A stretch of 49,356 bases of DNA from Candidatus Woesearchaeota archaeon (lineage in GTDB: Archaea; Nanobdellota; Nanobdellia; Woesearchaeales; GW2011-AR9), in contig JAGVYE010000049.1 of NCBI GenBank assembly GCA_018303445.1, positions 1-49,356 on the forward strand, written 5' to 3'. The notes under the pieces were generated by a model. The model made no database searches and had not been told where the DNA came from. It was given only the letters and a program-made list of their open reading frames with translations. Of this stretch, positions 1 through 49,356 are shown one piece after another. The translations under genes were made by a program, and so were the position numbers. Within the stretch, counting starts at the first letter, position 1. Each line of letters opens with the position of its first letter.

Positions 1-180
1 AAGAGAAGTGATGTGGATATTCTGATCAAGTTTAAAAGAGCGAAGAGTTTATTAGAAGTAGTGGGGTTAGAATTAGAGTTAAAAAAAAAAATACGAAGAG
101 AGGTGGATCTTTTAACTTATGGGGCTATTAGTCCTTACCTTAAAAAAAGAATCTTAAAGGAAGAGGTTGCTATAATATGA
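1..180 (+). CDS. mntA: MntA-like nucleotidyltransferase antitoxin (C-terminal part, cut by window edge)
   Basis: The frame is open from base 1 to the TGA at 178-180 and gives 59 residues. It opens with SDVDILI, the end of the minimal nucleotidyltransferase GSx10DxD signature, and REVDLL further on supplies the third acidic residue. In characterised MntA/HepT pairs this enzyme AMPylates the HepT toxin and so neutralises it. The stop overlaps the start of the HepT gene by 4 bases (ATGA), as expected for translational coupling. The GS part of the motif lies outside the window, so its integrity cannot be judged. Confidence 0.8.
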   Translation, partial: KRSDVDILIKFKRAKSLLEVVGLELELKKKIRREVDLLTYGAISPYLKKRILKEEVAII

Positions 181-530
181 AAAAAGATCCTTTAGTCTTC
201 ATTAAGCACATCAGAGATGCGATTGGAAGAATAGAATCTTTCCTAAAGGAGACTTCAAAAAATGATTTTATGGAGAGTGAATTATTACAAAGTGCCGTTA
301 TAAGGCAAATAGAGATTGTTGGGGAAGCAGTCAAGAACCTGCCTCAAGATTTTACAAATAAGTATAAAGAAATCTCTTGGATAAGAATTGCGGGCATGAG
401 AGACAAGTTAATACATCACTATTTTGGCGTCGACAAAGAAACAATATGGGAAGTTATTGAAGAAGATTTACCAAAATTAAGAAAACAGATTCGAAAGATC
501 TTAGAAAGAGGAAATAAGTCCGGCTTCTAA
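177..530 (+). CDS. hepT: HepT-like HEPN ribonuclease toxin
   Basis: This 117-residue all-alpha protein has the HEPN/HepT signature R-x4-H-x-Y near its C-terminus (R75, H80, Y82, in RDKLIHHYFG). In the family, R and H form the RNase active site and the Tyr is the AMPylation target of MntA. It starts at an ATG overlapping the mntA stop, and the order antitoxin enzyme then toxin is that of known pairs. All key residues are present, so an active toxin is likely. The cellular RNA target cannot be read from the sequence. Confidence 0.88.
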   Translation: MKKDPLVFIKHIRDAIGRIESFLKETSKNDFMESELLQSAVIRQIEIVGEAVKNLPQDFTNKYKEISWIRIAGMRDKLIHHYFGVDKETIWEVIEEDLPKLRKQIRKILERGNKSGF

Positions 531-543
531 GCTATAAATTTGG

Positions 544-623
544 GTAGTGCACATATTTGACTGATGGATTATTGCTTTTTATGCAAGAATTAGTTTAGCG
601 TATCAGTCATTTCTACACACTAC
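544..623. repeat. Imperfect long inverted repeat after hepT
   Basis: Arms 544-565 and 602-623 are 22 nt each and match at 16 positions. The outer 6 bases (GTAGTG) and inner 8 (TGACTGAT) are perfect and the middle is degenerate. The loop holds a further small palindrome (TTGC...GCAA, 571-585). It could be a terminator-like or processed hairpin ending the toxin-antitoxin operon, or a remnant of a small mobile element. No coding capacity is seen. Confidence 0.45.
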
Positions 624-650
624 TTAAATTTGAATGGGTGAAAAGAAAGA

Positions 651-1247
651 TTAAACACTCTGTAAAGTTTGCCAAAAAATCTCCAAATCCTTAGCAGACC
701 TCATTTCTTCCTTGTTCTGAGTAAACGTACTAAACAACATCTTGATTTTATACTTCTGACATAATTTGATATTAAACATCATTCTTGCCAGCAGCTTTGC
801 TCGCTCCGGAGAATTCAAGAGCTCAGAAAAAGAAAAGGCGATGGTCTTCCCTCTTTCCGCAGCTATAGTGCATAGAATTTGGTCAAGGCCACTTCGGAGA
901 TAATGAACTGAATCTTTAGGGTGAAGGTGCTCTACTCCTAAAAAGATATCAACGGTGGTTTTCTCTAAGGCAAAGCGGAGCAGATCATCCGTCGCGGGAC
1001 GGTAGACAATTATTTTTTTGTGGATTTTTCGTAATTTCTCTAAAAGTTTATTTTTAGAGGACTCTTCCAGAAAAACAAAATCACCTGGGGGGAAAAAAGT
1101 TTTTGTAAACCCTAGATCGGCGCTCAATTCTTCGTATTCTTTTCTCTTTGGGAGAAAAAGATAATTGTCCATTCTCCTTAGAAAAACAGTTGATTTAAAA
1201 AAACCTTCTAAAACTGTAAGTAATATGTCTCCTTTTGTCTTTAGCAT
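651..1247 (-). CDS. rnp3: RNase P protein component 3 (Rpp30)
   Basis: The 198-residue product resembles archaeal Rpp30, a PHP/TIM-barrel-like subunit of RNase P that helps the catalytic RNA mature tRNA 5' ends. The family-typical region runs through the second half: VDIFLGVEHL, then the RSGLDQILCTIAA helix and the LLNSPERAKLLARMM segment with conserved Arg residues, followed by the NIKLCQKYKI strand. Length is usual for the archaeal family. It is transcribed away from the thiolation operon. A second RNase P protein (component 4) lies about 45 kb away in the window. Confidence 0.85.
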   Translation of the reverse strand: MLKTKGDILLTVLEGFFKSTVFLRRMDNYLFLPKRKEYEELSADLGFTKTFFPPGDFVFLEESSKNKLLEKLRKIHKKIIVYRPATDDLLRFALEKTTVDIFLGVEHLHPKDSVHYLRSGLDQILCTIAAERGKTIAFSFSELLNSPERAKLLARMMFNIKLCQKYKIKMLFSTFTQNKEEMRSAKDLEIFWQTLQSV

Positions 1248-1296
1248 CGGTTCGGCTTCTTCTGCAAGGCAAGTGGATTTTTCTCTCTGGAATACT

Positions 1297-1347
1297 CAAA
1301 AATCAGTTGATTTTTGGTGCACTAAAAATTTGTGAATTTTCTAGTGC
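1297..1347. repeat. Two adjacent hairpins between divergent genes
   Basis: The first is a perfect 9-bp inverted repeat with a 2-nt loop (CAAAAATCA / TGATTTTTG, 1297-1316). It is followed at once by an imperfect 13-bp hairpin (1319-1347, outer arms GCACTA / TAGTGC). They lie in the 250-bp gap between rnp3 (minus) and the thiolation operon (plus). They could be a small structured RNA, part of the rnp3 5' leader, or operator sites. No reading frame convincingly covers them. Confidence 0.45.
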
Positions 1348-1424
1348 TCCGAAAAATCCTTGTAGTGGAATCAGAAAAGCCCCACTTCTGGATGCTAAAG
1401 ACCAAGACATATTACTTACCTAAA

Positions 1425-1438
1425 ACTTTATAAAAAAC
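1425..1438 (+). promoter_or_regulatory. TATA box of the tRNA-thiolation operon
   Basis: ACTTTATAAAAAAC matches an archaeal TATA element. It would place transcription start near 1457, leaving a leader of about 40 nt with a GAGG Shine-Dalgarno at 1487-1490 before the ATG at 1498. Confidence 0.5.
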
Positions 1439-1497
1439 AGCCTCAAAAGGAGATTAACTAAACTTCAGCCTTATTTAGAGACAGAAGTGAGGGAAGA

Positions 1498-1701
1498 ATG
1501 AAAATATCAGTACACATTGAGCGGACTAATACAACACAAAAAATTGATTTTTCTGGAATAACAGTAAGGCAGCTTCTTTGTCAACTTGATCTTAATCTGG
1601 AAACGGTTCTCGTGGCCAGGAATAATGAAGTTCTGACAGAAGAAGAAACACTGCAAGAAAATGATCTTTTAGAGATTCTGAGTGTTATTTCGGGGGGATA
1701 A
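1498..1701 (+). CDS. Ubiquitin-like sulfur carrier (ThiS/MoaD/TtuB-like)
   Basis: The 67-residue protein ends in the di-glycine tail SVISGG, the functional hallmark of beta-grasp sulfur carriers of the ThiS/MoaD/TtuB/SAMP group. The C-terminal Gly is adenylated and thiocarboxylated by an E1-like enzyme and then donates sulfur. The core ENDLLEIL-S precedes the tail, as in ThiS. It is the first gene of a three-gene operon with a tRNA thiolase and an E1-like enzyme, so tRNA thiolation (TtuB-like) is the most likely role. Thiamine or molybdopterin synthesis is less likely because no partner genes for those pathways are present. Archaeal relatives can also modify proteins. Confidence 0.88.
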   Translation: MKISVHIERTNTTQKIDFSGITVRQLLCQLDLNLETVLVARNNEVLTEEETLQENDLLEILSVISGG

Positions 1702-1702
1702 G

Positions 1703-2635
1703 ATGAATTGCCACAAATGTGATGCCAAGGCGGTTATCTCTCTGCAACATGGTTCTCTCTGCAAAAGTCATTTCCTAAGCTATTTTGAAGAGAAAGTATT
1801 CCGCACCATTAATAAATTTCAATTAATTGAACGAAAAGATAAACTCTGTATCGCTACTTCAGGAGGAAAGGATTCACTTACCGTTCTTTATCTCACTAAG
1901 AAATATCTCGAAAAATACAATTGTAACAACGAACTTTTTGCCCTCGCCGTTGATGAAGGAATTGCGAAATACCGCGAAAAAACTCTCCGAGACTTGCATC
2001 ATTTTTGCCGAGAACAGAATATTAGATTAGAAACGGTTTCTTTTAATGAAGAATTAGGAAAAAATCTTGATGTCGCTTATCCTTTTATTAACAAAGGAAC
2101 GAAGAAAAAACCTTGCCATATCTGCGGAGTCTGGCGACGTTACCTTCTTAATAAACAGGCGAGAGACTTGGGCGCGACGAAAGTAGTAACAGGACATAAT
2201 TTGGATGATGAAGCACAAGCTATTGTGATGAACTTATTTAAAGCGAATACTAAAATAGCGGGTCGTCTCGGTCCCATTTCTGGAATAGAAGAACAAGAGT
2301 TGTTTGTTCAGCGGGTAAAACCATTATATTTTTGTCTGGAAAAAGAAGTGCGCCTTTACACCATACTCAAGGGATGGCAGGTTCAGTTTGCGGAATGCCC
2401 TTATTCCCATACGGGATATCGCCATGACATCCAAGAGATGCTGAATGAATTTGAACAGAAATACAAAGGGACTAAACAAGGCATCATTAACTCTTTTTTG
2501 GCGATGCTTCCTTTACTGCGAGAGGAAGAACGAAAGCAGCCAGAAGAGATAAAACCATGTCAAGAATGTGGGGAGGCGGCAAACCAAGAGGTTTGTAATG
2601 CCTGTAAAATGAAAGCCATCATCCAAAGCTGCTAA
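1703..2635 (+). CDS. ttuA: tRNA 2-thiolation enzyme, TtuA/Ncs6 family
   Basis: This is a PP-loop ATPase of 310 residues that adenylates and thiolates a tRNA uridine. Order of elements: N-terminal zinc finger starting CHKC (residues 3-6); PP-loop SGGKDS (53-58); CHIC (138-141) and C232, matching the three cysteines that bind a 4Fe-4S cluster in TtuA; HNLDDEAQ (165-172); and a C-terminal zinc finger with CQEC and CNAC. The ATG at 1703, one base after the carrier stop, is preferred to a GTG at 1682 because the zinc finger begins there and a GGGGGG stretch lies just upstream. The target (s2U34 or s2T54) cannot be decided from sequence alone. Confidence 0.92.
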   Translation: MNCHKCDAKAVISLQHGSLCKSHFLSYFEEKVFRTINKFQLIERKDKLCIATSGGKDSLTVLYLTKKYLEKYNCNNELFALAVDEGIAKYREKTLRDLHHFCREQNIRLETVSFNEELGKNLDVAYPFINKGTKKKPCHICGVWRRYLLNKQARDLGATKVVTGHNLDDEAQAIVMNLFKANTKIAGRLGPISGIEEQELFVQRVKPLYFCLEKEVRLYTILKGWQVQFAECPYSHTGYRHDIQEMLNEFEQKYKGTKQGIINSFLAMLPLLREEERKQPEEIKPCQECGEAANQEVCNACKMKAIIQSC

Positions 2636-2640
2636 AGATT

Positions 2641-3606
2641 ATGGAAAAAAAAAGATATTACCATCAACATGTGGTTATGAAAGAGATTGGACTTCAAGGA
2701 CAAGAAAAAATTAGTAACTCTTCCGTCGCTATTATAGGAGCTGGAGCACTCGGCGGCAGAGTTGCAGAATTACTAGTAAGAGCCGGAGTAGGGAAATTAA
2801 CGGTTATCGACAGAGACATCATCGAAGAAAGTAATCTCCAAAGACAAACTTTATTTTTACCACGAGACGTGGGCCGAAGCAAGGCTCTCATAGCGAAAGA
2901 AAGATTGCAAGAGATTAATCCTATAACCAGTACTAAAGCTTTGCCAATCCATCTTAATGCGAAAAACATCATCTCGCTACAAAAAGCAAGGGTAGTAGTA
3001 GATTGCACTGACAATTTTGAAACACGATTCTTGCTTAATGACTTTTGCAAGAAAGAGAAGATTCCTCTCGTGTATGGTGCAGCCATAATGACAGAAGGTT
3101 ACGCGATGGCGATTTTGCCGGAAGGACCGTGTCTTTCCTGTTTTTTAAAAGAAGCGTCTCTTGAAACGTGCGAAACTCTGGGGGTTCTTAACACAATCAC
3201 GACCTCAATCGCGGCCATCCAAGCTACCTTAACATTTAAAGTTCTCGTCGGTGAAAAAATTAGCCCGATCTTATATTATTATGACATCTGGCAGCAATCT
3301 TTGAAATCTTTAAACGTGAAAAAAAGAGTTACGTGCCAAACTTGTAAAGGCATTTATACTTTTCTGAACAAAGATGGACCTATAAAAATGATAAAGTTTT
3401 GTTCAACAAATCTTTACCAAATTATGGGGGAAAAAATCGCCCTTTCAACGTTAAAACGGCGGTGGGAAAAAATGGATCGAGTGACAGATGATAAAGAAGC
3501 TTTAAGATTTAAGGAAATTCTTCTCTTTAAGGATGGAAGAGCGTTAATTGACGCTCCTTCAGAGCAGGCAGCACTGGCGATATATTCGAAATGGATTGGA
3601 AGTTGA
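2641..3606 (+). CDS. E1-like adenylyltransferase (ThiF/MoeB/UbaA family) activating the sulfur carrier
   Basis: A 321-residue E1-like enzyme that adenylates the C-terminal Gly of ubiquitin-like carriers. It has the nucleotide loop GAGALGG (33-39), DxD...ESNLQRQ (57-69), DCTDN (121-125), zinc cysteines CLSC (164-167) and CQTC (232-235), and C177 in CETLGVL where the family often has a reactive Cys. After about residue 240 there is an extra domain of some 80 residues ending AALAIYSKWIG, seen in archaeal family members in place of a rhodanese domain. It starts 5 bases after ttuA. With its two upstream neighbours it forms a complete carrier-activator-thiolase set. Confidence 0.88.
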   Translation: MEKKRYYHQHVVMKEIGLQGQEKISNSSVAIIGAGALGGRVAELLVRAGVGKLTVIDRDIIEESNLQRQTLFLPRDVGRSKALIAKERLQEINPITSTKALPIHLNAKNIISLQKARVVVDCTDNFETRFLLNDFCKKEKIPLVYGAAIMTEGYAMAILPEGPCLSCFLKEASLETCETLGVLNTITTSIAAIQATLTFKVLVGEKISPILYYYDIWQQSLKSLNVKKRVTCQTCKGIYTFLNKDGPIKMIKFCSTNLYQIMGEKIALSTLKRRWEKMDRVTDDKEALRFKEILLFKDGRALIDAPSEQAALAIYSKWIGS

Positions 3607-3670
3607 GGAAAAGAACAAAAGACGACGGGAAGCCACGATTTATAAAAGCAATATTTAAATAGTGAAGCGT

Positions 3671-3681
3671 TATTTATAAAC
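3671..3681 (+). promoter_or_regulatory. Probable TATA box of the TBP gene
   Basis: TATTTATAAAC is centred about 45 nt before the ATG at 3721. Two further TATA-like stretches lie just upstream (3639-3648 and 3651-3660), so the exact element is uncertain. Confidence 0.4.
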
Positions 3682-3720
3682 AAATTTAACGATCTTTAAG
3701 AAGAATAGGGGGTTATGGTT

Positions 3721-4290
3721 ATGAACAAAAAGGATAACAGTGCAACATCAAAGAAAAAGATTCGTATCGTAAATATTGTGGTTTCGACTGGTCTGGAAAA
3801 AGATATCCCATTAGAAAAAATGGCCGCGACCTTGCCGAATACAGAATATAATCCTGAGCAATTTCCAGGGCTTGTTTTACGCATCAAGGAACCAAAAACA
3901 TCGGCCCTTATTTTCTCGAGTGGAAAAGTGGTTTGCACAGGAGCAAGAACCATGGAGGAAGTGGAAAAGAGCATTCAAAGCATTATTCGCAGTCTTAAAA
4001 AATTGAACATCCATGTGACGATTACTCCCCAGATCACCGTACAGAATATTGTGGCTTCGGGAAGCATTGGCATGGATCTTAATTTAAATGTTTTAGGGAT
4101 TAAACTCCCCCATACGGAGTATGAGCCGGAACAATTTCCCGGACTCGTCCATAAACTGAAAGGAACCAACGCGACGTTTCTCCTCTTTAGCAATGGCAAA
4201 ATTGTCTGTACAGGCACAAAAACTGAAGATGAAGTTAATGCCGCCACAGATAAACTCATTGATAATTTAAAGAAAGTGCTGGCCAAGTAA
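3721..4290 (+). CDS. tbp: TATA-binding protein (TBP)
   Basis: A 189-residue general transcription factor that binds promoter TATA boxes. Two direct repeats form the saddle, each with EQFPGLV followed by a strand and GKxVCTG (GKVVCTG in repeat 1, GKIVCTG in repeat 2). Length is usual for archaeal TBP, with a short basic N-terminal extension. The ATG at 3721 is chosen over 3715 because the GGGGG at 3708-3712 is then 8 nt away, a workable SD spacing, against 2 nt. It stands alone between the thiolation operon and mcm. Confidence 0.97.
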   Translation: MNKKDNSATSKKKIRIVNIVVSTGLEKDIPLEKMAATLPNTEYNPEQFPGLVLRIKEPKTSALIFSSGKVVCTGARTMEEVEKSIQSIIRSLKKLNIHVTITPQITVQNIVASGSIGMDLNLNVLGIKLPHTEYEPEQFPGLVHKLKGTNATFLLFSNGKIVCTGTKTEDEVNAATDKLIDNLKKVLAK

Positions 4291-4321
4291 TTAGATGCCG
4301 TATAGATAAACAATGAAATAA

Positions 4322-4333
4322 ATATTTATATAG
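4322..4333 (+). promoter_or_regulatory. TATA box of the mcm gene
   Basis: ATATTTATATAG is a near-ideal archaeal TATA element centred about 42 nt upstream of the mcm ATG, implying a leader of about 15 nt that contains GGGG at 4363-4366. Confidence 0.6.
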
Positions 4334-4369
4334 TTCTTACTTTACTTTTAAGACAGGGGTTTGGGGACT

Positions 4370-6391
4370 ATGGAAGTTGACGAACAAATTAGGATTTTCC
4401 ATGAATTTATTGAACAAAACTATCATCCCCAACTATTAGAGGCAGTGCGTAAAGGGCAGGATAGTTTGGTTCTAAATTTTTCTGAATTGATTAAATTTAA
4501 TACTGAAATTTGTGAAGAGATTTTAGAAAACCCTGAAGAACTTCTTAAAGCGGCGGAAATTATGATTAAAGAATTTGATTTGCCAAAAAAAATTGACAAA
4601 TTTACGGTTCGTTTCACGAACTTACCAGAATCGCAGAAAGTGAACGTGAGCGAAATAAGAAGCAAACACTTAAACAAATTCATCTGGACGGAAGGAATTG
4701 TACGGCAAAAATCAGATGTTCGCCCACATGTCACCGCGGCAAAATTTGAATGCCCGAGCTGTGGTAATATTTTAAATGTCCTTCAGCTGGATAAAAAATA
4801 TAAAGAGCCGGTAAGATGTGGTTGCGGCCGGAAAGGTAAATTTAAAGAGATTTCTAAAGAGCTTGTTGATGGTCAAGGGTTAGTATTAGAAGAATCACCT
4901 GATGAGTTAGAAGGAGGACAGCCAAGACGCATTAACGTTTTTCTTAGAGATGACCTCGTGTCACCTATTTCCGAGCGCCGAAGTAGCCCTGGTTCGAGAG
5001 TAAAAGTCTGCGGGTGGTTAACAGAAGTGCCGATAACCCTTCGTTCCGGCGGTCAAGCGACAAAGTATGATTTAATTATCGAAGCTAATAACGTCGAGGC
5101 TGTGGAAGATAGTTTTTCGGAGTTACTCGTTACAGAGCAAGAATTAGAAGAGATTAAAAAAATTGCCTTCCATCCTAACTGTTTAAGTCTTCTTGCTCAA
5201 AGTATTGCTCCTTCCATATACGGCCATGAGAAAGTAAAAGAAGCTCTTGTGCTGCAGTTAGCAGGAGGATGTAGGAAAGCGCATCCTGATGGTGTTGTGA
5301 CAAGAGGGGATATGCATATTTTACTGATAGGGGATCCCGGAAGTGGAAAATCTCAATTGTTAAAGAGGCTTAGTAAAGTGGCTCCAAAAGCCCGTTTTGC
5401 AAGTGGAAAGGGAGCTTCAGGAGCAGGATTGACAGCATCGGTAGTTAAAGATGAGTTTTTAGGGGGGTGGAGTTTAGAGGCAGGAACGCTGGTTTTGGCT
5501 AATCATGGATTTGCTATCATTGATGAAATGGATAAAATGGGAAAAGAAGACCGTTCGGCCTTACATGAAGCTCTTGAACAGCAAACAATTAGTGTGGCAA
5601 AAGCTAATATTCAGGCTACTTTACGATGTGAAACGACGGTCCTTGCGGCAGCAAACCCAAAATTTGGGCGCTTTGACCCTTATGACCTTATTGCGAACCA
5701 AATTGATATGCCCCCTACTCTTATTAATAGATTTGATTTAATTTTCCCCATTAAAGACCTCCCAAATCGGGAAAAAGATGAGCAAACAGCTTCTTTTATC
5801 CTTAATTTACATAAAGACCCAGGGAGTGCTGTTTCTGACATTCCTTCAAAATTACTCCGTAAATATTTTGCCTACATCCGTCAAAAAATGCGCCCAAAAA
5901 TGACTGATGAAGCAATTGAAGAATTGAAAGAATATTATATTAGCATGCGGACTTCGGCGTCGACCGACGAGAAAGGAATACAGAGTATACCTATCACGGC
6001 ACGCCAGTTAGAAGGGCTAGTTCGTTTATCGGAAGCGGCGGCGAAGGTTCGTCTTGCCAGTATGGTAATGAAAATAGATGCTCAGAAAGCTATCGAATTG
6101 ATTGATTACTGCTTGAATCAGATTGCGAGGGATGCGGAAACGGGTAAAATAGACATTGATCGTTTGAGCAGCAGAATTACTGCCACACAACGCAGTAGTA
6201 TTAGTATTATTAAAGAAATCATCGACGCTCTCGAACAACAAAGAGGCGAGAAAATAATACCTATTGAACAGATTATAGATGCGGCACAAGAGAAGAATCT
6301 TACCAAAGAGAAAGTGGAAGAAATCCTTGAAAAGCTCCGACGCTCCGGAGATGTTTTCGAACCGAAGAGAGGGTTTGTGCAGCGACTGTAA
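4370..6391 (+). CDS. mcm: Replicative helicase MCM
   Basis: The 673-residue product is the archaeal MCM hexameric 3'-5' DNA helicase. The N-terminal domain has a zinc ribbon (CPSC ... CGCG). The AAA+ domain has Walker A GDPGSGKS (321-328), Walker B IIDEMD (from 383), sensor 1 AAANPKFGRF and the arginine finger in LINRFDLIF. A C-terminal winged helix ends the protein. The ATG at 4370 is preferred to a TTG at 4361. The next gene starts one base after the stop. TBP lies upstream and the probable replication origin about 1.6 kb downstream. No intein is present. Confidence 0.97.
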   Translation: MEVDEQIRIFHEFIEQNYHPQLLEAVRKGQDSLVLNFSELIKFNTEICEEILENPEELLKAAEIMIKEFDLPKKIDKFTVRFTNLPESQKVNVSEIRSKHLNKFIWTEGIVRQKSDVRPHVTAAKFECPSCGNILNVLQLDKKYKEPVRCGCGRKGKFKEISKELVDGQGLVLEESPDELEGGQPRRINVFLRDDLVSPISERRSSPGSRVKVCGWLTEVPITLRSGGQATKYDLIIEANNVEAVEDSFSELLVTEQELEEIKKIAFHPNCLSLLAQSIAPSIYGHEKVKEALVLQLAGGCRKAHPDGVVTRGDMHILLIGDPGSGKSQLLKRLSKVAPKARFASGKGASGAGLTASVVKDEFLGGWSLEAGTLVLANHGFAIIDEMDKMGKEDRSALHEALEQQTISVAKANIQATLRCETTVLAAANPKFGRFDPYDLIANQIDMPPTLINRFDLIFPIKDLPNREKDEQTASFILNLHKDPGSAVSDIPSKLLRKYFAYIRQKMRPKMTDEAIEELKEYYISMRTSASTDEKGIQSIPITARQLEGLVRLSEAAAKVRLASMVMKIDAQKAIELIDYCLNQIARDAETGKIDIDRLSSRITATQRSSISIIKEIIDALEQQRGEKIIPIEQIIDAAQEKNLTKEKVEEILEKLRRSGDVFEPKRGFVQRL

Positions 6392-6392
6392 G

Positions 6393-7100
6393 ATGGCGGA
6401 TGTTTCTTCTTTTCAACGATCACTGGTAGCAAAAGTAGTTCTAAGAGAAATTGTAGAGGGAACGTACGTTCAGGAAAGCGAACAGCAACCAAACTACCTC
6501 TTTACTACAGAGGGGAAAAAGATATATCGTGCTAACATTATTGCCGTCATTGTTAATAAACAAAAGATAGGGTCGATTACAAATCTTCTTCTAGATGATA
6601 GCACAGGAAAGATGACCCTGCGTTTTTTTGAGGAACAGAAAAACATCGAAGAGATTAATATGGGAGACGTAGTTTTAGTGATCGGCAGAATCAGGATTTT
6701 TAATAACGAAAAATACCTATCCGCAGAGATAATGCGAAGAGTTGAACCTTTATGGTTAAAAGTGCGATCTTGGGAATGTGAAAAAAAAGGGCTTTTATCT
6801 TTAGAAGAAGGAGCAAAAGAAAAAAATCAGAAGAGAATAGATCCTGCGGAAGAGGTTATATTAGAGAAAGGAAACTTTGCTAGCGATAACAATGCCTTGG
6901 GGCGATCGATACAAGAGGACGTCCAGTTGCCATTTCAAAAAATAATAAAAATTATTAAAGAGCTTGACCAGGGGGAAGGGGTATTAATCGAGGAAGTGAT
7001 TACAAAGTCGATGTTGGGCGATTCCGAAAAAATTTTGGAGAAGATGTTGGTTTGTGGTGAGATCTTCCAGAATCTGCCAGGAAGGGTAAAAGTGTTGTGA
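6393..7100 (+). CDS. OB-fold protein with C-terminal winged helix, RPA32-like
   Basis: A 235-residue protein with one OB fold (about residues 45-120; strands around IIAVIVNKQKIG, LLLDDSTGKMTLRFF and VVLVIGRIRIF) and a C-terminal helical segment (about 180-235) that looks like the winged helix of RPA32/RPA2. A charged linker joins them. RPA32-type proteins are subunits of the single-strand DNA-binding complex. It starts with an ATG one base after the mcm stop, so it is co-expressed with the helicase. A second, two-OB-fold RPA is encoded at 39971 and could be the partner. The assignment rests on fold-like pattern and context. Confidence 0.7.
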   Translation: MADVSSFQRSLVAKVVLREIVEGTYVQESEQQPNYLFTTEGKKIYRANIIAVIVNKQKIGSITNLLLDDSTGKMTLRFFEEQKNIEEINMGDVVLVIGRIRIFNNEKYLSAEIMRRVEPLWLKVRSWECEKKGLLSLEEGAKEKNQKRIDPAEEVILEKGNFASDNNALGRSIQEDVQLPFQKIIKIIKELDQGEGVLIEEVITKSMLGDSEKILEKMLVCGEIFQNLPGRVKVL

Positions 7101-7127
7101 ATGAAAAATAAAGGTTAATGAAAAACA

Positions 7128-7982
7128 TTACGAAAACAGTAAAGGGGTGATGTATACTTCTATAAAACCAGCTACGAGAAGCAAGCCGACACTTATAAGG
7201 ACTAAATCAAGAGCGTCGATAAGAACCCTCTCTTCCTGAAGATTATGTTTAATTAAAGCGATAGAAATAATACCACCAGCAAGACCGGCAGTAAAGTAAG
7301 CTACAATTTCGAGAAGCCCGTGGGTCATGTAACGAAAAAAACTAAAAGTTGCAACATTAAAATAAGTAGCAATGTTGGAGAATCCAACAAAACTAGCTGT
7401 TTTTGCCAGTTCTGTTTTAAAAATGTTTCCCATCGCTGCAGCGATAACGGAAGCGTTCCAGGTTAAAATAAAGATTGCTCCTGCCCCATATAAAAGTGAA
7501 AAAACAATACAAAAAAATAGTACTTTCATATTATTAAAGAAAATTTTGCCAAAAATTTCAAATCTGGTCCACTTTCCGGTAAGTTTCCCCTGGACATTAT
7601 TATTTACTGAAACGATGGCCTGTTCTTGTAAACTAAAAATATTATCAACGACTGGTTGCGGGAGAAAAACGTATGCGAGAGCTAGGGCGGCAGTTATGCC
7701 AAAAAAAAGGAACATTAAAAAAATAAGTACTTTAGTATGCTCTTTAAGTAAACGCCATTCTTTTTCGTAACGAAGATCAAGTTCTTCTTCATTCTTGATG
7801 GTTGTATAAAGCATAGGAAAAGTAGAGAGCACGATTAAAAAAACAGTTAAGATCCCTGCGATTTCTTTAAACACGAAATAGGCTAATCCTAAACCAACTA
7901 GCGAATAAAGAAATCCGGCAGCGAACATTTGCCAAGGGCGAGTTTTAACACGAAAAGGGTTAAAAAGCGCTTCGAGAACCAT
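7128..7982 (-). CDS. SpoIIM/DUF95 family membrane protein
   Basis: A 284-residue integral membrane protein with about six hydrophobic segments. The pattern NNMKVLFFCIVFSLLYG, then NASVIAAAMG, and later HGLLEIVAYFTAGLAG is characteristic of the stage II sporulation protein M / DUF95 family, which is widespread in archaea with unknown function. It is transcribed away from the AT-rich origin region. No partner gene is adjacent on the same strand. Confidence 0.8.
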   Translation of the reverse strand: MVLEALFNPFRVKTRPWQMFAAGFLYSLVGLGLAYFVFKEIAGILTVFLIVLSTFPMLYTTIKNEEELDLRYEKEWRLLKEHTKVLIFLMFLFFGITAALALAYVFLPQPVVDNIFSLQEQAIVSVNNNVQGKLTGKWTRFEIFGKIFFNNMKVLFFCIVFSLLYGAGAIFILTWNASVIAAAMGNIFKTELAKTASFVGFSNIATYFNVATFSFFRYMTHGLLEIVAYFTAGLAGGIISIALIKHNLQEERVLIDALDLVLISVGLLLVAGFIEVYITPLLFS

Positions 7983-8079
7983 GAATTGTGATCTTAAAGA
8001 GAACTATTTAAAGGTTTTTATCTGCTGTTTAAGAGGAACTTTCAGAAGAGCGAAGAAAAAAAAGGGTATTGTTGTTGCC

Positions 8080-8104
8080 AACACCCCCCCATTTCTCATG
8101 GAAA
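8080..8104 (-). promoter_or_regulatory. ORB-like box 1 (minus strand)
   Basis: Read on the minus strand it is TTTCCATGAGAAAT followed by seven G and TGTT. It shares TTTCCA, AGAAAT, the G string and TGTT with box 2 at 8440-8462. G string and dyad together match the layout of Orc1/Cdc6-binding ORB elements. Confidence 0.7.
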
Positions 8105-8420
8105 ATGGAGGAGAAGAAGAATTAATCTAAAAAAAAAAGGAAATTATAGAATAGAAGTAAAAAATTATTTTAGTGATAAAAAATCAATTTCTTATGGAAC
8201 GAAAAAGAAATTCAAACGGCAAGTGCGAAAAGAAAAGGTTTATTTTTCTATATAGAAACAAAAACTTTCTTGTCTTTATTTAGTGTCTTTAGTTAATAAA
8301 TTATTAATTGTTTTTATATTATATATTATTCTTCTCTACAGGCAATGATGGGGTGTCTGTTACTGCAATAGTTGTTTTCTTAATAATAATAAAATCTAAT
8401 TTTTAATCGTTTAATCGCAA

Positions 8421-8430
8421 CTTTTATATG
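8421..8430 (+). promoter_or_regulatory. TATA box of orc1/cdc6
   Basis: CTTTTATATG is centred about 39 nt before the ATG at 8465, giving a predicted leader of about 13 nt that begins inside the ORB-like box. Confidence 0.5.
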
Positions 8431-8439
8431 TAAGTAGTG

Positions 8440-8462
8440 TTTCCAATAGAAATGGGGGTGTT
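8440..8462 (+). promoter_or_regulatory. ORB-like box 2, overlapping the orc1/cdc6 ribosome binding site
   Basis: TTTCCAATAGAAAT is followed by five G and TGTT. The G string with TG (8454-8460) also serves as the Shine-Dalgarno for the ATG at 8465, so the initiator-binding site and the translation start region coincide. It is inverted relative to box 1 across about 335 bp of AT-rich DNA. Confidence 0.7.
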
Positions 8463-8464
8463 AG

Positions 8465-9667
8465 ATGGAACCTATCCATAATTTTTTCGAGAATTATCTA
8501 AAGAAGGAAAGTATTTTTAGAGAAAAAACAGTTTTACTTTCTTCTTACGACCCCGATGATGTTCTTTATAGGAAAGAGCAATTACAAGAAGTTGCTAATA
8601 TTCTTGCTCCTGCTTTGCGTTTAGAAAAACCTTCAAATTTATTTATTTATGGTAAAACCGGAACGGGGAAAACACTTTCGGTTCGACACGTTCTCCGCTC
8701 TATGGTAGAAATAGCACAGAAAAATCAAGTTCCCCTGAAGAGTATTTATATTAATTGTAAGTTGAAAAGAGTAGCTGACACGGAGTATCGTTTAATCTCT
8801 CAACTTATAAAAGAATTTGGACAGGAAGTGCCTTCTACTGGTCTTCCTACAGATGAAGTGTACAATATTTTCTACCAACTTTTAGATCGTCAAGATCAGA
8901 CCGTCTTGTTGGTATTAGATGAAATTGATCAACTCACAAAAAAAATAGGCGATGAAGTATTATATAACCTTACTCGCATTAACTCTGAATTGCACAGGTC
9001 TCAGATTTGTCTGGTGGGAATTTCTAATAGTCTTATCTTTAGTGAAAATCTGGATCCTCGCGTGAAAAGTAGTCTTTCAGAAGAGGAATTAATATTCCCC
9101 CCTTATAATGCAATCCAAATTCAGGACATTCTGCGGCAACGAGCCCAACGCGCATTTAAAGAAGGCACCATTCAGGCAGGCGTCATTGAAAAGTGTGCTG
9201 CGTATGCGGCACGGGAACATGGAGATGTTCGCCGCGCCATAGATTTGTTACGCGTTGCGGGAGAACTTGCAGAAAGAAGCGGCACAACTTTCATTACCAT
9301 AACGCACTTGGACGAAGCCGAAAGTAAAGTGGAGAGCGATAAAATTATTAATGTTGCTACGAATCAGCCAAAACAATTCCAGAGCGTTTTATACCCTATT
9401 CTCCTTCTTTCTAAACAGAAGAAATCACTCTTCACGGGAGAAATTTATGATCTTTATAAAAATCTCTGTAAGCGAAGTAGTACTAATGTTCTAACTCAGC
9501 GTCGTGTTTCTGATATTTTAGCGGAATTGGATATGCTTGGCATTATAAACGCAAAAATTATTTCTAAGGGGCGATATGGCCGAACCCGTGAAATTTCCGT
9601 TTCTATAGATGAGAACATCGTTATTAAACTAAAAGAGATTTTGGAAAAATCTCTGCAACTCAATTAA
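8465..9667 (+). CDS. cdc6: Origin-binding initiator Orc1/Cdc6
   Basis: A 400-residue AAA+ initiator that binds ORB elements and loads MCM. It has Walker A GKTGTGKT (63-70), Walker B LVLDEID (149-155), sensor 1 around VGISNS, the sensor 2 region GDVRRAIDLLRVAGE, and a C-terminal winged helix (about 310-395) that contacts DNA. Length is typical. It lies directly downstream of the AT-rich origin candidate and directly upstream of both PolD subunits, so initiator and polymerase can be co-transcribed. Confidence 0.97.
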   Translation: MEPIHNFFENYLKKESIFREKTVLLSSYDPDDVLYRKEQLQEVANILAPALRLEKPSNLFIYGKTGTGKTLSVRHVLRSMVEIAQKNQVPLKSIYINCKLKRVADTEYRLISQLIKEFGQEVPSTGLPTDEVYNIFYQLLDRQDQTVLLVLDEIDQLTKKIGDEVLYNLTRINSELHRSQICLVGISNSLIFSENLDPRVKSSLSEEELIFPPYNAIQIQDILRQRAQRAFKEGTIQAGVIEKCAAYAAREHGDVRRAIDLLRVAGELAERSGTTFITITHLDEAESKVESDKIINVATNQPKQFQSVLYPILLLSKQKKSLFTGEIYDLYKNLCKRSSTNVLTQRRVSDILAELDMLGIINAKIISKGRYGRTREISVSIDENIVIKLKEILEKSLQLN

Positions 9668-9672
9668 TTAAA

Positions 9673-11250
9673 ATGGAAAATCGCAGCAAAAAAATCGAAG
9701 AACTCTTTCGTCGTGGCATCCTTGCTAAGGAAGATCTTCTTGCGAAAGAAATAACAAGTGAGGTCTTAGATTTACTGGAACAGGAAACGGACTTATTAGT
9801 ACTAAACGCTGACGATATCGATGCCATTGCCAAACAAACCACTTTAGTTAATTGGTACGAGATTGATTCAAGTCGCGTGGCGGCAGAAAAAGAGCGTGAT
9901 GATGAATTATATCAAGCCAGTCTCCAACTTTTTAAGAAATCATCCCTTAGTTTAAACCCGTCTCCCGTTTCGACAACTAAACACGACGTTTCCAGTCTCG
10001 AGACCACTATCGAAGAAAATGCTGAAGAGGTTAATTTTACAACCAGCATCCATTTTACTAACTCCATCGACCTTTTTCAAGGGGATGAGGAAAGCAAAAA
10101 TCTCTCTCCCGAAACATCTAAAGTCACAATCGTCCTTTCCTATGAAAATAAACCCCACAAGTATGATATCTCTGATTTTACGCGTTTTTTCATTTCCCGT
10201 CATAGTTTTTTAGAGGGACTCCTACGTCAACGGAGGGAATTGCAACACACCTTAACGATAAACAGAATTTTAGGAAAGAAAGAACGTGAGAACATTTCTC
10301 TTATTGGAATCATTGAGGAAATAACTAAAACTAAAACAGGAAATCTTATTATCAGCATCGAGGATCTCACGGGCAGAATAAAAATCATCATTTCTAAAAA
10401 TAAAAAGGATCTCTTTCGTCTTTCTCAAGATCTTATTGTTGATGAGGTTGTCGGCATAACGGGGAAAATTTCCGACGGGGTGGTTTTTGTTGAAAATATC
10501 TTTTGGCCAGATATTCCGTCAAATCACGAATTAAAGAAAAGTGAGAGGGACGATTATGTTCTCTTCTTGTCTGACGTCCATGTTGGCTCAGCTCTCTTTC
10601 TTGAAGAAGAATTTGAGAGATTTATTCAATGGCTTAATGGCTCCATTGGCAATGAAACACAACGAGGAATCGCATCTAAAGTAAAGTACATTTTCATTGC
10701 CGGCGACCTTGTCGATGGGGTGGGCGTCTATCCTTCTCAAGAAGAAGAATTAAAGATTAAAGATATCAAAGAGCAATATCGTGAATTTAGCCGCCTCATT
10801 CGCCAGATTCCAACGGCCAATCCAGCCGTTGTAAATATTGGAAAAACTTCCACTTTTCCCGGGTTTGATGTTCTCATGTATCACGGGTTTAGTTTTGATT
10901 ATTATGTTGCTAATGTCGATTCTATACGCTTGGCGGGGGGATATCATCGCGCAGATATGATTATGAAATTTTTACTTAAAAGACGTCATCTTGCCCCAGC
11001 TTTCAAATCAACCCCTTACTGCCCTTCATATGAGGAAGATCCTCTTCTCATAAAAATAGTTCCTGATTTCTTTGTAACAGGCCATATCCATTATTCTTGT
11101 GTTGCTAATTATCATGGGATTACCATGATCAGCGGGAGTTGTTGGCAGAATAAAACCACCTTTCAGGAAAAACTCGGCCATGAACCTGAACCAGCAAGAG
11201 TCCCAGCTATTAATCTCAAAACACGCGAAATAAAAATTCTCCGATTTTGA
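9673..11250 (+). CDS. polB: DNA polymerase D small subunit DP1, lacking the GNH(D) phosphoesterase motif
   Basis: A 525-residue DP1 with an N-terminal helical part, an OB fold (about 210-285) and a calcineurin-like phosphoesterase domain that in the family carries the 3'-5' proofreading exonuclease. Visible metal motifs are SDVHVG (300-305), GDLVDG (344-349), YHG and GHIH (470-473). The GNHD block expected between GDLVDG and YHG is absent: residues go from RQIP (377-380) straight to TANPAVVNIG, about 40 residues shorter than in Pyrococcus DP1 as I remember it. The frame is intact. A perfect 7-bp inverted repeat marks the junction. Exonuclease activity is therefore doubtful, while the structural role with DP2 is probably kept. 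Confidence 0.92.
   Translation: MENRSKKIEELFRRGILAKEDLLAKEITSEVLDLLEQETDLLVLNADDIDAIAKQTTLVNWYEIDSSRVAAEKERDDELYQASLQLFKKSSLSLNPSPVSTTKHDVSSLETTIEENAEEVNFTTSIHFTNSIDLFQGDEESKNLSPETSKVTIVLSYENKPHKYDISDFTRFFISRHSFLEGLLRQRRELQHTLTINRILGKKERENISLIGIIEEITKTKTGNLIISIEDLTGRIKIIISKNKKDLFRLSQDLIVDEVVGITGKISDGVVFVENIFWPDIPSNHELKKSERDDYVLFLSDVHVGSALFLEEEFERFIQWLNGSIGNETQRGIASKVKYIFIAGDLVDGVGVYPSQEEELKIKDIKEQYREFSRLIRQIPTANPAVVNIGKTSTFPGFDVLMYHGFSFDYYVANVDSIRLAGGYHRADMIMKFLLKRRHLAPAFKSTPYCPSYEEDPLLIKIVPDFFVTGHIHYSCVANYHGITMISGSCWQNKTTFQEKLGHEPEPARVPAINLKTREIKILRF
10811..10831. repeat. Perfect inverted repeat at the DP1 motif-loss junction
   Basis: CAACGGC (10811-10817) and GCCGTTG (10825-10831) pair perfectly around a 7-nt loop. 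It sits exactly where the GNHD-containing segment is missing from DP1, so it may record a deletion end point or an assembly or cloning artefact. Confidence 0.6.
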
Positions 11251-11255
11251 TAAAA

Positions 11256-14200
11256 ATGATAGAAGCCTCTCCAGAAATCAGAACGTATTTTCAAGATATA
11301 ACTAGTCTGGTAAAAGAATGTTATAGTCTCGCGAGGATGGCGCGAAAAAAGAATCTTGATCCTGAAGAAGATGTTCCTATTCCTCTTGCTAATAATATGG
11401 CGGAACGCGTTGTTGGACTGATCTCAGTGGTAGCTCCTCAACTGGCTCAAACGACGCTCACGAAGCGAATTACAGAATTAGAGCAAGAATTTGGTCTTCT
11501 GGACTGGCGCGTCGGGTTTAAAGTTGCTGAGGAAGTAGCAAAGGAAAAGTTTTGCCGCTTTTCTACTAAGCAGGAAGCGATGGAAATGGGCATCCGTGTC
11601 GGATTTGCTTATTTAACTTTAGGCATCGTTTCTGCTCCACTAGAAGGGTTCATAGGTTTAAAAATAAAAAAAAGATATGATGGCAAAGACTATTTCTCAT
11701 TGCTCTATGCGGGCCCTATTCGTGGAGCTGGTGGCACGGCTGCTTCCACGTCTGTTATTCTTGCCGATTATGTGAGAGTGAAAATGGGGTACGCGCCTTA
11801 TGATCCTCAGGAAATGGAGATTAATCGTAATACTACTGAAGTTCATGACTATCACGATCGTGTTACTAATCTCCAATATCATCCTTCGGATGAGGAGTTA
11901 AAATTTATGCTTTCTCACCTTCCTGTCGAGATAGATGGAGATCCAACTGAAACGTTTGAAGTTTCTAATTATAAAGACCTTCCTCGCATCGAAACAAATC
12001 TGATAAGGGGGGGAGTAGCTCTCGTACTAGCAGAAGGTTTATGTCAAAAAGCATCTAAATTGTGGAAGCGTCTCGCTAAATGGGGGCAAGAATTTTCTTT
12101 AGAATGGAACTGGTTAAGCGAATTTCTTGAACTAAAGGAAAAAATTCACGCGACCCATAACCTCTCTCAAAAAGGAAGTGACGAAGGGAAGAAAGTAAAA
12201 CCAAACAACACTTTTATTATGGATATTGTGGCAGGAAGACCAATTATCACTCATCCTTTGGCTACGGGTGGATTACGTCTACGTTACGGGCGAAGTAGAA
12301 CCACGGGGTTTTCTGCCACTGCTGTCCATCCGGCAACTTTAATTGTTCTCAATAAATTTATTGCTATAGGAACACAACTTAAAATGGAGCGTCCCGGAAA
12401 AGCAACAACGGTCACTATTTGTGATACTTTAGAAGGCCCCATCGTTAAGTTGTATGATGGTTCAGTTAGAAAATTCCAAACAGAGGATGAAGCTAAGAAC
12501 TATGTTTCCCAAATTGAGGAGGTTCTTTTTTTAGGCGACATTCTTATTAACTACGGTGATTTTTCTGAAAATGGTCAATCACTCGTTCCTCCGGGATATT
12601 GTCCTGAATGGTGGGCTTTAGAAGTGGAAAAAGCAAGCCTCGTTCTATCTGAAAAAAAAAGTTTTGAGGAGGCAGCTAAAATAACTGAAATTAATCTTTC
12701 TCGCCTAACAAAAATTATTAACGAACCATTGTTCATCATTCCTAATTTTGAAGAAGCCTTGATAATTAGTGAAAAACTCCACGTTTCCCTTCATCCCGAA
12801 TTTACATTTTATTGGAAAATGATTTCTGCACAAGATCTTTCTTGTCTCAAAAACTGGCTCCAAGAAGGTAAAATAAAATTTAATGGCACTGAAATTCTAA
12901 AAATAATTCTTCCTTACTATTTATCAAATCAATCTCATTGCAAGGCGAAACGCGTTCTTGAGGAACTTGGCATCTCTCATCTTGTTATTAATAAAGAAAG
13001 CATTATACTTGAAAAAACCGAGGCACAAATCATAGCCTTGTCATTCTATTTTAAAGATCAGAAAAGCTTGGAAGAGATAACCTTTCCTTTCTCTGAAAGA
13101 GAGAGTGAAGATGGACTACAGATCATTAATTCTTTATGTCACGTTTCTCTTAAAGATAAGGCTGGAACTTTCATCGGAGCCCGTATGGGTCGTCCTGAAA
13201 AAGCTAAGATGCGCGCTCTTACAGGTTCTCCACAGGTTCTTTTTCCTGTCGGAGAAGAAGGCGGCCGCTTGCGTAGTTTTCAAGCAGCTTTGGCGGTAGG
13301 TAAAATCAGAAATACTTTCCCTTTTTTCTTCTGTGAAAAATGTAAACAAGAAAATGTTTATTATAAGTGCCTTTCTTGTAAGGGGTCTTGTATTCGCCTT
13401 TATTTTTGCCGCTTTTGTGGTGTCGTTGAGAAAGACAGATGTCGTCATGGCACAGCTTTTCCTTATAAGACTTATGAAATCGATATAAATGCTTATCTTC
13501 AAGATGCTCTTAAAAATAGTGGTCAGGACGTTCTCCCAGATCTCGTAAAAGGCATTCGTGGCACTTCTAATAAAGACCATGTTGTAGAAAATCTCGCGAA
13601 GGGAATCCTCCGCGCTCGCTATGGTCTTTATGTGAATAAAGATGGCACAACACGTTATGACTGTACAGAGCTGCCTATAACACATTTCAAACCTAAAGAA
13701 ATTAAAACTCCACTTTCTAAACTCCAGGATCTAGGTTACAATAAAGACATTTTCGGCAATAAGCTAACTCAAGACAACCAGTTATTAGAATTAAAACCCC
13801 AGGATATCATTCTTCCAGGGTTTGATTCGCTGGATGAATCTGCATCGAAAGTTCTTAAACGTGTTGCCGAATTCGTTGATTCTCTTCTGGCGAATTTTTA
13901 TAATTTACCTCCTTTTTATAATCTAAAAAAAGAAGAAGATCTAGTTGGCCATCTTGTTATTGGTCTTGCTCCCCATATCTCTGCGGGGTTAATCGGAAGA
14001 ATAATTGGTTTTTCCGATACTCAGGGGTTGATTACCCACCCGATGTATCATGCGGGCATGCGTCGCGATTGCGATGGCGATGAAGCCTGCGTTATGTTGC
14101 TTATGGATGCTCTCCTTAACTTTTCACGGCAATATCTTCCAGAACGTCGTGGCGCCAAAACCATGGACGCTCCTTTGGTCTTAACTTCTATTCTTAATCC

Positions 14201-14843
14201 AACCGAAATTGATGATCAAGTTCATGGCCTTGATGTAGTTTGGCGCTATCCTCTTGAATTTTATGAAGCGGCGCTTCAAATGAAAAAGCCTTGGGAGGTT
14301 ACTTACGGCGTTCAACAAAAAAAGATCGAGCAACTTAGCACCCGCCTTGGCACGACACTTCAATACGAAGATTTTGGGTTCACTCATCACGTTGATAATT
14401 TCAATAAAGGAGTTTGCTGTTCAGCCTATAAAATCCTTCCTTCGATGGAGGAAAAATTAATTGGCCAAATGGACATCGCCCAAAAAGTGCGCGCAGTCAA
14501 TATGGATGACGTAGCGAGGTTAGTTATTCAGAAACACTTCTTGCGGGACATAAAAGGAAATTTACGAAAATTCTCCATGCAGCAGTTTCGTTGCGTGAAT
14601 TGTAACACTAAGTATCGCCGCCCTCCTCTCGTAGGCCGTTGCACTCAATGCCAGGGGAAATTGCTCTTTACAATAACAGAAGGATCGGTCATTAAATATT
14701 TGGGTCCTTCTCTCATGCTTGCTGAGAAATACAACTTTTCTCCCTATTTAAAACAGGTCTTAGAAATTCTTAAAGCTGATGTTGAAGCGGTCTTTGGCAA
14801 ATCTAAAGATAAACAAGTGGGATTAGGAACATTTCTGGGCTGA
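11256..14843 (+). CDS. polC: DNA polymerase D large subunit DP2
   Basis: A 1195-residue catalytic subunit of the archaeal replicative polymerase D. Family hallmarks: YAGPIRGAGGT near the N-terminus; ARMGRPEKAKMR; a zinc module (CEKC ... CLSC ... CRFC); the catalytic loop CDGDE with Asp 940 and 942; MDAPLVLTS; and a late zinc finger (CVNC ... CTQC). The C-terminus QVGLGTFL fits a PCNA-interacting (PIP) box. No intein is inserted. The residue before CDGDE is Asp, where I remember Asn in Pyrococcus. The ATG at 11256 is 5 nt after the DP1 stop; a TTG at 11247 is a weaker choice. Confidence 0.97.
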   Translation: MIEASPEIRTYFQDITSLVKECYSLARMARKKNLDPEEDVPIPLANNMAERVVGLISVVAPQLAQTTLTKRITELEQEFGLLDWRVGFKVAEEVAKEKFCRFSTKQEAMEMGIRVGFAYLTLGIVSAPLEGFIGLKIKKRYDGKDYFSLLYAGPIRGAGGTAASTSVILADYVRVKMGYAPYDPQEMEINRNTTEVHDYHDRVTNLQYHPSDEELKFMLSHLPVEIDGDPTETFEVSNYKDLPRIETNLIRGGVALVLAEGLCQKASKLWKRLAKWGQEFSLEWNWLSEFLELKEKIHATHNLSQKGSDEGKKVKPNNTFIMDIVAGRPIITHPLATGGLRLRYGRSRTTGFSATAVHPATLIVLNKFIAIGTQLKMERPGKATTVTICDTLEGPIVKLYDGSVRKFQTEDEAKNYVSQIEEVLFLGDILINYGDFSENGQSLVPPGYCPEWWALEVEKASLVLSEKKSFEEAAKITEINLSRLTKIINEPLFIIPNFEEALIISEKLHVSLHPEFTFYWKMISAQDLSCLKNWLQEGKIKFNGTEILKIILPYYLSNQSHCKAKRVLEELGISHLVINKESIILEKTEAQIIALSFYFKDQKSLEEITFPFSERESEDGLQIINSLCHVSLKDKAGTFIGARMGRPEKAKMRALTGSPQVLFPVGEEGGRLRSFQAALAVGKIRNTFPFFFCEKCKQENVYYKCLSCKGSCIRLYFCRFCGVVEKDRCRHGTAFPYKTYEIDINAYLQDALKNSGQDVLPDLVKGIRGTSNKDHVVENLAKGILRARYGLYVNKDGTTRYDCTELPITHFKPKEIKTPLSKLQDLGYNKDIFGNKLTQDNQLLELKPQDIILPGFDSLDESASKVLKRVAEFVDSLLANFYNLPPFYNLKKEEDLVGHLVIGLAPHISAGLIGRIIGFSDTQGLITHPMYHAGMRRDCDGDEACVMLLMDALLNFSRQYLPERRGAKTMDAPLVLTSILNPTEIDDQVHGLDVVWRYPLEFYEAALQMKKPWEVTYGVQQKKIEQLSTRLGTTLQYEDFGFTHHVDNFNKGVCCSAYKILPSMEEKLIGQMDIAQKVRAVNMDDVARLVIQKHFLRDIKGNLRKFSMQQFRCVNCNTKYRRPPLVGRCTQCQGKLLFTITEGSVIKYLGPSLMLAEKYNFSPYLKQVLEILKADVEAVFGKSKDKQVGLGTFLG

Positions 14844-14923
14844 AGATTATTTTCTTCGATAAAAGCGCGAAACAGATACAATTAAATATTCATTTACACT
14901 TTCCCTTAAAAAGAGGTTTTGTT

Positions 14924-15394
14924 ATGCTACGTCGTTCCTATAACAATCTTAATGTTCTCGAAGTTATCAAGAAAGAAATAAAATTTGTCCAGAAAAGTCT
15001 TGATGAAATCGAAGCTTTCTATAACAAAGATCTCCGCAGCCTTGACCGCCTTTCTGATAAAATCGCGGAAGTAGGCGGAAGTTGGGCTTTTATCCTATTC
15101 TTTTTTGCCATTCTAGGCGGATGGATAATTTTTAACACTATTATTATTATAGAAAAACCACTTGACCCTTATCCATTTATTCTCTTGAATTTAATGCTTT
15201 CCTGCCTAGCTGCTATCCAGGCTCCGATTATTTTAATGAGTCAAAGTCGCGCTGCAAAGCGTGATCAATATCGTGTCGAACTTGATTTAGAAAAAGATCT
15301 TCGTGACCTTCACATTGATCAGGGTTCCCATAAAATATTATTAGAACTAAAAAAAGACATAATTATGATCAAACAAAAGTTAAAGATAAATTAG
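14924..15394 (+). CDS. DUF1003 family membrane protein
   Basis: A 156-residue protein with two central transmembrane segments (GSWAFILFFFAILGGWIIFN and the segment around FILLNLMLSCLAAIQAP) linked by a short DPYP turn, and soluble helices at both ends. The GSW, DPYPFILLNL, AAIQAP and MSQ motifs define DUF1003, a family of unknown function found in bacteria and archaea. An SD-like AAGAGG precedes the ATG. It is not clearly coupled to the polD genes, 80 nt upstream. Confidence 0.85.
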   Translation: MLRRSYNNLNVLEVIKKEIKFVQKSLDEIEAFYNKDLRSLDRLSDKIAEVGGSWAFILFFFAILGGWIIFNTIIIIEKPLDPYPFILLNLMLSCLAAIQAPIILMSQSRAAKRDQYRVELDLEKDLRDLHIDQGSHKILLELKKDIIMIKQKLKIN

Positions 15395-15401
15395 TCTATC
15401 G

Positions 15402-15695
15402 TTAAATAATAACCTCTGCGTTAGGAACATTGGCTATCCAAATAATTCTCTTCTCTTCAACAAAATGACATTCAACTCCCAACGCTACTGAATTTTTTCC
15501 CGTGAAGTTGAGATAGCGCGCTATTTCCATACGCTCTTTAACTTCTTCCTTGGTTCTTTTTTCTCCTTGATAAAAAGCACTCTTTAGATTCAATTGCAAT
15601 TTTCCTTCTTCGAATTGTTTCCCGATAATTTCTCCATCCGTGACTACGAGAAGTAATCCCTTCTGGCCATGTTTTTCTGCGACAATGAAGATCAT
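15402..15695 (-). CDS. DUF424 family archaeal protein
   Basis: A 97-residue soluble protein similar to the archaeal DUF424 (COG2412) family, showing VVTDGEIIGKQFEEGKLQLN and AFYQGE. The function of the family is not established. The start at 15695 makes an ATGA overlap with the upstream aIF2-beta stop and begins with the family-like MIFIVAEKHG; an upstream extension to 15734 would read through the end of aIF2-beta in another frame. Its coupling to aIF2-beta suggests a link to translation. Confidence 0.75.
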   Translation of the reverse strand: MIFIVAEKHGQKGLLLVVTDGEIIGKQFEEGKLQLNLKSAFYQGEKRTKEEVKERMEIARYLNFTGKNSVALGVECHFVEEKRIIWIANVPNAEVII

Positions 15696-16099
15696 ATCTT
15701 TTTTACTGGTTTTTTTACGCCACAGGCCTGGCATCTCAGATAAGAAACCCCTTTCTCTTCTAGCAATAATGTCTCCGGTTTACCACACTCGGAGCAGAAG
15801 ACAAATTCACTTACGTATTTTTTAATTTTTTTATTTATTATTGCAGCGCTTATTTTTGTTCCTAGAATGACTCTTCCTCCAAAAATTTTCCCTGGCGCAG
15901 CCAGTTCTCGTAAAAGGTATTTAAGAAGGTGATTTTCCTCTCTTCCGATGTCCTTGGCAATTTTCTTAAGGTTAACTAATACAGTTTTGTTCCCTTCTAG
16001 GTGTCCTTTTATTTTTTCAAGAACAAATCTATCATTTCCTGCGCTTAACTCTGGCAACTCTTTTTCTGCTTTCTTTAAAAGTTCTTCATAAGACATCAT
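15692..16099 (-). CDS. eif2b: Translation initiation factor aIF2 beta subunit
   Basis: A 135-residue subunit of the aIF2 heterotrimer, which carries initiator tRNA to the ribosome. The central eIF2B/eIF5 fold (NHLLKYLLRELAAPG) is followed by the zinc ribbon (CSEC ... CQAC) at the C-terminus. Length is normal for archaea. ATGATG at the start gives two possible Met, and GGAG lies 7 nt upstream of the first. It overlaps the DUF424 gene by 4 bases. Confidence 0.93.
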   Translation of the reverse strand: MMSYEELLKKAEKELPELSAGNDRFVLEKIKGHLEGNKTVLVNLKKIAKDIGREENHLLKYLLRELAAPGKIFGGRVILGTKISAAIINKKIKKYVSEFVFCSECGKPETLLLEEKGVSYLRCQACGVKKPVKKI

Positions 16100-16121
16100 T
16101 TTAAATCTCCAATTAAAGGCC

Positions 16122-16137
16122 CGTTTATAAATATTTA
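16122..16137 (-). promoter_or_regulatory. TATA box of aIF2-beta/DUF424 operon
   Basis: On the minus strand TAAATATTTATAAACG lies about 29 nt upstream of the aIF2-beta start. A divergent TATA for the plus-strand gene lies at 16154-16165. Confidence 0.5.
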
Positions 16138-16153
16138 CTTTATAAATCCAAAA

Positions 16154-16165
16154 CGTTTATATACC
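16154..16165 (+). promoter_or_regulatory. TATA box of the small membrane protein gene
   Basis: CGTTTATATACC is a clear TATA element about 50 nt before the ATG at 16210, divergent from the aIF2-beta promoter. Confidence 0.5.
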
Positions 16166-16209
16166 TAAAAACAATCTTCTTTAAGTATCATATATAAAGA
16201 GGTGCGAAA

Positions 16210-16410
16210 ATGCCAGGGTTAGACTTAGCTGAGGTTATTCTTGCGGTGATCATCGGTACGCTTGCGGCGATTGTATACTCGTTGCGTGTCCTTATCTTAT
16301 TAGAGCGAAGGGTTGCCGGCATGGAAGTTAACATCCAAAAAATGACTTCCAGAGTTTTGCAGGAAGAAACGGCGATAGAAAAAATGGTATCAAAAAGTAA
16401 AAAAAGATAA
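16210..16410 (+). CDS. Small single-pass membrane protein, unknown function
   Basis: A 66-residue protein with one N-terminal transmembrane segment (about 7-30) followed by a charged, probably coiled-coil tail (about 31-66) ending in SKSKKR. A good SD (AGAGGTG) precedes the ATG and a TATA box lies upstream, so it is likely a real gene despite its size. I do not recognise a family. It converges on the TFE gene. Confidence 0.65.
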   Translation: MPGLDLAEVILAVIIGTLAAIVYSLRVLILLERRVAGMEVNIQKMTSRVLQEETAIEKMVSKSKKR

Positions 16411-16416
16411 AATTTC

Positions 16417-17097
16417 TTACTGCCGTTTACGTTGCAGTACGGTTTTTTCCTTTTTCTTTTTTGCCTGTGCTGATCTTTTTTTCGTCCGGACTTCTTTCTG
16501 ATGTTTTTTTATTTTTTTCCGCCTAGTTTTTTTCCGAAGGTCAAATCGCGCTAATTCTCCCTTCGTTTCTTCGATTTTTTGCGTTAATTCTTTGATCTTT
16601 CCTTTTTCGTCTTGTGTTATCAATTCCCCACATTCCGGGCAATGAAATTCAAAATCCATGGCCTGATCAAAATTTAGTCGAACACATGAATTATAGCATA
16701 CAAAGAATAATTCTCGTTTTTCATTCTCTAATTGTTCTTCTAAGCGTTGTAAAAGGTCCCTTTTCATTTTAAAACAACAGAAACGAACATTCTCCGGTTG
16801 CAAGGTCCAATAATATATATACCACCCTTTTTGCTTGTCTTTTTTCCTTGTAAATCCCACGAGATTATTATTGTAGAGCAGGTATAACATTTTTCTTATA
16901 ACTTTAATATCTTGTTTTGTTTTATTTGCTAGATCAAACTCAGAAACATTTTCCTTACCCATAAGTTCCTTAACTAAGGGGAAACCACCTTCTCCAAGAA
17001 TAAGTATCAGAATCTCTTTCATTTTCTTGTGGGTGAGGCGCATTTTGGTAGCTTTTCTGTTAGGTGGGAGTGACAACGCTTTTAAATGTTTCGCCAT
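16417..17097 (-). CDS. tfe: Transcription factor E alpha (TFE)
   Basis: About 226 residues. The N-terminal winged helix (MRLTHKK to about NNNLVGFTRK), a coiled stretch and a zinc ribbon (FVCYNSCVRL ... FHCPECG) fit TFE/TFIIE-alpha, which aids promoter opening by RNA polymerase. The first cysteine pair is spaced C-x3-C. The C-terminal 45 or so residues form an unusually Lys/Arg-rich tail. Start is uncertain: ATG 17097 is listed, ATG 17043 begins nearer the usual family start, and a TTG at 17112 is also in frame. No clear SD is seen. Confidence 0.85.
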   Translation of the reverse strand: MAKHLKALSLPPNRKATKMRLTHKKMKEILILILGEGGFPLVKELMGKENVSEFDLANKTKQDIKVIRKMLYLLYNNNLVGFTRKKDKQKGWYIYYWTLQPENVRFCCFKMKRDLLQRLEEQLENEKRELFFVCYNSCVRLNFDQAMDFEFHCPECGELITQDEKGKIKELTQKIEETKGELARFDLRKKTRRKKIKKHQKEVRTKKRSAQAKKKKEKTVLQRKRQ

Positions 17098-17201
17098 TAC
17101 GGCACAATTCAAAAAGTGAGTGATTTTCGTGTTTTTAAGAATATTTTGGAAAGATTTCTTGTTATTATTTTATCTCTTTGTCGTCGGTGGAAGCTTATAG
17201 T

Positions 17202-17615
17202 TTATCTCTCCCATATTTTTTCTTTCCCCATCAACTCTTCAACGGTTAGTCCCCTTCTTTTTGCTATCTCAATAGAAACAGCGAGATTATTTCCCGTATC
17301 TTCTAAGTCTTCAAGCATTAAAAAATACCATGGTTCTTTAGGAAATTTTACCCCCACCCATGATTCGGCGCCAAACTTTTGTGAGAAAATCCTTAATTGT
17401 TGCACCTCTTCCTTGGTAAGATACTTTTTGTAATCTTTAGTTACTTTACATTCTACGGCAATTCTTCGTATGGCGTTCCCAGCAAGGATATCCGGGGAAG
17501 GATATGGCGAAGAACCGCTTCCAGCGGCTCTTATGGCACTCCACCCCGATTCATTAAAAAGCTTAATAAGCTCCCTTTCGCCTTTTGTGCCTTTAGCTTT
17601 GGTGTTCATGCTCAT
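17202..17615 (-). CDS. hjc: Holliday junction resolvase Hjc
   Basis: A 137-residue nuclease of the archaeal Hjc family, which cuts four-way DNA junctions. The catalytic pattern is intact: KGTKGERELIKLF near the N-terminus, RAAGSGSS, then PDILAG and AVECKVTK (the PD-(D/E)xK core). Its start overlaps the upstream DUF84 gene by 4 bases (ATGA). It lies in a minus-strand cluster of nucleic-acid and nucleotide enzymes, with RadA elsewhere in the window. Confidence 0.93.
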   Translation of the reverse strand: MSMNTKAKGTKGERELIKLFNESGWSAIRAAGSGSSPYPSPDILAGNAIRRIAVECKVTKDYKKYLTKEEVQQLRIFSQKFGAESWVGVKFPKEPWYFLMLEDLEDTGNNLAVSIEIAKRRGLTVEELMGKEKIWER

Positions 17616-18154
17616 TTCTCCCGGTAAAAATCAGGGTTTAAAATAGACACTAACGCCGTTATAATGGCTGCTTTGATGTACTCCTTACGAGTCATCTTCC
17701 CCTGGGTTAAAAGTCCAATTGTCCCTTCCTCTCGGCCAATTCGTTCTCGTTCGGTAAGGCCAATAGCCTTTGTTGCTTGGTCTAGATCCATTTCTTCATG
17801 AATGATGAGACTTATCATTTTCGGCGGAATCTCAAATGCTGAACTTAGACCAATAGCATAATCATTTCCAGTATACACGACGCAAACAGTGATGTTAACA
17901 TACCTATTATTTTCAGGCAAAGGCATAATACCAGCTTCTAACCCAATACTATACCGGCAGCCTTCTTTAAATGCTGCCGTAGCTCTATTTCTTGCCCCTG
18001 CTATAGTTTCTTCTAATGAACATGGCTGCACAGAAACGCTTGAGGAAACATCTAAGCTAACTACTTCTAAGTTCTTAAATTGATCAAACTCTGAGAAGAC
18101 CTCTGTCACAGCTTCGATTTTCACTTTGTTTTGTGACCCAACGTTGATGATCAT
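17612..18154 (-). CDS. Non-canonical purine NTP phosphatase (DUF84/YjjX family)
   Basis: A 180-residue protein resembling YjjX-type inosine/xanthosine triphosphatases. It begins INVGSQNKVKIEAV and has SVQPCSLEETIAGARNRA, then SIGLEAG, and ends with a conserved region REEGTIGLLTQGKMTRKEY. These house-cleaning enzymes hydrolyse ITP/XTP so that deaminated purines do not enter nucleic acids. It is translationally coupled to hjc downstream. Confidence 0.88.
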   Translation of the reverse strand: MIINVGSQNKVKIEAVTEVFSEFDQFKNLEVVSLDVSSSVSVQPCSLEETIAGARNRATAAFKEGCRYSIGLEAGIMPLPENNRYVNITVCVVYTGNDYAIGLSSAFEIPPKMISLIIHEEMDLDQATKAIGLTERERIGREEGTIGLLTQGKMTRKEYIKAAIITALVSILNPDFYREK

Positions 18155-18188
18155 TGTCTCCTCACTTTTCAGTAGAATAATTCCTTCT

Positions 18189-19082
18189 TTATATTCGTAT
18201 TTTCATAAAATCTTCTGCTACTATTAATTCTGAAAAATACTGCTGCGCTTCTTCCTTTATTTCTGAAGAAGTTTTGTATCTTTGGCTAAGGTGAGTTATG
18301 ACTACTTTCTTGGCATTATTACTTGCAGCAATCAACGCGGCTTGCTTTACAGTAAGATGTTTTGATTTAAGAGCATGTTCCCTTAATTCATCTAGTAGAG
18401 TGCCCTCAATAATTAAAAGATCAGTTTCCTGTGCTAGTAAATCTACCCCTTGGCACTCTATAGTATCAGTGACATAACTTATATTTCTTCCTTTTACTAC
18501 GGATGAAAGATCGTTTGGATTAACTTTTCTTCCATTGACAATAACACTTTTTCCCATTTGAATCTTGCCGAGAATAGGCCCTTCTTTTAGTCCTAATTTT
18601 GTTGCTTTTGCGACGTTAATACGCCTTTTGTCTTTTTCATGAAAACGGAAACCAATACAAGGGGTAGAGTGTTTTAGAGAGTGCGCATATAACGAGAATT
18701 CATCATTTTCAAAGAAAATTCCGTTTTTTATTTCATGTACTTCATGTTCAATAATATCCTTCGCGGCAAATCCTTGCAAAAGATGTTGTAAAAAATTTTT
18801 GCTTCCAACAGGCCCATAAATAAATAATTTTTTTGCATACTGGTCTGCCCCCATTGAACTTAATAATCCAGGAATACCGAAGACATGGTCACCATGCCAA
18901 TGGCTAATACAAAGGCGAGTTATTTTCGCGGGTTTAATTCCGACAATTCTCATTTGTCTCTGAATACCTTCTCCACAATCAAAAAGAATATTTTCTTGGT
19001 GATATGAAAGTAATACCCCTGCATGATTTCGTGTTTTCGTTGGTTGCATACAACCTGTTCCTAAAAAGGTAATTTCAATCAT
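18189..19082 (-). CDS. rnz: Ribonuclease Z (tRNA 3' endonuclease)
   Basis: A 297-residue metallo-beta-lactamase-fold enzyme that removes 3' trailers from tRNA precursors. FLGTGCMQPTKTRNHAG at the N-terminus and the zinc motif SHWHGDHVFGIPGLL (HxHxDH) are diagnostic; further ligands lie in the HSLKHSTPCIGFR and YVTDTI regions and in the late VVITHLSQRY motif. Length matches short-form RNase Z. It overlaps the upstream HAD gene by 4 bases. Confidence 0.95.
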   Translation of the reverse strand: MIEITFLGTGCMQPTKTRNHAGVLLSYHQENILFDCGEGIQRQMRIVGIKPAKITRLCISHWHGDHVFGIPGLLSSMGADQYAKKLFIYGPVGSKNFLQHLLQGFAAKDIIEHEVHEIKNGIFFENDEFSLYAHSLKHSTPCIGFRFHEKDKRRINVAKATKLGLKEGPILGKIQMGKSVIVNGRKVNPNDLSSVVKGRNISYVTDTIECQGVDLLAQETDLLIIEGTLLDELREHALKSKHLTVKQAALIAASNNAKKVVITHLSQRYKTSSEIKEEAQQYFSELIVAEDFMKIRI

Positions 19083-19711
19083 AAGTGTTGTATTAATTCT
19101 TTCAGGTTATTAATTTTTGGGTTGTAGCTGCGGGTATTCTTACGATCGATAAGGATCCCCCTGATCGCCATCTTCTCTGCGGCACTCATATCACTTTCAA
19201 TACTATCGCCAACAAAAATACAGTCTTCAGGCCGTAATTCTGTCTGCTGCAAAAAAAACTTCATGAATTTCACATCCGTTTTAAGAAGGGAAAGCTGGTA
19301 AGAAAAAAACATCCTTGTAAAATAAGGCGCAAGTTTAAACCTATCCATAACTTTTGGTACGGAAAAACAATCGGTGTTAGAGACTAAGAACAGAAGGTAT
19401 TTCTGCTTTAGTTGTTGCAGAACTTCTTCTACATCGGGGTAAGGTTTTGCCAACATCCACGAGGTATTCCATACTCCGATTAATCTTTCAATCTGGTCCT
19501 CAGAACTCTCTATCCTAAATTCTCGGCATACTTGTTTGAAACCATCTTTAAGCGTCGGAAATTCTTTGGTCATGAAAACCTTCTCCATACGCACTACATA
19601 CTCGGAAAATGGCGCTTCTATTAGTAAAATATTCTTTACTTGTTTTAGCGGACTCCACGTGCCGGTTTCCACTAATGTCCCCCAAAAATCAAATATAATG
19701 GCTTTTACCAT
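19079..19711 (-). CDS. HAD-superfamily hydrolase with Trp in motif I
   Basis: A 210-residue HAD hydrolase with cap domain. Motif I is FDFWGTL, so the nucleophile Asp is present but the usual second Asp (general acid/base) is Trp. Motif II is VSNTD, the motif III Lys lies in LLKTD, and motif IV is VGDSIESDMSAA with GILIDR after it. Such substitutions occur in HAD subgroups with altered chemistry, so substrate and even phosphatase activity are open. It is coupled to rnz by an ATGA overlap. Confidence 0.85.
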   Translation of the reverse strand: MVKAIIFDFWGTLVETGTWSPLKQVKNILLIEAPFSEYVVRMEKVFMTKEFPTLKDGFKQVCREFRIESSEDQIERLIGVWNTSWMLAKPYPDVEEVLQQLKQKYLLFLVSNTDCFSVPKVMDRFKLAPYFTRMFFSYQLSLLKTDVKFMKFFLQQTELRPEDCIFVGDSIESDMSAAEKMAIRGILIDRKNTRSYNPKINNLKELIQHL

Positions 19712-19844
19712 TTATCAACATCCTGCCAAGAAAGTTCCGTTTATTTATAATTTCTTATTTATATTTCTAACGTAAGATTCTTACCATCGATCAACCCAAT
19801 TGCGTCTAATCTGAAACTCTCAGCTCAAATCAAAATCAACCCCT

Positions 19845-19858
19845 AAATATTTATAATC
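19845..19858 (+). promoter_or_regulatory. TATA box of tyrS
   Basis: AAATATTTATAATC is centred 28 nt upstream of the tyrS ATG at 19880, so the transcript is predicted to be leaderless. Confidence 0.6.
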
Positions 19859-19879
19859 TCTCCTATTTTCTCTCCGTTT

Positions 19880-20956
19880 ATGACTCCTGAAGAAAAGTTA
19901 GAACTCATTAAACAGGTTGGTGAGGAAATCGTTTCTGAAGAAGAACTTCTTGAACTTCTCAAAACGAAGAAAAATCTTATCGCTTATGATGGGTTTGAAC
20001 CTTCGGGAAAAATCCACATTGCCCAAGGTCTTCTTCGTGCTATAAACGTTAATAAAATGACCAAAGCAGGAGTTAAATTTAAGATGTGGGTTGCCGATTG
20101 GCATGCTTGGGCGAATAATAAAATGGGTGGCGATTTGGAGAAAATTCAAACCATCGGAAAGTATTTCATTGAAGTATGGAAATCCTGTGGAATGGATTTA
20201 AAGAATGTTGAGTTTGTCTGGGCTAGCGAAGCTATGGGTAAGAAGGAATATTGGAAAATTGTCATGCAAATTGCTCGCCATACTACTCTCAACCGTATCT
20301 TACGAACAACTCAGATTATGGGGCGGTCGGAATCTGATACTCTACAGGCATCTCAAATATTTTATCCCTGTATGCAAGCAGCCGATATATTTTATTTGAA
20401 AGCTGACATCTGCCAATTAGGCATGGATCAACGAAAAGTTAATGTTTTGGCGAGGGAGTTAGGACCTAAATTAGGATACTGGAAGCCAGTGATCGTTAGT
20501 CATCATATGCTTATGGGCTTAACAGAACCAGTTTCTAAGGAAAAAGACACTAAAGAAAGGGCTATTGAATTAAAAATGTCTAAGTCGAGACCAGAGACAG
20601 CTATTTTCATGACTGATTCTGAAGAAGAAATTAAAACTAAATTTAAAAAAGCTTATTGTCCTGAAAAACAAGTTCAAGACAATCCTGTATTAGAATATTG
20701 TAAATATATTCTCTTTGAGAAAGTACCTCTTTTTAAGATTGAACGGCCTCAAAAATATGGGGGGAGCATAACCTTCCTTTCTTACCATCAATTAGAAGAA
20801 GCTTTCCTCACAGGTGGCGTTCACCCCATGGACCTTAAAAACGCCACGGCCTTTTATATTAACCAGTTCTTGGAACCGGTTCGAGAACATTTTAAGAAGA
20901 CTTCTTCTGCCAAAGAACTAAAAAAATTGGTTGAGAGTTACGAAATTACGCGTTAA
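19880..20956 (+). CDS. tyrS: Tyrosyl-tRNA synthetase, archaeal/eukaryotic type
   Basis: A 358-residue class I synthetase charging tRNA-Tyr. It has YDGFEPSGKIHIAQG (HIGH-like motif), MWVADWHAWANN, the tyrosine-pocket region ASQIFYPCMQAADIFY, QLGMDQRKVN and the KMSKS loop ELKMSKSRPETAIF. Length and the short C-terminal domain fit the archaeal type. It ends one base before the stop of the convergent M16 peptidase gene. Confidence 0.95.
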   Translation: MTPEEKLELIKQVGEEIVSEEELLELLKTKKNLIAYDGFEPSGKIHIAQGLLRAINVNKMTKAGVKFKMWVADWHAWANNKMGGDLEKIQTIGKYFIEVWKSCGMDLKNVEFVWASEAMGKKEYWKIVMQIARHTTLNRILRTTQIMGRSESDTLQASQIFYPCMQAADIFYLKADICQLGMDQRKVNVLARELGPKLGYWKPVIVSHHMLMGLTEPVSKEKDTKERAIELKMSKSRPETAIFMTDSEEEIKTKFKKAYCPEKQVQDNPVLEYCKYILFEKVPLFKIERPQKYGGSITFLSYHQLEEAFLTGGVHPMDLKNATAFYINQFLEPVREHFKKTSSAKELKKLVESYEITR

Positions 20957-22159
20957 TCACTTTCCTTCTAAAACCACCATGGTGTACTTTTTAAAATACC
21001 GCTGTGCTGCTTTTTGTACATCCAGGCAGGTAACTTTACGTATCTTTATTAAAAAGTCTTCCATTAATTTAAAATCACCTACTTGCTCCCAAAACAAGAG
21101 TTGATCCGCTACTTTCTGTGCGTCTTCAAGTTCTAGAAGATAACTTCCCTCTACGAAATCTTTCGCCTCCTGTAAGTCTTTTTCAGAGATAGTTTGCAAT
21201 TTTTGCAGTTCTTTTAAGATTAGTTTCCGCACTAAATAAATATTCTTTTTATCTATGCTGGCATATACGGCAAAATAACCAAAACTCACTTCTCCAATAT
21301 TTTGTGTTCCAACATCATAAGCTAATCCTCGCTTGCTCCTGATTTCTGTAAACATTCTTCCGCTTTGACCTCTTCCTAAAATTCCGTTAATAATTTCAAA
21401 AACACAGGAATCATAATGGGAACGCGGAATAGTTTTAAAACCAAGAACGGTGTAGGTATTGGCGATTTTTCTCTTTTCTTTTGCTAATGCAATCTTGGTA
21501 GATTTTTGTTCTATAATTTTGAATTTCTTCGGTGAGATTCCTTTTTTCATCTTAAAGCGTTCTTCAATTGGTTTTCTCCATTTAGAAACATCACCGACAA
21601 CGGAAATACTTATATTATTGGGGACGTAATATTTGTTAAAATAATCGACAATTTTCTCTCGTGTTATGGCCCGTATTACTTCTTTATTGCCGTAAGTAGG
21701 ATAACGGCAAGGGTGTTTTATGAAAAGATTTCGTTGCAGGAAAAGCCACTGGTAAAAACGCGGCTCGTCATTAATCATATCAATTTCTTTTAGAATAATT
21801 TTTTTTTCCCTGGCAATATGCTCAACATTAAATAAAGAATTTTGCAAAATATCGGCAAGAATGGTTACCGCCTTACGATAATATTTCTTAAGAACTTTAA
21901 TATAGAAACAAGTGCGTTCATTTGTAGTATAGGCGTTAAAATCTCCCCCAATACTCTCTATTTCATTTGATATCGCAAGATTTGTTGGACGTGAAGTCGT
22001 TCCTTCAAAAAGGAGGTGTTCGAGGAAATGTGATATTCCTTGCTCAGCAATGGTCTCATCATTACTACCAACATTAACAAGTACTTCAATCACTACAATA
22101 TTCCCTGGTTTATGTTCGCGAATGATCTTTAGCCCATTTGCTAAGACGACTTTTTGCAT
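20957..22159 (-). CDS. M16 family zinc peptidase
   Basis: A 400-residue pitrilysin/processing-peptidase-like protein. It has the inverted zinc motif HFLEHLLFEGT (HxxEH) with GSNDE just before it, the downstream Glu region KKIILKEIDMINDEP, and in the second half the Arg/Tyr pair in SKRGLAYDVG, so both halves of an M16B unit are there. M16 peptidases are mostly bacterial or organellar, so an origin by transfer is possible. Substrate unknown. No signal peptide, so probably cytoplasmic. Confidence 0.9.
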   Translation of the reverse strand: MQKVVLANGLKIIREHKPGNIVVIEVLVNVGSNDETIAEQGISHFLEHLLFEGTTSRPTNLAISNEIESIGGDFNAYTTNERTCFYIKVLKKYYRKAVTILADILQNSLFNVEHIAREKKIILKEIDMINDEPRFYQWLFLQRNLFIKHPCRYPTYGNKEVIRAITREKIVDYFNKYYVPNNISISVVGDVSKWRKPIEERFKMKKGISPKKFKIIEQKSTKIALAKEKRKIANTYTVLGFKTIPRSHYDSCVFEIINGILGRGQSGRMFTEIRSKRGLAYDVGTQNIGEVSFGYFAVYASIDKKNIYLVRKLILKELQKLQTISEKDLQEAKDFVEGSYLLELEDAQKVADQLLFWEQVGDFKLMEDFLIKIRKVTCLDVQKAAQRYFKKYTMVVLEGK

Positions 22160-22253
22160 CCTAAGAGTATTTATGGTCTGATTTATAAGGATTTTGAAAG
22201 AGAAGAAAGAAGAGAAGTGGTGACAGTGGCCGTTTAGTCTTTACTAACAAAAA

Positions 22254-22264
22254 GATTATAATCC
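22254..22264 (+). promoter_or_regulatory. TATA box at the head of the surface-protein cluster
   Basis: GATTATAATCC is centred 29 nt before the ATG at 22287, predicting a leaderless transcript for the first gene of the cluster. Confidence 0.45.
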
Positions 22265-22286
22265 AAGAAGTTCTTCTATATATTCT

Positions 22287-23399
22287 ATGATGAAAAGAGG
22301 CTTATTATATCTACTTATAATAGCGTTTTTTGTCTTTTTTATTCGTTCTACTGTCGCTCAAACAGGCTGTTTCCTTTATGAAGGAAGCCCTTTCTATTGT
22401 CAAGAAATATCCCCTGTTCAGGCTGATCAGGAATGTAGCTTTTCTGACGATTGCCTACTTTCCAGAGTTTTTCTGGAAAACCAGCGTTGTGAAATGCAGG
22501 CTTCTTGCGAAAAAATTCTCTGCAAAAGTTCCTGCCAAAAGGAATTCATTGCCCGCTGTGTCGCTGGCGGAGTTCCTGTCGGGAAAGAGCAAGAATGGTG
22601 TTCACCAGGCTGTTGCCAAATTCCCGGAAGCAATTGCGAGTTTAAAGGAAATAAATGGTTGTGTGAAATCAGCGTTTTGAATAGTGGAAAAAGTACCTTT
22701 CAGTTTACTCCCATGAACCAGGAGCAATGTTTTACTCATTGCCAAACCCCAGCACCTTTGACGACTGTAGAACAAGTTGTGAAAGCGTCTTCTATAATTT
22801 CTTCCCCTCCTCTAGTTATCAATCAGTCTTCTCGCAATGGATCTAGAACATTAGAAACAAGAGCGTTAAAAAATAATAATTCAGAATCGCCTTTTCTCAT
22901 TTTTCTCTTAATATTTATCGCTCTTTTTCTCATTTTTCTCTTTTATGTTTTGTTACGGAAGCTGGATTTAAAAAATAAAAGAAGATTTCATTTCACAGTA
23001 AGACGGGAGTTTCCTTTTCCCAGAATTTTTTCTCCTTTTTCTTCTAATCCGGAAGTTCAACAGCATCTCCGAAAGATACGGGAACAACATGATCATAAAT
23101 CAAAGGAAAATCAACGAGAATATCTCTTAGCAAAGTTTGGGAAGGACACAAACTTAAAATATCGGGTTGAAAGTGAAGAGTTCCGGCGCTTGAGGCACTT
23201 AGTAAAATATTATGGAAAGCAGCAAAAATCATTAACAAAGGAGGAAAAGAACCTCTTTAGGCGTCTTGAAGAGGTGATCCATCCTCAACAATCTCCTTCG
23301 CTGGGAAGCAATGGGAAGGAAATGAAAGTGCAGAAAACCACTGCAGAAGAACGGAGAAAAATTTTCTCTCGTTTGGAGCAACTAAGCTCCCAAAAATAG
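22287..23399 (+). CDS. Cysteine-rich surface protein with single TM and cytoplasmic tail (short paralog)
   Basis: 370 residues. Signal peptide (about 1-25, ending TVAQT), an extracellular module with 16 cysteines (about 26-155), a Ser/Thr/Asn-rich stretch, one transmembrane segment (about 205-227) and a basic cytoplasmic tail of about 140 residues ending IFSRLEQLS. The order and spacing of the 16 cysteines match the N-terminal module of the giant protein encoded next, and the tails are also similar, so the two are paralogs. A role in the same envelope structure is likely. I recognise no named family. Confidence 0.8.
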   Translation: MMKRGLLYLLIIAFFVFFIRSTVAQTGCFLYEGSPFYCQEISPVQADQECSFSDDCLLSRVFLENQRCEMQASCEKILCKSSCQKEFIARCVAGGVPVGKEQEWCSPGCCQIPGSNCEFKGNKWLCEISVLNSGKSTFQFTPMNQEQCFTHCQTPAPLTTVEQVVKASSIISSPPLVINQSSRNGSRTLETRALKNNNSESPFLIFLLIFIALFLIFLFYVLLRKLDLKNKRRFHFTVRREFPFPRIFSPFSSNPEVQQHLRKIREQHDHKSKENQREYLLAKFGKDTNLKYRVESEEFRRLRHLVKYYGKQQKSLTKEEKNLFRRLEEVIHPQQSPSLGSNGKEMKVQKTTAEERRKIFSRLEQLSSQK

Positions 23400-23418
23400 T
23401 GTCTCTTATTCTCGGAAG

Positions 23419-23429
23419 CTTTATAAACG
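23419..23429 (+). promoter_or_regulatory. TATA box of the giant surface protein gene
   Basis: CTTTATAAACG lies about 32 nt upstream of the ATG at 23456. This supports that start rather than an in-frame GTG at 23399 and suggests an internal promoter in the cluster. Confidence 0.45.
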
Positions 23430-23455
23430 TTAAGAATTTTATTTATACCCAGAGT

Positions 23456-26400
23456 ATGAAACGACAAAAAAGAGGTTTTTTAGTAGAGGTAGTTTTATTT
23501 CTCTTAGTTTTAAGTGCTTTGGTTAGCGGTCAAACAATTAGTGGCAGAGGATGTTATACTTTCTTAGAATCAAATCTTTATTGCCAGCAACTAGAAGCAG
23601 GAGAAGTGCAAGCTGATTGTCGTTCTTTCCCAAATTGTGATGCTTCTCAAGAATTTGTTCCTGGCTCTGATTGTTCTGATGTTCCGGAGTGTGAAATGAT
23701 TACTTGTAATGTCGATTGTCAGGAATATCCTTTCGGAAAATGTCAGCAGTTGGGTCTGGATCAAGGTGGTCCGGCAGGGCAGCCAGTAAGTGATGCCGAG
23801 TATAATCTTTGGTGCAGTGAAGGCTGTTGTACTTTTCCTTTATCGATAACGGGAAATACGTTCTGCCAGTTTCGCTTAAATAACTATGCTTGTGCGTTAC
23901 GTGCGCAACAATCCGGGGTGCAAAATCCTACTTTTGTTACAGGAGTGTCAGTTGAACAATGTTTAAATACAATTTGCAACGCAGGAGTACAGTTTGGAAC
24001 AGTACAAGGTGTTATTAAGAGTTCTGAGGGGGGTCATCTCGCCAGTGCCACCATAACACTCGAAGGAAAAGGAATGGAAACAGTTTCTCAAGCGGATGGG
24101 CGATATTTTTTTCCCCAGCTCACTCCAGGTACGTATCAATTTCGTGTTACCGTTCTTCAGCATTTACCTGCCAGCGTTACAATTTCTCTTAATCCTGGAG
24201 AGCAAAAAGAACTAAACTTTACATTGCAGATGATAACTGGTACGGGGCAAATTTCAGGAGCAGTTTCAACTTCGGGCCGAAATCTCGAAGGCGTTACTGT
24301 TTCTTGGGAAGGGATTACTCGAGGACAGACCCTTACGAATGCAAATGGACAGTTTACAATCCGTGATTTACCCCCTGGTGAATATGTTTTTAAAGCTAGT
24401 AAAATTGGTTATGTGCAAAAAGAGCAGCGTCGCAACATTGTGGCAGGCGATGCGATTTCAAATTTTGATTTTAGTCTTACCCCGGTAGCTTTTCAAGGAG
24501 TTCAAGGGGCTGTTTATATGGATTCAAACATGAATCAGCGTTTTGATGAAAGTATTGACCAACCTCTTCCAGCCTCCAGCATCTACATTGATGCACGATT
24601 TCGGGGCTTTTCAAAACATCCAGATGGATCTTTTTCTATAGCCCTAGATAAGGGAGGAGATCATATGATCAAAGCTGTTTATGGAACGTACACTTCTGAA
24701 GAACTACCTTTTGTGGTTGTACAAGGGCAAAGTGCAGGCCCTTATGTCCTCTTTTTAACAGAGCTTAAAGGCGAATGTTCAGAATCCGGCACAGAGAAGA
24801 ACGTAGAGCAATTTTCTCTTCTTCATGTTCCTGGAAAGGAGGTGATGCGTCTAGAATGGCGAAAACCATGTTTAGAAGTTTTAGGATATGAAATTGTCAA
24901 GAAGAAAAATGGTATCTTGGAAATGTCTTTTTCTGCGTCACACACTCAAAATACCTTTTTTGACGACCGGGTAAATTGGGGCGAGTCTTATAGCTATGAA
25001 ATCGTTGCTTTTTACGATAACAATAGGCGATCGCCAGTACCTACAGTCCAAACCATGACCTTAGGCGATGCTCGTTGCGAAAAATATTATCATGATGATA
25101 CGGGATGGGAATCTTTTTGCCTTACAGAAGATCGCAAGAAAGTTTTTACATGCAGTGATCAAAATCAGTTACAAGCGAGAGACTGTTCTGCGCTTGATAC
25201 AACTGGCAGTGCGCATTTTTGCGCAAGAACAAGTCCACGCGCTGCTGATTGTAAGGATAGTGGTATTTGTTCACAGCTCGATGCCGAACCTTTCGGGCTG
25301 TACCATACGAAAGATGGGTGTTATGGAACGAGTGCGCCTGAGAGGGGAAAGGCTGTAAATTTTTGTTACTTTGACGCAACACGTACGATTGTAGATGCCT
25401 GCAGCAGTTGTGCAACAATAAAAAACTGCTTTGAGTATCAGAGTAAAGAAGCCTGTGAAATAAACAGTTGTTTAGGAACCTCTTGTTTGTGGATAGACAG
25501 TGCTGGCAATAGTCAAGATGTTCCTCTGGTTGACTATAGTGTTTTATTTCCCGGCTTGCAAATTCCACAAACAGTTACAAGAGAAACAGGAACTGGGTAT
25601 TGCGTAGAAGAAGAATATGAGAAAGACGACATGTGCGCGTTATGTAGTCCAAATGGAGAATTGTTTGAAAATTATTATTGCACTGCCCAAGTGTGTGCAA
25701 ACCTAGGGCGATGTTTCTCTAATCCTACTTCTGAGGGATTGCCTTTGAGTTTCTGCCAAGCCTGCGGAGCTATGCCCACACGTGAAAATAATTGTTATGC
25801 CTACAATACCGAATTAGAATGTACCAGTGGGCGGCCCATCAGTATGGAAAAAAGCGTTCTTACCTTATCTTTAGATCAATGTGAGTGGGGAAGGTGTGCC
25901 TGGGACAATCCCGACGGGATGGGCAGTTGTTTTAAAGATGGAGATGCCAATGGAAAAGATGATTGTGCTGATGCGGCATTTAGCGATGCACAAAAAGCGG
26001 CTTGCCGTATTGATAACAGCGCCCCACAAACAACACTGGTAACAGAAGATATCCCCGTGATCTCAACTGCATCAGAGAAAGTTAAATTCCGTGGAAATGA
26101 TGCTGCACATGAAGATAAAAAGCAGCAGAGCGCGTTGCGGACTTTATACTATTGTTTACTGAGCAGTGAAGCACCAGAAGAGTGTACACCGGAGAGTTTC
26201 ATAGAATTTCCATTTCCAGGGAAAACAAGTGATGAAATGATTGAACTTAATCTTCTTGCTTCCCCTTTTCTTCAAGGAAAGCAAATCCCTGGCGAAACTT
26301 ATACCGTGCGCTTCTATTCTAAGGATTTCTTTTATAATCAAGAAAAAGTGCAAACAGCTTCTATATTTATTGATAATGCTCCTCCTTCTTTTTCAATAAA

Positions 26401-29400
26401 AAACACAACACAAATAGTTACTGATATGGTAGACTTCACGGTTTTCTTAGATGAAGTCAACGAGCCCATGAGCTGCAATTTTGCCATGAAACCAATTTTG
26501 CCTGCTGGCGATTCCCAAGTGAAGCAAGCAACACGTGAACAGCTCGAGAAAAAAGTTACTTTTAGTGGATTGAAAGGGGTAATTTATGATCTTAACGTCA
26601 CCTGCCGTGATGATCATAATAATATAAACTCGCAACGGCAGCGTTTTACATTCGACTTAGAACAAGATATCGAAATTATCTCCCCGCCATTTTATGGAGC
26701 AGTTAAAGAAACAAATGTGATTTTTGAAATAAAGACAAAAGTAGGGGCAAGCTGTGAGTTATACACAACAGCGGATAATCAGCGCGTCGCAGTTTTTGAG
26801 ATTCTCACAGAAGATGGTAAAACACATCGCACCACCCCTATTCCAGGTTTTATTGAACGTGAGTATGCTGGCGAGTATAAAGTACTTTGTAATGAATTAC
26901 TCAGCAATGAGCCATTTGAAGATTTTTTCCATTTTCGTGTTGACTTCACTCCTCCTGAGACACAAATCGTATTGAAGGAAGGTTCCCGCGAAGTTAAACC
27001 TACTGCTTATGGCTGGAAAGAGTTCTTTATTAAGGGAGTAACAGTTGATCTTGTTTGCAAGAAAGAAGGGTTTGATTGTGATAAAGCTTTTTATTGTCTA
27101 GGAGAAGGATGTGAAGTGGTTTCAAAGAATGACAATTATAAAGAATTTACCGAAGTACTCCACTTTAATACGTCAACGGCGATTTGCTATTTTTCTACCG
27201 ACGTTGCGAAGAATAAAGTCTATAATCCGTTTTGCGGAATGATCAAAATAGAAGGGTATGGTGTCCAGCTAGAGGAACCATTGAGGCATTATTTTAATGA
27301 AGAGCAGTGGGGAGTCAGTGCTACGCCCATTTTTGAGTTGGAATTTTCTACAAGGATTCCTACAACCGAATGCCGGTTTGACTTTACGGAAAAATTCGAC
27401 TATGCTTCTTTGCCAAAACATAAAATTCTCAGACCACAGGGAGCAAATGTTTACCGACTAGAAGAATTCCCCGCAAGCGTCTTCACAGTCTATCCTCAAG
27501 ATGGAGGGGTAAAAGAAATTTATGTTCGTTGTGAAAGCGGGGGGGAAATAGGCCCAATGCAAAAAATTAATCTTGAATATGATCCCACGCCGCCTGAAAT
27601 TGATGAGGCGGCAGCTGAACCAAAAATTGTCGTTGAAGGAATTAATACTCAACTCTTTGTTAAAACTGATGATAAAACTCTTTGTCGTTACAGTGATAAT
27701 TCTGAAGGGATAGGAAGCAGGGAATATAATTCTATGGAGAGACCTTTCCCTGATGAGCAGAAACGAGTTCTTCATCGTGCTCATGAAGAGATATTTACAA
27801 TTAGTTTTGTCGGCGCTAAAAAAGAATATAAATTAAATGTACAATGCAAAAATGCCGCGGGAAATTTATCTGAAGTTAAAGAAATAGTCTTTACTGTCGA
27901 TTATTCGCAGGTAGGAAATATCGTCTCCATTTCTCCTCAAGGAGGGTTATTTAAAGAAACAAAAATCCCTTTCTCAGTGCAAACAACTCACAAGGCTTTC
28001 TGTGAGTATCGCATCAATGACACTTTTATTCCTTTTAGCCAAGGGGCTGACACGAGAAGTCACTCTACTCTCTTTCAGGCTCTTTTGGAAAAAGAGTACA
28101 AAATTCCTCTACGCTGCACACTTGCAGACAGAAAAGCAGAAAGCGAGATTCGCTTTACAGTAGATAGAACAGCTCCAGTTATTACCCGCGTTGATGATGG
28201 AAATTATACCTGCGGCGGCGATTTTATTTCGGTCTTTGTCACTCACCCTAACGAAAGTTCTATTGCTTCCTATCGCTATGAGTTATATGAGATAGGAGAA
28301 GATAAATCACGCTTAGTTATAGCTTTACCTTCAACTCGAAATACAACGATAGCTGGCTCGGGCAGTTCTAGTGGTCGCTCCGGTTCTTCTGCCACTTCTT
28401 CAAGTATTTTCACATCAACGCTAAGAGGGTCTTCAGTAAGTCCTAAAGGGACGCTTATAACGAGCCAAATTGTTGATGCTACTCAGCCGTTAAAAATTCT
28501 TACTTCTACATTAAAAGAGAATTATACTTATAAGGTGAAAGTTTTGGCTCAAGATAATGCTGGTAATACGGGGCAATTTGCTGAAAGTGATGGGGTGACG
28601 GTTGTTTCGAAGAACTTTACTGCCTGTACGCAGCAACAGGATCGCCCAGCAGGTGGTCCGGTGGTTGAATTCAGCATCGACGACGCTTCTTGTACTTCTC
28701 TTTCAGTACAATTGGAATGCAAAGATAGTATCGGATGCAAAGATATTAAAATAGGTCAGCATGGAACGTCTACCATTTGTAATGCCACGACACCATATAC
28801 CAGTTCTCCTCTAACCTTTACGAAAACAAGTTTCCTTTGTTATCGTGTAGAAAATAACGCTGGGAAAAATGGGACTCAAATAAAAAAAATCACCTTTCCT
28901 GATGCTGATGGAGATGGAGTTACAGATCGCTGTGATAAATGTACGGCCACAGCGGCCGGAAAACGCACTGATGAAGAAGGTTGTGCTACGGGAGACGCTC
29001 CTCCTGACAAGCCAAAACAGGATACTGATACGGATGGACTTCCTGATTATTGGGAGCGTATTTATAATTCCATTGTTTGCGCTTTAAATGAAGGCTCGGC
29101 TGATTCTGATCAGGATGGCGTTTCTGACAATGAAGAAGATTATGATAATGATAAAGCAACAAATTATCAGGAGTATCAGTCACGGACGGATCCTTGTTCA
29201 GCAGAAGAAACGCCTCGTAAAAAACCTATAGAAGATGAAAAACTAAAAAGAGGGATTGAATTTCCAGAAATCCCCGGTGATGGGGGAAAATCTCCCCTGT
29301 TGGCTTGGATTCTTTTGGGATTGGGAATTTTACTTGTTTTTGGCGGAAGTGGTTATTTGATTTATTATTATAAGCAAACTCCCACAGCGCAACAAACACG

Positions 29401-29845
29401 TTCTGGCCAACCCATTTCCTCTCGACTTTTAAGTTCACCTCAACAAACAGCGTCAACATCTTCAGGAACTTCTTTTGTTGAAACGTGGCGTCAGAAGTTT
29501 GCTGATTATAAAAAAACAAAAGCAGATAAGGAAAAGGAAAAACAACGCCGTACGGTATTTAGCAGTTTTAACCGGGAATCGGCGTCTATACCTCATGTGG
29601 AGAAAGCTTTGAGTAAAAAAGGCGATGAGTTATCACGTCTTCATGAATTGGCACATCATTATGCGGAAAATAAGGAGATCATTAAGCCTGGTTTGCGTCA
29701 GGAAGAGAAAAGTATCTTTGGCAAGTTGGAAGGCATTGCTCAGCAAACTAAAGATAAGGACATTTCTGAAATAGTGGGCAAGGCTGAGGCAAAAGATATT
29801 TTCTCTCGATTAAAAGAACTAAGCAAGAAGAGAAAAGGGAAATAA
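23456..29845 (+). CDS. Giant modular surface protein (2129 residues)
   Basis: Order of parts: signal peptide (1-28); 16-cysteine module (about 29-175) shared with the preceding protein; two carboxypeptidase-regulatory-like beta domains (about 183-350, e.g. ADGRYFFPQLTPGTYQF) and a third related one; a fibronectin III-like domain (about 440-525); cysteine-rich modules (to about 850); a long run of Ig-like domains with DxxPP linkers (about 850-1690); a Gly/Ser-rich linker (about 1633-1652); thrombospondin type 3-like calcium repeats (DADGDGVTDRCD, DTDTDGLPDYW, DSDQDGVSDNEED; about 1811-1918); one TM (about 1946-1971); and a charged cytoplasmic tail ending IFSRLKELS. Probably an adhesin or envelope stalk. 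The frame is uninterrupted. Confidence 0.85.
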   Translation: MKRQKRGFLVEVVLFLLVLSALVSGQTISGRGCYTFLESNLYCQQLEAGEVQADCRSFPNCDASQEFVPGSDCSDVPECEMITCNVDCQEYPFGKCQQLGLDQGGPAGQPVSDAEYNLWCSEGCCTFPLSITGNTFCQFRLNNYACALRAQQSGVQNPTFVTGVSVEQCLNTICNAGVQFGTVQGVIKSSEGGHLASATITLEGKGMETVSQADGRYFFPQLTPGTYQFRVTVLQHLPASVTISLNPGEQKELNFTLQMITGTGQISGAVSTSGRNLEGVTVSWEGITRGQTLTNANGQFTIRDLPPGEYVFKASKIGYVQKEQRRNIVAGDAISNFDFSLTPVAFQGVQGAVYMDSNMNQRFDESIDQPLPASSIYIDARFRGFSKHPDGSFSIALDKGGDHMIKAVYGTYTSEELPFVVVQGQSAGPYVLFLTELKGECSESGTEKNVEQFSLLHVPGKEVMRLEWRKPCLEVLGYEIVKKKNGILEMSFSASHTQNTFFDDRVNWGESYSYEIVAFYDNNRRSPVPTVQTMTLGDARCEKYYHDDTGWESFCLTEDRKKVFTCSDQNQLQARDCSALDTTGSAHFCARTSPRAADCKDSGICSQLDAEPFGLYHTKDGCYGTSAPERGKAVNFCYFDATRTIVDACSSCATIKNCFEYQSKEACEINSCLGTSCLWIDSAGNSQDVPLVDYSVLFPGLQIPQTVTRETGTGYCVEEEYEKDDMCALCSPNGELFENYYCTAQVCANLGRCFSNPTSEGLPLSFCQACGAMPTRENNCYAYNTELECTSGRPISMEKSVLTLSLDQCEWGRCAWDNPDGMGSCFKDGDANGKDDCADAAFSDAQKAACRIDNSAPQTTLVTEDIPVISTASEKVKFRGNDAAHEDKKQQSALRTLYYCLLSSEAPEECTPESFIEFPFPGKTSDEMIELNLLASPFLQGKQIPGETYTVRFYSKDFFYNQEKVQTASIFIDNAPPSFSIKNTTQIVTDMVDFTVFLDEVNEPMSCNFAMKPILPAGDSQVKQATREQLEKKVTFSGLKGVIYDLNVTCRDDHNNINSQRQRFTFDLEQDIEIISPPFYGAVKETNVIFEIKTKVGASCELYTTADNQRVAVFEILTEDGKTHRTTPIPGFIEREYAGEYKVLCNELLSNEPFEDFFHFRVDFTPPETQIVLKEGSREVKPTAYGWKEFFIKGVTVDLVCKKEGFDCDKAFYCLGEGCEVVSKNDNYKEFTEVLHFNTSTAICYFSTDVAKNKVYNPFCGMIKIEGYGVQLEEPLRHYFNEEQWGVSATPIFELEFSTRIPTTECRFDFTEKFDYASLPKHKILRPQGANVYRLEEFPASVFTVYPQDGGVKEIYVRCESGGEIGPMQKINLEYDPTPPEIDEAAAEPKIVVEGINTQLFVKTDDKTLCRYSDNSEGIGSREYNSMERPFPDEQKRVLHRAHEEIFTISFVGAKKEYKLNVQCKNAAGNLSEVKEIVFTVDYSQVGNIVSISPQGGLFKETKIPFSVQTTHKAFCEYRINDTFIPFSQGADTRSHSTLFQALLEKEYKIPLRCTLADRKAESEIRFTVDRTAPVITRVDDGNYTCGGDFISVFVTHPNESSIASYRYELYEIGEDKSRLVIALPSTRNTTIAGSGSSSGRSGSSATSSSIFTSTLRGSSVSPKGTLITSQIVDATQPLKILTSTLKENYTYKVKVLAQDNAGNTGQFAESDGVTVVSKNFTACTQQQDRPAGGPVVEFSIDDASCTSLSVQLECKDSIGCKDIKIGQHGTSTICNATTPYTSSPLTFTKTSFLCYRVENNAGKNGTQIKKITFPDADGDGVTDRCDKCTATAAGKRTDEEGCATGDAPPDKPKQDTDTDGLPDYWERIYNSIVCALNEGSADSDQDGVSDNEEDYDNDKATNYQEYQSRTDPCSAEETPRKKPIEDEKLKRGIEFPEIPGDGGKSPLLAWILLGLGILLVFGGSGYLIYYYKQTPTAQQTRSGQPISSRLLSSPQQTASTSSGTSFVETWRQKFADYKKTKADKEKEKQRRTVFSSFNRESASIPHVEKALSKKGDELSRLHELAHHYAENKEIIKPGLRQEEKSIFGKLEGIAQQTKDKDISEIVGKAEAKDIFSRLKELSKKRKGK

Positions 29846-30363
29846 TGAGCGACAAACGAGCGATGGGAGTTGGACAAGTTTTCGTTTTTATCGTTGCCGC
29901 CATTACTTTTTCGTTAATCCTCATTTTTGGATACAGAGCAATCAGCAGTTTTTTAAAAAGCGGCGAAGAGGTAGAATTTGTCCAGTTTAAAACTGATGTT
30001 GAAGCTTCCATTCGTAAAATTTATACGGAATATGATTCCGTTCGTATTGAAAAGTTTCGCCTCCCGACAAAGTATAAACAAATTTGTTTTATTGATTTGG
30101 ACGTTTCTCCTTCTCCAGAACAACTGGCGGCATTATGCACAAAAGATGGTCGCGCCTGTACGGTATGGGAAGAATCACAAGGATATGATCTGGAAAATCA
30201 AAACGTTTTTCTTACCCCTCCTGAGCCCGTACAGATGAAAGTTTATAAAATAAAAATGGAGAATGGTTTTTTATGTTTGGATATTATTAACGGCAATTTT
30301 GAACTAGTTTTAGTTGGAAAAGGGGATCATACTGCTCTTTATAAACGTGAGGAGATAACATAA
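29845..30363 (+). CDS. Pilin-like single-pass protein 1
   Basis: 172 residues. The ATG overlaps the stop of the giant gene by one base (TAATG), so translation is coupled. The N-terminus RAMGVGQVFVFIVAAITFSL resembles a class III (archaeal type IV pilin-like) signal: small positive part, G-Q, then a long hydrophobic helix. The extracellular part (about 35-172) has four cysteines and is predicted beta-rich. No known family recognised. Confidence 0.7.
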   Translation: MSDKRAMGVGQVFVFIVAAITFSLILIFGYRAISSFLKSGEEVEFVQFKTDVEASIRKIYTEYDSVRIEKFRLPTKYKQICFIDLDVSPSPEQLAALCTKDGRACTVWEESQGYDLENQNVFLTPPEPVQMKVYKIKMENGFLCLDIINGNFELVLVGKGDHTALYKREEIT

Positions 30364-30394
30364 TACAAATAAATCTTGGAAGTATCAAAAAACA

Positions 30395-31489
30395 ATGGCT
30401 CTTCATAAATCTGTTCATAAATCTGGCCAGGTCGAAATTACATTTAATTGGATTTATGTTTTGATTGCAGGAGTAGTTATCCTTCTTTTTTTTATCGGCA
30501 TCGTCTTTAAACAGAAGGCGGCTTCAGAAGAGAAATTGGCAGGAGATGTCGTGCGTATTTTAGAATCGGTATTCACAGCCGGAGGAGTTTCCGAGAAAAC
30601 AAAAAATTTTATAGATACAAGCGGATTGGCAGATTATACTTTATACTTCCGTTGTCAGGAAGGGGCAGGAGAATTTGGTATTGTCAATAATCCTGCCAGA
30701 ATTGAAAATACTATAAATCCCGTCTTCGCTCCTTCAGAGCTACAAACAAAGAAACTCATCATCTGGAGTTTGCCTTATAGCCTCCCCTATAAAGTGACTG
30801 ACTTTCTCTTTATAACTTCAATTAATACTAAGTATTTAGTATTAGGCGATGGAAATGGCTTTGCCGATGAATTCATGGATGCAACAGAGGGCTTCACACG
30901 GGAACGTGTAACTTTCACTGATTTACAGAATATTAATCCTGGAGCAATTTATCATCTCCGCATTATCGATCTCGAAGGGGTGATTTCTTCTCTTACTCCA
31001 ATACCAGAGAACTTAGCACGAGCGCGTACCCTCACGGCGGTAAGTTTTCGCGGCGACACAGTTTACTATTATCAAAAAAATACTGATAACGAGTGGGAGG
31101 AGCTTAACTCCAACAGTCTCGTTTCCATTATTTCATTAGGTGGAGAGAGAGATGCGGCGAAATACGCAGCCATTTTTGCGGCGGATGCGGAAAGTTATCA
31201 ATGTAATATGCAGAAAGCTTTTCGCCGTTTGCGATACGTCACGGAAGTTTATGCTGAAAAACTGCGTGAATTGGAAACACATTACACGCAGCAGCCCTTG
31301 CCAGCAGGGGAGTGTTTAGCATACATAAATGGATTTACCAATAATCTGGTTCGTTCTGTTGACTTGCAAATGGCCTATGCCAAACTTTGCGAAACAACTT
31401 TTGCTTCTTGCAGCGAGTTGTTGCGCTCTGCTTCTGATATTAAGACTATCAATAACGAGATGCGAAGGCAATGTATCCCTTTATATTAA
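30395..31489 (+). CDS. Pilin-like single-pass protein 2 (364 residues)
   Basis: The N-terminus HKSGQVEITFNWIYVLIAG fits a class III-like signal (G-Q with Glu soon after, then a hydrophobic helix). The large extracellular region has a probable alpha-helical C-terminal third with the spaced cysteines YQCNMQKAF, GECLAY, KLCETTFASC and RQC. It starts 31 nt after the previous gene. Unknown family; likely a bigger subunit of the same structure. Confidence 0.7.
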   Translation: MALHKSVHKSGQVEITFNWIYVLIAGVVILLFFIGIVFKQKAASEEKLAGDVVRILESVFTAGGVSEKTKNFIDTSGLADYTLYFRCQEGAGEFGIVNNPARIENTINPVFAPSELQTKKLIIWSLPYSLPYKVTDFLFITSINTKYLVLGDGNGFADEFMDATEGFTRERVTFTDLQNINPGAIYHLRIIDLEGVISSLTPIPENLARARTLTAVSFRGDTVYYYQKNTDNEWEELNSNSLVSIISLGGERDAAKYAAIFAADAESYQCNMQKAFRRLRYVTEVYAEKLRELETHYTQQPLPAGECLAYINGFTNNLVRSVDLQMAYAKLCETTFASCSELLRSASDIKTINNEMRRQCIPLY

Positions 31490-31522
31490 TATGATAATAT
31501 GAGGAAGTTATGAGGAAGTAAC

Positions 31523-32032
31523 ATGAGAAAAGTCAGGATCACAACTTCAAAAGGACAGTCGCACATGACGGAAACAATTGCGATTCTCTTTATTTTTTTT
31601 GTTTTAGTGTTCTTCGGCATTCTTTTTTACTATAAATATTCTCAGGTATCACTAAAGCAGGAGAAAGAAGAGCTGCTCGGAAAAAGAGCCATCGAAACAA
31701 CATTGAAAGCGCTTTTTTTGCCCGAACTTATCTGCAGCAATGGGGAAGCAGAGCCTGAAGATAATTGCGTTGATATGCTTAAAGTGCGGCATGCTAATGT
31801 GACATTTCGATTACATAATCAAACTTATTTTGATCTTCTTTCTTATTCTAAAATATCAATCTATAAAGTATATCCTGAATCTGAAATTAAAGAACCATTT
31901 GTTTTATATGATAAACCAAAGCCAGATTGGGAAAAAAAAGAAGCAACGTATTTTGTCCTGACTTTACGTGATGAATTACAGGGCCAGGATAATTATGGTT
32001 TTGGTTATATAAAAGTGGAAGTGTATTCATGA
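31523..32032 (+). CDS. Pilin-like single-pass protein 3
   Basis: 169 residues. The N-terminus TTSKGQSHMTETIAILFIFF has the K-G-Q signature, a nearby Glu and a long hydrophobic helix (about 18-40). The remaining domain has two cysteines (ELICSNGE, DNCVD) and a beta-rich look. GAGGAAG precedes the ATG. It overlaps the next gene by 4 bases (ATGA). Confidence 0.7.
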   Translation: MRKVRITTSKGQSHMTETIAILFIFFVLVFFGILFYYKYSQVSLKQEKEELLGKRAIETTLKALFLPELICSNGEAEPEDNCVDMLKVRHANVTFRLHNQTYFDLLSYSKISIYKVYPESEIKEPFVLYDKPKPDWEKKEATYFVLTLRDELQGQDNYGFGYIKVEVYS

Positions 32033-32568
32033 ACAAAGCGCAAATGGAGATGGTGGGTTTAGTCGTGATTGTGATTATGCTTACGTTAGGAATGTTATTC
32101 TTAGCGATATTTGCCTTTAAAGAAGGAACAGAAAAGAAAGTTTTCACCAGGGAAGGGTTAGCATATAGCTCCATGAGCGCGGTTATGAAAACAACCATTG
32201 ATAGCAGCGTATGCGAAGGAAGCTTTCGTCCTAAGATTGGCCAGGAACTTCTGGAGGATTGTGCTCAAAATCACCAAGAATCGCCGAGTGGTTTTTCTTT
32301 GTATAAATGTAATGAGAAACATAGCTGTGTATTTTTACAGGAAATAATCGGCGAACTTCTTCAAGAGACGCTAGGAACATGGAATAAAAGGTATCAATTC
32401 AGATCGACTTTGATCCGTTCCAGCACATCTGAGCCAGAGGAGTTATTGAATATAGTGTCTGTAAAAGGCAATTGCCCTAAAACGAGGGAAAGGGATAGCT
32501 CTGGGATATTCCCCATCCAAGTGCGAAATGCGGGCCTGATCGAGAATGTTTTGTACCTTTGCGATTAA
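32029..32568 (+). CDS. Pilin-like single-pass protein 4
   Basis: 179 residues, coupled to the previous gene by an ATGA overlap. The short N-terminus MNKAQMEMVGLVVIVIML matches the pattern K-A-Q with Glu at +3 followed by a hydrophobic helix. The soluble part holds six cysteines (VCEG, DCAQ, KCNEKHSC, NCPK, LCD). Family not recognised. Confidence 0.7.
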   Translation: MNKAQMEMVGLVVIVIMLTLGMLFLAIFAFKEGTEKKVFTREGLAYSSMSAVMKTTIDSSVCEGSFRPKIGQELLEDCAQNHQESPSGFSLYKCNEKHSCVFLQEIIGELLQETLGTWNKRYQFRSTLIRSSTSEPEELLNIVSVKGNCPKTRERDSSGIFPIQVRNAGLIENVLYLCD

Positions 32569-32589
32569 AATCGGCTAAACTCTTCGCAA

Positions 32590-32602
32590 CCTTTATATAC
32601 CC
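32590..32602 (+). promoter_or_regulatory. Internal TATA box in the surface-protein cluster
   Basis: CCTTTATATACCC is a strong TATA element in an 83-bp gap. A leader of about 30 nt with GAGGTG (32640-32645) precedes the ATG at 32652, so a second transcription unit probably starts here. Confidence 0.6.
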
Positions 32603-32651
32603 TTTTTCTTTTTTAGATCTTTAGTATAAATTAAAAAACGAGGTGTCAAGG

Positions 32652-33008
32652 ATGGTGTCAAAAAAGGGGCAAAGCCTTTCTTTAAATGCAATAATTATCG
32701 CGGCATTAGCATTAATTGTATTAGTCGTCTTAGCCGTACTGTTCATAGGCAAAACTACGGATACGGCTGAGGGCGTGGAAAAAGCATCCGGAGAAGCATC
32801 ATTAGAATTAACGAAAATGAAAGTACGCTATGGCGATTGCCACCCGGCGGATTCCATGGAAAAGGATTTCCTTAAAGCTTATGCTGATTCGGCGACTGCT
32901 GATGAAAAAGATAGGGCAAAGCGAGATTTTCAAGAAATTGTTAATGATTGTAAGCGCTCCGATGAAAAAGCAACTTGTGATCAGACCAGCGGATGTAAAT
33001 GGCAATGA
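32652..33008 (+). CDS. Pilin-like single-pass protein 5
   Basis: 118 residues from the ATG at 32652, chosen because GAGGTG lies 6 nt upstream and the product then begins MVSKKGQSLSLNAIIIAALA, a textbook-looking class III-like signal with K-K-G-Q. The hydrophobic helix is followed by a charged helical region and a cysteine-containing C-terminus (DCHP, DCKR, TCDQTSGCKW). It overlaps the next gene. Confidence 0.7.
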   Translation: MVSKKGQSLSLNAIIIAALALIVLVVLAVLFIGKTTDTAEGVEKASGEASLELTKMKVRYGDCHPADSMEKDFLKAYADSATADEKDRAKRDFQEIVNDCKRSDEKATCDQTSGCKWQ

Positions 33009-33283
33009 GAATGAATAAAAAAGGAGGAAGCGAAATCTGGTGGATTATTGTCGTGGCCGTGGTAGCTTTGGTGGTGATGATCGTTTTAATCGTCATGTTT
33101 ACAGGAAGGAGTAATAGACTGGAGTTGGGTTTGTTGGACTGTGAGAGCAAAGGAGGAAGTTGCGGGTATCTTACAGTAGAAGATTGTCGTGATAATGGTA
33201 AAGGAACACCTTCCACGGCCTTTGAATGTAAAGATTCTCCTGATAAACCTTGTTGTTTTGGCACTAAGAAGAAGGAAACATGA
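33005..33283 (+). CDS. Small pilin-like protein 6
   Basis: About 92 residues. MNKKGGSEIWWIIVVAVVAL gives a K-K-G-G signature and a single hydrophobic helix. The short exposed part has six cysteines (LDCESKGGSCGY, EDCRD, ECKD, PCCFG), a compact disulfide-rich mini-domain. Start choices are ATG 33005 (ATGA overlap, listed), 33011 or 32999. Confidence 0.68.
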   Translation: MRMNKKGGSEIWWIIVVAVVALVVMIVLIVMFTGRSNRLELGLLDCESKGGSCGYLTVEDCRDNGKGTPSTAFECKDSPDKPCCFGTKKKET

Positions 33284-33293
33284 GGTTGCTGCT

Positions 33294-33440
33294 ATGGGGT
33301 GGAATAAGAAGGCAGCGGTTGGCGAAGGAGAGGGAATAAAGGAAAGCATTTCAATAATATTAATTATTATTATCGTTATCCTTATGGTTGCTTTTTTCTT
33401 GTATAAAATTATCTCACTCAAGAATTTGGCACCACCATGA
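33294..33440 (+). CDS. 48-residue single-TM microprotein A
   Basis: From ATG 33294, with GAGGT 7 nt upstream, it encodes 48 residues: a charged N-terminus (WNKKAAVGEGEGIKES) and one hydrophobic helix. The stop overlaps the next start as ATGA. Longer upstream in-frame extensions read through the previous gene and lack an SD. Tight packing in the operon supports a real gene. Confidence 0.6.
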   Translation: MGWNKKAAVGEGEGIKESISIILIIIIVILMVAFFLYKIISLKNLAPP

Positions 33441-33583
33441 ACAAAAAAGGGGAATTAACACTGGAACAAGTAGCCGTTTGGTTACTGATCATCCTCTTCA
33501 TTTTAGTGATGTTTTCCTTTATTTATTTTCTAGGAGGGAATTTTAAAGATCTTATTGGCCGAATAGGAGGGTTATTTGGATGA
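33437..33583 (+). CDS. 48-residue single-TM microprotein B
   Basis: From the ATG at 33437 to the TGA at 33581-33583 the product is 48 residues: MNKKGELTLEQVAVWLLIIL, then a short FKDLIGRIGGLFG tail. K-K-G-E with Glu at +5 is the canonical class III/type IV pilin arrangement. ATGA overlaps at both ends argue that it is translated. It is short enough to be missed by usual gene finders. Confidence 0.65.
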   Translation: MNKKGELTLEQVAVWLLIILFILVMFSFIYFLGGNFKDLIGRIGGLFG

Positions 33584-34374
33584 CCAAAACACTCGAAATC
33601 ATCGTGGTCTTTGTTCTAGTCATTATCGTCGTTCTTTCTATAGGTTGGTTCTCTTACAGACCAGAAGGAGGAGCTGTTTCAAAGATAACAAAGGCTATCC
33701 AAACTCTCATTGCTGGAGCGCCAAAAGTAACTTATGGAGAGAAGGAAATTACGGCCAGCAAACCGACACTGCAAAACCTAAGAAATGAACAAGAGATTAA
33801 GGAACTGCAGAAGACAATTCTCAAAATGAAAAGTTCTGTAAAAAAGTACTGTTTTGCGTCCTATGGTGGCTTTACACCATTTGAAGAAGAAGGCACTTCT
33901 ATAACAGCAAGGTATGATCAGAAAGATGATGAAACAACGTTTCAAATTTCTGGAGGAGTAGGTGGAAGACAACAGCTTAGGGATTTAGAATTTTCTATAA
34001 AAGAAATTGTCCCATGCGTCATTGCTGGAAGTTCTACCATAACTAAATCTTTTGAAGGCAGTTTTCTGAATACTAATTTGTGGGATGATAAAAGAAGCAA
34101 GATAGAACCTAATCATTATAATCCCGTTACGCAACTCATCATTAATCACGAAGGCATAAATTATGGCCAAGGCGTCCATGATTTTTTTGAAGACGGGGGA
34201 TATCTTTATACTCCGGATAACAAACATATTTGTTTTTTTCCAACTATTGATGGTACAAATAGCTGTCGGGTAAATACGGCAGAAGGATTAGATGACGATT
34301 GTTTAGGCGAAGCGGCAGGGAAGGAAAATAGTATTCCTGCCCAACTGCAAAAAGGAACGTTGCAAGAATGTTAA
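33580..34374 (+). CDS. Single-pass surface protein 7
   Basis: 264 residues with an N-terminal membrane helix (about 5-25) after a short MTKTLE start and no K-G-Q motif. A basic/helical linker (about 55-90) leads to a domain with cysteines (YCFASYGGFTPF, PCVI, ICFF, SCRV, DCLG, QEC). The motif KYCFASYGGF is similar in type to cysteine-containing segments elsewhere in the cluster. Coupled to genes on both sides. Function unknown. Confidence 0.65.
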   Translation: MTKTLEIIVVFVLVIIVVLSIGWFSYRPEGGAVSKITKAIQTLIAGAPKVTYGEKEITASKPTLQNLRNEQEIKELQKTILKMKSSVKKYCFASYGGFTPFEEEGTSITARYDQKDDETTFQISGGVGGRQQLRDLEFSIKEIVPCVIAGSSTITKSFEGSFLNTNLWDDKRSKIEPNHYNPVTQLIINHEGINYGQGVHDFFEDGGYLYTPDNKHICFFPTIDGTNSCRVNTAEGLDDDCLGEAAGKENSIPAQLQKGTLQEC

Positions 34375-35300
34375 AAATAAAATTTAACAAAAAAGGAATG
34401 GCAGCCTCTGAATTAGCGATTATTATCTTAGCTATAGTTGGATTTGGTATTCTTGCTCCGGCCATAAGTTATGCTCAACAGAGAGCAGAAGGAAAGTCGG
34501 AGGAAATTATCTGCCATAATAGCATTGCTTTTCGTTCCCTGAGCACGGTTAATTTTGCAGGACAGGATGTTAAAGTTGCACCTCGCCTCTGTAAAACGAT
34601 CGAAAAAGATGTTACTGGCTCCAGGGGAGAAATTAAAGATGAGATTGCTTACAAAATGGCTCGCTGCTGGTGGATGTTTAATGAAGGGCGACATGAAAAA
34701 GTGTTAGACAACGCCGCCGACATTTTACAATTTCTGGGGTGGTCAAGCACGGACAAACCTTGTTTTCTCTGTTATGATTTAAAGATTGATGAAAAGGAAA
34801 TTGCCGAGCCGTCTCAACAGTCTTTTATTCCCGCTGAAGAATTGTTTGAGTATATGTCTAAAAAAGAACATCGGCAGCTTAAAGATTGGAAGTATTTAGA
34901 TTATATCCAATATTACGGTGGGCCTGGAGAATTAGGAATTCTGGCAAAAATAGAGCCACAGAAACATTATGGGGTAGTTTTTTTACCGCGAACAACAGAT
35001 CGTGGTGAATTTTTGAATTGGGCAGACACAGTTATAGCAGGAACGGGAGTAGTTGCCGGAAGTGGCGCACTTGGTGTAGCTTCTGTTGTTGGTGCTGGGG
35101 CGTGTTTTGCAACTATAGGCTGCGGCGTTGCTGTCGTTATCGGGGGAGCAACAGCAGCCGCGTCGGCGTTTTATATTGGAGCTCACCAGCTTAATGAAAT
35201 CCAGGCTTTCTTTGATCAAGATCGTCCTCTCAGTTCAGTTATACTAACTGATCTTAAAAATGTGGAAGCACGCTGTCAAAAAGATTTGTCAGGTGAATAG
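34368..35300 (+). CDS. Pilin-like protein 8 with C-terminal Gly/Ala-rich hydrophobic hairpin
   Basis: 310 residues. NKKGMAASELAIIILAIVGF has G before M-A-A-S-E, i.e. Glu at +5 as in type IV pilins. The middle domain has several cysteines (EIICHNS, RLCKT, ARCWWMF, CFLCYD). Near residues 222-275 a Gly/Ala/Val-rich hydrophobic stretch could form a second membrane hairpin, unlike the neighbours. It overlaps its upstream gene by 7 bases. Confidence 0.65.
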   Translation: MLKIKFNKKGMAASELAIIILAIVGFGILAPAISYAQQRAEGKSEEIICHNSIAFRSLSTVNFAGQDVKVAPRLCKTIEKDVTGSRGEIKDEIAYKMARCWWMFNEGRHEKVLDNAADILQFLGWSSTDKPCFLCYDLKIDEKEIAEPSQQSFIPAEELFEYMSKKEHRQLKDWKYLDYIQYYGGPGELGILAKIEPQKHYGVVFLPRTTDRGEFLNWADTVIAGTGVVAGSGALGVASVVGAGACFATIGCGVAVVIGGATAAASAFYIGAHQLNEIQAFFDQDRPLSSVILTDLKNVEARCQKDLSGE

Positions 35301-35306
35301 AAAATC

Positions 35307-36689
35307 ATGGTCATGAAAAAAAAAGGCGAGTCCTCAGTATTTACGATCATAATATGGGGGGCAATCCTTTTGATTACAGGGTTTTTAGTGATCGCTTTTT
35401 TTGGACGTGGCTTTTCAAGGTCGACAGAATTTTTTGATGAGAAAATCGAGCATTTTGGCGACTGCGACGACGATAACGTTTTTAATGGAGATGATCGATG
35501 CCCTTGTTTGAGTTCTCAAGGTTTTTTTTCAGAAAAAGTGAAATTATGGGGTTGTCCTGAAGAAACAAAAACAGAAAATGAGGCGGCAGACGAGGAAAAG
35601 CGTTGCACGCCGCAGCAATGTAAGAAAACTGAAGAAAAGAGGAAAGAAGCGAAAGAAGAAGAAAAGAAAGAATCAAAAGCCGACATCACCATTTCTCGTT
35701 TTGGAGCCACGAAAAATTTCCAGGATGGAAAATATCGTGAAGATCTTCAACAAAAAACTGAAAGCATCGTTCCGCTTGAGGTCGTAATCTCAAATATTGG
35801 AGAAGAAAATGTTGAGAAGCGAATTATGGTCTCGGTTAAAGTTTGTAATCCCCAAAAAATTCTTTGTATTCCTAAGAAAATGACGGTGCAAGGAACTTCC
35901 ATAGGTCAAGATGGTCTCCCCATAGAATCTCTCGATAAAGGCCGATCTCAAGGGCTGCTATTTTTCATAGAACTAGGCACGGAGGGAGATGCTTGTGATG
36001 GTGCAGGAGCAAGAGATTGTATTATTGAAATAAGTGCTACAAGTGATCTTCAGGAAAAGGAGGTTAAGAATAACAGGAAAGAAATTAATGCCATATTAAC
36101 CAGTCAACAATGGGTTTCTTCACTCTTTGAAAACATCAAAACTATCCACATTAAAGCCCAGGATGATGAGCCTGGGACGTATCCAATTCACCAGCTATGT
36201 AAAGGCTATATCGGTCGAAGCGATCTTCTCGGATATTGTCCCGCAGGAGATTCTTGCGAAGGTGATTTTCATTCTGACGAAAGTCCAGGATGGAAATATC
36301 ATGGCTGTTGGGCGGTAATTTCTGAAAAGCAAGAATTGCTTGGCAAGGAAGGAATTTCGGAATGCGGAGAGACCTTATCTCCAACAGGTTTCGTCATTAA
36401 TCAACTAGAACCAACGCCCATTAAGCGAGAAGGACAAGTAGGTTATTATTCTGATGATGATGACAAAAATCCTGAAAAACTTCTCACCCCGCAATTTACC
36501 TGGAAAGCGACAGTGGAAGGATCGCTTCTCTGTTCCGATAATGCAGAGAGTAAGATTATTAGGAAGGGCTTTGAAGAGCTGAAAAATGATAACTGGATCT
36601 TGTGCAATCCATTAGTGGAAGGTAAAATTGCTAAGCTTGTTAATGATCGAGAATTTTTGTGTCGTAATAATCAGTGGTATAAACGATGA
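35307..36689 (+). CDS. Pilin-like protein 9 (460 residues)
   Basis: The N-terminus MVMKKKGESSVFTIIIWGAI has K-K-G-E before a hydrophobic helix. After it come DCDDDNVFNGDDRCPC, which looks like a single TSP3-like calcium motif, a highly charged Lys/Glu helical spacer (about 92-125), a beta-rich domain, and a cysteine-rich C-terminal half. The Ca-motif recalls the repeats of the giant protein. Its stop overlaps the next start by 4 bases. Confidence 0.68.
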   Translation: MVMKKKGESSVFTIIIWGAILLITGFLVIAFFGRGFSRSTEFFDEKIEHFGDCDDDNVFNGDDRCPCLSSQGFFSEKVKLWGCPEETKTENEAADEEKRCTPQQCKKTEEKRKEAKEEEKKESKADITISRFGATKNFQDGKYREDLQQKTESIVPLEVVISNIGEENVEKRIMVSVKVCNPQKILCIPKKMTVQGTSIGQDGLPIESLDKGRSQGLLFFIELGTEGDACDGAGARDCIIEISATSDLQEKEVKNNRKEINAILTSQQWVSSLFENIKTIHIKAQDDEPGTYPIHQLCKGYIGRSDLLGYCPAGDSCEGDFHSDESPGWKYHGCWAVISEKQELLGKEGISECGETLSPTGFVINQLEPTPIKREGQVGYYSDDDDKNPEKLLTPQFTWKATVEGSLLCSDNAESKIIRKGFEELKNDNWILCNPLVEGKIAKLVNDREFLCRNNQWYKR

Positions 36690-37390
36690 AAAAAGCGAAT
36701 TTGACTCTAGGAGCAGTATTAGGCTTACTGATGGTTATTATCGTTTTTGTGCCGGCGATAATTCTTGCGGCAAAGCTTATTGGAGGGGGAGGAGGAAATC
36801 AAAATAACTTTGAAACTTTTATTTCTGATCTTGCGTCCATGAAAAATGTTTTGCCTGTGGAACGCAGGGCAACAGAAGCGATCCTTGCTAAAGAGTCAGC
36901 TTTCGTTTACTTTGAACCTGGACAGAAGTACGTCGGCATGGTCACAAAGAACTTGAAGCCATGTATTTCTTCAGCCTGTTCTTCACCACCCCTTCTCTTT
37001 GAGCGCCCTTCCAGTTGTGAGGAAGAGGCCTGTTTATGTTTCATTTATAAAATAAAAACGGAGATGAAAAATGATCCTTTTCTGATTAATCGTTACGAAG
37101 GTGAAGGCCTTTTTTACTATAAGATTACTACCATTAATCCAACATGCAGGAAGGTAGATTTTATTGCTCAATTTAAGAATTGCGGGGTAGGAACGCCGGT
37201 TACTCCAAATAATGCCTATCAGAAGGGTTTCACAAATTCTTGTCTCCATGGTTTTGTCATCGATCGGGAAATAGCTCCAAAAGTTCTTAAGGGGAATGTA
37301 TTAAGTGAAAATTATCCTTATTTTGATGCACCAAAACGCATTCCTTTCCAAATGCATAAAGAAGGAGAAACCATCGTCCTGGAGTATTAA
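36686..37390 (+). CDS. Single-pass surface protein 10
   Basis: 234 residues with an N-terminal membrane helix (about 7-31; LTLGAVLGLLMVIIVFVPAI) and a poly-Gly turn just after it. The exterior domain has paired cysteines (PCISSACSS, SCEEEACLCF, TCRK, NCGVG, SCLHGF). Coupled to neighbours by ATGA at its start. Family not recognised. Confidence 0.65.
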   Translation: MKKANLTLGAVLGLLMVIIVFVPAIILAAKLIGGGGGNQNNFETFISDLASMKNVLPVERRATEAILAKESAFVYFEPGQKYVGMVTKNLKPCISSACSSPPLLFERPSSCEEEACLCFIYKIKTEMKNDPFLINRYEGEGLFYYKITTINPTCRKVDFIAQFKNCGVGTPVTPNNAYQKGFTNSCLHGFVIDREIAPKVLKGNVLSENYPYFDAPKRIPFQMHKEGETIVLEY

Positions 37391-37392
37391 AG

Positions 37393-37794
37393 ATGGTCAC
37401 GGCGCGACAGTTTTTTTACTTATCTCAAGTACTGGCAGTTTTTGTTTTTGGCGTGGTTGCTCTCTCCATTGCTCAAGCACATGCCAAGTCTGATTTTGTG
37501 CTTAAAACTAATATTGCAGATGAGATCAAGATGATGGTTGATACGCTTGTTGCCGTGCCGGGAGAAGCTCTGGTTAAAGTACCTTATAATACTACTGATT
37601 ACAGCCTATTACTTACTTCTGAGAACATTGCCATATTCAAAAAGGGAGAAAATAAAGAGCAGTGGACAATTCGGCCTTTCTTCTTGCCAGAAGGCTACCA
37701 TGCTCAAGGTTCTTCTGTAGATCTCGGCAGGGTTTGTTTAGAGAAAAAGGGAAAGAGCATAACTTTACGAAGGTGTTTAGAAGATGAGCGATGA
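37393..37794 (+). CDS. Single-pass surface protein 11
   Basis: 133 residues. The N-terminal hydrophobic segment (about 12-29) is followed by AQAHAKSDF and could be either a membrane anchor or a cleavable signal peptide. The rest is beta-rich, and its cysteines are CLEKKG and RRCLED near the C-terminus. It starts 2 bases after the previous stop and overlaps the next gene by 11 bases. Confidence 0.6.
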   Translation: MVTARQFFYLSQVLAVFVFGVVALSIAQAHAKSDFVLKTNIADEIKMMVDTLVAVPGEALVKVPYNTTDYSLLLTSENIAIFKKGENKEQWTIRPFFLPEGYHAQGSSVDLGRVCLEKKGKSITLRRCLEDER

Positions 37795-38293
37795 TGATTC
37801 TTTTCTTATACCCCAGGAAATGTTCTTTTACATCATTGTGGTGATTATTTTTGCGGGGATGGTGCTTTTTTTAGCTTTTGGCATTGGTACTTTTAAAGGA
37901 AGGGTGGTGCAAACATCACCCCAATTACAGGCCGAACTTATTGCATTACGGTTTACAGGAATTCCAGAGTGTTTTGCGTATAAAGATGAACGAAGCATAG
38001 TGCGATCCGGCATCATTGATCCGCAGAAGTTTAGTCAAGATGTTTTAGATCGCTGTTATTACCATTTTCGCAAGGAAGGGTTTACGAGCTTTAATTTTCG
38101 GTTACAACTGCAGGGAGAAAATAAAGAATTGTTTACCAATAACTATAAAATTAACGATCGTGATGATTTCACTCTGGTAAAAGAAATACTTAAAAGAACT
38201 ACCCAAGGATTCGAAAAAGATTTATTGATTATATTTGTTCAGGAAAGAGTGGAGAGAACGACGGATGGAAAGAAAGAGGAGTTAAGAGCATGA
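37784..38293 (+). CDS. Single-pass surface protein 12
   Basis: 169 residues with an acidic N-terminus (MSDDDSFLIPQE) and one hydrophobic helix (about 14-34), then a soluble domain with two cysteines (PECFAY, DRCYYHF). The N-terminal charge is opposite to that of the K-G-Q members, so its processing may differ. It overlaps both neighbours (11 and 4 bases). Confidence 0.62.
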   Translation: MSDDDSFLIPQEMFFYIIVVIIFAGMVLFLAFGIGTFKGRVVQTSPQLQAELIALRFTGIPECFAYKDERSIVRSGIIDPQKFSQDVLDRCYYHFRKEGFTSFNFRLQLQGENKELFTNNYKINDRDDFTLVKEILKRTTQGFEKDLLIIFVQERVERTTDGKKEELRA

Positions 38294-38709
38294 TCTCGAC
38301 AAAAAAGGGGCAGTTGGGGAATGCAATTGATTTTTTGTATATTATAGTTGTAGGAATCGTTATCGCTCTTATCGTCTCCGTTAGTCTGTATGGGGTGGTG
38401 AGTTCAAGACAAAAAGCAGCTTTAGGCGAGATCGCAGAAGTTGACCGCATCAGCGCGGCAATCCAACACTTGCGGGGGCGATTATATGAAGGAGAGAATC
38501 TCGAAAAATTGAATTTAGACAAAGAAATTGCCTTAAGTCAAATACTTAAAGGCAAAATTGTAAAAGGTTGCGAAGATTATATAGATAAAAATGACTGCGA
38601 TATTGATGCTTTAGATCTTTATAACGAACCTACAATTAATACTTACTGCACTTGGGATGATAAAAGTAAGATCTGTTTAACTCAACATATCGTAGAAATG
38701 AAAGAATGA
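38290..38709 (+). CDS. Pilin-like single-pass protein 13
   Basis: 139 residues. The N-terminus ISTKKGQLGNAIDFLYIIVV has the K-K-G-Q signature and a long helix, followed by a helical segment (RISAAIQHLRGRLYEGENLE) and a small cysteine-bearing C-terminus (GCEDYIDKNDCD, YCTWDD, ICLTQ). Coupled by ATGA overlaps at both ends. Confidence 0.68.
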   Translation: MISTKKGQLGNAIDFLYIIVVGIVIALIVSVSLYGVVSSRQKAALGEIAEVDRISAAIQHLRGRLYEGENLEKLNLDKEIALSQILKGKIVKGCEDYIDKNDCDIDALDLYNEPTINTYCTWDDKSKICLTQHIVEMKE

Positions 38710-39854
38710 ACAACAAAGCTAGGGTTATTTGGTGGACTTTATTCATCCTCATCATCGCCTTTGGTATTTTCTTTTCTTCGACAGCTTTTGTGAAACAAAT
38801 TCCTAAAAGTGTAAAAGGGACATGGCAGACAGGCTTTCTTAAACATAACGTTTTACAAGCTGAACGGCAGCTTTTAGCGGATGAAGCGGTGGCAAGAAAT
38901 ATAGGCACAGCCTTGGTTTTAGAATTGGCGGGAAATGGTGGATTTAGGAAAGGAGAGACTTCCCGTTGCGGAAAAATACAAGGAGTTAATGCTTGGAATA
39001 GGAACGCGGAACTTTGTTTACCTGAAATAGAAGAGACTTTTTCTGCTTCTGCTCTGAAGAAGTTACAGGAAAAAATCCCTAACCGAAAATATACTGCTGT
39101 CGGCACTGATGCAAAATTTTTTTATGCTCTTGGGGCGAAGGAAGATATTAATTCAAACTATGGAGAATATATTTTTAATACTTCGATTTCGGCTGATATG
39201 GGTTATTCTTTCAGCGAATACAAGGTCCTTTTTACAGACGCTTTTGATCTTCTCGCGCAGTGTAATGAAGAGAAGAATCTCCAGTCCTGCCTGGAGAAAA
39301 ATCGCCGCGCTTACTGGCGTTTTACTGATTGCGAGAAAGAAGAATTTAAAATTCAAGAACGTCGTGTTGTTTTTTGTGTTAGAAGCCCTTCTTCCTCAAC
39401 GGTATATGACTATCAAGGGAAAGAAATTCCTGTAAAGTACTCCCTTACTTTGGATTTCACGCCAGAGAAGCCTTTTCCTATCGAAGAACTGGTTGTGGAA
39501 AAAGAAGGAATGGAGCTTTCTGTCCGCTTTCCACAAGACCCCTCAGCTGAGGGATATAAAATATATTACACTGATTGGGCAGGAGCTCCTGTAGCGGTGC
39601 AAAGAACACATAACCCAGCTGAGGTCTTTGAAACGAAAACGACAGGGTTTGTGGAAGTAAGACTACTCCATAATCCATTATTAGAGAACTGTGTCAAAGA
39701 GAAAATGGCGGGAGAAGTCTATCTATGTGAAGGAGAGATCTATTATCTGATTAAAGATTCTCAGATAATTTCAGATGAAACATATTATGTTGGCGTAACT
39801 TCTATTAAAGAGGAGAAAGAATCGGGTCTTACTACCTTTATTTTGGCTAAGTAG
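38706..39854 (+). CDS. Single-pass surface protein 14, last gene of the cluster
   Basis: 382 residues with an N-terminal membrane helix (about 7-28) after MNNKARVIW, a helical region, and a C-terminal part with a fibronectin III-like beta pattern (ELSVRFPQDPSAEGYKIYYT ... YYVGVTSIKEE). Cysteines occur throughout (RCGK, LCLPE, QCNEE, SCLEK, DCEKEE, FCVR, NCVKEK, LCEGE). It closes a run of plus-strand genes; a TATA-rich gap follows. Confidence 0.65.
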   Translation: MNNKARVIWWTLFILIIAFGIFFSSTAFVKQIPKSVKGTWQTGFLKHNVLQAERQLLADEAVARNIGTALVLELAGNGGFRKGETSRCGKIQGVNAWNRNAELCLPEIEETFSASALKKLQEKIPNRKYTAVGTDAKFFYALGAKEDINSNYGEYIFNTSISADMGYSFSEYKVLFTDAFDLLAQCNEEKNLQSCLEKNRRAYWRFTDCEKEEFKIQERRVVFCVRSPSSSTVYDYQGKEIPVKYSLTLDFTPEKPFPIEELVVEKEGMELSVRFPQDPSAEGYKIYYTDWAGAPVAVQRTHNPAEVFETKTTGFVEVRLLHNPLLENCVKEKMAGEVYLCEGEIYYLIKDSQIISDETYYVGVTSIKEEKESGLTTFILAK

Positions 39855-39948
39855 ATATAGAAGACTTTGAAAATTTAGTAGTTATTTAAAATATTCTATA
39901 TTCTCATTCTATATTATTTAACATATAAATCATTATAAACATCTTTCC

Positions 39949-39960
39949 TTCAGGAAGGTT
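39949..39960 (+). promoter_or_regulatory. Hairpin covering the RPA gene ribosome-binding region
   Basis: CCTTCAGGAAGG is a perfect 5-bp palindrome around AG. Its 3' arm GGAAGG is the only SD-like sequence before the ATG at 39971, so folding could hide it. TATA-like elements lie at 39921-39940. Confidence 0.35.
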
Positions 39961-39970
39961 CTGATTAATC

Positions 39971-40936
39971 ATGTATAAAATTCCTCTCTCCGAATTAAAA
40001 GAAAAAATTATTGTCAGTGGAAAAATTTCAGCTTCAGATTTAGAAAAGAGAATCAAGGAAAAAATTAATGATCTTTCCGGGTTGATCAGCGAGGAAGGGG
40101 CCGTGCATATCATTTCTAATGAACTAGGAATTGTTCTTGTTCAGGAAACGCACAATAATTTGAAAATTAAAGAGATGTATGCTGGAATGAGAAGCGTTTC
40201 CACGGTTGGCAAGGTGATCCGGAAATTTGACGTGAGGGAGTTTTCTAAAGGAGAATCCACTGGCCGAGTTGGTTCTTTAGTTCTCGGCGATGAAACGGGA
40301 ACAATCAGAGTAGTTTTTTGGAATGATCAAGTTTCTTTGCTTTCTCAGGTTAAAGAAGACGATGTTCTGATAGTGAAAGAAGGATATGTAAAGGAAAATA
40401 ATAATGGAAGGGAACTACATTTGGGAGAGCGTTCCAGCATGGAAGTAAATCCACAGGGGATTTCCATCTCGGTGGCTCAGAAGAGCGCTTCCTTCAAGCG
40501 TAAGAAAATAGAGGAATTACAACCAGGAGATGATAACGCAGAAATTCTTGGAACGGTCATTCAGGTTTATGACCCCAGGTTCTTCGAAGTCCATCCTGAA
40601 ACGGGAAGAAAAATTCAACCAGGAGAGGCCATTGCCACGCCTGCGTATTCGTATGTCCTTAACGTTGTTGTTGATGATGGCACGGGAAACATTCGTTGTG
40701 TATTCTGGAAAAATCAAACCAATAAGCTGTTGGGGAAAAGTGGCGAGGAAATTTTAAAGATGAAGGAAAGTCCAGGTTTATTTGAAGATCTGAAAACAGA
40801 TTTACTTGGCGAACAGTTTAAGCTTATGGGCCGAGTGCAAAAGAATGAAATGTTTGACAGATTAGAGTTTAATATTCAAATAGTAGAGAAAGCGAGCGCG
40901 GCGGAAGAATTGGCTCGATTACAGAAACTCAGGTAA
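39971..40936 (+). CDS. rpa: Replication protein A (two OB folds)
   Basis: 321 residues of single-strand DNA-binding RPA. A helical N-terminal region (about 1-60) precedes two OB folds, each with the DxxGxIRxVFW signature: GDETGTIRVVFWNDQ (about 106-120) and DDGTGNIRCVFWKNQ (about 235-250). No zinc finger is visible. RPA protects ssDNA in replication, repair and recombination. It has its own promoter region. A smaller RPA32-like protein is coupled to mcm at 6393. Confidence 0.85.
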   Translation: MYKIPLSELKEKIIVSGKISASDLEKRIKEKINDLSGLISEEGAVHIISNELGIVLVQETHNNLKIKEMYAGMRSVSTVGKVIRKFDVREFSKGESTGRVGSLVLGDETGTIRVVFWNDQVSLLSQVKEDDVLIVKEGYVKENNNGRELHLGERSSMEVNPQGISISVAQKSASFKRKKIEELQPGDDNAEILGTVIQVYDPRFFEVHPETGRKIQPGEAIATPAYSYVLNVVVDDGTGNIRCVFWKNQTNKLLGKSGEEILKMKESPGLFEDLKTDLLGEQFKLMGRVQKNEMFDRLEFNIQIVEKASAAEELARLQKLR

Positions 40937-40981
40937 AATTAAGGCAAAAGAATTAAGAAGCTATTTCCTCTTCTTTTTTGG

Positions 40982-41437
40982 ATGTTATTTCATACTCATA
41001 TTTTACTCGGAATACTCTTTTTTCTTCTTTTGGGGAGGCTCTTTCCCCCCGGCCATGATCTTCTCTTTTTTTTATTAGTGCTCTTAGGCAGCGTGTTACC
41101 AGATTTAGATTCTCAGTATAGCCAGATTAATCAGTGGAGCGGGGTGATCGGTAAAATTATTACGTTCTTTACGAAACATCGAGGGTTACTCCATTCGTTC
41201 TTTTTTCACTCTTTTCTTTTTTTCCTCATTAGTTTCTTCTTTCCGTTTTCCTACGCTTCAGCGCTATTTTTAGGTTATCTCGCACATATTCTCGCTGACG
41301 GCCTGACCGTTCAGGGGGTGCAGCTATTTTATCCATTTTCTTCTTACAAAACACGAGGTCCAGTTAGAGTCGGCGGATTGATGGAAGAAATTATTTTACT
41401 TGTCCTTGTTTTTTTGATTATAGAGTCTCTCTTTTGA
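40982..41437 (+). CDS. YdjM-family membrane-bound metal-dependent hydrolase
   Basis: 151 residues with four or so hydrophobic segments and the YdjM/DUF457 signature: HTHILLG at the N-terminus, LPDLDS, KHRGLLHSFFFH, and GYLAHILADGLT. His and Asp residues form the predicted metal site. The biochemical substrate of the family is not established. It starts 45 nt after rpa with no clear SD. Confidence 0.85.
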   Translation: MLFHTHILLGILFFLLLGRLFPPGHDLLFFLLVLLGSVLPDLDSQYSQINQWSGVIGKIITFFTKHRGLLHSFFFHSFLFFLISFFFPFSYASALFLGYLAHILADGLTVQGVQLFYPFSSYKTRGPVRVGGLMEEIILLVLVFLIIESLF

Positions 41438-41543
41438 ACAAGGTTATATCTTGCCTGCCTTATTTTTGGCATTTGCTAAAAGTGATATTTGTAGGGGAAG
41501 CAATTTATTAATGGTCTCTTTAGTTTTAAATTAGAGGATAAAT

Positions 41544-43256
41544 ATGGACCCAGAAGATAGTAGTTTAGAACAGAAAGTAAGTAATTATGGTCTCTCTCCT
41601 TCTTCGGAAAGAGTTGTAGATGTGATCATTGACTATCGGCATGTGGCTAGTTCCCTAGCTACTTTTTTACAAGAGAGAGGATACGCTCCAGGGAGATTTA
41701 ACGTCAAAAAGACAGGAACAAAATTTTCAAGAACAGTGGAAGGTCATTTCGAGATTAATTCCAGAGGTGATAAAAGAAGAAAAGTGGCGGTAACCATAAC
41801 TAAGCATCTTTTTGACGGGTATACGGCTACAGTTGAAGATGAATCAACGCCTTACATCTGCCCGGCTGATGTTAAGTATGAATTTAAATTTTTGAAAAGG
41901 GGAGTGGCACGAGAGTCGGCAGAAGGAACTTTTCATTTTTGTCAAGATTCTATTTTTGTTAGTTATCACCAAAAAGACAAGAATGGTGAGGATGAGTCTT
42001 GGGTCTTAAAATTAATGTATGGACAAAATAAAAGGGAACTTCGGAAACTTTATGAGACCATGCCGGAGATGAAGCATGCTGTTAATCGGCATCTTCTGGA
42101 CTTAGTCGCGGAGACGGTGTTACGTTTTACAACCTTGGCGCGAGTAATTCAAAATGTCGGTGGAGATGCTTGGTATTTATGGCTTACTGGCGCATCTACT
42201 GTTTCTAAAATTCCTGCGGAACGATTTTATTCTAAGACCGCAGCCGAGGTCACTTCAGGGCTGCCTCTGGCTTTTTATTTGAGAATGATAGAATCTCCAA
42301 GAACTGTTATTAATCAACTTATAGAAAGGAGTGATGTCGCTTCTTGGCACAGATTAGAAGAAACGATGGAGTTATTAGCTTCCGAAGCCGAATTAACGGA
42401 GGAAGAAGCAGCAATTAGCCGGAAAGTTCTGAAATTGGAACATTTATTGAAGCAACCAAATAGTCAGGAAAAAGTGAATGAGGAAGTTAGAAGATGGAAC
42501 TTAGGGTCATCGCCACAACTCCAAGAAGCACTTAATGAAATAACTCTCATTGATTATGAATCCATAAGAAAGCAGCTTCGTGGTTATCTTTCTGAACTAG
42601 AAGCTAGAGGTTTAGTTAAATCAGAGATATCTCTTGATGATATCGTAGATAATAGCATGAAATTATTTCCAGGAAGATATGCTTCTGAATTGCGGCGACA
42701 AATCTCTGAAATGCTTAAAGGGATAATACGCCAACCAGCTCAGGAAGAGTACGGACAAGTTCTTAGAAACGTAAAACATCATCTGAATACTAATATTAGA
42801 AGTGATATGACGATCTTTCTCGGCAATTATCCTTTAGCGTATCTGGCTGATTCGCATTGGCAAATTCCAATTCCCGGATTTGTGGCTTATTATTTTTTAT
42901 TGGAAACGGCAGACTACGTGAATCATTCCGGATTCGAGAGATTAAATACCGTAGTTGATCTTCATTATGTTCTCAAAGAGCTGGATAATGATCCCGCGAT
43001 CTCGTCCGGCGCAGATGTGATAAATCAATATCGCTCTCATCTTACAAGAGTCTCGGCAGGATTATACCCTTTACTGCTGTTGATTGCTGGCGCGGGGCAG
43101 TATTTTTCTACGAGAACAAATGGTTTTACTAATTATGTGACGGATATGTTTGCTTTTTTGGCGAAGTATGCCGGAATGAAGCAATGGCATAAGTTTATGA
43201 ATGCCTTAATTGAACGATGTGAAAAAGAGTTAACGGAAGAGTCTAAAAGTGATTAA
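41544..43256 (+). CDS. Unrecognised 570-residue protein
   Basis: No family recognised. The N-terminal half (about 1-170) looks beta-rich and soluble (e.g. AVTITKHLFDGYTATVEDES). The rest (about 180-570) is largely helical with regularly spaced Leu, possibly helical repeats, and one hydrophobic helix near LYPLLLLIAGAGQYF that may be buried rather than membrane-spanning. No cysteine cluster, nucleotide-binding loop or signal peptide is seen. The start ATG at 41544 follows GAGGAT. It lies alone between the YdjM gene and a toxin-antitoxin pair. Confidence 0.7.
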   Translation: MDPEDSSLEQKVSNYGLSPSSERVVDVIIDYRHVASSLATFLQERGYAPGRFNVKKTGTKFSRTVEGHFEINSRGDKRRKVAVTITKHLFDGYTATVEDESTPYICPADVKYEFKFLKRGVARESAEGTFHFCQDSIFVSYHQKDKNGEDESWVLKLMYGQNKRELRKLYETMPEMKHAVNRHLLDLVAETVLRFTTLARVIQNVGGDAWYLWLTGASTVSKIPAERFYSKTAAEVTSGLPLAFYLRMIESPRTVINQLIERSDVASWHRLEETMELLASEAELTEEEAAISRKVLKLEHLLKQPNSQEKVNEEVRRWNLGSSPQLQEALNEITLIDYESIRKQLRGYLSELEARGLVKSEISLDDIVDNSMKLFPGRYASELRRQISEMLKGIIRQPAQEEYGQVLRNVKHHLNTNIRSDMTIFLGNYPLAYLADSHWQIPIPGFVAYYFLLETADYVNHSGFERLNTVVDLHYVLKELDNDPAISSGADVINQYRSHLTRVSAGLYPLLLLIAGAGQYFSTRTNGFTNYVTDMFAFLAKYAGMKQWHKFMNALIERCEKELTEESKSD

Positions 43257-43310
43257 AGGTCTATTTTGAGACGCTGAAAAGGAGACAGGAACAATTTTAT
43301 AATGGAAAGA

Positions 43311-43324
43311 TTTTTATATATAAC
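43311..43324 (+). promoter_or_regulatory. TATA box of the MazEF-like operon
   Basis: TTTTTATATATAAC is centred about 37 nt upstream of the antitoxin ATG at 43354. Confidence 0.5.
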
Positions 43325-43353
43325 TGATTATAGTGGTCTATAATTTACAAATA

Positions 43354-43578
43354 ATGGCAACAACAACTATACAATTGGACAAGTCCTTAGTTAAATCTCT
43401 CAAGGAGATTCAGGAATATCCTCGGCAGACATATAACGAGCTGATCAAGCACATGATAAAAATTTTCCAAGCAGTGAAGAAAAACAACCAATATGATGAA
43501 TTTCTCCATAAGATCCAACAAGCCAAAATGAAAGAACTGTGGGATAATGTGGAAGATGAGGCCTGGGAACGTGCTTAA
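43354..43578 (+). CDS. Probable antitoxin (MazE-like position)
   Basis: 74 residues from the ATG at 43354 (MATTTIQLDKSLVKSLKEIQ). The N-terminal strand-helix-helix pattern resembles a ribbon-helix-helix DNA-binding domain; the C-terminal half is a charged helix suited to toxin binding. It is followed by, and overlaps, a PemK/MazF-like gene. In-frame extension upstream to 43333 is less likely because it begins inside the promoter region. Confidence 0.7.
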   Translation: MATTTIQLDKSLVKSLKEIQEYPRQTYNELIKHMIKIFQAVKKNNQYDEFLHKIQQAKMKELWDNVEDEAWERA

Positions 43579-43882
43579 ATCGGGGGATGTTGTTCTTGTA
43601 GATGTCCAGTTCACTGATACATTCGAGATAAAGAAACGACCTGCTCTTGTCCTGTTTGAAGAACTTGGCAATGTTGTTGTTGTCGGAATCACAAGCAATA
43701 CTAGTATGAAAGGTGTTTCATTGACAAAAAGAGATGGAGTGGTAAAAGACAGCATTATAAAATTAAATTATATTTTTACTATTTCTCAAGCAATGATTGA
43801 AAAGACACTTTTTTCTGTATCAGCAGAGAAGAGAAAAGAAGTATTTAATGTGATGATTGAAAAACTCAATACCTTGCGATGA
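43556..43882 (+). CDS. MazF/PemK-like mRNA interferase toxin
   Basis: About 108 residues with the MazF/PemK fold pattern: SGDVVLVDVQFTD (beta 1), KKRPALVLFEEL, VVVVGITSN, and an NYIFTISQAMIEKTL segment. Toxins of this family cut RNA at short motifs. The ATG at 43556 overlaps the antitoxin by 23 bases; an ATG at 43547 and a GTG at 43571 are alternatives. Confidence 0.8.
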   Translation: MRPGNVLKSGDVVLVDVQFTDTFEIKKRPALVLFEELGNVVVVGITSNTSMKGVSLTKRDGVVKDSIIKLNYIFTISQAMIEKTLFSVSAEKRKEVFNVMIEKLNTLR

Positions 43883-43971
43883 TATCTCACTGGTCACTGG
43901 TCAACTTCGGATAGGGTTTTTAAAGAAGCAGCAGTATTATATCATCAGCAATCAGAAATTGGTTGCGCCTC

Positions 43972-43994
43972 ACCGTCATTCTAAAGAGGACGGT
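43972..43994. repeat. Small inverted repeat upstream of the 98-residue gene
   Basis: ACCGTC and GACGGT pair perfectly around an 11-nt loop, in the 148-bp gap after the toxin gene. A tandem 7-nt direct repeat CACTGGT lies at 43888-43901. Either could be a regulatory site; the evidence is weak. Confidence 0.3.
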
Positions 43995-44030
43995 TGAAAC
44001 AAAATGCGATAAGCAATGAGGTGTTGCTTT

Positions 44031-44327
44031 ATGAAACAAATAGAAGTAGCGCAAGCTATAAAAAATGGACAAGGAAATGTCCCAGAAAAAAAGTTCCGTG
44101 CTGGAGCAGTATCTGCGACTGTATGGTTAAATAAGGGACAGCGCCTTAATGGAGAAGAAACAGAGTACAGGGCTATCTCCATTGAGAGAAGTTATACAAA
44201 TAAGGAGGGCAAGTGGCAGTCAACGAATTCTCTTCGTATCAATGATTTGCCTAAGGCAGGAGTAGTGCTCCAAAAAGCCTACGAATATCTTGTTTTTAAG
44301 GAACAAGATTTGTTTAAAAGTGTATAA
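44031..44327 (+). CDS. 98-residue conserved-looking protein next to radA, unknown function
   Basis: 98 residues from ATG 44031, chosen because GAGGTG (44019-44024) lies 6 nt upstream. The sequence has a beta-rich core (KFRAGAVSATVWLNKGQ ... YRAISIERSYTNKEGKWQ) ending in a helix (LRINDLPKAGVVLQKAYEYL). It resembles small uncharacterised archaeal proteins I have seen in similar form, but I cannot name a family. The gap to radA is only 28 bases, which suggests co-expression. Confidence 0.7.
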   Translation: MKQIEVAQAIKNGQGNVPEKKFRAGAVSATVWLNKGQRLNGEETEYRAISIERSYTNKEGKWQSTNSLRINDLPKAGVVLQKAYEYLVFKEQDLFKSV

Positions 44328-44355
44328 TAATACATATAAATAATGAGGTGTTAAA

Positions 44356-45327
44356 ATGGTTGAAAATGGAAGTTATGCGGAGTTAAAAATGGAAAAATTA
44401 TCATTACAAGATCTCCCGGGAGTAGGGGCAGCAACAGCAGAAAAGCTTGAACAAGCAGGATATAGAGATTTAATATCTATTGCTGTGGCAACAATTGGAG
44501 AATTAGTAGAAACAACTGGTGTGACAGAAACCGTGGCTCGAAAGATGATTAACGCCGCCCGCGACAGTATGAAAATGGGATTTGAAACGGGCACGGAAAT
44601 GTTACGAAAGAGACAAGCAGTTGCAAAAATTAGCACTGGCAGCAATAGTTTTAATACTTTACTGGGTGGCGGGTTTGAGACCGGAGCGATAACAGAATGT
44701 TTTGGTGAGTTTGGTTCAGGAAAGACGCAAGTAGGTCATTCTTTAGCCGTGCAGACACTTAAACAAGAACCAGACGCGACAATAGTATACATAGACACGG
44801 AGAATACATTTAGACCGGAAAGAATTCAGCAGTTTGCTGAAGGGGCAGGTCTTGATAGCGAAGAGGTATTGGAGAAGATTATGGTAGCGCGTGCCTATAA
44901 CTCTGATCATCAGATGCTCCTAACTGAGAAAATTGAGAGTCTGATTACAGAGCAGGGGAAAAAAGTCCGCTTAATTGTTGTGGATTCGCTTACGTCTCAT
45001 TTTCGAGCTGAGTTTATCGGCCGAGGCACGCTGGCGGAAAGACAGCAGAAACTTAACAGACACATGCACCAGCTTTCAAAATTAGCGGCAAGTTATAACA
45101 TTTGTGTCTATGTAACAAACCAAGTTATGGCGAAGCCGGATCAGTTTTTTGGTGACCCCACGACTAGCATTGGGGGGCATATCGTAGGACATGCTTCCAC
45201 GTTCCGAATTTATTTACGTAAAGGGAAAAAAGGAACAAGAGTAGCAAAGTTGATAGATGCACCAAACTTAGCGGACGGAGAGGTCTGCTTTGAAGTAGCA
45301 GAAAATGGACTACGCGATGTGGCTTAG
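44356..45327 (+). CDS. radA: DNA recombinase RadA
   Basis: A 323-residue archaeal RecA/Rad51 homolog catalysing strand exchange. The N-terminal helix-hairpin-helix domain (LPGVGAATAEKLEQAGY) is followed by the ATPase: linker motif FNTLLGGGFETGAITE, Walker A GEFGSGKT, Walker B LIVVDSL, loop L1 with RAEFIGRGTLAERQQKL and L2 around DPTTSIGGHIVGHAS. No intein. GAGGTG at 44345-44350 serves as SD. Confidence 0.97.
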   Translation: MVENGSYAELKMEKLSLQDLPGVGAATAEKLEQAGYRDLISIAVATIGELVETTGVTETVARKMINAARDSMKMGFETGTEMLRKRQAVAKISTGSNSFNTLLGGGFETGAITECFGEFGSGKTQVGHSLAVQTLKQEPDATIVYIDTENTFRPERIQQFAEGAGLDSEEVLEKIMVARAYNSDHQMLLTEKIESLITEQGKKVRLIVVDSLTSHFRAEFIGRGTLAERQQKLNRHMHQLSKLAASYNICVYVTNQVMAKPDQFFGDPTTSIGGHIVGHASTFRIYLRKGKKGTRVAKLIDAPNLADGEVCFEVAENGLRDVA

Positions 45328-45354
45328 TTCTATTTTCTTTTTTTCTTTATTTTC
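45328..45354 (+). terminator. T-rich termination region after radA
   Basis: Immediately after the radA stop is a run of T-rich DNA with a seven-T stretch, the usual form of an archaeal intrinsic terminator. Confidence 0.5.
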
Positions 45355-45470
45355 CAAAACATTTAAAAATCAGAAGTTGTTATTTAACAATAAATGGAAA
45401 TCATTACTTTGCTTTTTTGACCTATGAATAATTCTTACGATAGTTCTACAATCGAAATTTTACTTATAAT

Positions 45471-45478
45471 GGAGGTAA
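45471..45478 (+). promoter_or_regulatory. Strong Shine-Dalgarno of the TRAM gene
   Basis: GGAGGTAA is the most complete SD in the window and lies 7 nt before the ATG at 45486, fixing that start. Confidence 0.7.
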
Positions 45479-45485
45479 TAGACCC

Positions 45486-45809
45486 ATGAATGAACAAAGT
45501 GCACCGGTACGTGTTGGAGAAACTTTTGATGTGGCAATTAATTCTATCGGAGGAAAGGGCGATGGTATTGCCAAGGTCAAAGGGTTTGTCTTATTTGTCG
45601 CAAATACGCAAAAAGGGGATTATGTTAAAGTCAGGGTTACAAAAGTCCTTCCTACAGTAGGCTTTGCTGAAGTTGTGGAAAAATTAGAAAAACCAGTAAA
45701 AGAATCGAAATATGCTACTGTAACTCAGGAAGAATTCACTGGAACGGAAGAAATCAGCGAAAAGTATGAAGACACGGATGATTTTGGTTCAGATCTCAAA
45801 GAAGAATGA
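45486..45809 (+). CDS. TRAM domain RNA-binding protein
   Basis: 107 residues. A TRAM beta-barrel fills residues about 8-65 (VRVGETFDVAINSIGGKGDG ... KGFVLFVAN ... GDYVKVRVTKV), the usual small archaeal TRAM protein proposed to bind RNA. The C-terminal 40 residues are acidic. It overlaps the next gene by 4 bases (ATGA). Confidence 0.9.
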   Translation: MNEQSAPVRVGETFDVAINSIGGKGDGIAKVKGFVLFVANTQKGDYVKVRVTKVLPTVGFAEVVEKLEKPVKESKYATVTQEEFTGTEEISEKYEDTDDFGSDLKEE

Positions 45810-46354
45810 AGAGATTATTTGTCGCTATATCTATTTCTCCTGAAATTAAGGAGAACGTGAAGCAACTTTATGCAGAATTAGTGAAAAAAGGCGTTGATTT
45901 GAAATTAGTGAAGATGGAAAATCTTCATTTTACACTTAAATTCTTGGGGAATATTAGTGAAGAAAGGATTTCTGTTATTGAAGAAAGTATTACGGCGGCC
46001 CTACTGGGACAGAAGTCTTTTTCATTATCTTTGAGGGGAATGGGAACTTTTTCTAATAAAGACCGCATCACTGTGGTCTGGATTGGCGTTGTTGATTCTC
46101 CTTTAGCATTGCTGATGAAAAAGATTAGTCAGAAATTAGAATTTGAGCGAAAAAAAGAAGGCGAAGATGCTCCTCATCTTACCATCGCAAGAGTAAAATC
46201 AGGAAAAAATCCGCAATGGTTAAAAGAAATAATATCCGAGTATAAGTTTAAAGAATTCGGCACAATGGTAGTAGAAAAAGTCGTGTTATATGAAAGTGAG
46301 TTGGGAAAGGAAGGAGCGAAATATAGAGTGGTGAGAGAATTCTCTTTGGAGTGA
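45806..46354 (+). CDS. thpR: RNA 2',3'-cyclic phosphodiesterase (LigT/ThpR)
   Basis: A 182-residue 2H phosphoesterase with both catalytic HxTx motifs, HFTLKFLG (about 47-54) and HLTIARVK (about 129-136). The N-terminus RLFVAISISPEI is typical. These enzymes open 2',3'-cyclic phosphates on RNA ends, for example after tRNA splicing. It is coupled to the TRAM protein, suggesting joint action on RNA. Converges on rnp4. Confidence 0.93.
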   Translation: MKRLFVAISISPEIKENVKQLYAELVKKGVDLKLVKMENLHFTLKFLGNISEERISVIEESITAALLGQKSFSLSLRGMGTFSNKDRITVVWIGVVDSPLALLMKKISQKLEFERKKEGEDAPHLTIARVKSGKNPQWLKEIISEYKFKEFGTMVVEKVVLYESELGKEGAKYRVVREFSLE

Positions 46355-46357
46355 CTT

Positions 46358-46666
46358 CTACCTTACAGGTATCCTTGTAAATTTCTTGCATTCGAAGCAG
46401 GAAATGATGACTTTTCCTTGCCTCGTTCGTATTCTTGAATTAACTCCTGGCTGTAAGTATGAATTACAGTGTTTACAGAAGCGGCGTTTGAACTCTTTCG
46501 GGAGAGGCAAGCGAGATTTCATGGCGATTTTACGTGCCAAAAAGACATATCTATTAGCGAGGGATTTATTCTGAGGGAATACTTTCTCAGCCTGAGTGGA
46601 GAGGATCGCAAGACGTTCTCTGGCGATATCTTTTTGTTTTCCTTTGGAAAAGAGAGGTTTTGGCAT
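46358..46666 (-). CDS. rnp4: RNase P protein component 4 (Rpr2/Rpp21)
   Basis: A 102-residue zinc-ribbon protein of the RNase P complex. It has an N-terminal helical half (ARERLAILSTQAEKV) and the zinc ribbon CKHC ... CFEC with SRIRTRQGKVIISC typical of Rpr2. It pairs in the holoenzyme with Rpp29, not seen here; component 3 is encoded at the start of the window. Confidence 0.9.
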   Translation of the reverse strand: MPKPLFSKGKQKDIARERLAILSTQAEKVFPQNKSLANRYVFLARKIAMKSRLPLPKEFKRRFCKHCNSYLQPGVNSRIRTRQGKVIISCFECKKFTRIPVR

Positions 46667-46740
46667 AAATCAAGAAAAATACAGTAATGATAAAAAACTT
46701 CCTCTTTTATTTGCTATTTTAGCTAGGCGACAACAACAAG

Positions 46741-46750
46741 GCATATAAAC
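46741..46750 (+). promoter_or_regulatory. TATA box of the 107-residue wHTH gene
   Basis: GCATATAAAC is centred about 27 nt before the ATG at 46773, predicting a leaderless mRNA. Confidence 0.5.
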
Positions 46751-46772
46751 TAATTCTTTTTCTTCCGATGAC

Positions 46773-47096
46773 ATGAAAAGGGGAAGACCAACACGCAGTC
46801 AAATTCGCCAGAATATTGTCGAGATTCTTTTTTTTTTAGGAAAAGGCTATGGCTATCAAATTGCAAAAATTTACAATGAAGTGTTTCCTCAAGTTACTCA
46901 GAGAAGTGTTTATTATCATTTGCGGAAGGGCATTTTGACAAATGAAATTGAAATTCATAAAATAGAAGAAGAAAAAGGAAATTTTTCCTGGGGGCCATTG
47001 GCAGAAAAGATTTATTATACTCTGGGAAAAGGTTCTAGCCCTAAAGGGGAGATAAAAGTAAGTGAATTTTTAAAAAAAATGTCACTGGGAAAATAA
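46773..47096 (+). CDS. Winged-helix DNA-binding protein
   Basis: 107 residues. MKRGRPTRSQIRQNIVEILF (basic arm and first helix), YGYQIAKIYNEVFPQVTQRSVYYHLRKGI (helix-turn-helix with PadR-like YYHLRK recognition helix) and a wing with EIEIHKIEEEKGNFSWG. I recall similar proteins in DPANN archaea annotated only as hypothetical. Probably a local transcription regulator. Target unknown. Confidence 0.75.
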   Translation: MKRGRPTRSQIRQNIVEILFFLGKGYGYQIAKIYNEVFPQVTQRSVYYHLRKGILTNEIEIHKIEEEKGNFSWGPLAEKIYYTLGKGSSPKGEIKVSEFLKKMSLGK

Positions 47097-47113
47097 TTAT
47101 GGAACCAGATTTT

Positions 47114-47728
47114 TTAAATATGAGTCGCGCTTGGTCTTAAAAAAGTGTTTACGATATCTTCTAAAATTTGTAGATCTAGAAGTTCATGCCCTTCCCTTGC
47201 AATAAAGTAGGTTTTGTTTCTTCTCGTTACTTTTCCAGAGGAGCGTAGATCTGCCATCTGTCTGCTTGCAGTTTCGCGTGACATGCCAGCCACTTTTGCA
47301 ATATCAATACCTGTAAAAAGGATAGTCTCTTTTATTCCAGTCTCAACTTTTCCATTAAGGATGGCTACAGCGTAAAGAATGCTCAGATCCAGATTTTGTC
47401 TCCTTATTGCACTGAGGGCAGCGGCAGCAGCATACATCCTTGCTTCCCTTGTCGTGCCATACCTTAGATCTGCTTCGGTGAGGGATGAAGCTTCAATTTG
47501 GTTTATTCTTCCCATAAGCTGTGATGTATGGAGCTCAAGTGATATGAAAGAGGGCCAACCTTTATCGGAGTTGGGAATTCCGATCATAGTTCTGGCATTA
47601 TACCTTCCCATAAATTGAGGGAAACCTTCCAGAGGACCAGCGTACATGAGAACAATACCATCATTAACAGTTAGAATCTCATGTCTTAATTTGTCCTCTG
47701 TCTCGGGATAAATCACTGTTTTTTCCAT
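47114..47728 (-). CDS. Crp/Fnr-like transcription regulator
   Basis: 204 residues. The C-terminal winged helix (about 140-200, ILFTGIDIAKVAGMSRETAS, then RQMADLRSSGKVTRRNKTYF) is of the Crp/Fnr type. The N-terminal region is a putative beta-rich sensor but shows no clear cyclic-nucleotide loop or FeS cysteine set. Divergent from an alkyltransferase gene across a shared TATA, so it may regulate it. Crp-type regulators are rare in small archaeal genomes. Confidence 0.8.
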   Translation of the reverse strand: MEKTVIYPETEDKLRHEILTVNDGIVLMYAGPLEGFPQFMGRYNARTMIGIPNSDKGWPSFISLELHTSQLMGRINQIEASSLTEADLRYGTTREARMYAAAAALSAIRRQNLDLSILYAVAILNGKVETGIKETILFTGIDIAKVAGMSRETASRQMADLRSSGKVTRRNKTYFIAREGHELLDLQILEDIVNTFLRPSATHI

Positions 47729-47750
47729 AGAAAAAAACTTTCACAATAAG

Positions 47751-47762
47751 ATTTATATAAAC
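47751..47762. promoter_or_regulatory. Shared palindromic TATA box of crp-like gene and alkyltransferase gene
   Basis: TTTATATAAA (47752-47761) is a perfect 10-bp palindrome. Its centre (47756.5) is 28.5 nt from the ATG of the minus-strand gene (47728) and 28.5 nt from the plus-strand ATG at 47785. The element could therefore drive both as leaderless transcripts. Confidence 0.6.
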
Positions 47763-47784
47763 TTTTTGTGTTTCAATGACCCAT

Positions 47785-48096
47785 ATGACTTTTTCAGAGC
47801 AGGTTTATGTATTATGTAGGAAAATACCACGAGGTAGGGTCACCACGTACAAAATTCTCGCTGAAAAGTTAGGGATAAAAGGATATCAAGCCATAGGTCA
47901 AGCCTTGCGTTGTAATCCTTATGCATCAGATGTTCCTTGTCACCGGGTTATAGCCAGTAATGGAAGTATAGGCGGCTTTAAAGGAAAACGAGAGGGAAAG
48001 GAAATAGATGAGAAAGTTCGTTTATTAAAGGGCGAAAGCGTCTTGGTCATTCAAGGAGAAGTAGATTTACATCAGTATCTTTATTCATTCTCGTAG
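47785..48096 (+). CDS. ogt: Methylated-DNA-protein cysteine methyltransferase (O6-alkylguanine repair)
   Basis: About 103 residues. It carries the active-site PCHRVI motif with the acceptor Cys, RGRVTTYKILAEKLG before it and GSIGGFKGKREGKE after it, the MGMT/Ogt C-terminal domain. The N-terminal domain of longer enzymes is absent, as in short alkyltransferase-like or minimal forms. The ATG at 47785 is favoured by its spacing to the TATA; an ATG at 47776 (MTHM) is possible. Confidence 0.9.
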   Translation: MTFSEQVYVLCRKIPRGRVTTYKILAEKLGIKGYQAIGQALRCNPYASDVPCHRVIASNGSIGGFKGKREGKEIDEKVRLLKGESVLVIQGEVDLHQYLYSFS

Positions 48097-48103
48097 CCAA
48101 AAA

Positions 48104-48114
48104 CTATTTAAAAC
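48104..48114 (+). promoter_or_regulatory. TATA box of the flavin reductase gene
   Basis: CTATTTAAAAC is centred about 27 nt before the ATG at 48136, giving a leaderless transcript. Confidence 0.5.
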
Positions 48115-48135
48115 GAGTTCCAAAAACTCTCTGCT

Positions 48136-48828
48136 ATGCTGAAACCACAAAAATTTGTCGGCGTCGTGGTTGAGAATAAGCTTCTTGCACCAGATGTATT
48201 AAAACTTTCTCTTAAAGTTCCACTTAGTTTTGGCTTTACGGCAGGTCAGTTTGTTACCATTAAAGTGAATAATGGAAAAGAGTCCCGTATGAAATCATAT
48301 TCTATCCTTAATCCTCCTTCTCAGCCGGGAAAATTAGATTTTTGCATCAAAATACTTCCCGATGGTTTTGCTTCCGATATTTTTAAAGCAGCGAAAGAAG
48401 GTGATTCCTTTGACATTACAGGGCCTTTAGGGCATTTTTTCTTTGATGAGGAAACTTTACATGAACATTGGTTCATTTGTGCTGGAACGGGAATAACACC
48501 TCTGTATAGCATGCTTCAAGAGTATGTGCCGAGATCCCCAGGGAAGAAGTTCAGGCTTCTCTTTGGGGCAAGAACACAAGACCATTTACTCTTTTATGAA
48601 GAGTTTAGAAAGATGGAGAAGCGGTATCCTTACTTTACTTATTTTCCAATACTCAGTAGAGAAAATTGGGAGGGGAAAATGGGGCATGCGCAGGATCATC
48701 TTGGCAAGGATTTGCAAAATAAAACGTTTTATATTTGCGGGTTGAAAGATTTAGTATTGGAAACGAAAGAATTGCTTCTCAACAAAGGAGTTGACTCTAA
48801 AAATATTAAATTTGAGAGGTATAACTAA
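48136..48828 (+). CDS. Ferredoxin-NADP reductase-like flavoprotein
   Basis: A 230-residue FNR-fold oxidoreductase. The FAD-binding barrel (about 1-100) has RMKSYSILNPP (RxxS-type FAD motif); the NAD(P) domain begins near FICAGTGITPLYSML and ends with FYICGLKDLVLETKELL. No ferredoxin domain is attached, so it probably passes electrons to a separate partner not seen here. Its last four bases (48825-48828) overlap the end of the convergent aminopeptidase gene. Confidence 0.88.
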   Translation: MLKPQKFVGVVVENKLLAPDVLKLSLKVPLSFGFTAGQFVTIKVNNGKESRMKSYSILNPPSQPGKLDFCIKILPDGFASDIFKAAKEGDSFDITGPLGHFFFDEETLHEHWFICAGTGITPLYSMLQEYVPRSPGKKFRLLFGARTQDHLLFYEEFRKMEKRYPYFTYFPILSRENWEGKMGHAQDHLGKDLQNKTFYICGLKDLVLETKELLLNKGVDSKNIKFERYN

Positions 48829-49356
48829 CTATTTTTCTTCAAAAACTGTTCGTAAATATGCATCCTCTCCATCATCTGCGACAACGCTCTTTGCGTTCCT
48901 GGGATGTGGTCTTTCTCCAGGAACGTTTTAATCTCCAGGCTTAATTTTGAATCAGCCAGAAGGCTTAAGTTTTCTAAGGTAGAATTGAAGTGCCAGACGT
49001 AATGCGAATAAATGCTTTTAATCCTGGCATAATTAGATTTAATCCAGGGCCAAACTAAGTTTCTTCCATATGGATTTCTGCACATGCCGGCGATTAAATA
49101 GACTATATTTTGATGTCTCACTTCACCTGAAAGTGCTAAGTCCAAGGCTCTTTTTAACAGTTTTTTGTCCTTGAAATAAGCTAGTGAAGTCAGTAATTGA
49201 ACCTGGTCCTGCGGATCTTCTGATTTCCTGTATAAGTTTAATAGTATATCATAAACACTTTCGCCGCCCTGCCAGGCCGCCAGCCGGTAAAGGGTAGCTT
49301 TTAAATCAGGGTCAACTAATTCTGGATTTTTTAAAAATTGTTCAAACAATTGTTGC
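48825..49356 (-). CDS. M1 aminopeptidase, C-terminal part (cut by window edge)
   Basis: 177 visible residues, with the N-terminal catalytic part beyond the right edge; the frame stays open to base 49356. The helical-repeat pattern PDLKATLYRLAAWQGGE ... SEDPQDQVQLLTSLAYFKD ... SGEVRHQNIVYLIAG ... NPYGRNLVWPWIK is that of the ERAP1-like C-terminal domain of M1 aminopeptidases. The HExxH zinc motif should lie outside the window. Normal C-terminal end, no sign of truncation on this side. Confidence 0.85.
   Translation of the reverse strand, partial: QQLFEQFLKNPELVDPDLKATLYRLAAWQGGESVYDILLNLYRKSEDPQDQVQLLTSLAYFKDKKLLKRALDLALSGEVRHQNIVYLIAGMCRNPYGRNLVWPWIKSNYARIKSIYSHYVWHFNSTLENLSLLADSKLSLEIKTFLEKDHIPGTQRALSQMMERMHIYEQFLKKNS

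Follow-up and report, generated by a model that had tools for sequence, protein, structure and literature searches.

A conserved gene cluster for pilin-like and giant cysteine-rich surface proteins in Woesearchaeota, probably part of a type IV pilus-like machine

The window (the whole analysed stretch of 49,356 nucleotides from contig JAGVYE010000049.1 of a Candidatus Woesearchaeota archaeon) contains 18 tightly packed, co-directional plus-strand genes between positions 22287 and 39854; 16 of the 18 encode proteins with one main N-terminal helix. A sequence-only reading had described 17 genes here, encoding almost only proteins of this kind; its coordinates, strand and tight packing proved right on re-checking and the cluster itself stands, but the count becomes 18 once two micro-ORFs of 48 codons each (33294-33440 and 33437-33583) are included. 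An 83 aa ORF at 33189-33440 was rejected as a gene, as it has no orthologue; the real gene starts at 33294. The cluster subunits match no Pfam or NCBIfam family, and a literature search found no paper on the cluster, with subscription papers and preprints outside its reach and absence unproven.

The largest protein of the cluster, g2 (23399-29845), is a 2148 aa giant with an N-terminal helix, a Cys-rich domain, CarboxypepD_reg and Ig-like domains, DxDxDG repeats, a C-terminal membrane helix and a cytosolic tail; its Pfam matches are CarboxypepD_reg (E 2.7e-29) and Big_3_3 (E 8e-6), and it is presumed to be an adhesin or anchor. In other orders of the class, g3/g4 are preceded by a shorter, Cys-rich homologue of g2. 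The 370 aa protein g1 (22287-23399) features an N-terminal helix, a Cys-rich domain (16 Cys), a second membrane helix and a cytosolic tail; it resembles a miniature g2 without the long middle part, the N-terminal domains of the two being homologous (phmmer E 4.5e-11), and was found in only 7 of 20 relatives. Pfam scans of g1 and g2 found neither DUF2341 nor a PilY1-type domain, and phmmer found their cytosolic tails shared with no other protein of the genome. Apparent fusions of g2 to g3 (genome G055) and to g4 (genome G049) are artefacts of ORFs that cross runs of N.

The core of the cluster is pilin-like. g3 (29845-30363) is a 172 aa protein of conserved order with the signal K-[KR]-[GA]-M..GQVF, and retains Cys81 and Cys144 in 28/28 sequences; g4 (30395-31489; 364 aa) is the most widely detected subunit, found in 187 of 236 genomes of the phylum, with C87, C270 and C307 kept in 29/29 sequences. 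g5 (31523-32032; 169 aa) has a KKGQ-type signal with Q12 and E17 invariant, and g6 (32029-32568; 179 aa), also class-wide in its conserved order, has six conserved Cys and invariant Q5, E7 and G10; residues of the signal region are invariant in the core genes across orthologues. The AF2 model of g5 (pLDDT 90.8) shows a 56-residue spine helix (9-64) followed by a β sheet, while that of g4 (pLDDT 87.5) shows a 47-residue N-terminal helix, a β domain and a helical C-terminal domain. Structure prediction had been proposed as a check on the pilin-like assignment; both models display the pilin topology of a long N-terminal helix with a β domain, but Foldseek found no significant PDB fold match for either.

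Four small proteins follow: g7 (32643-33008), a 121 aa pilin-like protein with a KKGQ signal and four conserved Cys; the related Cys-rich pilin-like g8 (32999-33283; 94 aa), which keeps 6/6 Cys in 18/18 sequences; and the two 48 aa micro-pilins. By direct reading, g9a (33294-33440) consists of a K-K-A signal and one helix, and relatives have a counterpart of ~40-55 aa between g8 and g10; g9b (33437-33583) consists of MNKKGE and one helix, has ATGA overlaps at both ends and is represented in relatives by a 'KKGMEMWQ' family. Small-ORF HMM recruitment for g9a and g9b drifts into the g7/g8 families on iteration, and no copy number is drawn from it.

The remainder of the cluster is more heterogeneous. 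g10 (33580-34374; 264 aa) has one N-terminal helix without a K-G signal and retains Cys 91, 146, 218 and 264 in 12/12 sequences; g11 (34368-35300; 310 aa) is pilin-like with extra hydrophobic stretches and a KKGM signal, and Cys 75, 100, 132, 135 and 303 are kept in 16/16 sequences. g12 (35307-36689) is a 460 aa protein with a KKKGE signal and 18 Cys, for which many genomes have short relatives of the g7/g8 type; g13 (36686-37390; 234 aa) is pilin-like with a KKAN signal and Cys111 and Cys116 kept in 16/16 sequences. One N-terminal helix is present in each of g14 (37393-37794; 133 aa), g15 (37784-38293; 169 aa), which has a Cys pair (Cys63 and Cys91, kept in 11/12 sequences), and g17 (38706-39854; 382 aa), which has 8 Cys, 5 of them kept in 11/11 sequences. 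Between the last two lies g16 (38290-38709), a 139 aa pilin-like protein with a TKKGQ signal and 4 Cys that has orthologues in 5 close relatives.

An explicit rule assigns a class III-like signal to 12 of the 18 cluster genes vs 51 of the genome's 1212 other ORFs that reach 90 aa, a contrast (Fisher p = 1.6e-12) that is indicative because the rule was devised after the cluster was seen and also counts g2; the sequence-only reading had put the number at nine or more. By the same rule a clean signal is absent from g10, g14, g15 and g17 in this genome; the g17 start in relatives reads MN[KR]KG. The cysteines singled out by that reading are conserved, as g8 and g4 illustrate, and VKOR, a candidate for the disulfide-forming system it suggested looking for, is found in 11 of 15 genomes, and in 10/10 of family f1.

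The order of the genes, whose conservation the sequence-only reading had proposed to test, is strongly kept among Ca. Woesearchaeota, far beyond chance. The succession g3-g4-g5-g6 is found in 58 of 80 named loci; in the other 22 either g3 is not detected or a contig end cuts the locus, and none has a different order. Relatives keep most of g1-g17 in order, and in other orders of the class the giant Cys-rich gene and the g3-g4-g5-g6 core are conserved; the named relatives are Ca. Woesearchaeota or Nanoarchaeota.

No T2SSE, T2SSF or A24 peptidase match lies within 22287-39854, as had been noted for the window; the motor ATPase, platform and prepilin peptidase are encoded on other contigs of the same genome and are shared by relatives. 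The reading as a motorless system is rejected on this ground, and "without an assembly motor" is not supported as a property of the system. The genome's only T2SSE match, on contig C14, is a divergent 762 aa PilB-type ATPase whose profile matches the PDB structures of GspE (2oap), CpaF and FlaI; T2SSE (PilB/VirB11-type assembly ATPase) is above cut-off in 20/20 genomes. Membership of an archaellum is rejected on the ATPase's score of 126 bits against the curated FlaI/ArlI cut-off of 550. The platform, also on C14, is one divergent ~735 aa PilC/TadC-type protein that aligns with T2SSF proteins of order-mates (hhalign E 2.6e-6, probability 88.7); it is present in 231 of 236 genomes, and in several its gene adjoins that of the ATPase. 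Pfam T2SSF has no match in this genome or in any of 10/10 family f1 genomes, and routine annotation would therefore give no pilus platform in this family. The single A24 prepilin peptidase of the genome, on contig C38 (PF01478, E 8.8e-15; L119:4958-5809), is flanked by two further pilin-like genes and has counterparts in 19 of 20 genomes. ATPase, platform and peptidase are nearly universal in relatives, and as the probable motor, platform and signal peptidase of the cluster they were previously unrecognised; in family f1, 9 of 10 genomes have one T2SSE match, so these genomes usually have no second machine of the kind. Beside the motor lie genes for three membrane proteins of five helices each, related to one another, and for two soluble, helical proteins.

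No Woesearchaeal genome examined has operon linkage between cluster and motor. g4 was found in 0 of 23 genomes with another, split platform type, a co-occurrence with one platform type that is confounded by phylogeny; in a distant relative (G266), small Cys-rich pilins that resemble g7/g8/g12 lie in an array ~6 kb from the motor ATPase gene. The ATPase is also present in genomes without g4-g6 and is therefore not exclusive to the subunit set of the cluster.

The pilin-like and giant Cys-rich surface proteins probably make up a type IV pilus-like machine. We consider it likely that the cluster supplies the pilins, minor pilins and adhesins of a lineage-specific archaeal type IV filament machine that serves in adhesion or cell contact. 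This keeps the earlier picture of a multi-subunit, pilin-like, Cys-rich envelope structure with large anchored proteins and conserved gene order in a DPANN archaeon, and drops its motorless character. The subunits would be inserted through the class III signal and trimmed by the A24 peptidase, and the ATPase and platform encoded on C14 would pull them into a filament or pseudopilus. The shaft or its base may consist of the core g3-g6 and the small helix-only or Cys-rich g7, g8, g9a and g9b. Disulfides may join g10-g17 as minor or tip subunits, and g2, together with its mini copy g1, may act as an adhesin anchored in the membrane or as a collar at the cell wall; the job would most likely be adhesion or cell-cell contact.

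The same machine could instead build only a short piston, as in a T2SS or competence pseudopilus, and serve secretion or uptake, carrying proteins, nucleic acids or nutrients through the envelope while the giant Cys-rich proteins provide an outer channel or collar. The many different minor subunits, a cluster without an obvious highly repeated major pilin and the almost universal presence in small genomes of the class, which a nutritional function would predict, are consistent with this, but the adhesin-like domains of g2 argue against it, and the helix-only micro-pilins and stand-alone pilin genes could serve as major subunits; we regard it as unlikely. A ComEC-type DNA channel is absent from 16/16 genomes, and as archaeal control genomes also lack ComEC, this rules out the bacterial route only. 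A static envelope or S-layer-associated complex, whose members would share a pilin-like membrane helix without ATPase polymerisation and surround the giant anchors with a wall patch or an adhesion platform of disulfide-linked ectodomains, would suit the unlinked motor in Woesearchaeota, the several members without a K-G signal, the heavily conserved Cys and the lack of a PDB pilin fold match for g4 and g5, but is very improbable given the conserved class III signals, the spine-helix topology of g5, the strict association of g4 with a single platform type and the g7/g8/g12 relatives near the motor in G266.

Few DPANN archaea are as diverse as Woesearchaeota, and we know of no cultured member; the carriers of the cluster are tiny, probably host-dependent archaea. 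As a type IV filament machine, this nearly universal surface apparatus, with defined subunits, ATPase, Pfam-missed platform and peptidase, is a concrete, testable candidate for partner contact, and would add an architecture of single large platform, micro-pilins, Cys-braced minor pilins and giant anchors to those described for archaeal type IV filaments. It is quite doubtful that host attachment in Woesearchaeota and related orders rests on the cluster and the divergent motor found across the class. In that case a pilus or portal would be built on a shaft of the 48-residue, helix-only micro-pilins, capped by minor pilins braced with disulfides and fitted with giant anchored adhesins, and would match in function the attachment organelle of cultivated Nanobdellota. 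That organelle, described by cryo-ET only (PMC11104419, PMC11420986), has a cone, a portal and an intercellular filament where the cell meets its host.

Among known systems, Clade 1 or EppA-dependent (Epd) pili of Methanococci, Methanobacteria and Thermococci, whose major pilins are short (Makarova et al. 2016, PMC4858521; Denise et al. 2019, PMC6668835), are similarly large and complex, and combine several minor pilins of class III with a pair of big putative adhesins, a dedicated A24 peptidase, additional membrane proteins, small major pilins and stand-alone pilin genes. The present system differs in subunits that match no Pfam or NCBIfam family, in giants with CarboxypepD_reg/Ig domains rather than DUF2341 adhesins, in a single platform protein rather than two TadC genes, in the separation of motor and subunit loci, and in the 5-helix and soluble helical proteins beside the motor. 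Some Thermoproteales pili (clades 4B, 4D, 4E and 4G) have multiple conserved Cys in almost all components and co-encoded large surface proteins (Makarova et al. 2016, PMC4858521); the likeness in Cys-rich components and large surface proteins is one of description, in another lineage. The archaellum shares the ATPase superfamily and likewise has soluble, helical accessory proteins encoded next to its motor; unlike it, the subunit cluster has no recognisable archaellin and the ATPase falls well short of the FlaI cut-off. In bacterial type IV pili, minor pilins and the giant adhesin PilY1 are encoded in one operon apart from the motor genes; the Woesearchaeal cluster likewise joins putative minor pilins with a presumed giant adhesin away from its probable motor, but its giants have no PilY1-type domain and its subunits are far more numerous.

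The plus-strand genes at 22287-39854 are a real and conserved cluster, best read as the subunit module, not assigned before, of a type IV filament-like machine in archaea. The window is the complete contig C12 of a 1.22 Mb genome in 54 contigs. The genes of the cluster mostly touch or overlap; the sequence-only reading correctly saw a cluster of surface proteins, however it counted 17 genes where there are 18, as sixteen larger genes (g1-g8 and g10-g17) are accompanied by two 48-codon ORFs, g9a (33294-33440, plus strand) and g9b (33437-33583, plus strand), with ATGA overlaps between g9a and g9b and between g9b and g10. In relatives, too, counterparts of about 40-55 aa sit between g8 and g10. 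The main membrane element of 16 of the 18 proteins is a single N-terminal hydrophobic helix; g11 has additional hydrophobic stretches beyond this helix, and both the giant g2 and its mini version g1 have a second, C-terminal membrane helix followed by a cytosolic tail. The sole cluster protein recognized by Pfam is g2 (CarboxypepD_reg, Ig-like). Elsewhere in the window, replication genes are grouped at 4361-14843. MCM helicase (4361-6391) and Cdc6/Orc1 (8465-9667) are followed by a DP1-like small subunit (9673-11250), which has OB and phosphoesterase domains, and by a 1198-aa ORF (11247-14843), possibly the large subunit of PolD.

The gene order proposed for checking in relatives proved to be stable. 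Relatives of g4 occur in 67 of 78 close genomes; of 236 genomes sampled across the phylum, 187 have one. Matches that carry names belong to Ca. Woesearchaeota or Nanoarchaeota MAGs. The order g1-g17 is kept in 20 fetched relatives, apart from genes that are absent, inserted or relocated in places; g3-g4-g5-g6, the core pilin-like subunits, stand in order at 58 of 80 named loci, in the remaining 22 g3 was not detected or a contig end cuts the locus, and a different g3-g6 order was seen at none of the 80. Other orders of the class retain a shorter Cys-rich giant with g3-g4-g5-g6 after it but lack most of g7-g17; the giant and g3-g6 would thus be the ancestral unit, with the remainder added in Woesearchaeota. 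Apparent fusions of g2 to g3 or g4 (L044 of G055, L279 of G049) were rejected, being mimicked by runs of N within long ORFs.

The class III-type signals noted earlier hold when scored with an explicit rule, which finds one in 12 of the 18 cluster genes. Among the other ORFs of 90 aa or more in the genome, read almost in full, it finds one in 51 of 1212 (Fisher p = 1.6e-12); the rule was drawn up with the cluster already in view, and g2 counts as positive. The signal region is strongly conserved among orthologues, with Q12 and E17 invariant in g5 and Q5, E7 and G10 in g6. A further class III-like family, starting with the motif [GA]-[QE]-[IVL]-[TS]-[IL]-F-I-I, is scattered through the genome (L052, L067, L070, L094, L164); in other orders a gene of this type adjoins the giant and g3-g6. 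Nearly every cluster protein family has conserved cysteines, and the disulfide-forming system sought elsewhere in the genome is present as VKOR, in three copies here and in 10/10 genomes tested of the same family (f1). AlphaFold2 predicts a 56-residue N-terminal helix and a beta region for g5 (pLDDT 90.8); for g4 it predicts a helix of 47 residues, a beta domain and, at the C-terminus, a helical domain (pLDDT 87.5). The predicted topology of both is pilin-like but does not establish a known pilin fold; Foldseek against the PDB gave no significant match for either.

The claim that an assembly motor is lacking stands for the window but not for the genome, in which an ATPase and platform lie on contig C14 and an A24 prepilin peptidase on C38. 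The single T2SSE ATPase (762 aa, L064/L065) is of a long type found in 20/20 genomes of a first panel; in a second panel, drawn from other orders, almost every genome has a full-length match to its profile, G177 having only shorter, weaker ones. The profile matches structures of archaeal GspE (2oap), CpaF and FlaI; the C14 ATPase scores far below the FlaI cut-off. The platform is a protein of roughly 735 aa with 8-10 membrane helices, encoded directly after the ATPase in G009, G058, G065 and G070, and on the ATPase's contig here (L064:7395-9344, E 1.8e-300); it is present in 231/236 genomes, weak matches included. Pfam T2SSF matches neither this protein nor any other in ten f1 genomes; comparing the profile of the platform protein with that of bona fide order-mate T2SSF proteins gave E 2.6e-6 (probability 88.7, 117 columns). 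The platform ORF here (L064:7395-9413) is N-terminally shorter, with an open frame of 678 aa versus 725-745 in relatives, possibly through a frameshift, an assembly error or a later start. Beside the ATPase (C14, 22181-25145) lie genes for three 5-helix membrane proteins related to one another and for two soluble helical proteins, arranged alike in most genomes examined; none of the five reaches a Pfam cut-off, and they appear to be accessory parts of the machine. The A24 peptidase is single, occurs in 19/20 panel genomes, and is followed immediately, in this genome, by two more stand-alone pilin-like genes.

Cluster and motor were not found in one locus in any Woesearchaeal genome examined. 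Use of this motor by the cluster is argued for by the class III signals of its genes, and by the ATPase usually being the sole T2SSE member (9/10 genomes) and the peptidase single in f1. It is also argued for by the absence of g4 from all 23 genomes (12 families) in which weak, mostly partial platform-profile matches (E 1e-37 to 1e-107) suggest a split platform, a co-occurrence confounded by phylogeny. Searches of 21 such genomes gave no g6 and a single, weak g5 match (G266); the g5 search missed the known g5 of G263, so that limited sensitivity accounts for part of the absence. The G266 match sits among small Cys-rich pilin-like genes that form an array (L302, 95-3162; 6-8 Cys in most of them) some 6 kb away from the ATPase, which again points to this motor. 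Profiles of g7, g8 and g12 score best on these array proteins (best E 5.7e-11), above any protein that the C12 genome encodes outside the window, a similarity made up mostly of spine helix plus cysteines.

Beyond the observed presence of genes and signals, we infer that prepilins would be inserted into the membrane and their short charged leader trimmed by the A24 peptidase; the C14 ATPase would hydrolyse ATP and act on the platform, extracting subunits into a filament or short pseudopilus. The shaft could consist of the small helix-only g9a and g9b with the small Cys-rich g7 and g8, or of the stand-alone C38 pilins; the cap or base may be formed by the larger Cys-braced subunits, and g2 may be an anchored adhesin or collar. 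Adhesion or cell contact is the favoured function, given a giant that resembles adhesins and the way of life of DPANN archaea, and host contact may be involved. The main rival is an uptake or secretion apparatus; the absence of ComEC from 16/16 genomes counts against the bacterial DNA-uptake route only.

Nanobdella aerobiophila and YN1 have an attachment organelle of unknown molecular identity, seen in cryo-ET as a cone, a portal and a filament (PMC11104419, PMC11420986); a link to the adhesion machine favoured here may well be wrong, since G147 and G172, both single-contig genomes from another family, gave no g4-g6. Epd-like systems, with short major pilins, have been grouped with Tad (Denise et al. 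2019, PMC6668835). The ATPase of one clade was found in nanoarchaea whose pilins escaped identification (Makarova et al. 2016, PMC4858521). The same study describes Clade 1 archaeal T4P as the most complex; they have five or more minor pilins, EppA and a pair of large DUF2341 proteins. The cluster is similar in style, however its system lacks the DUF2341 feature and has one large platform protein.
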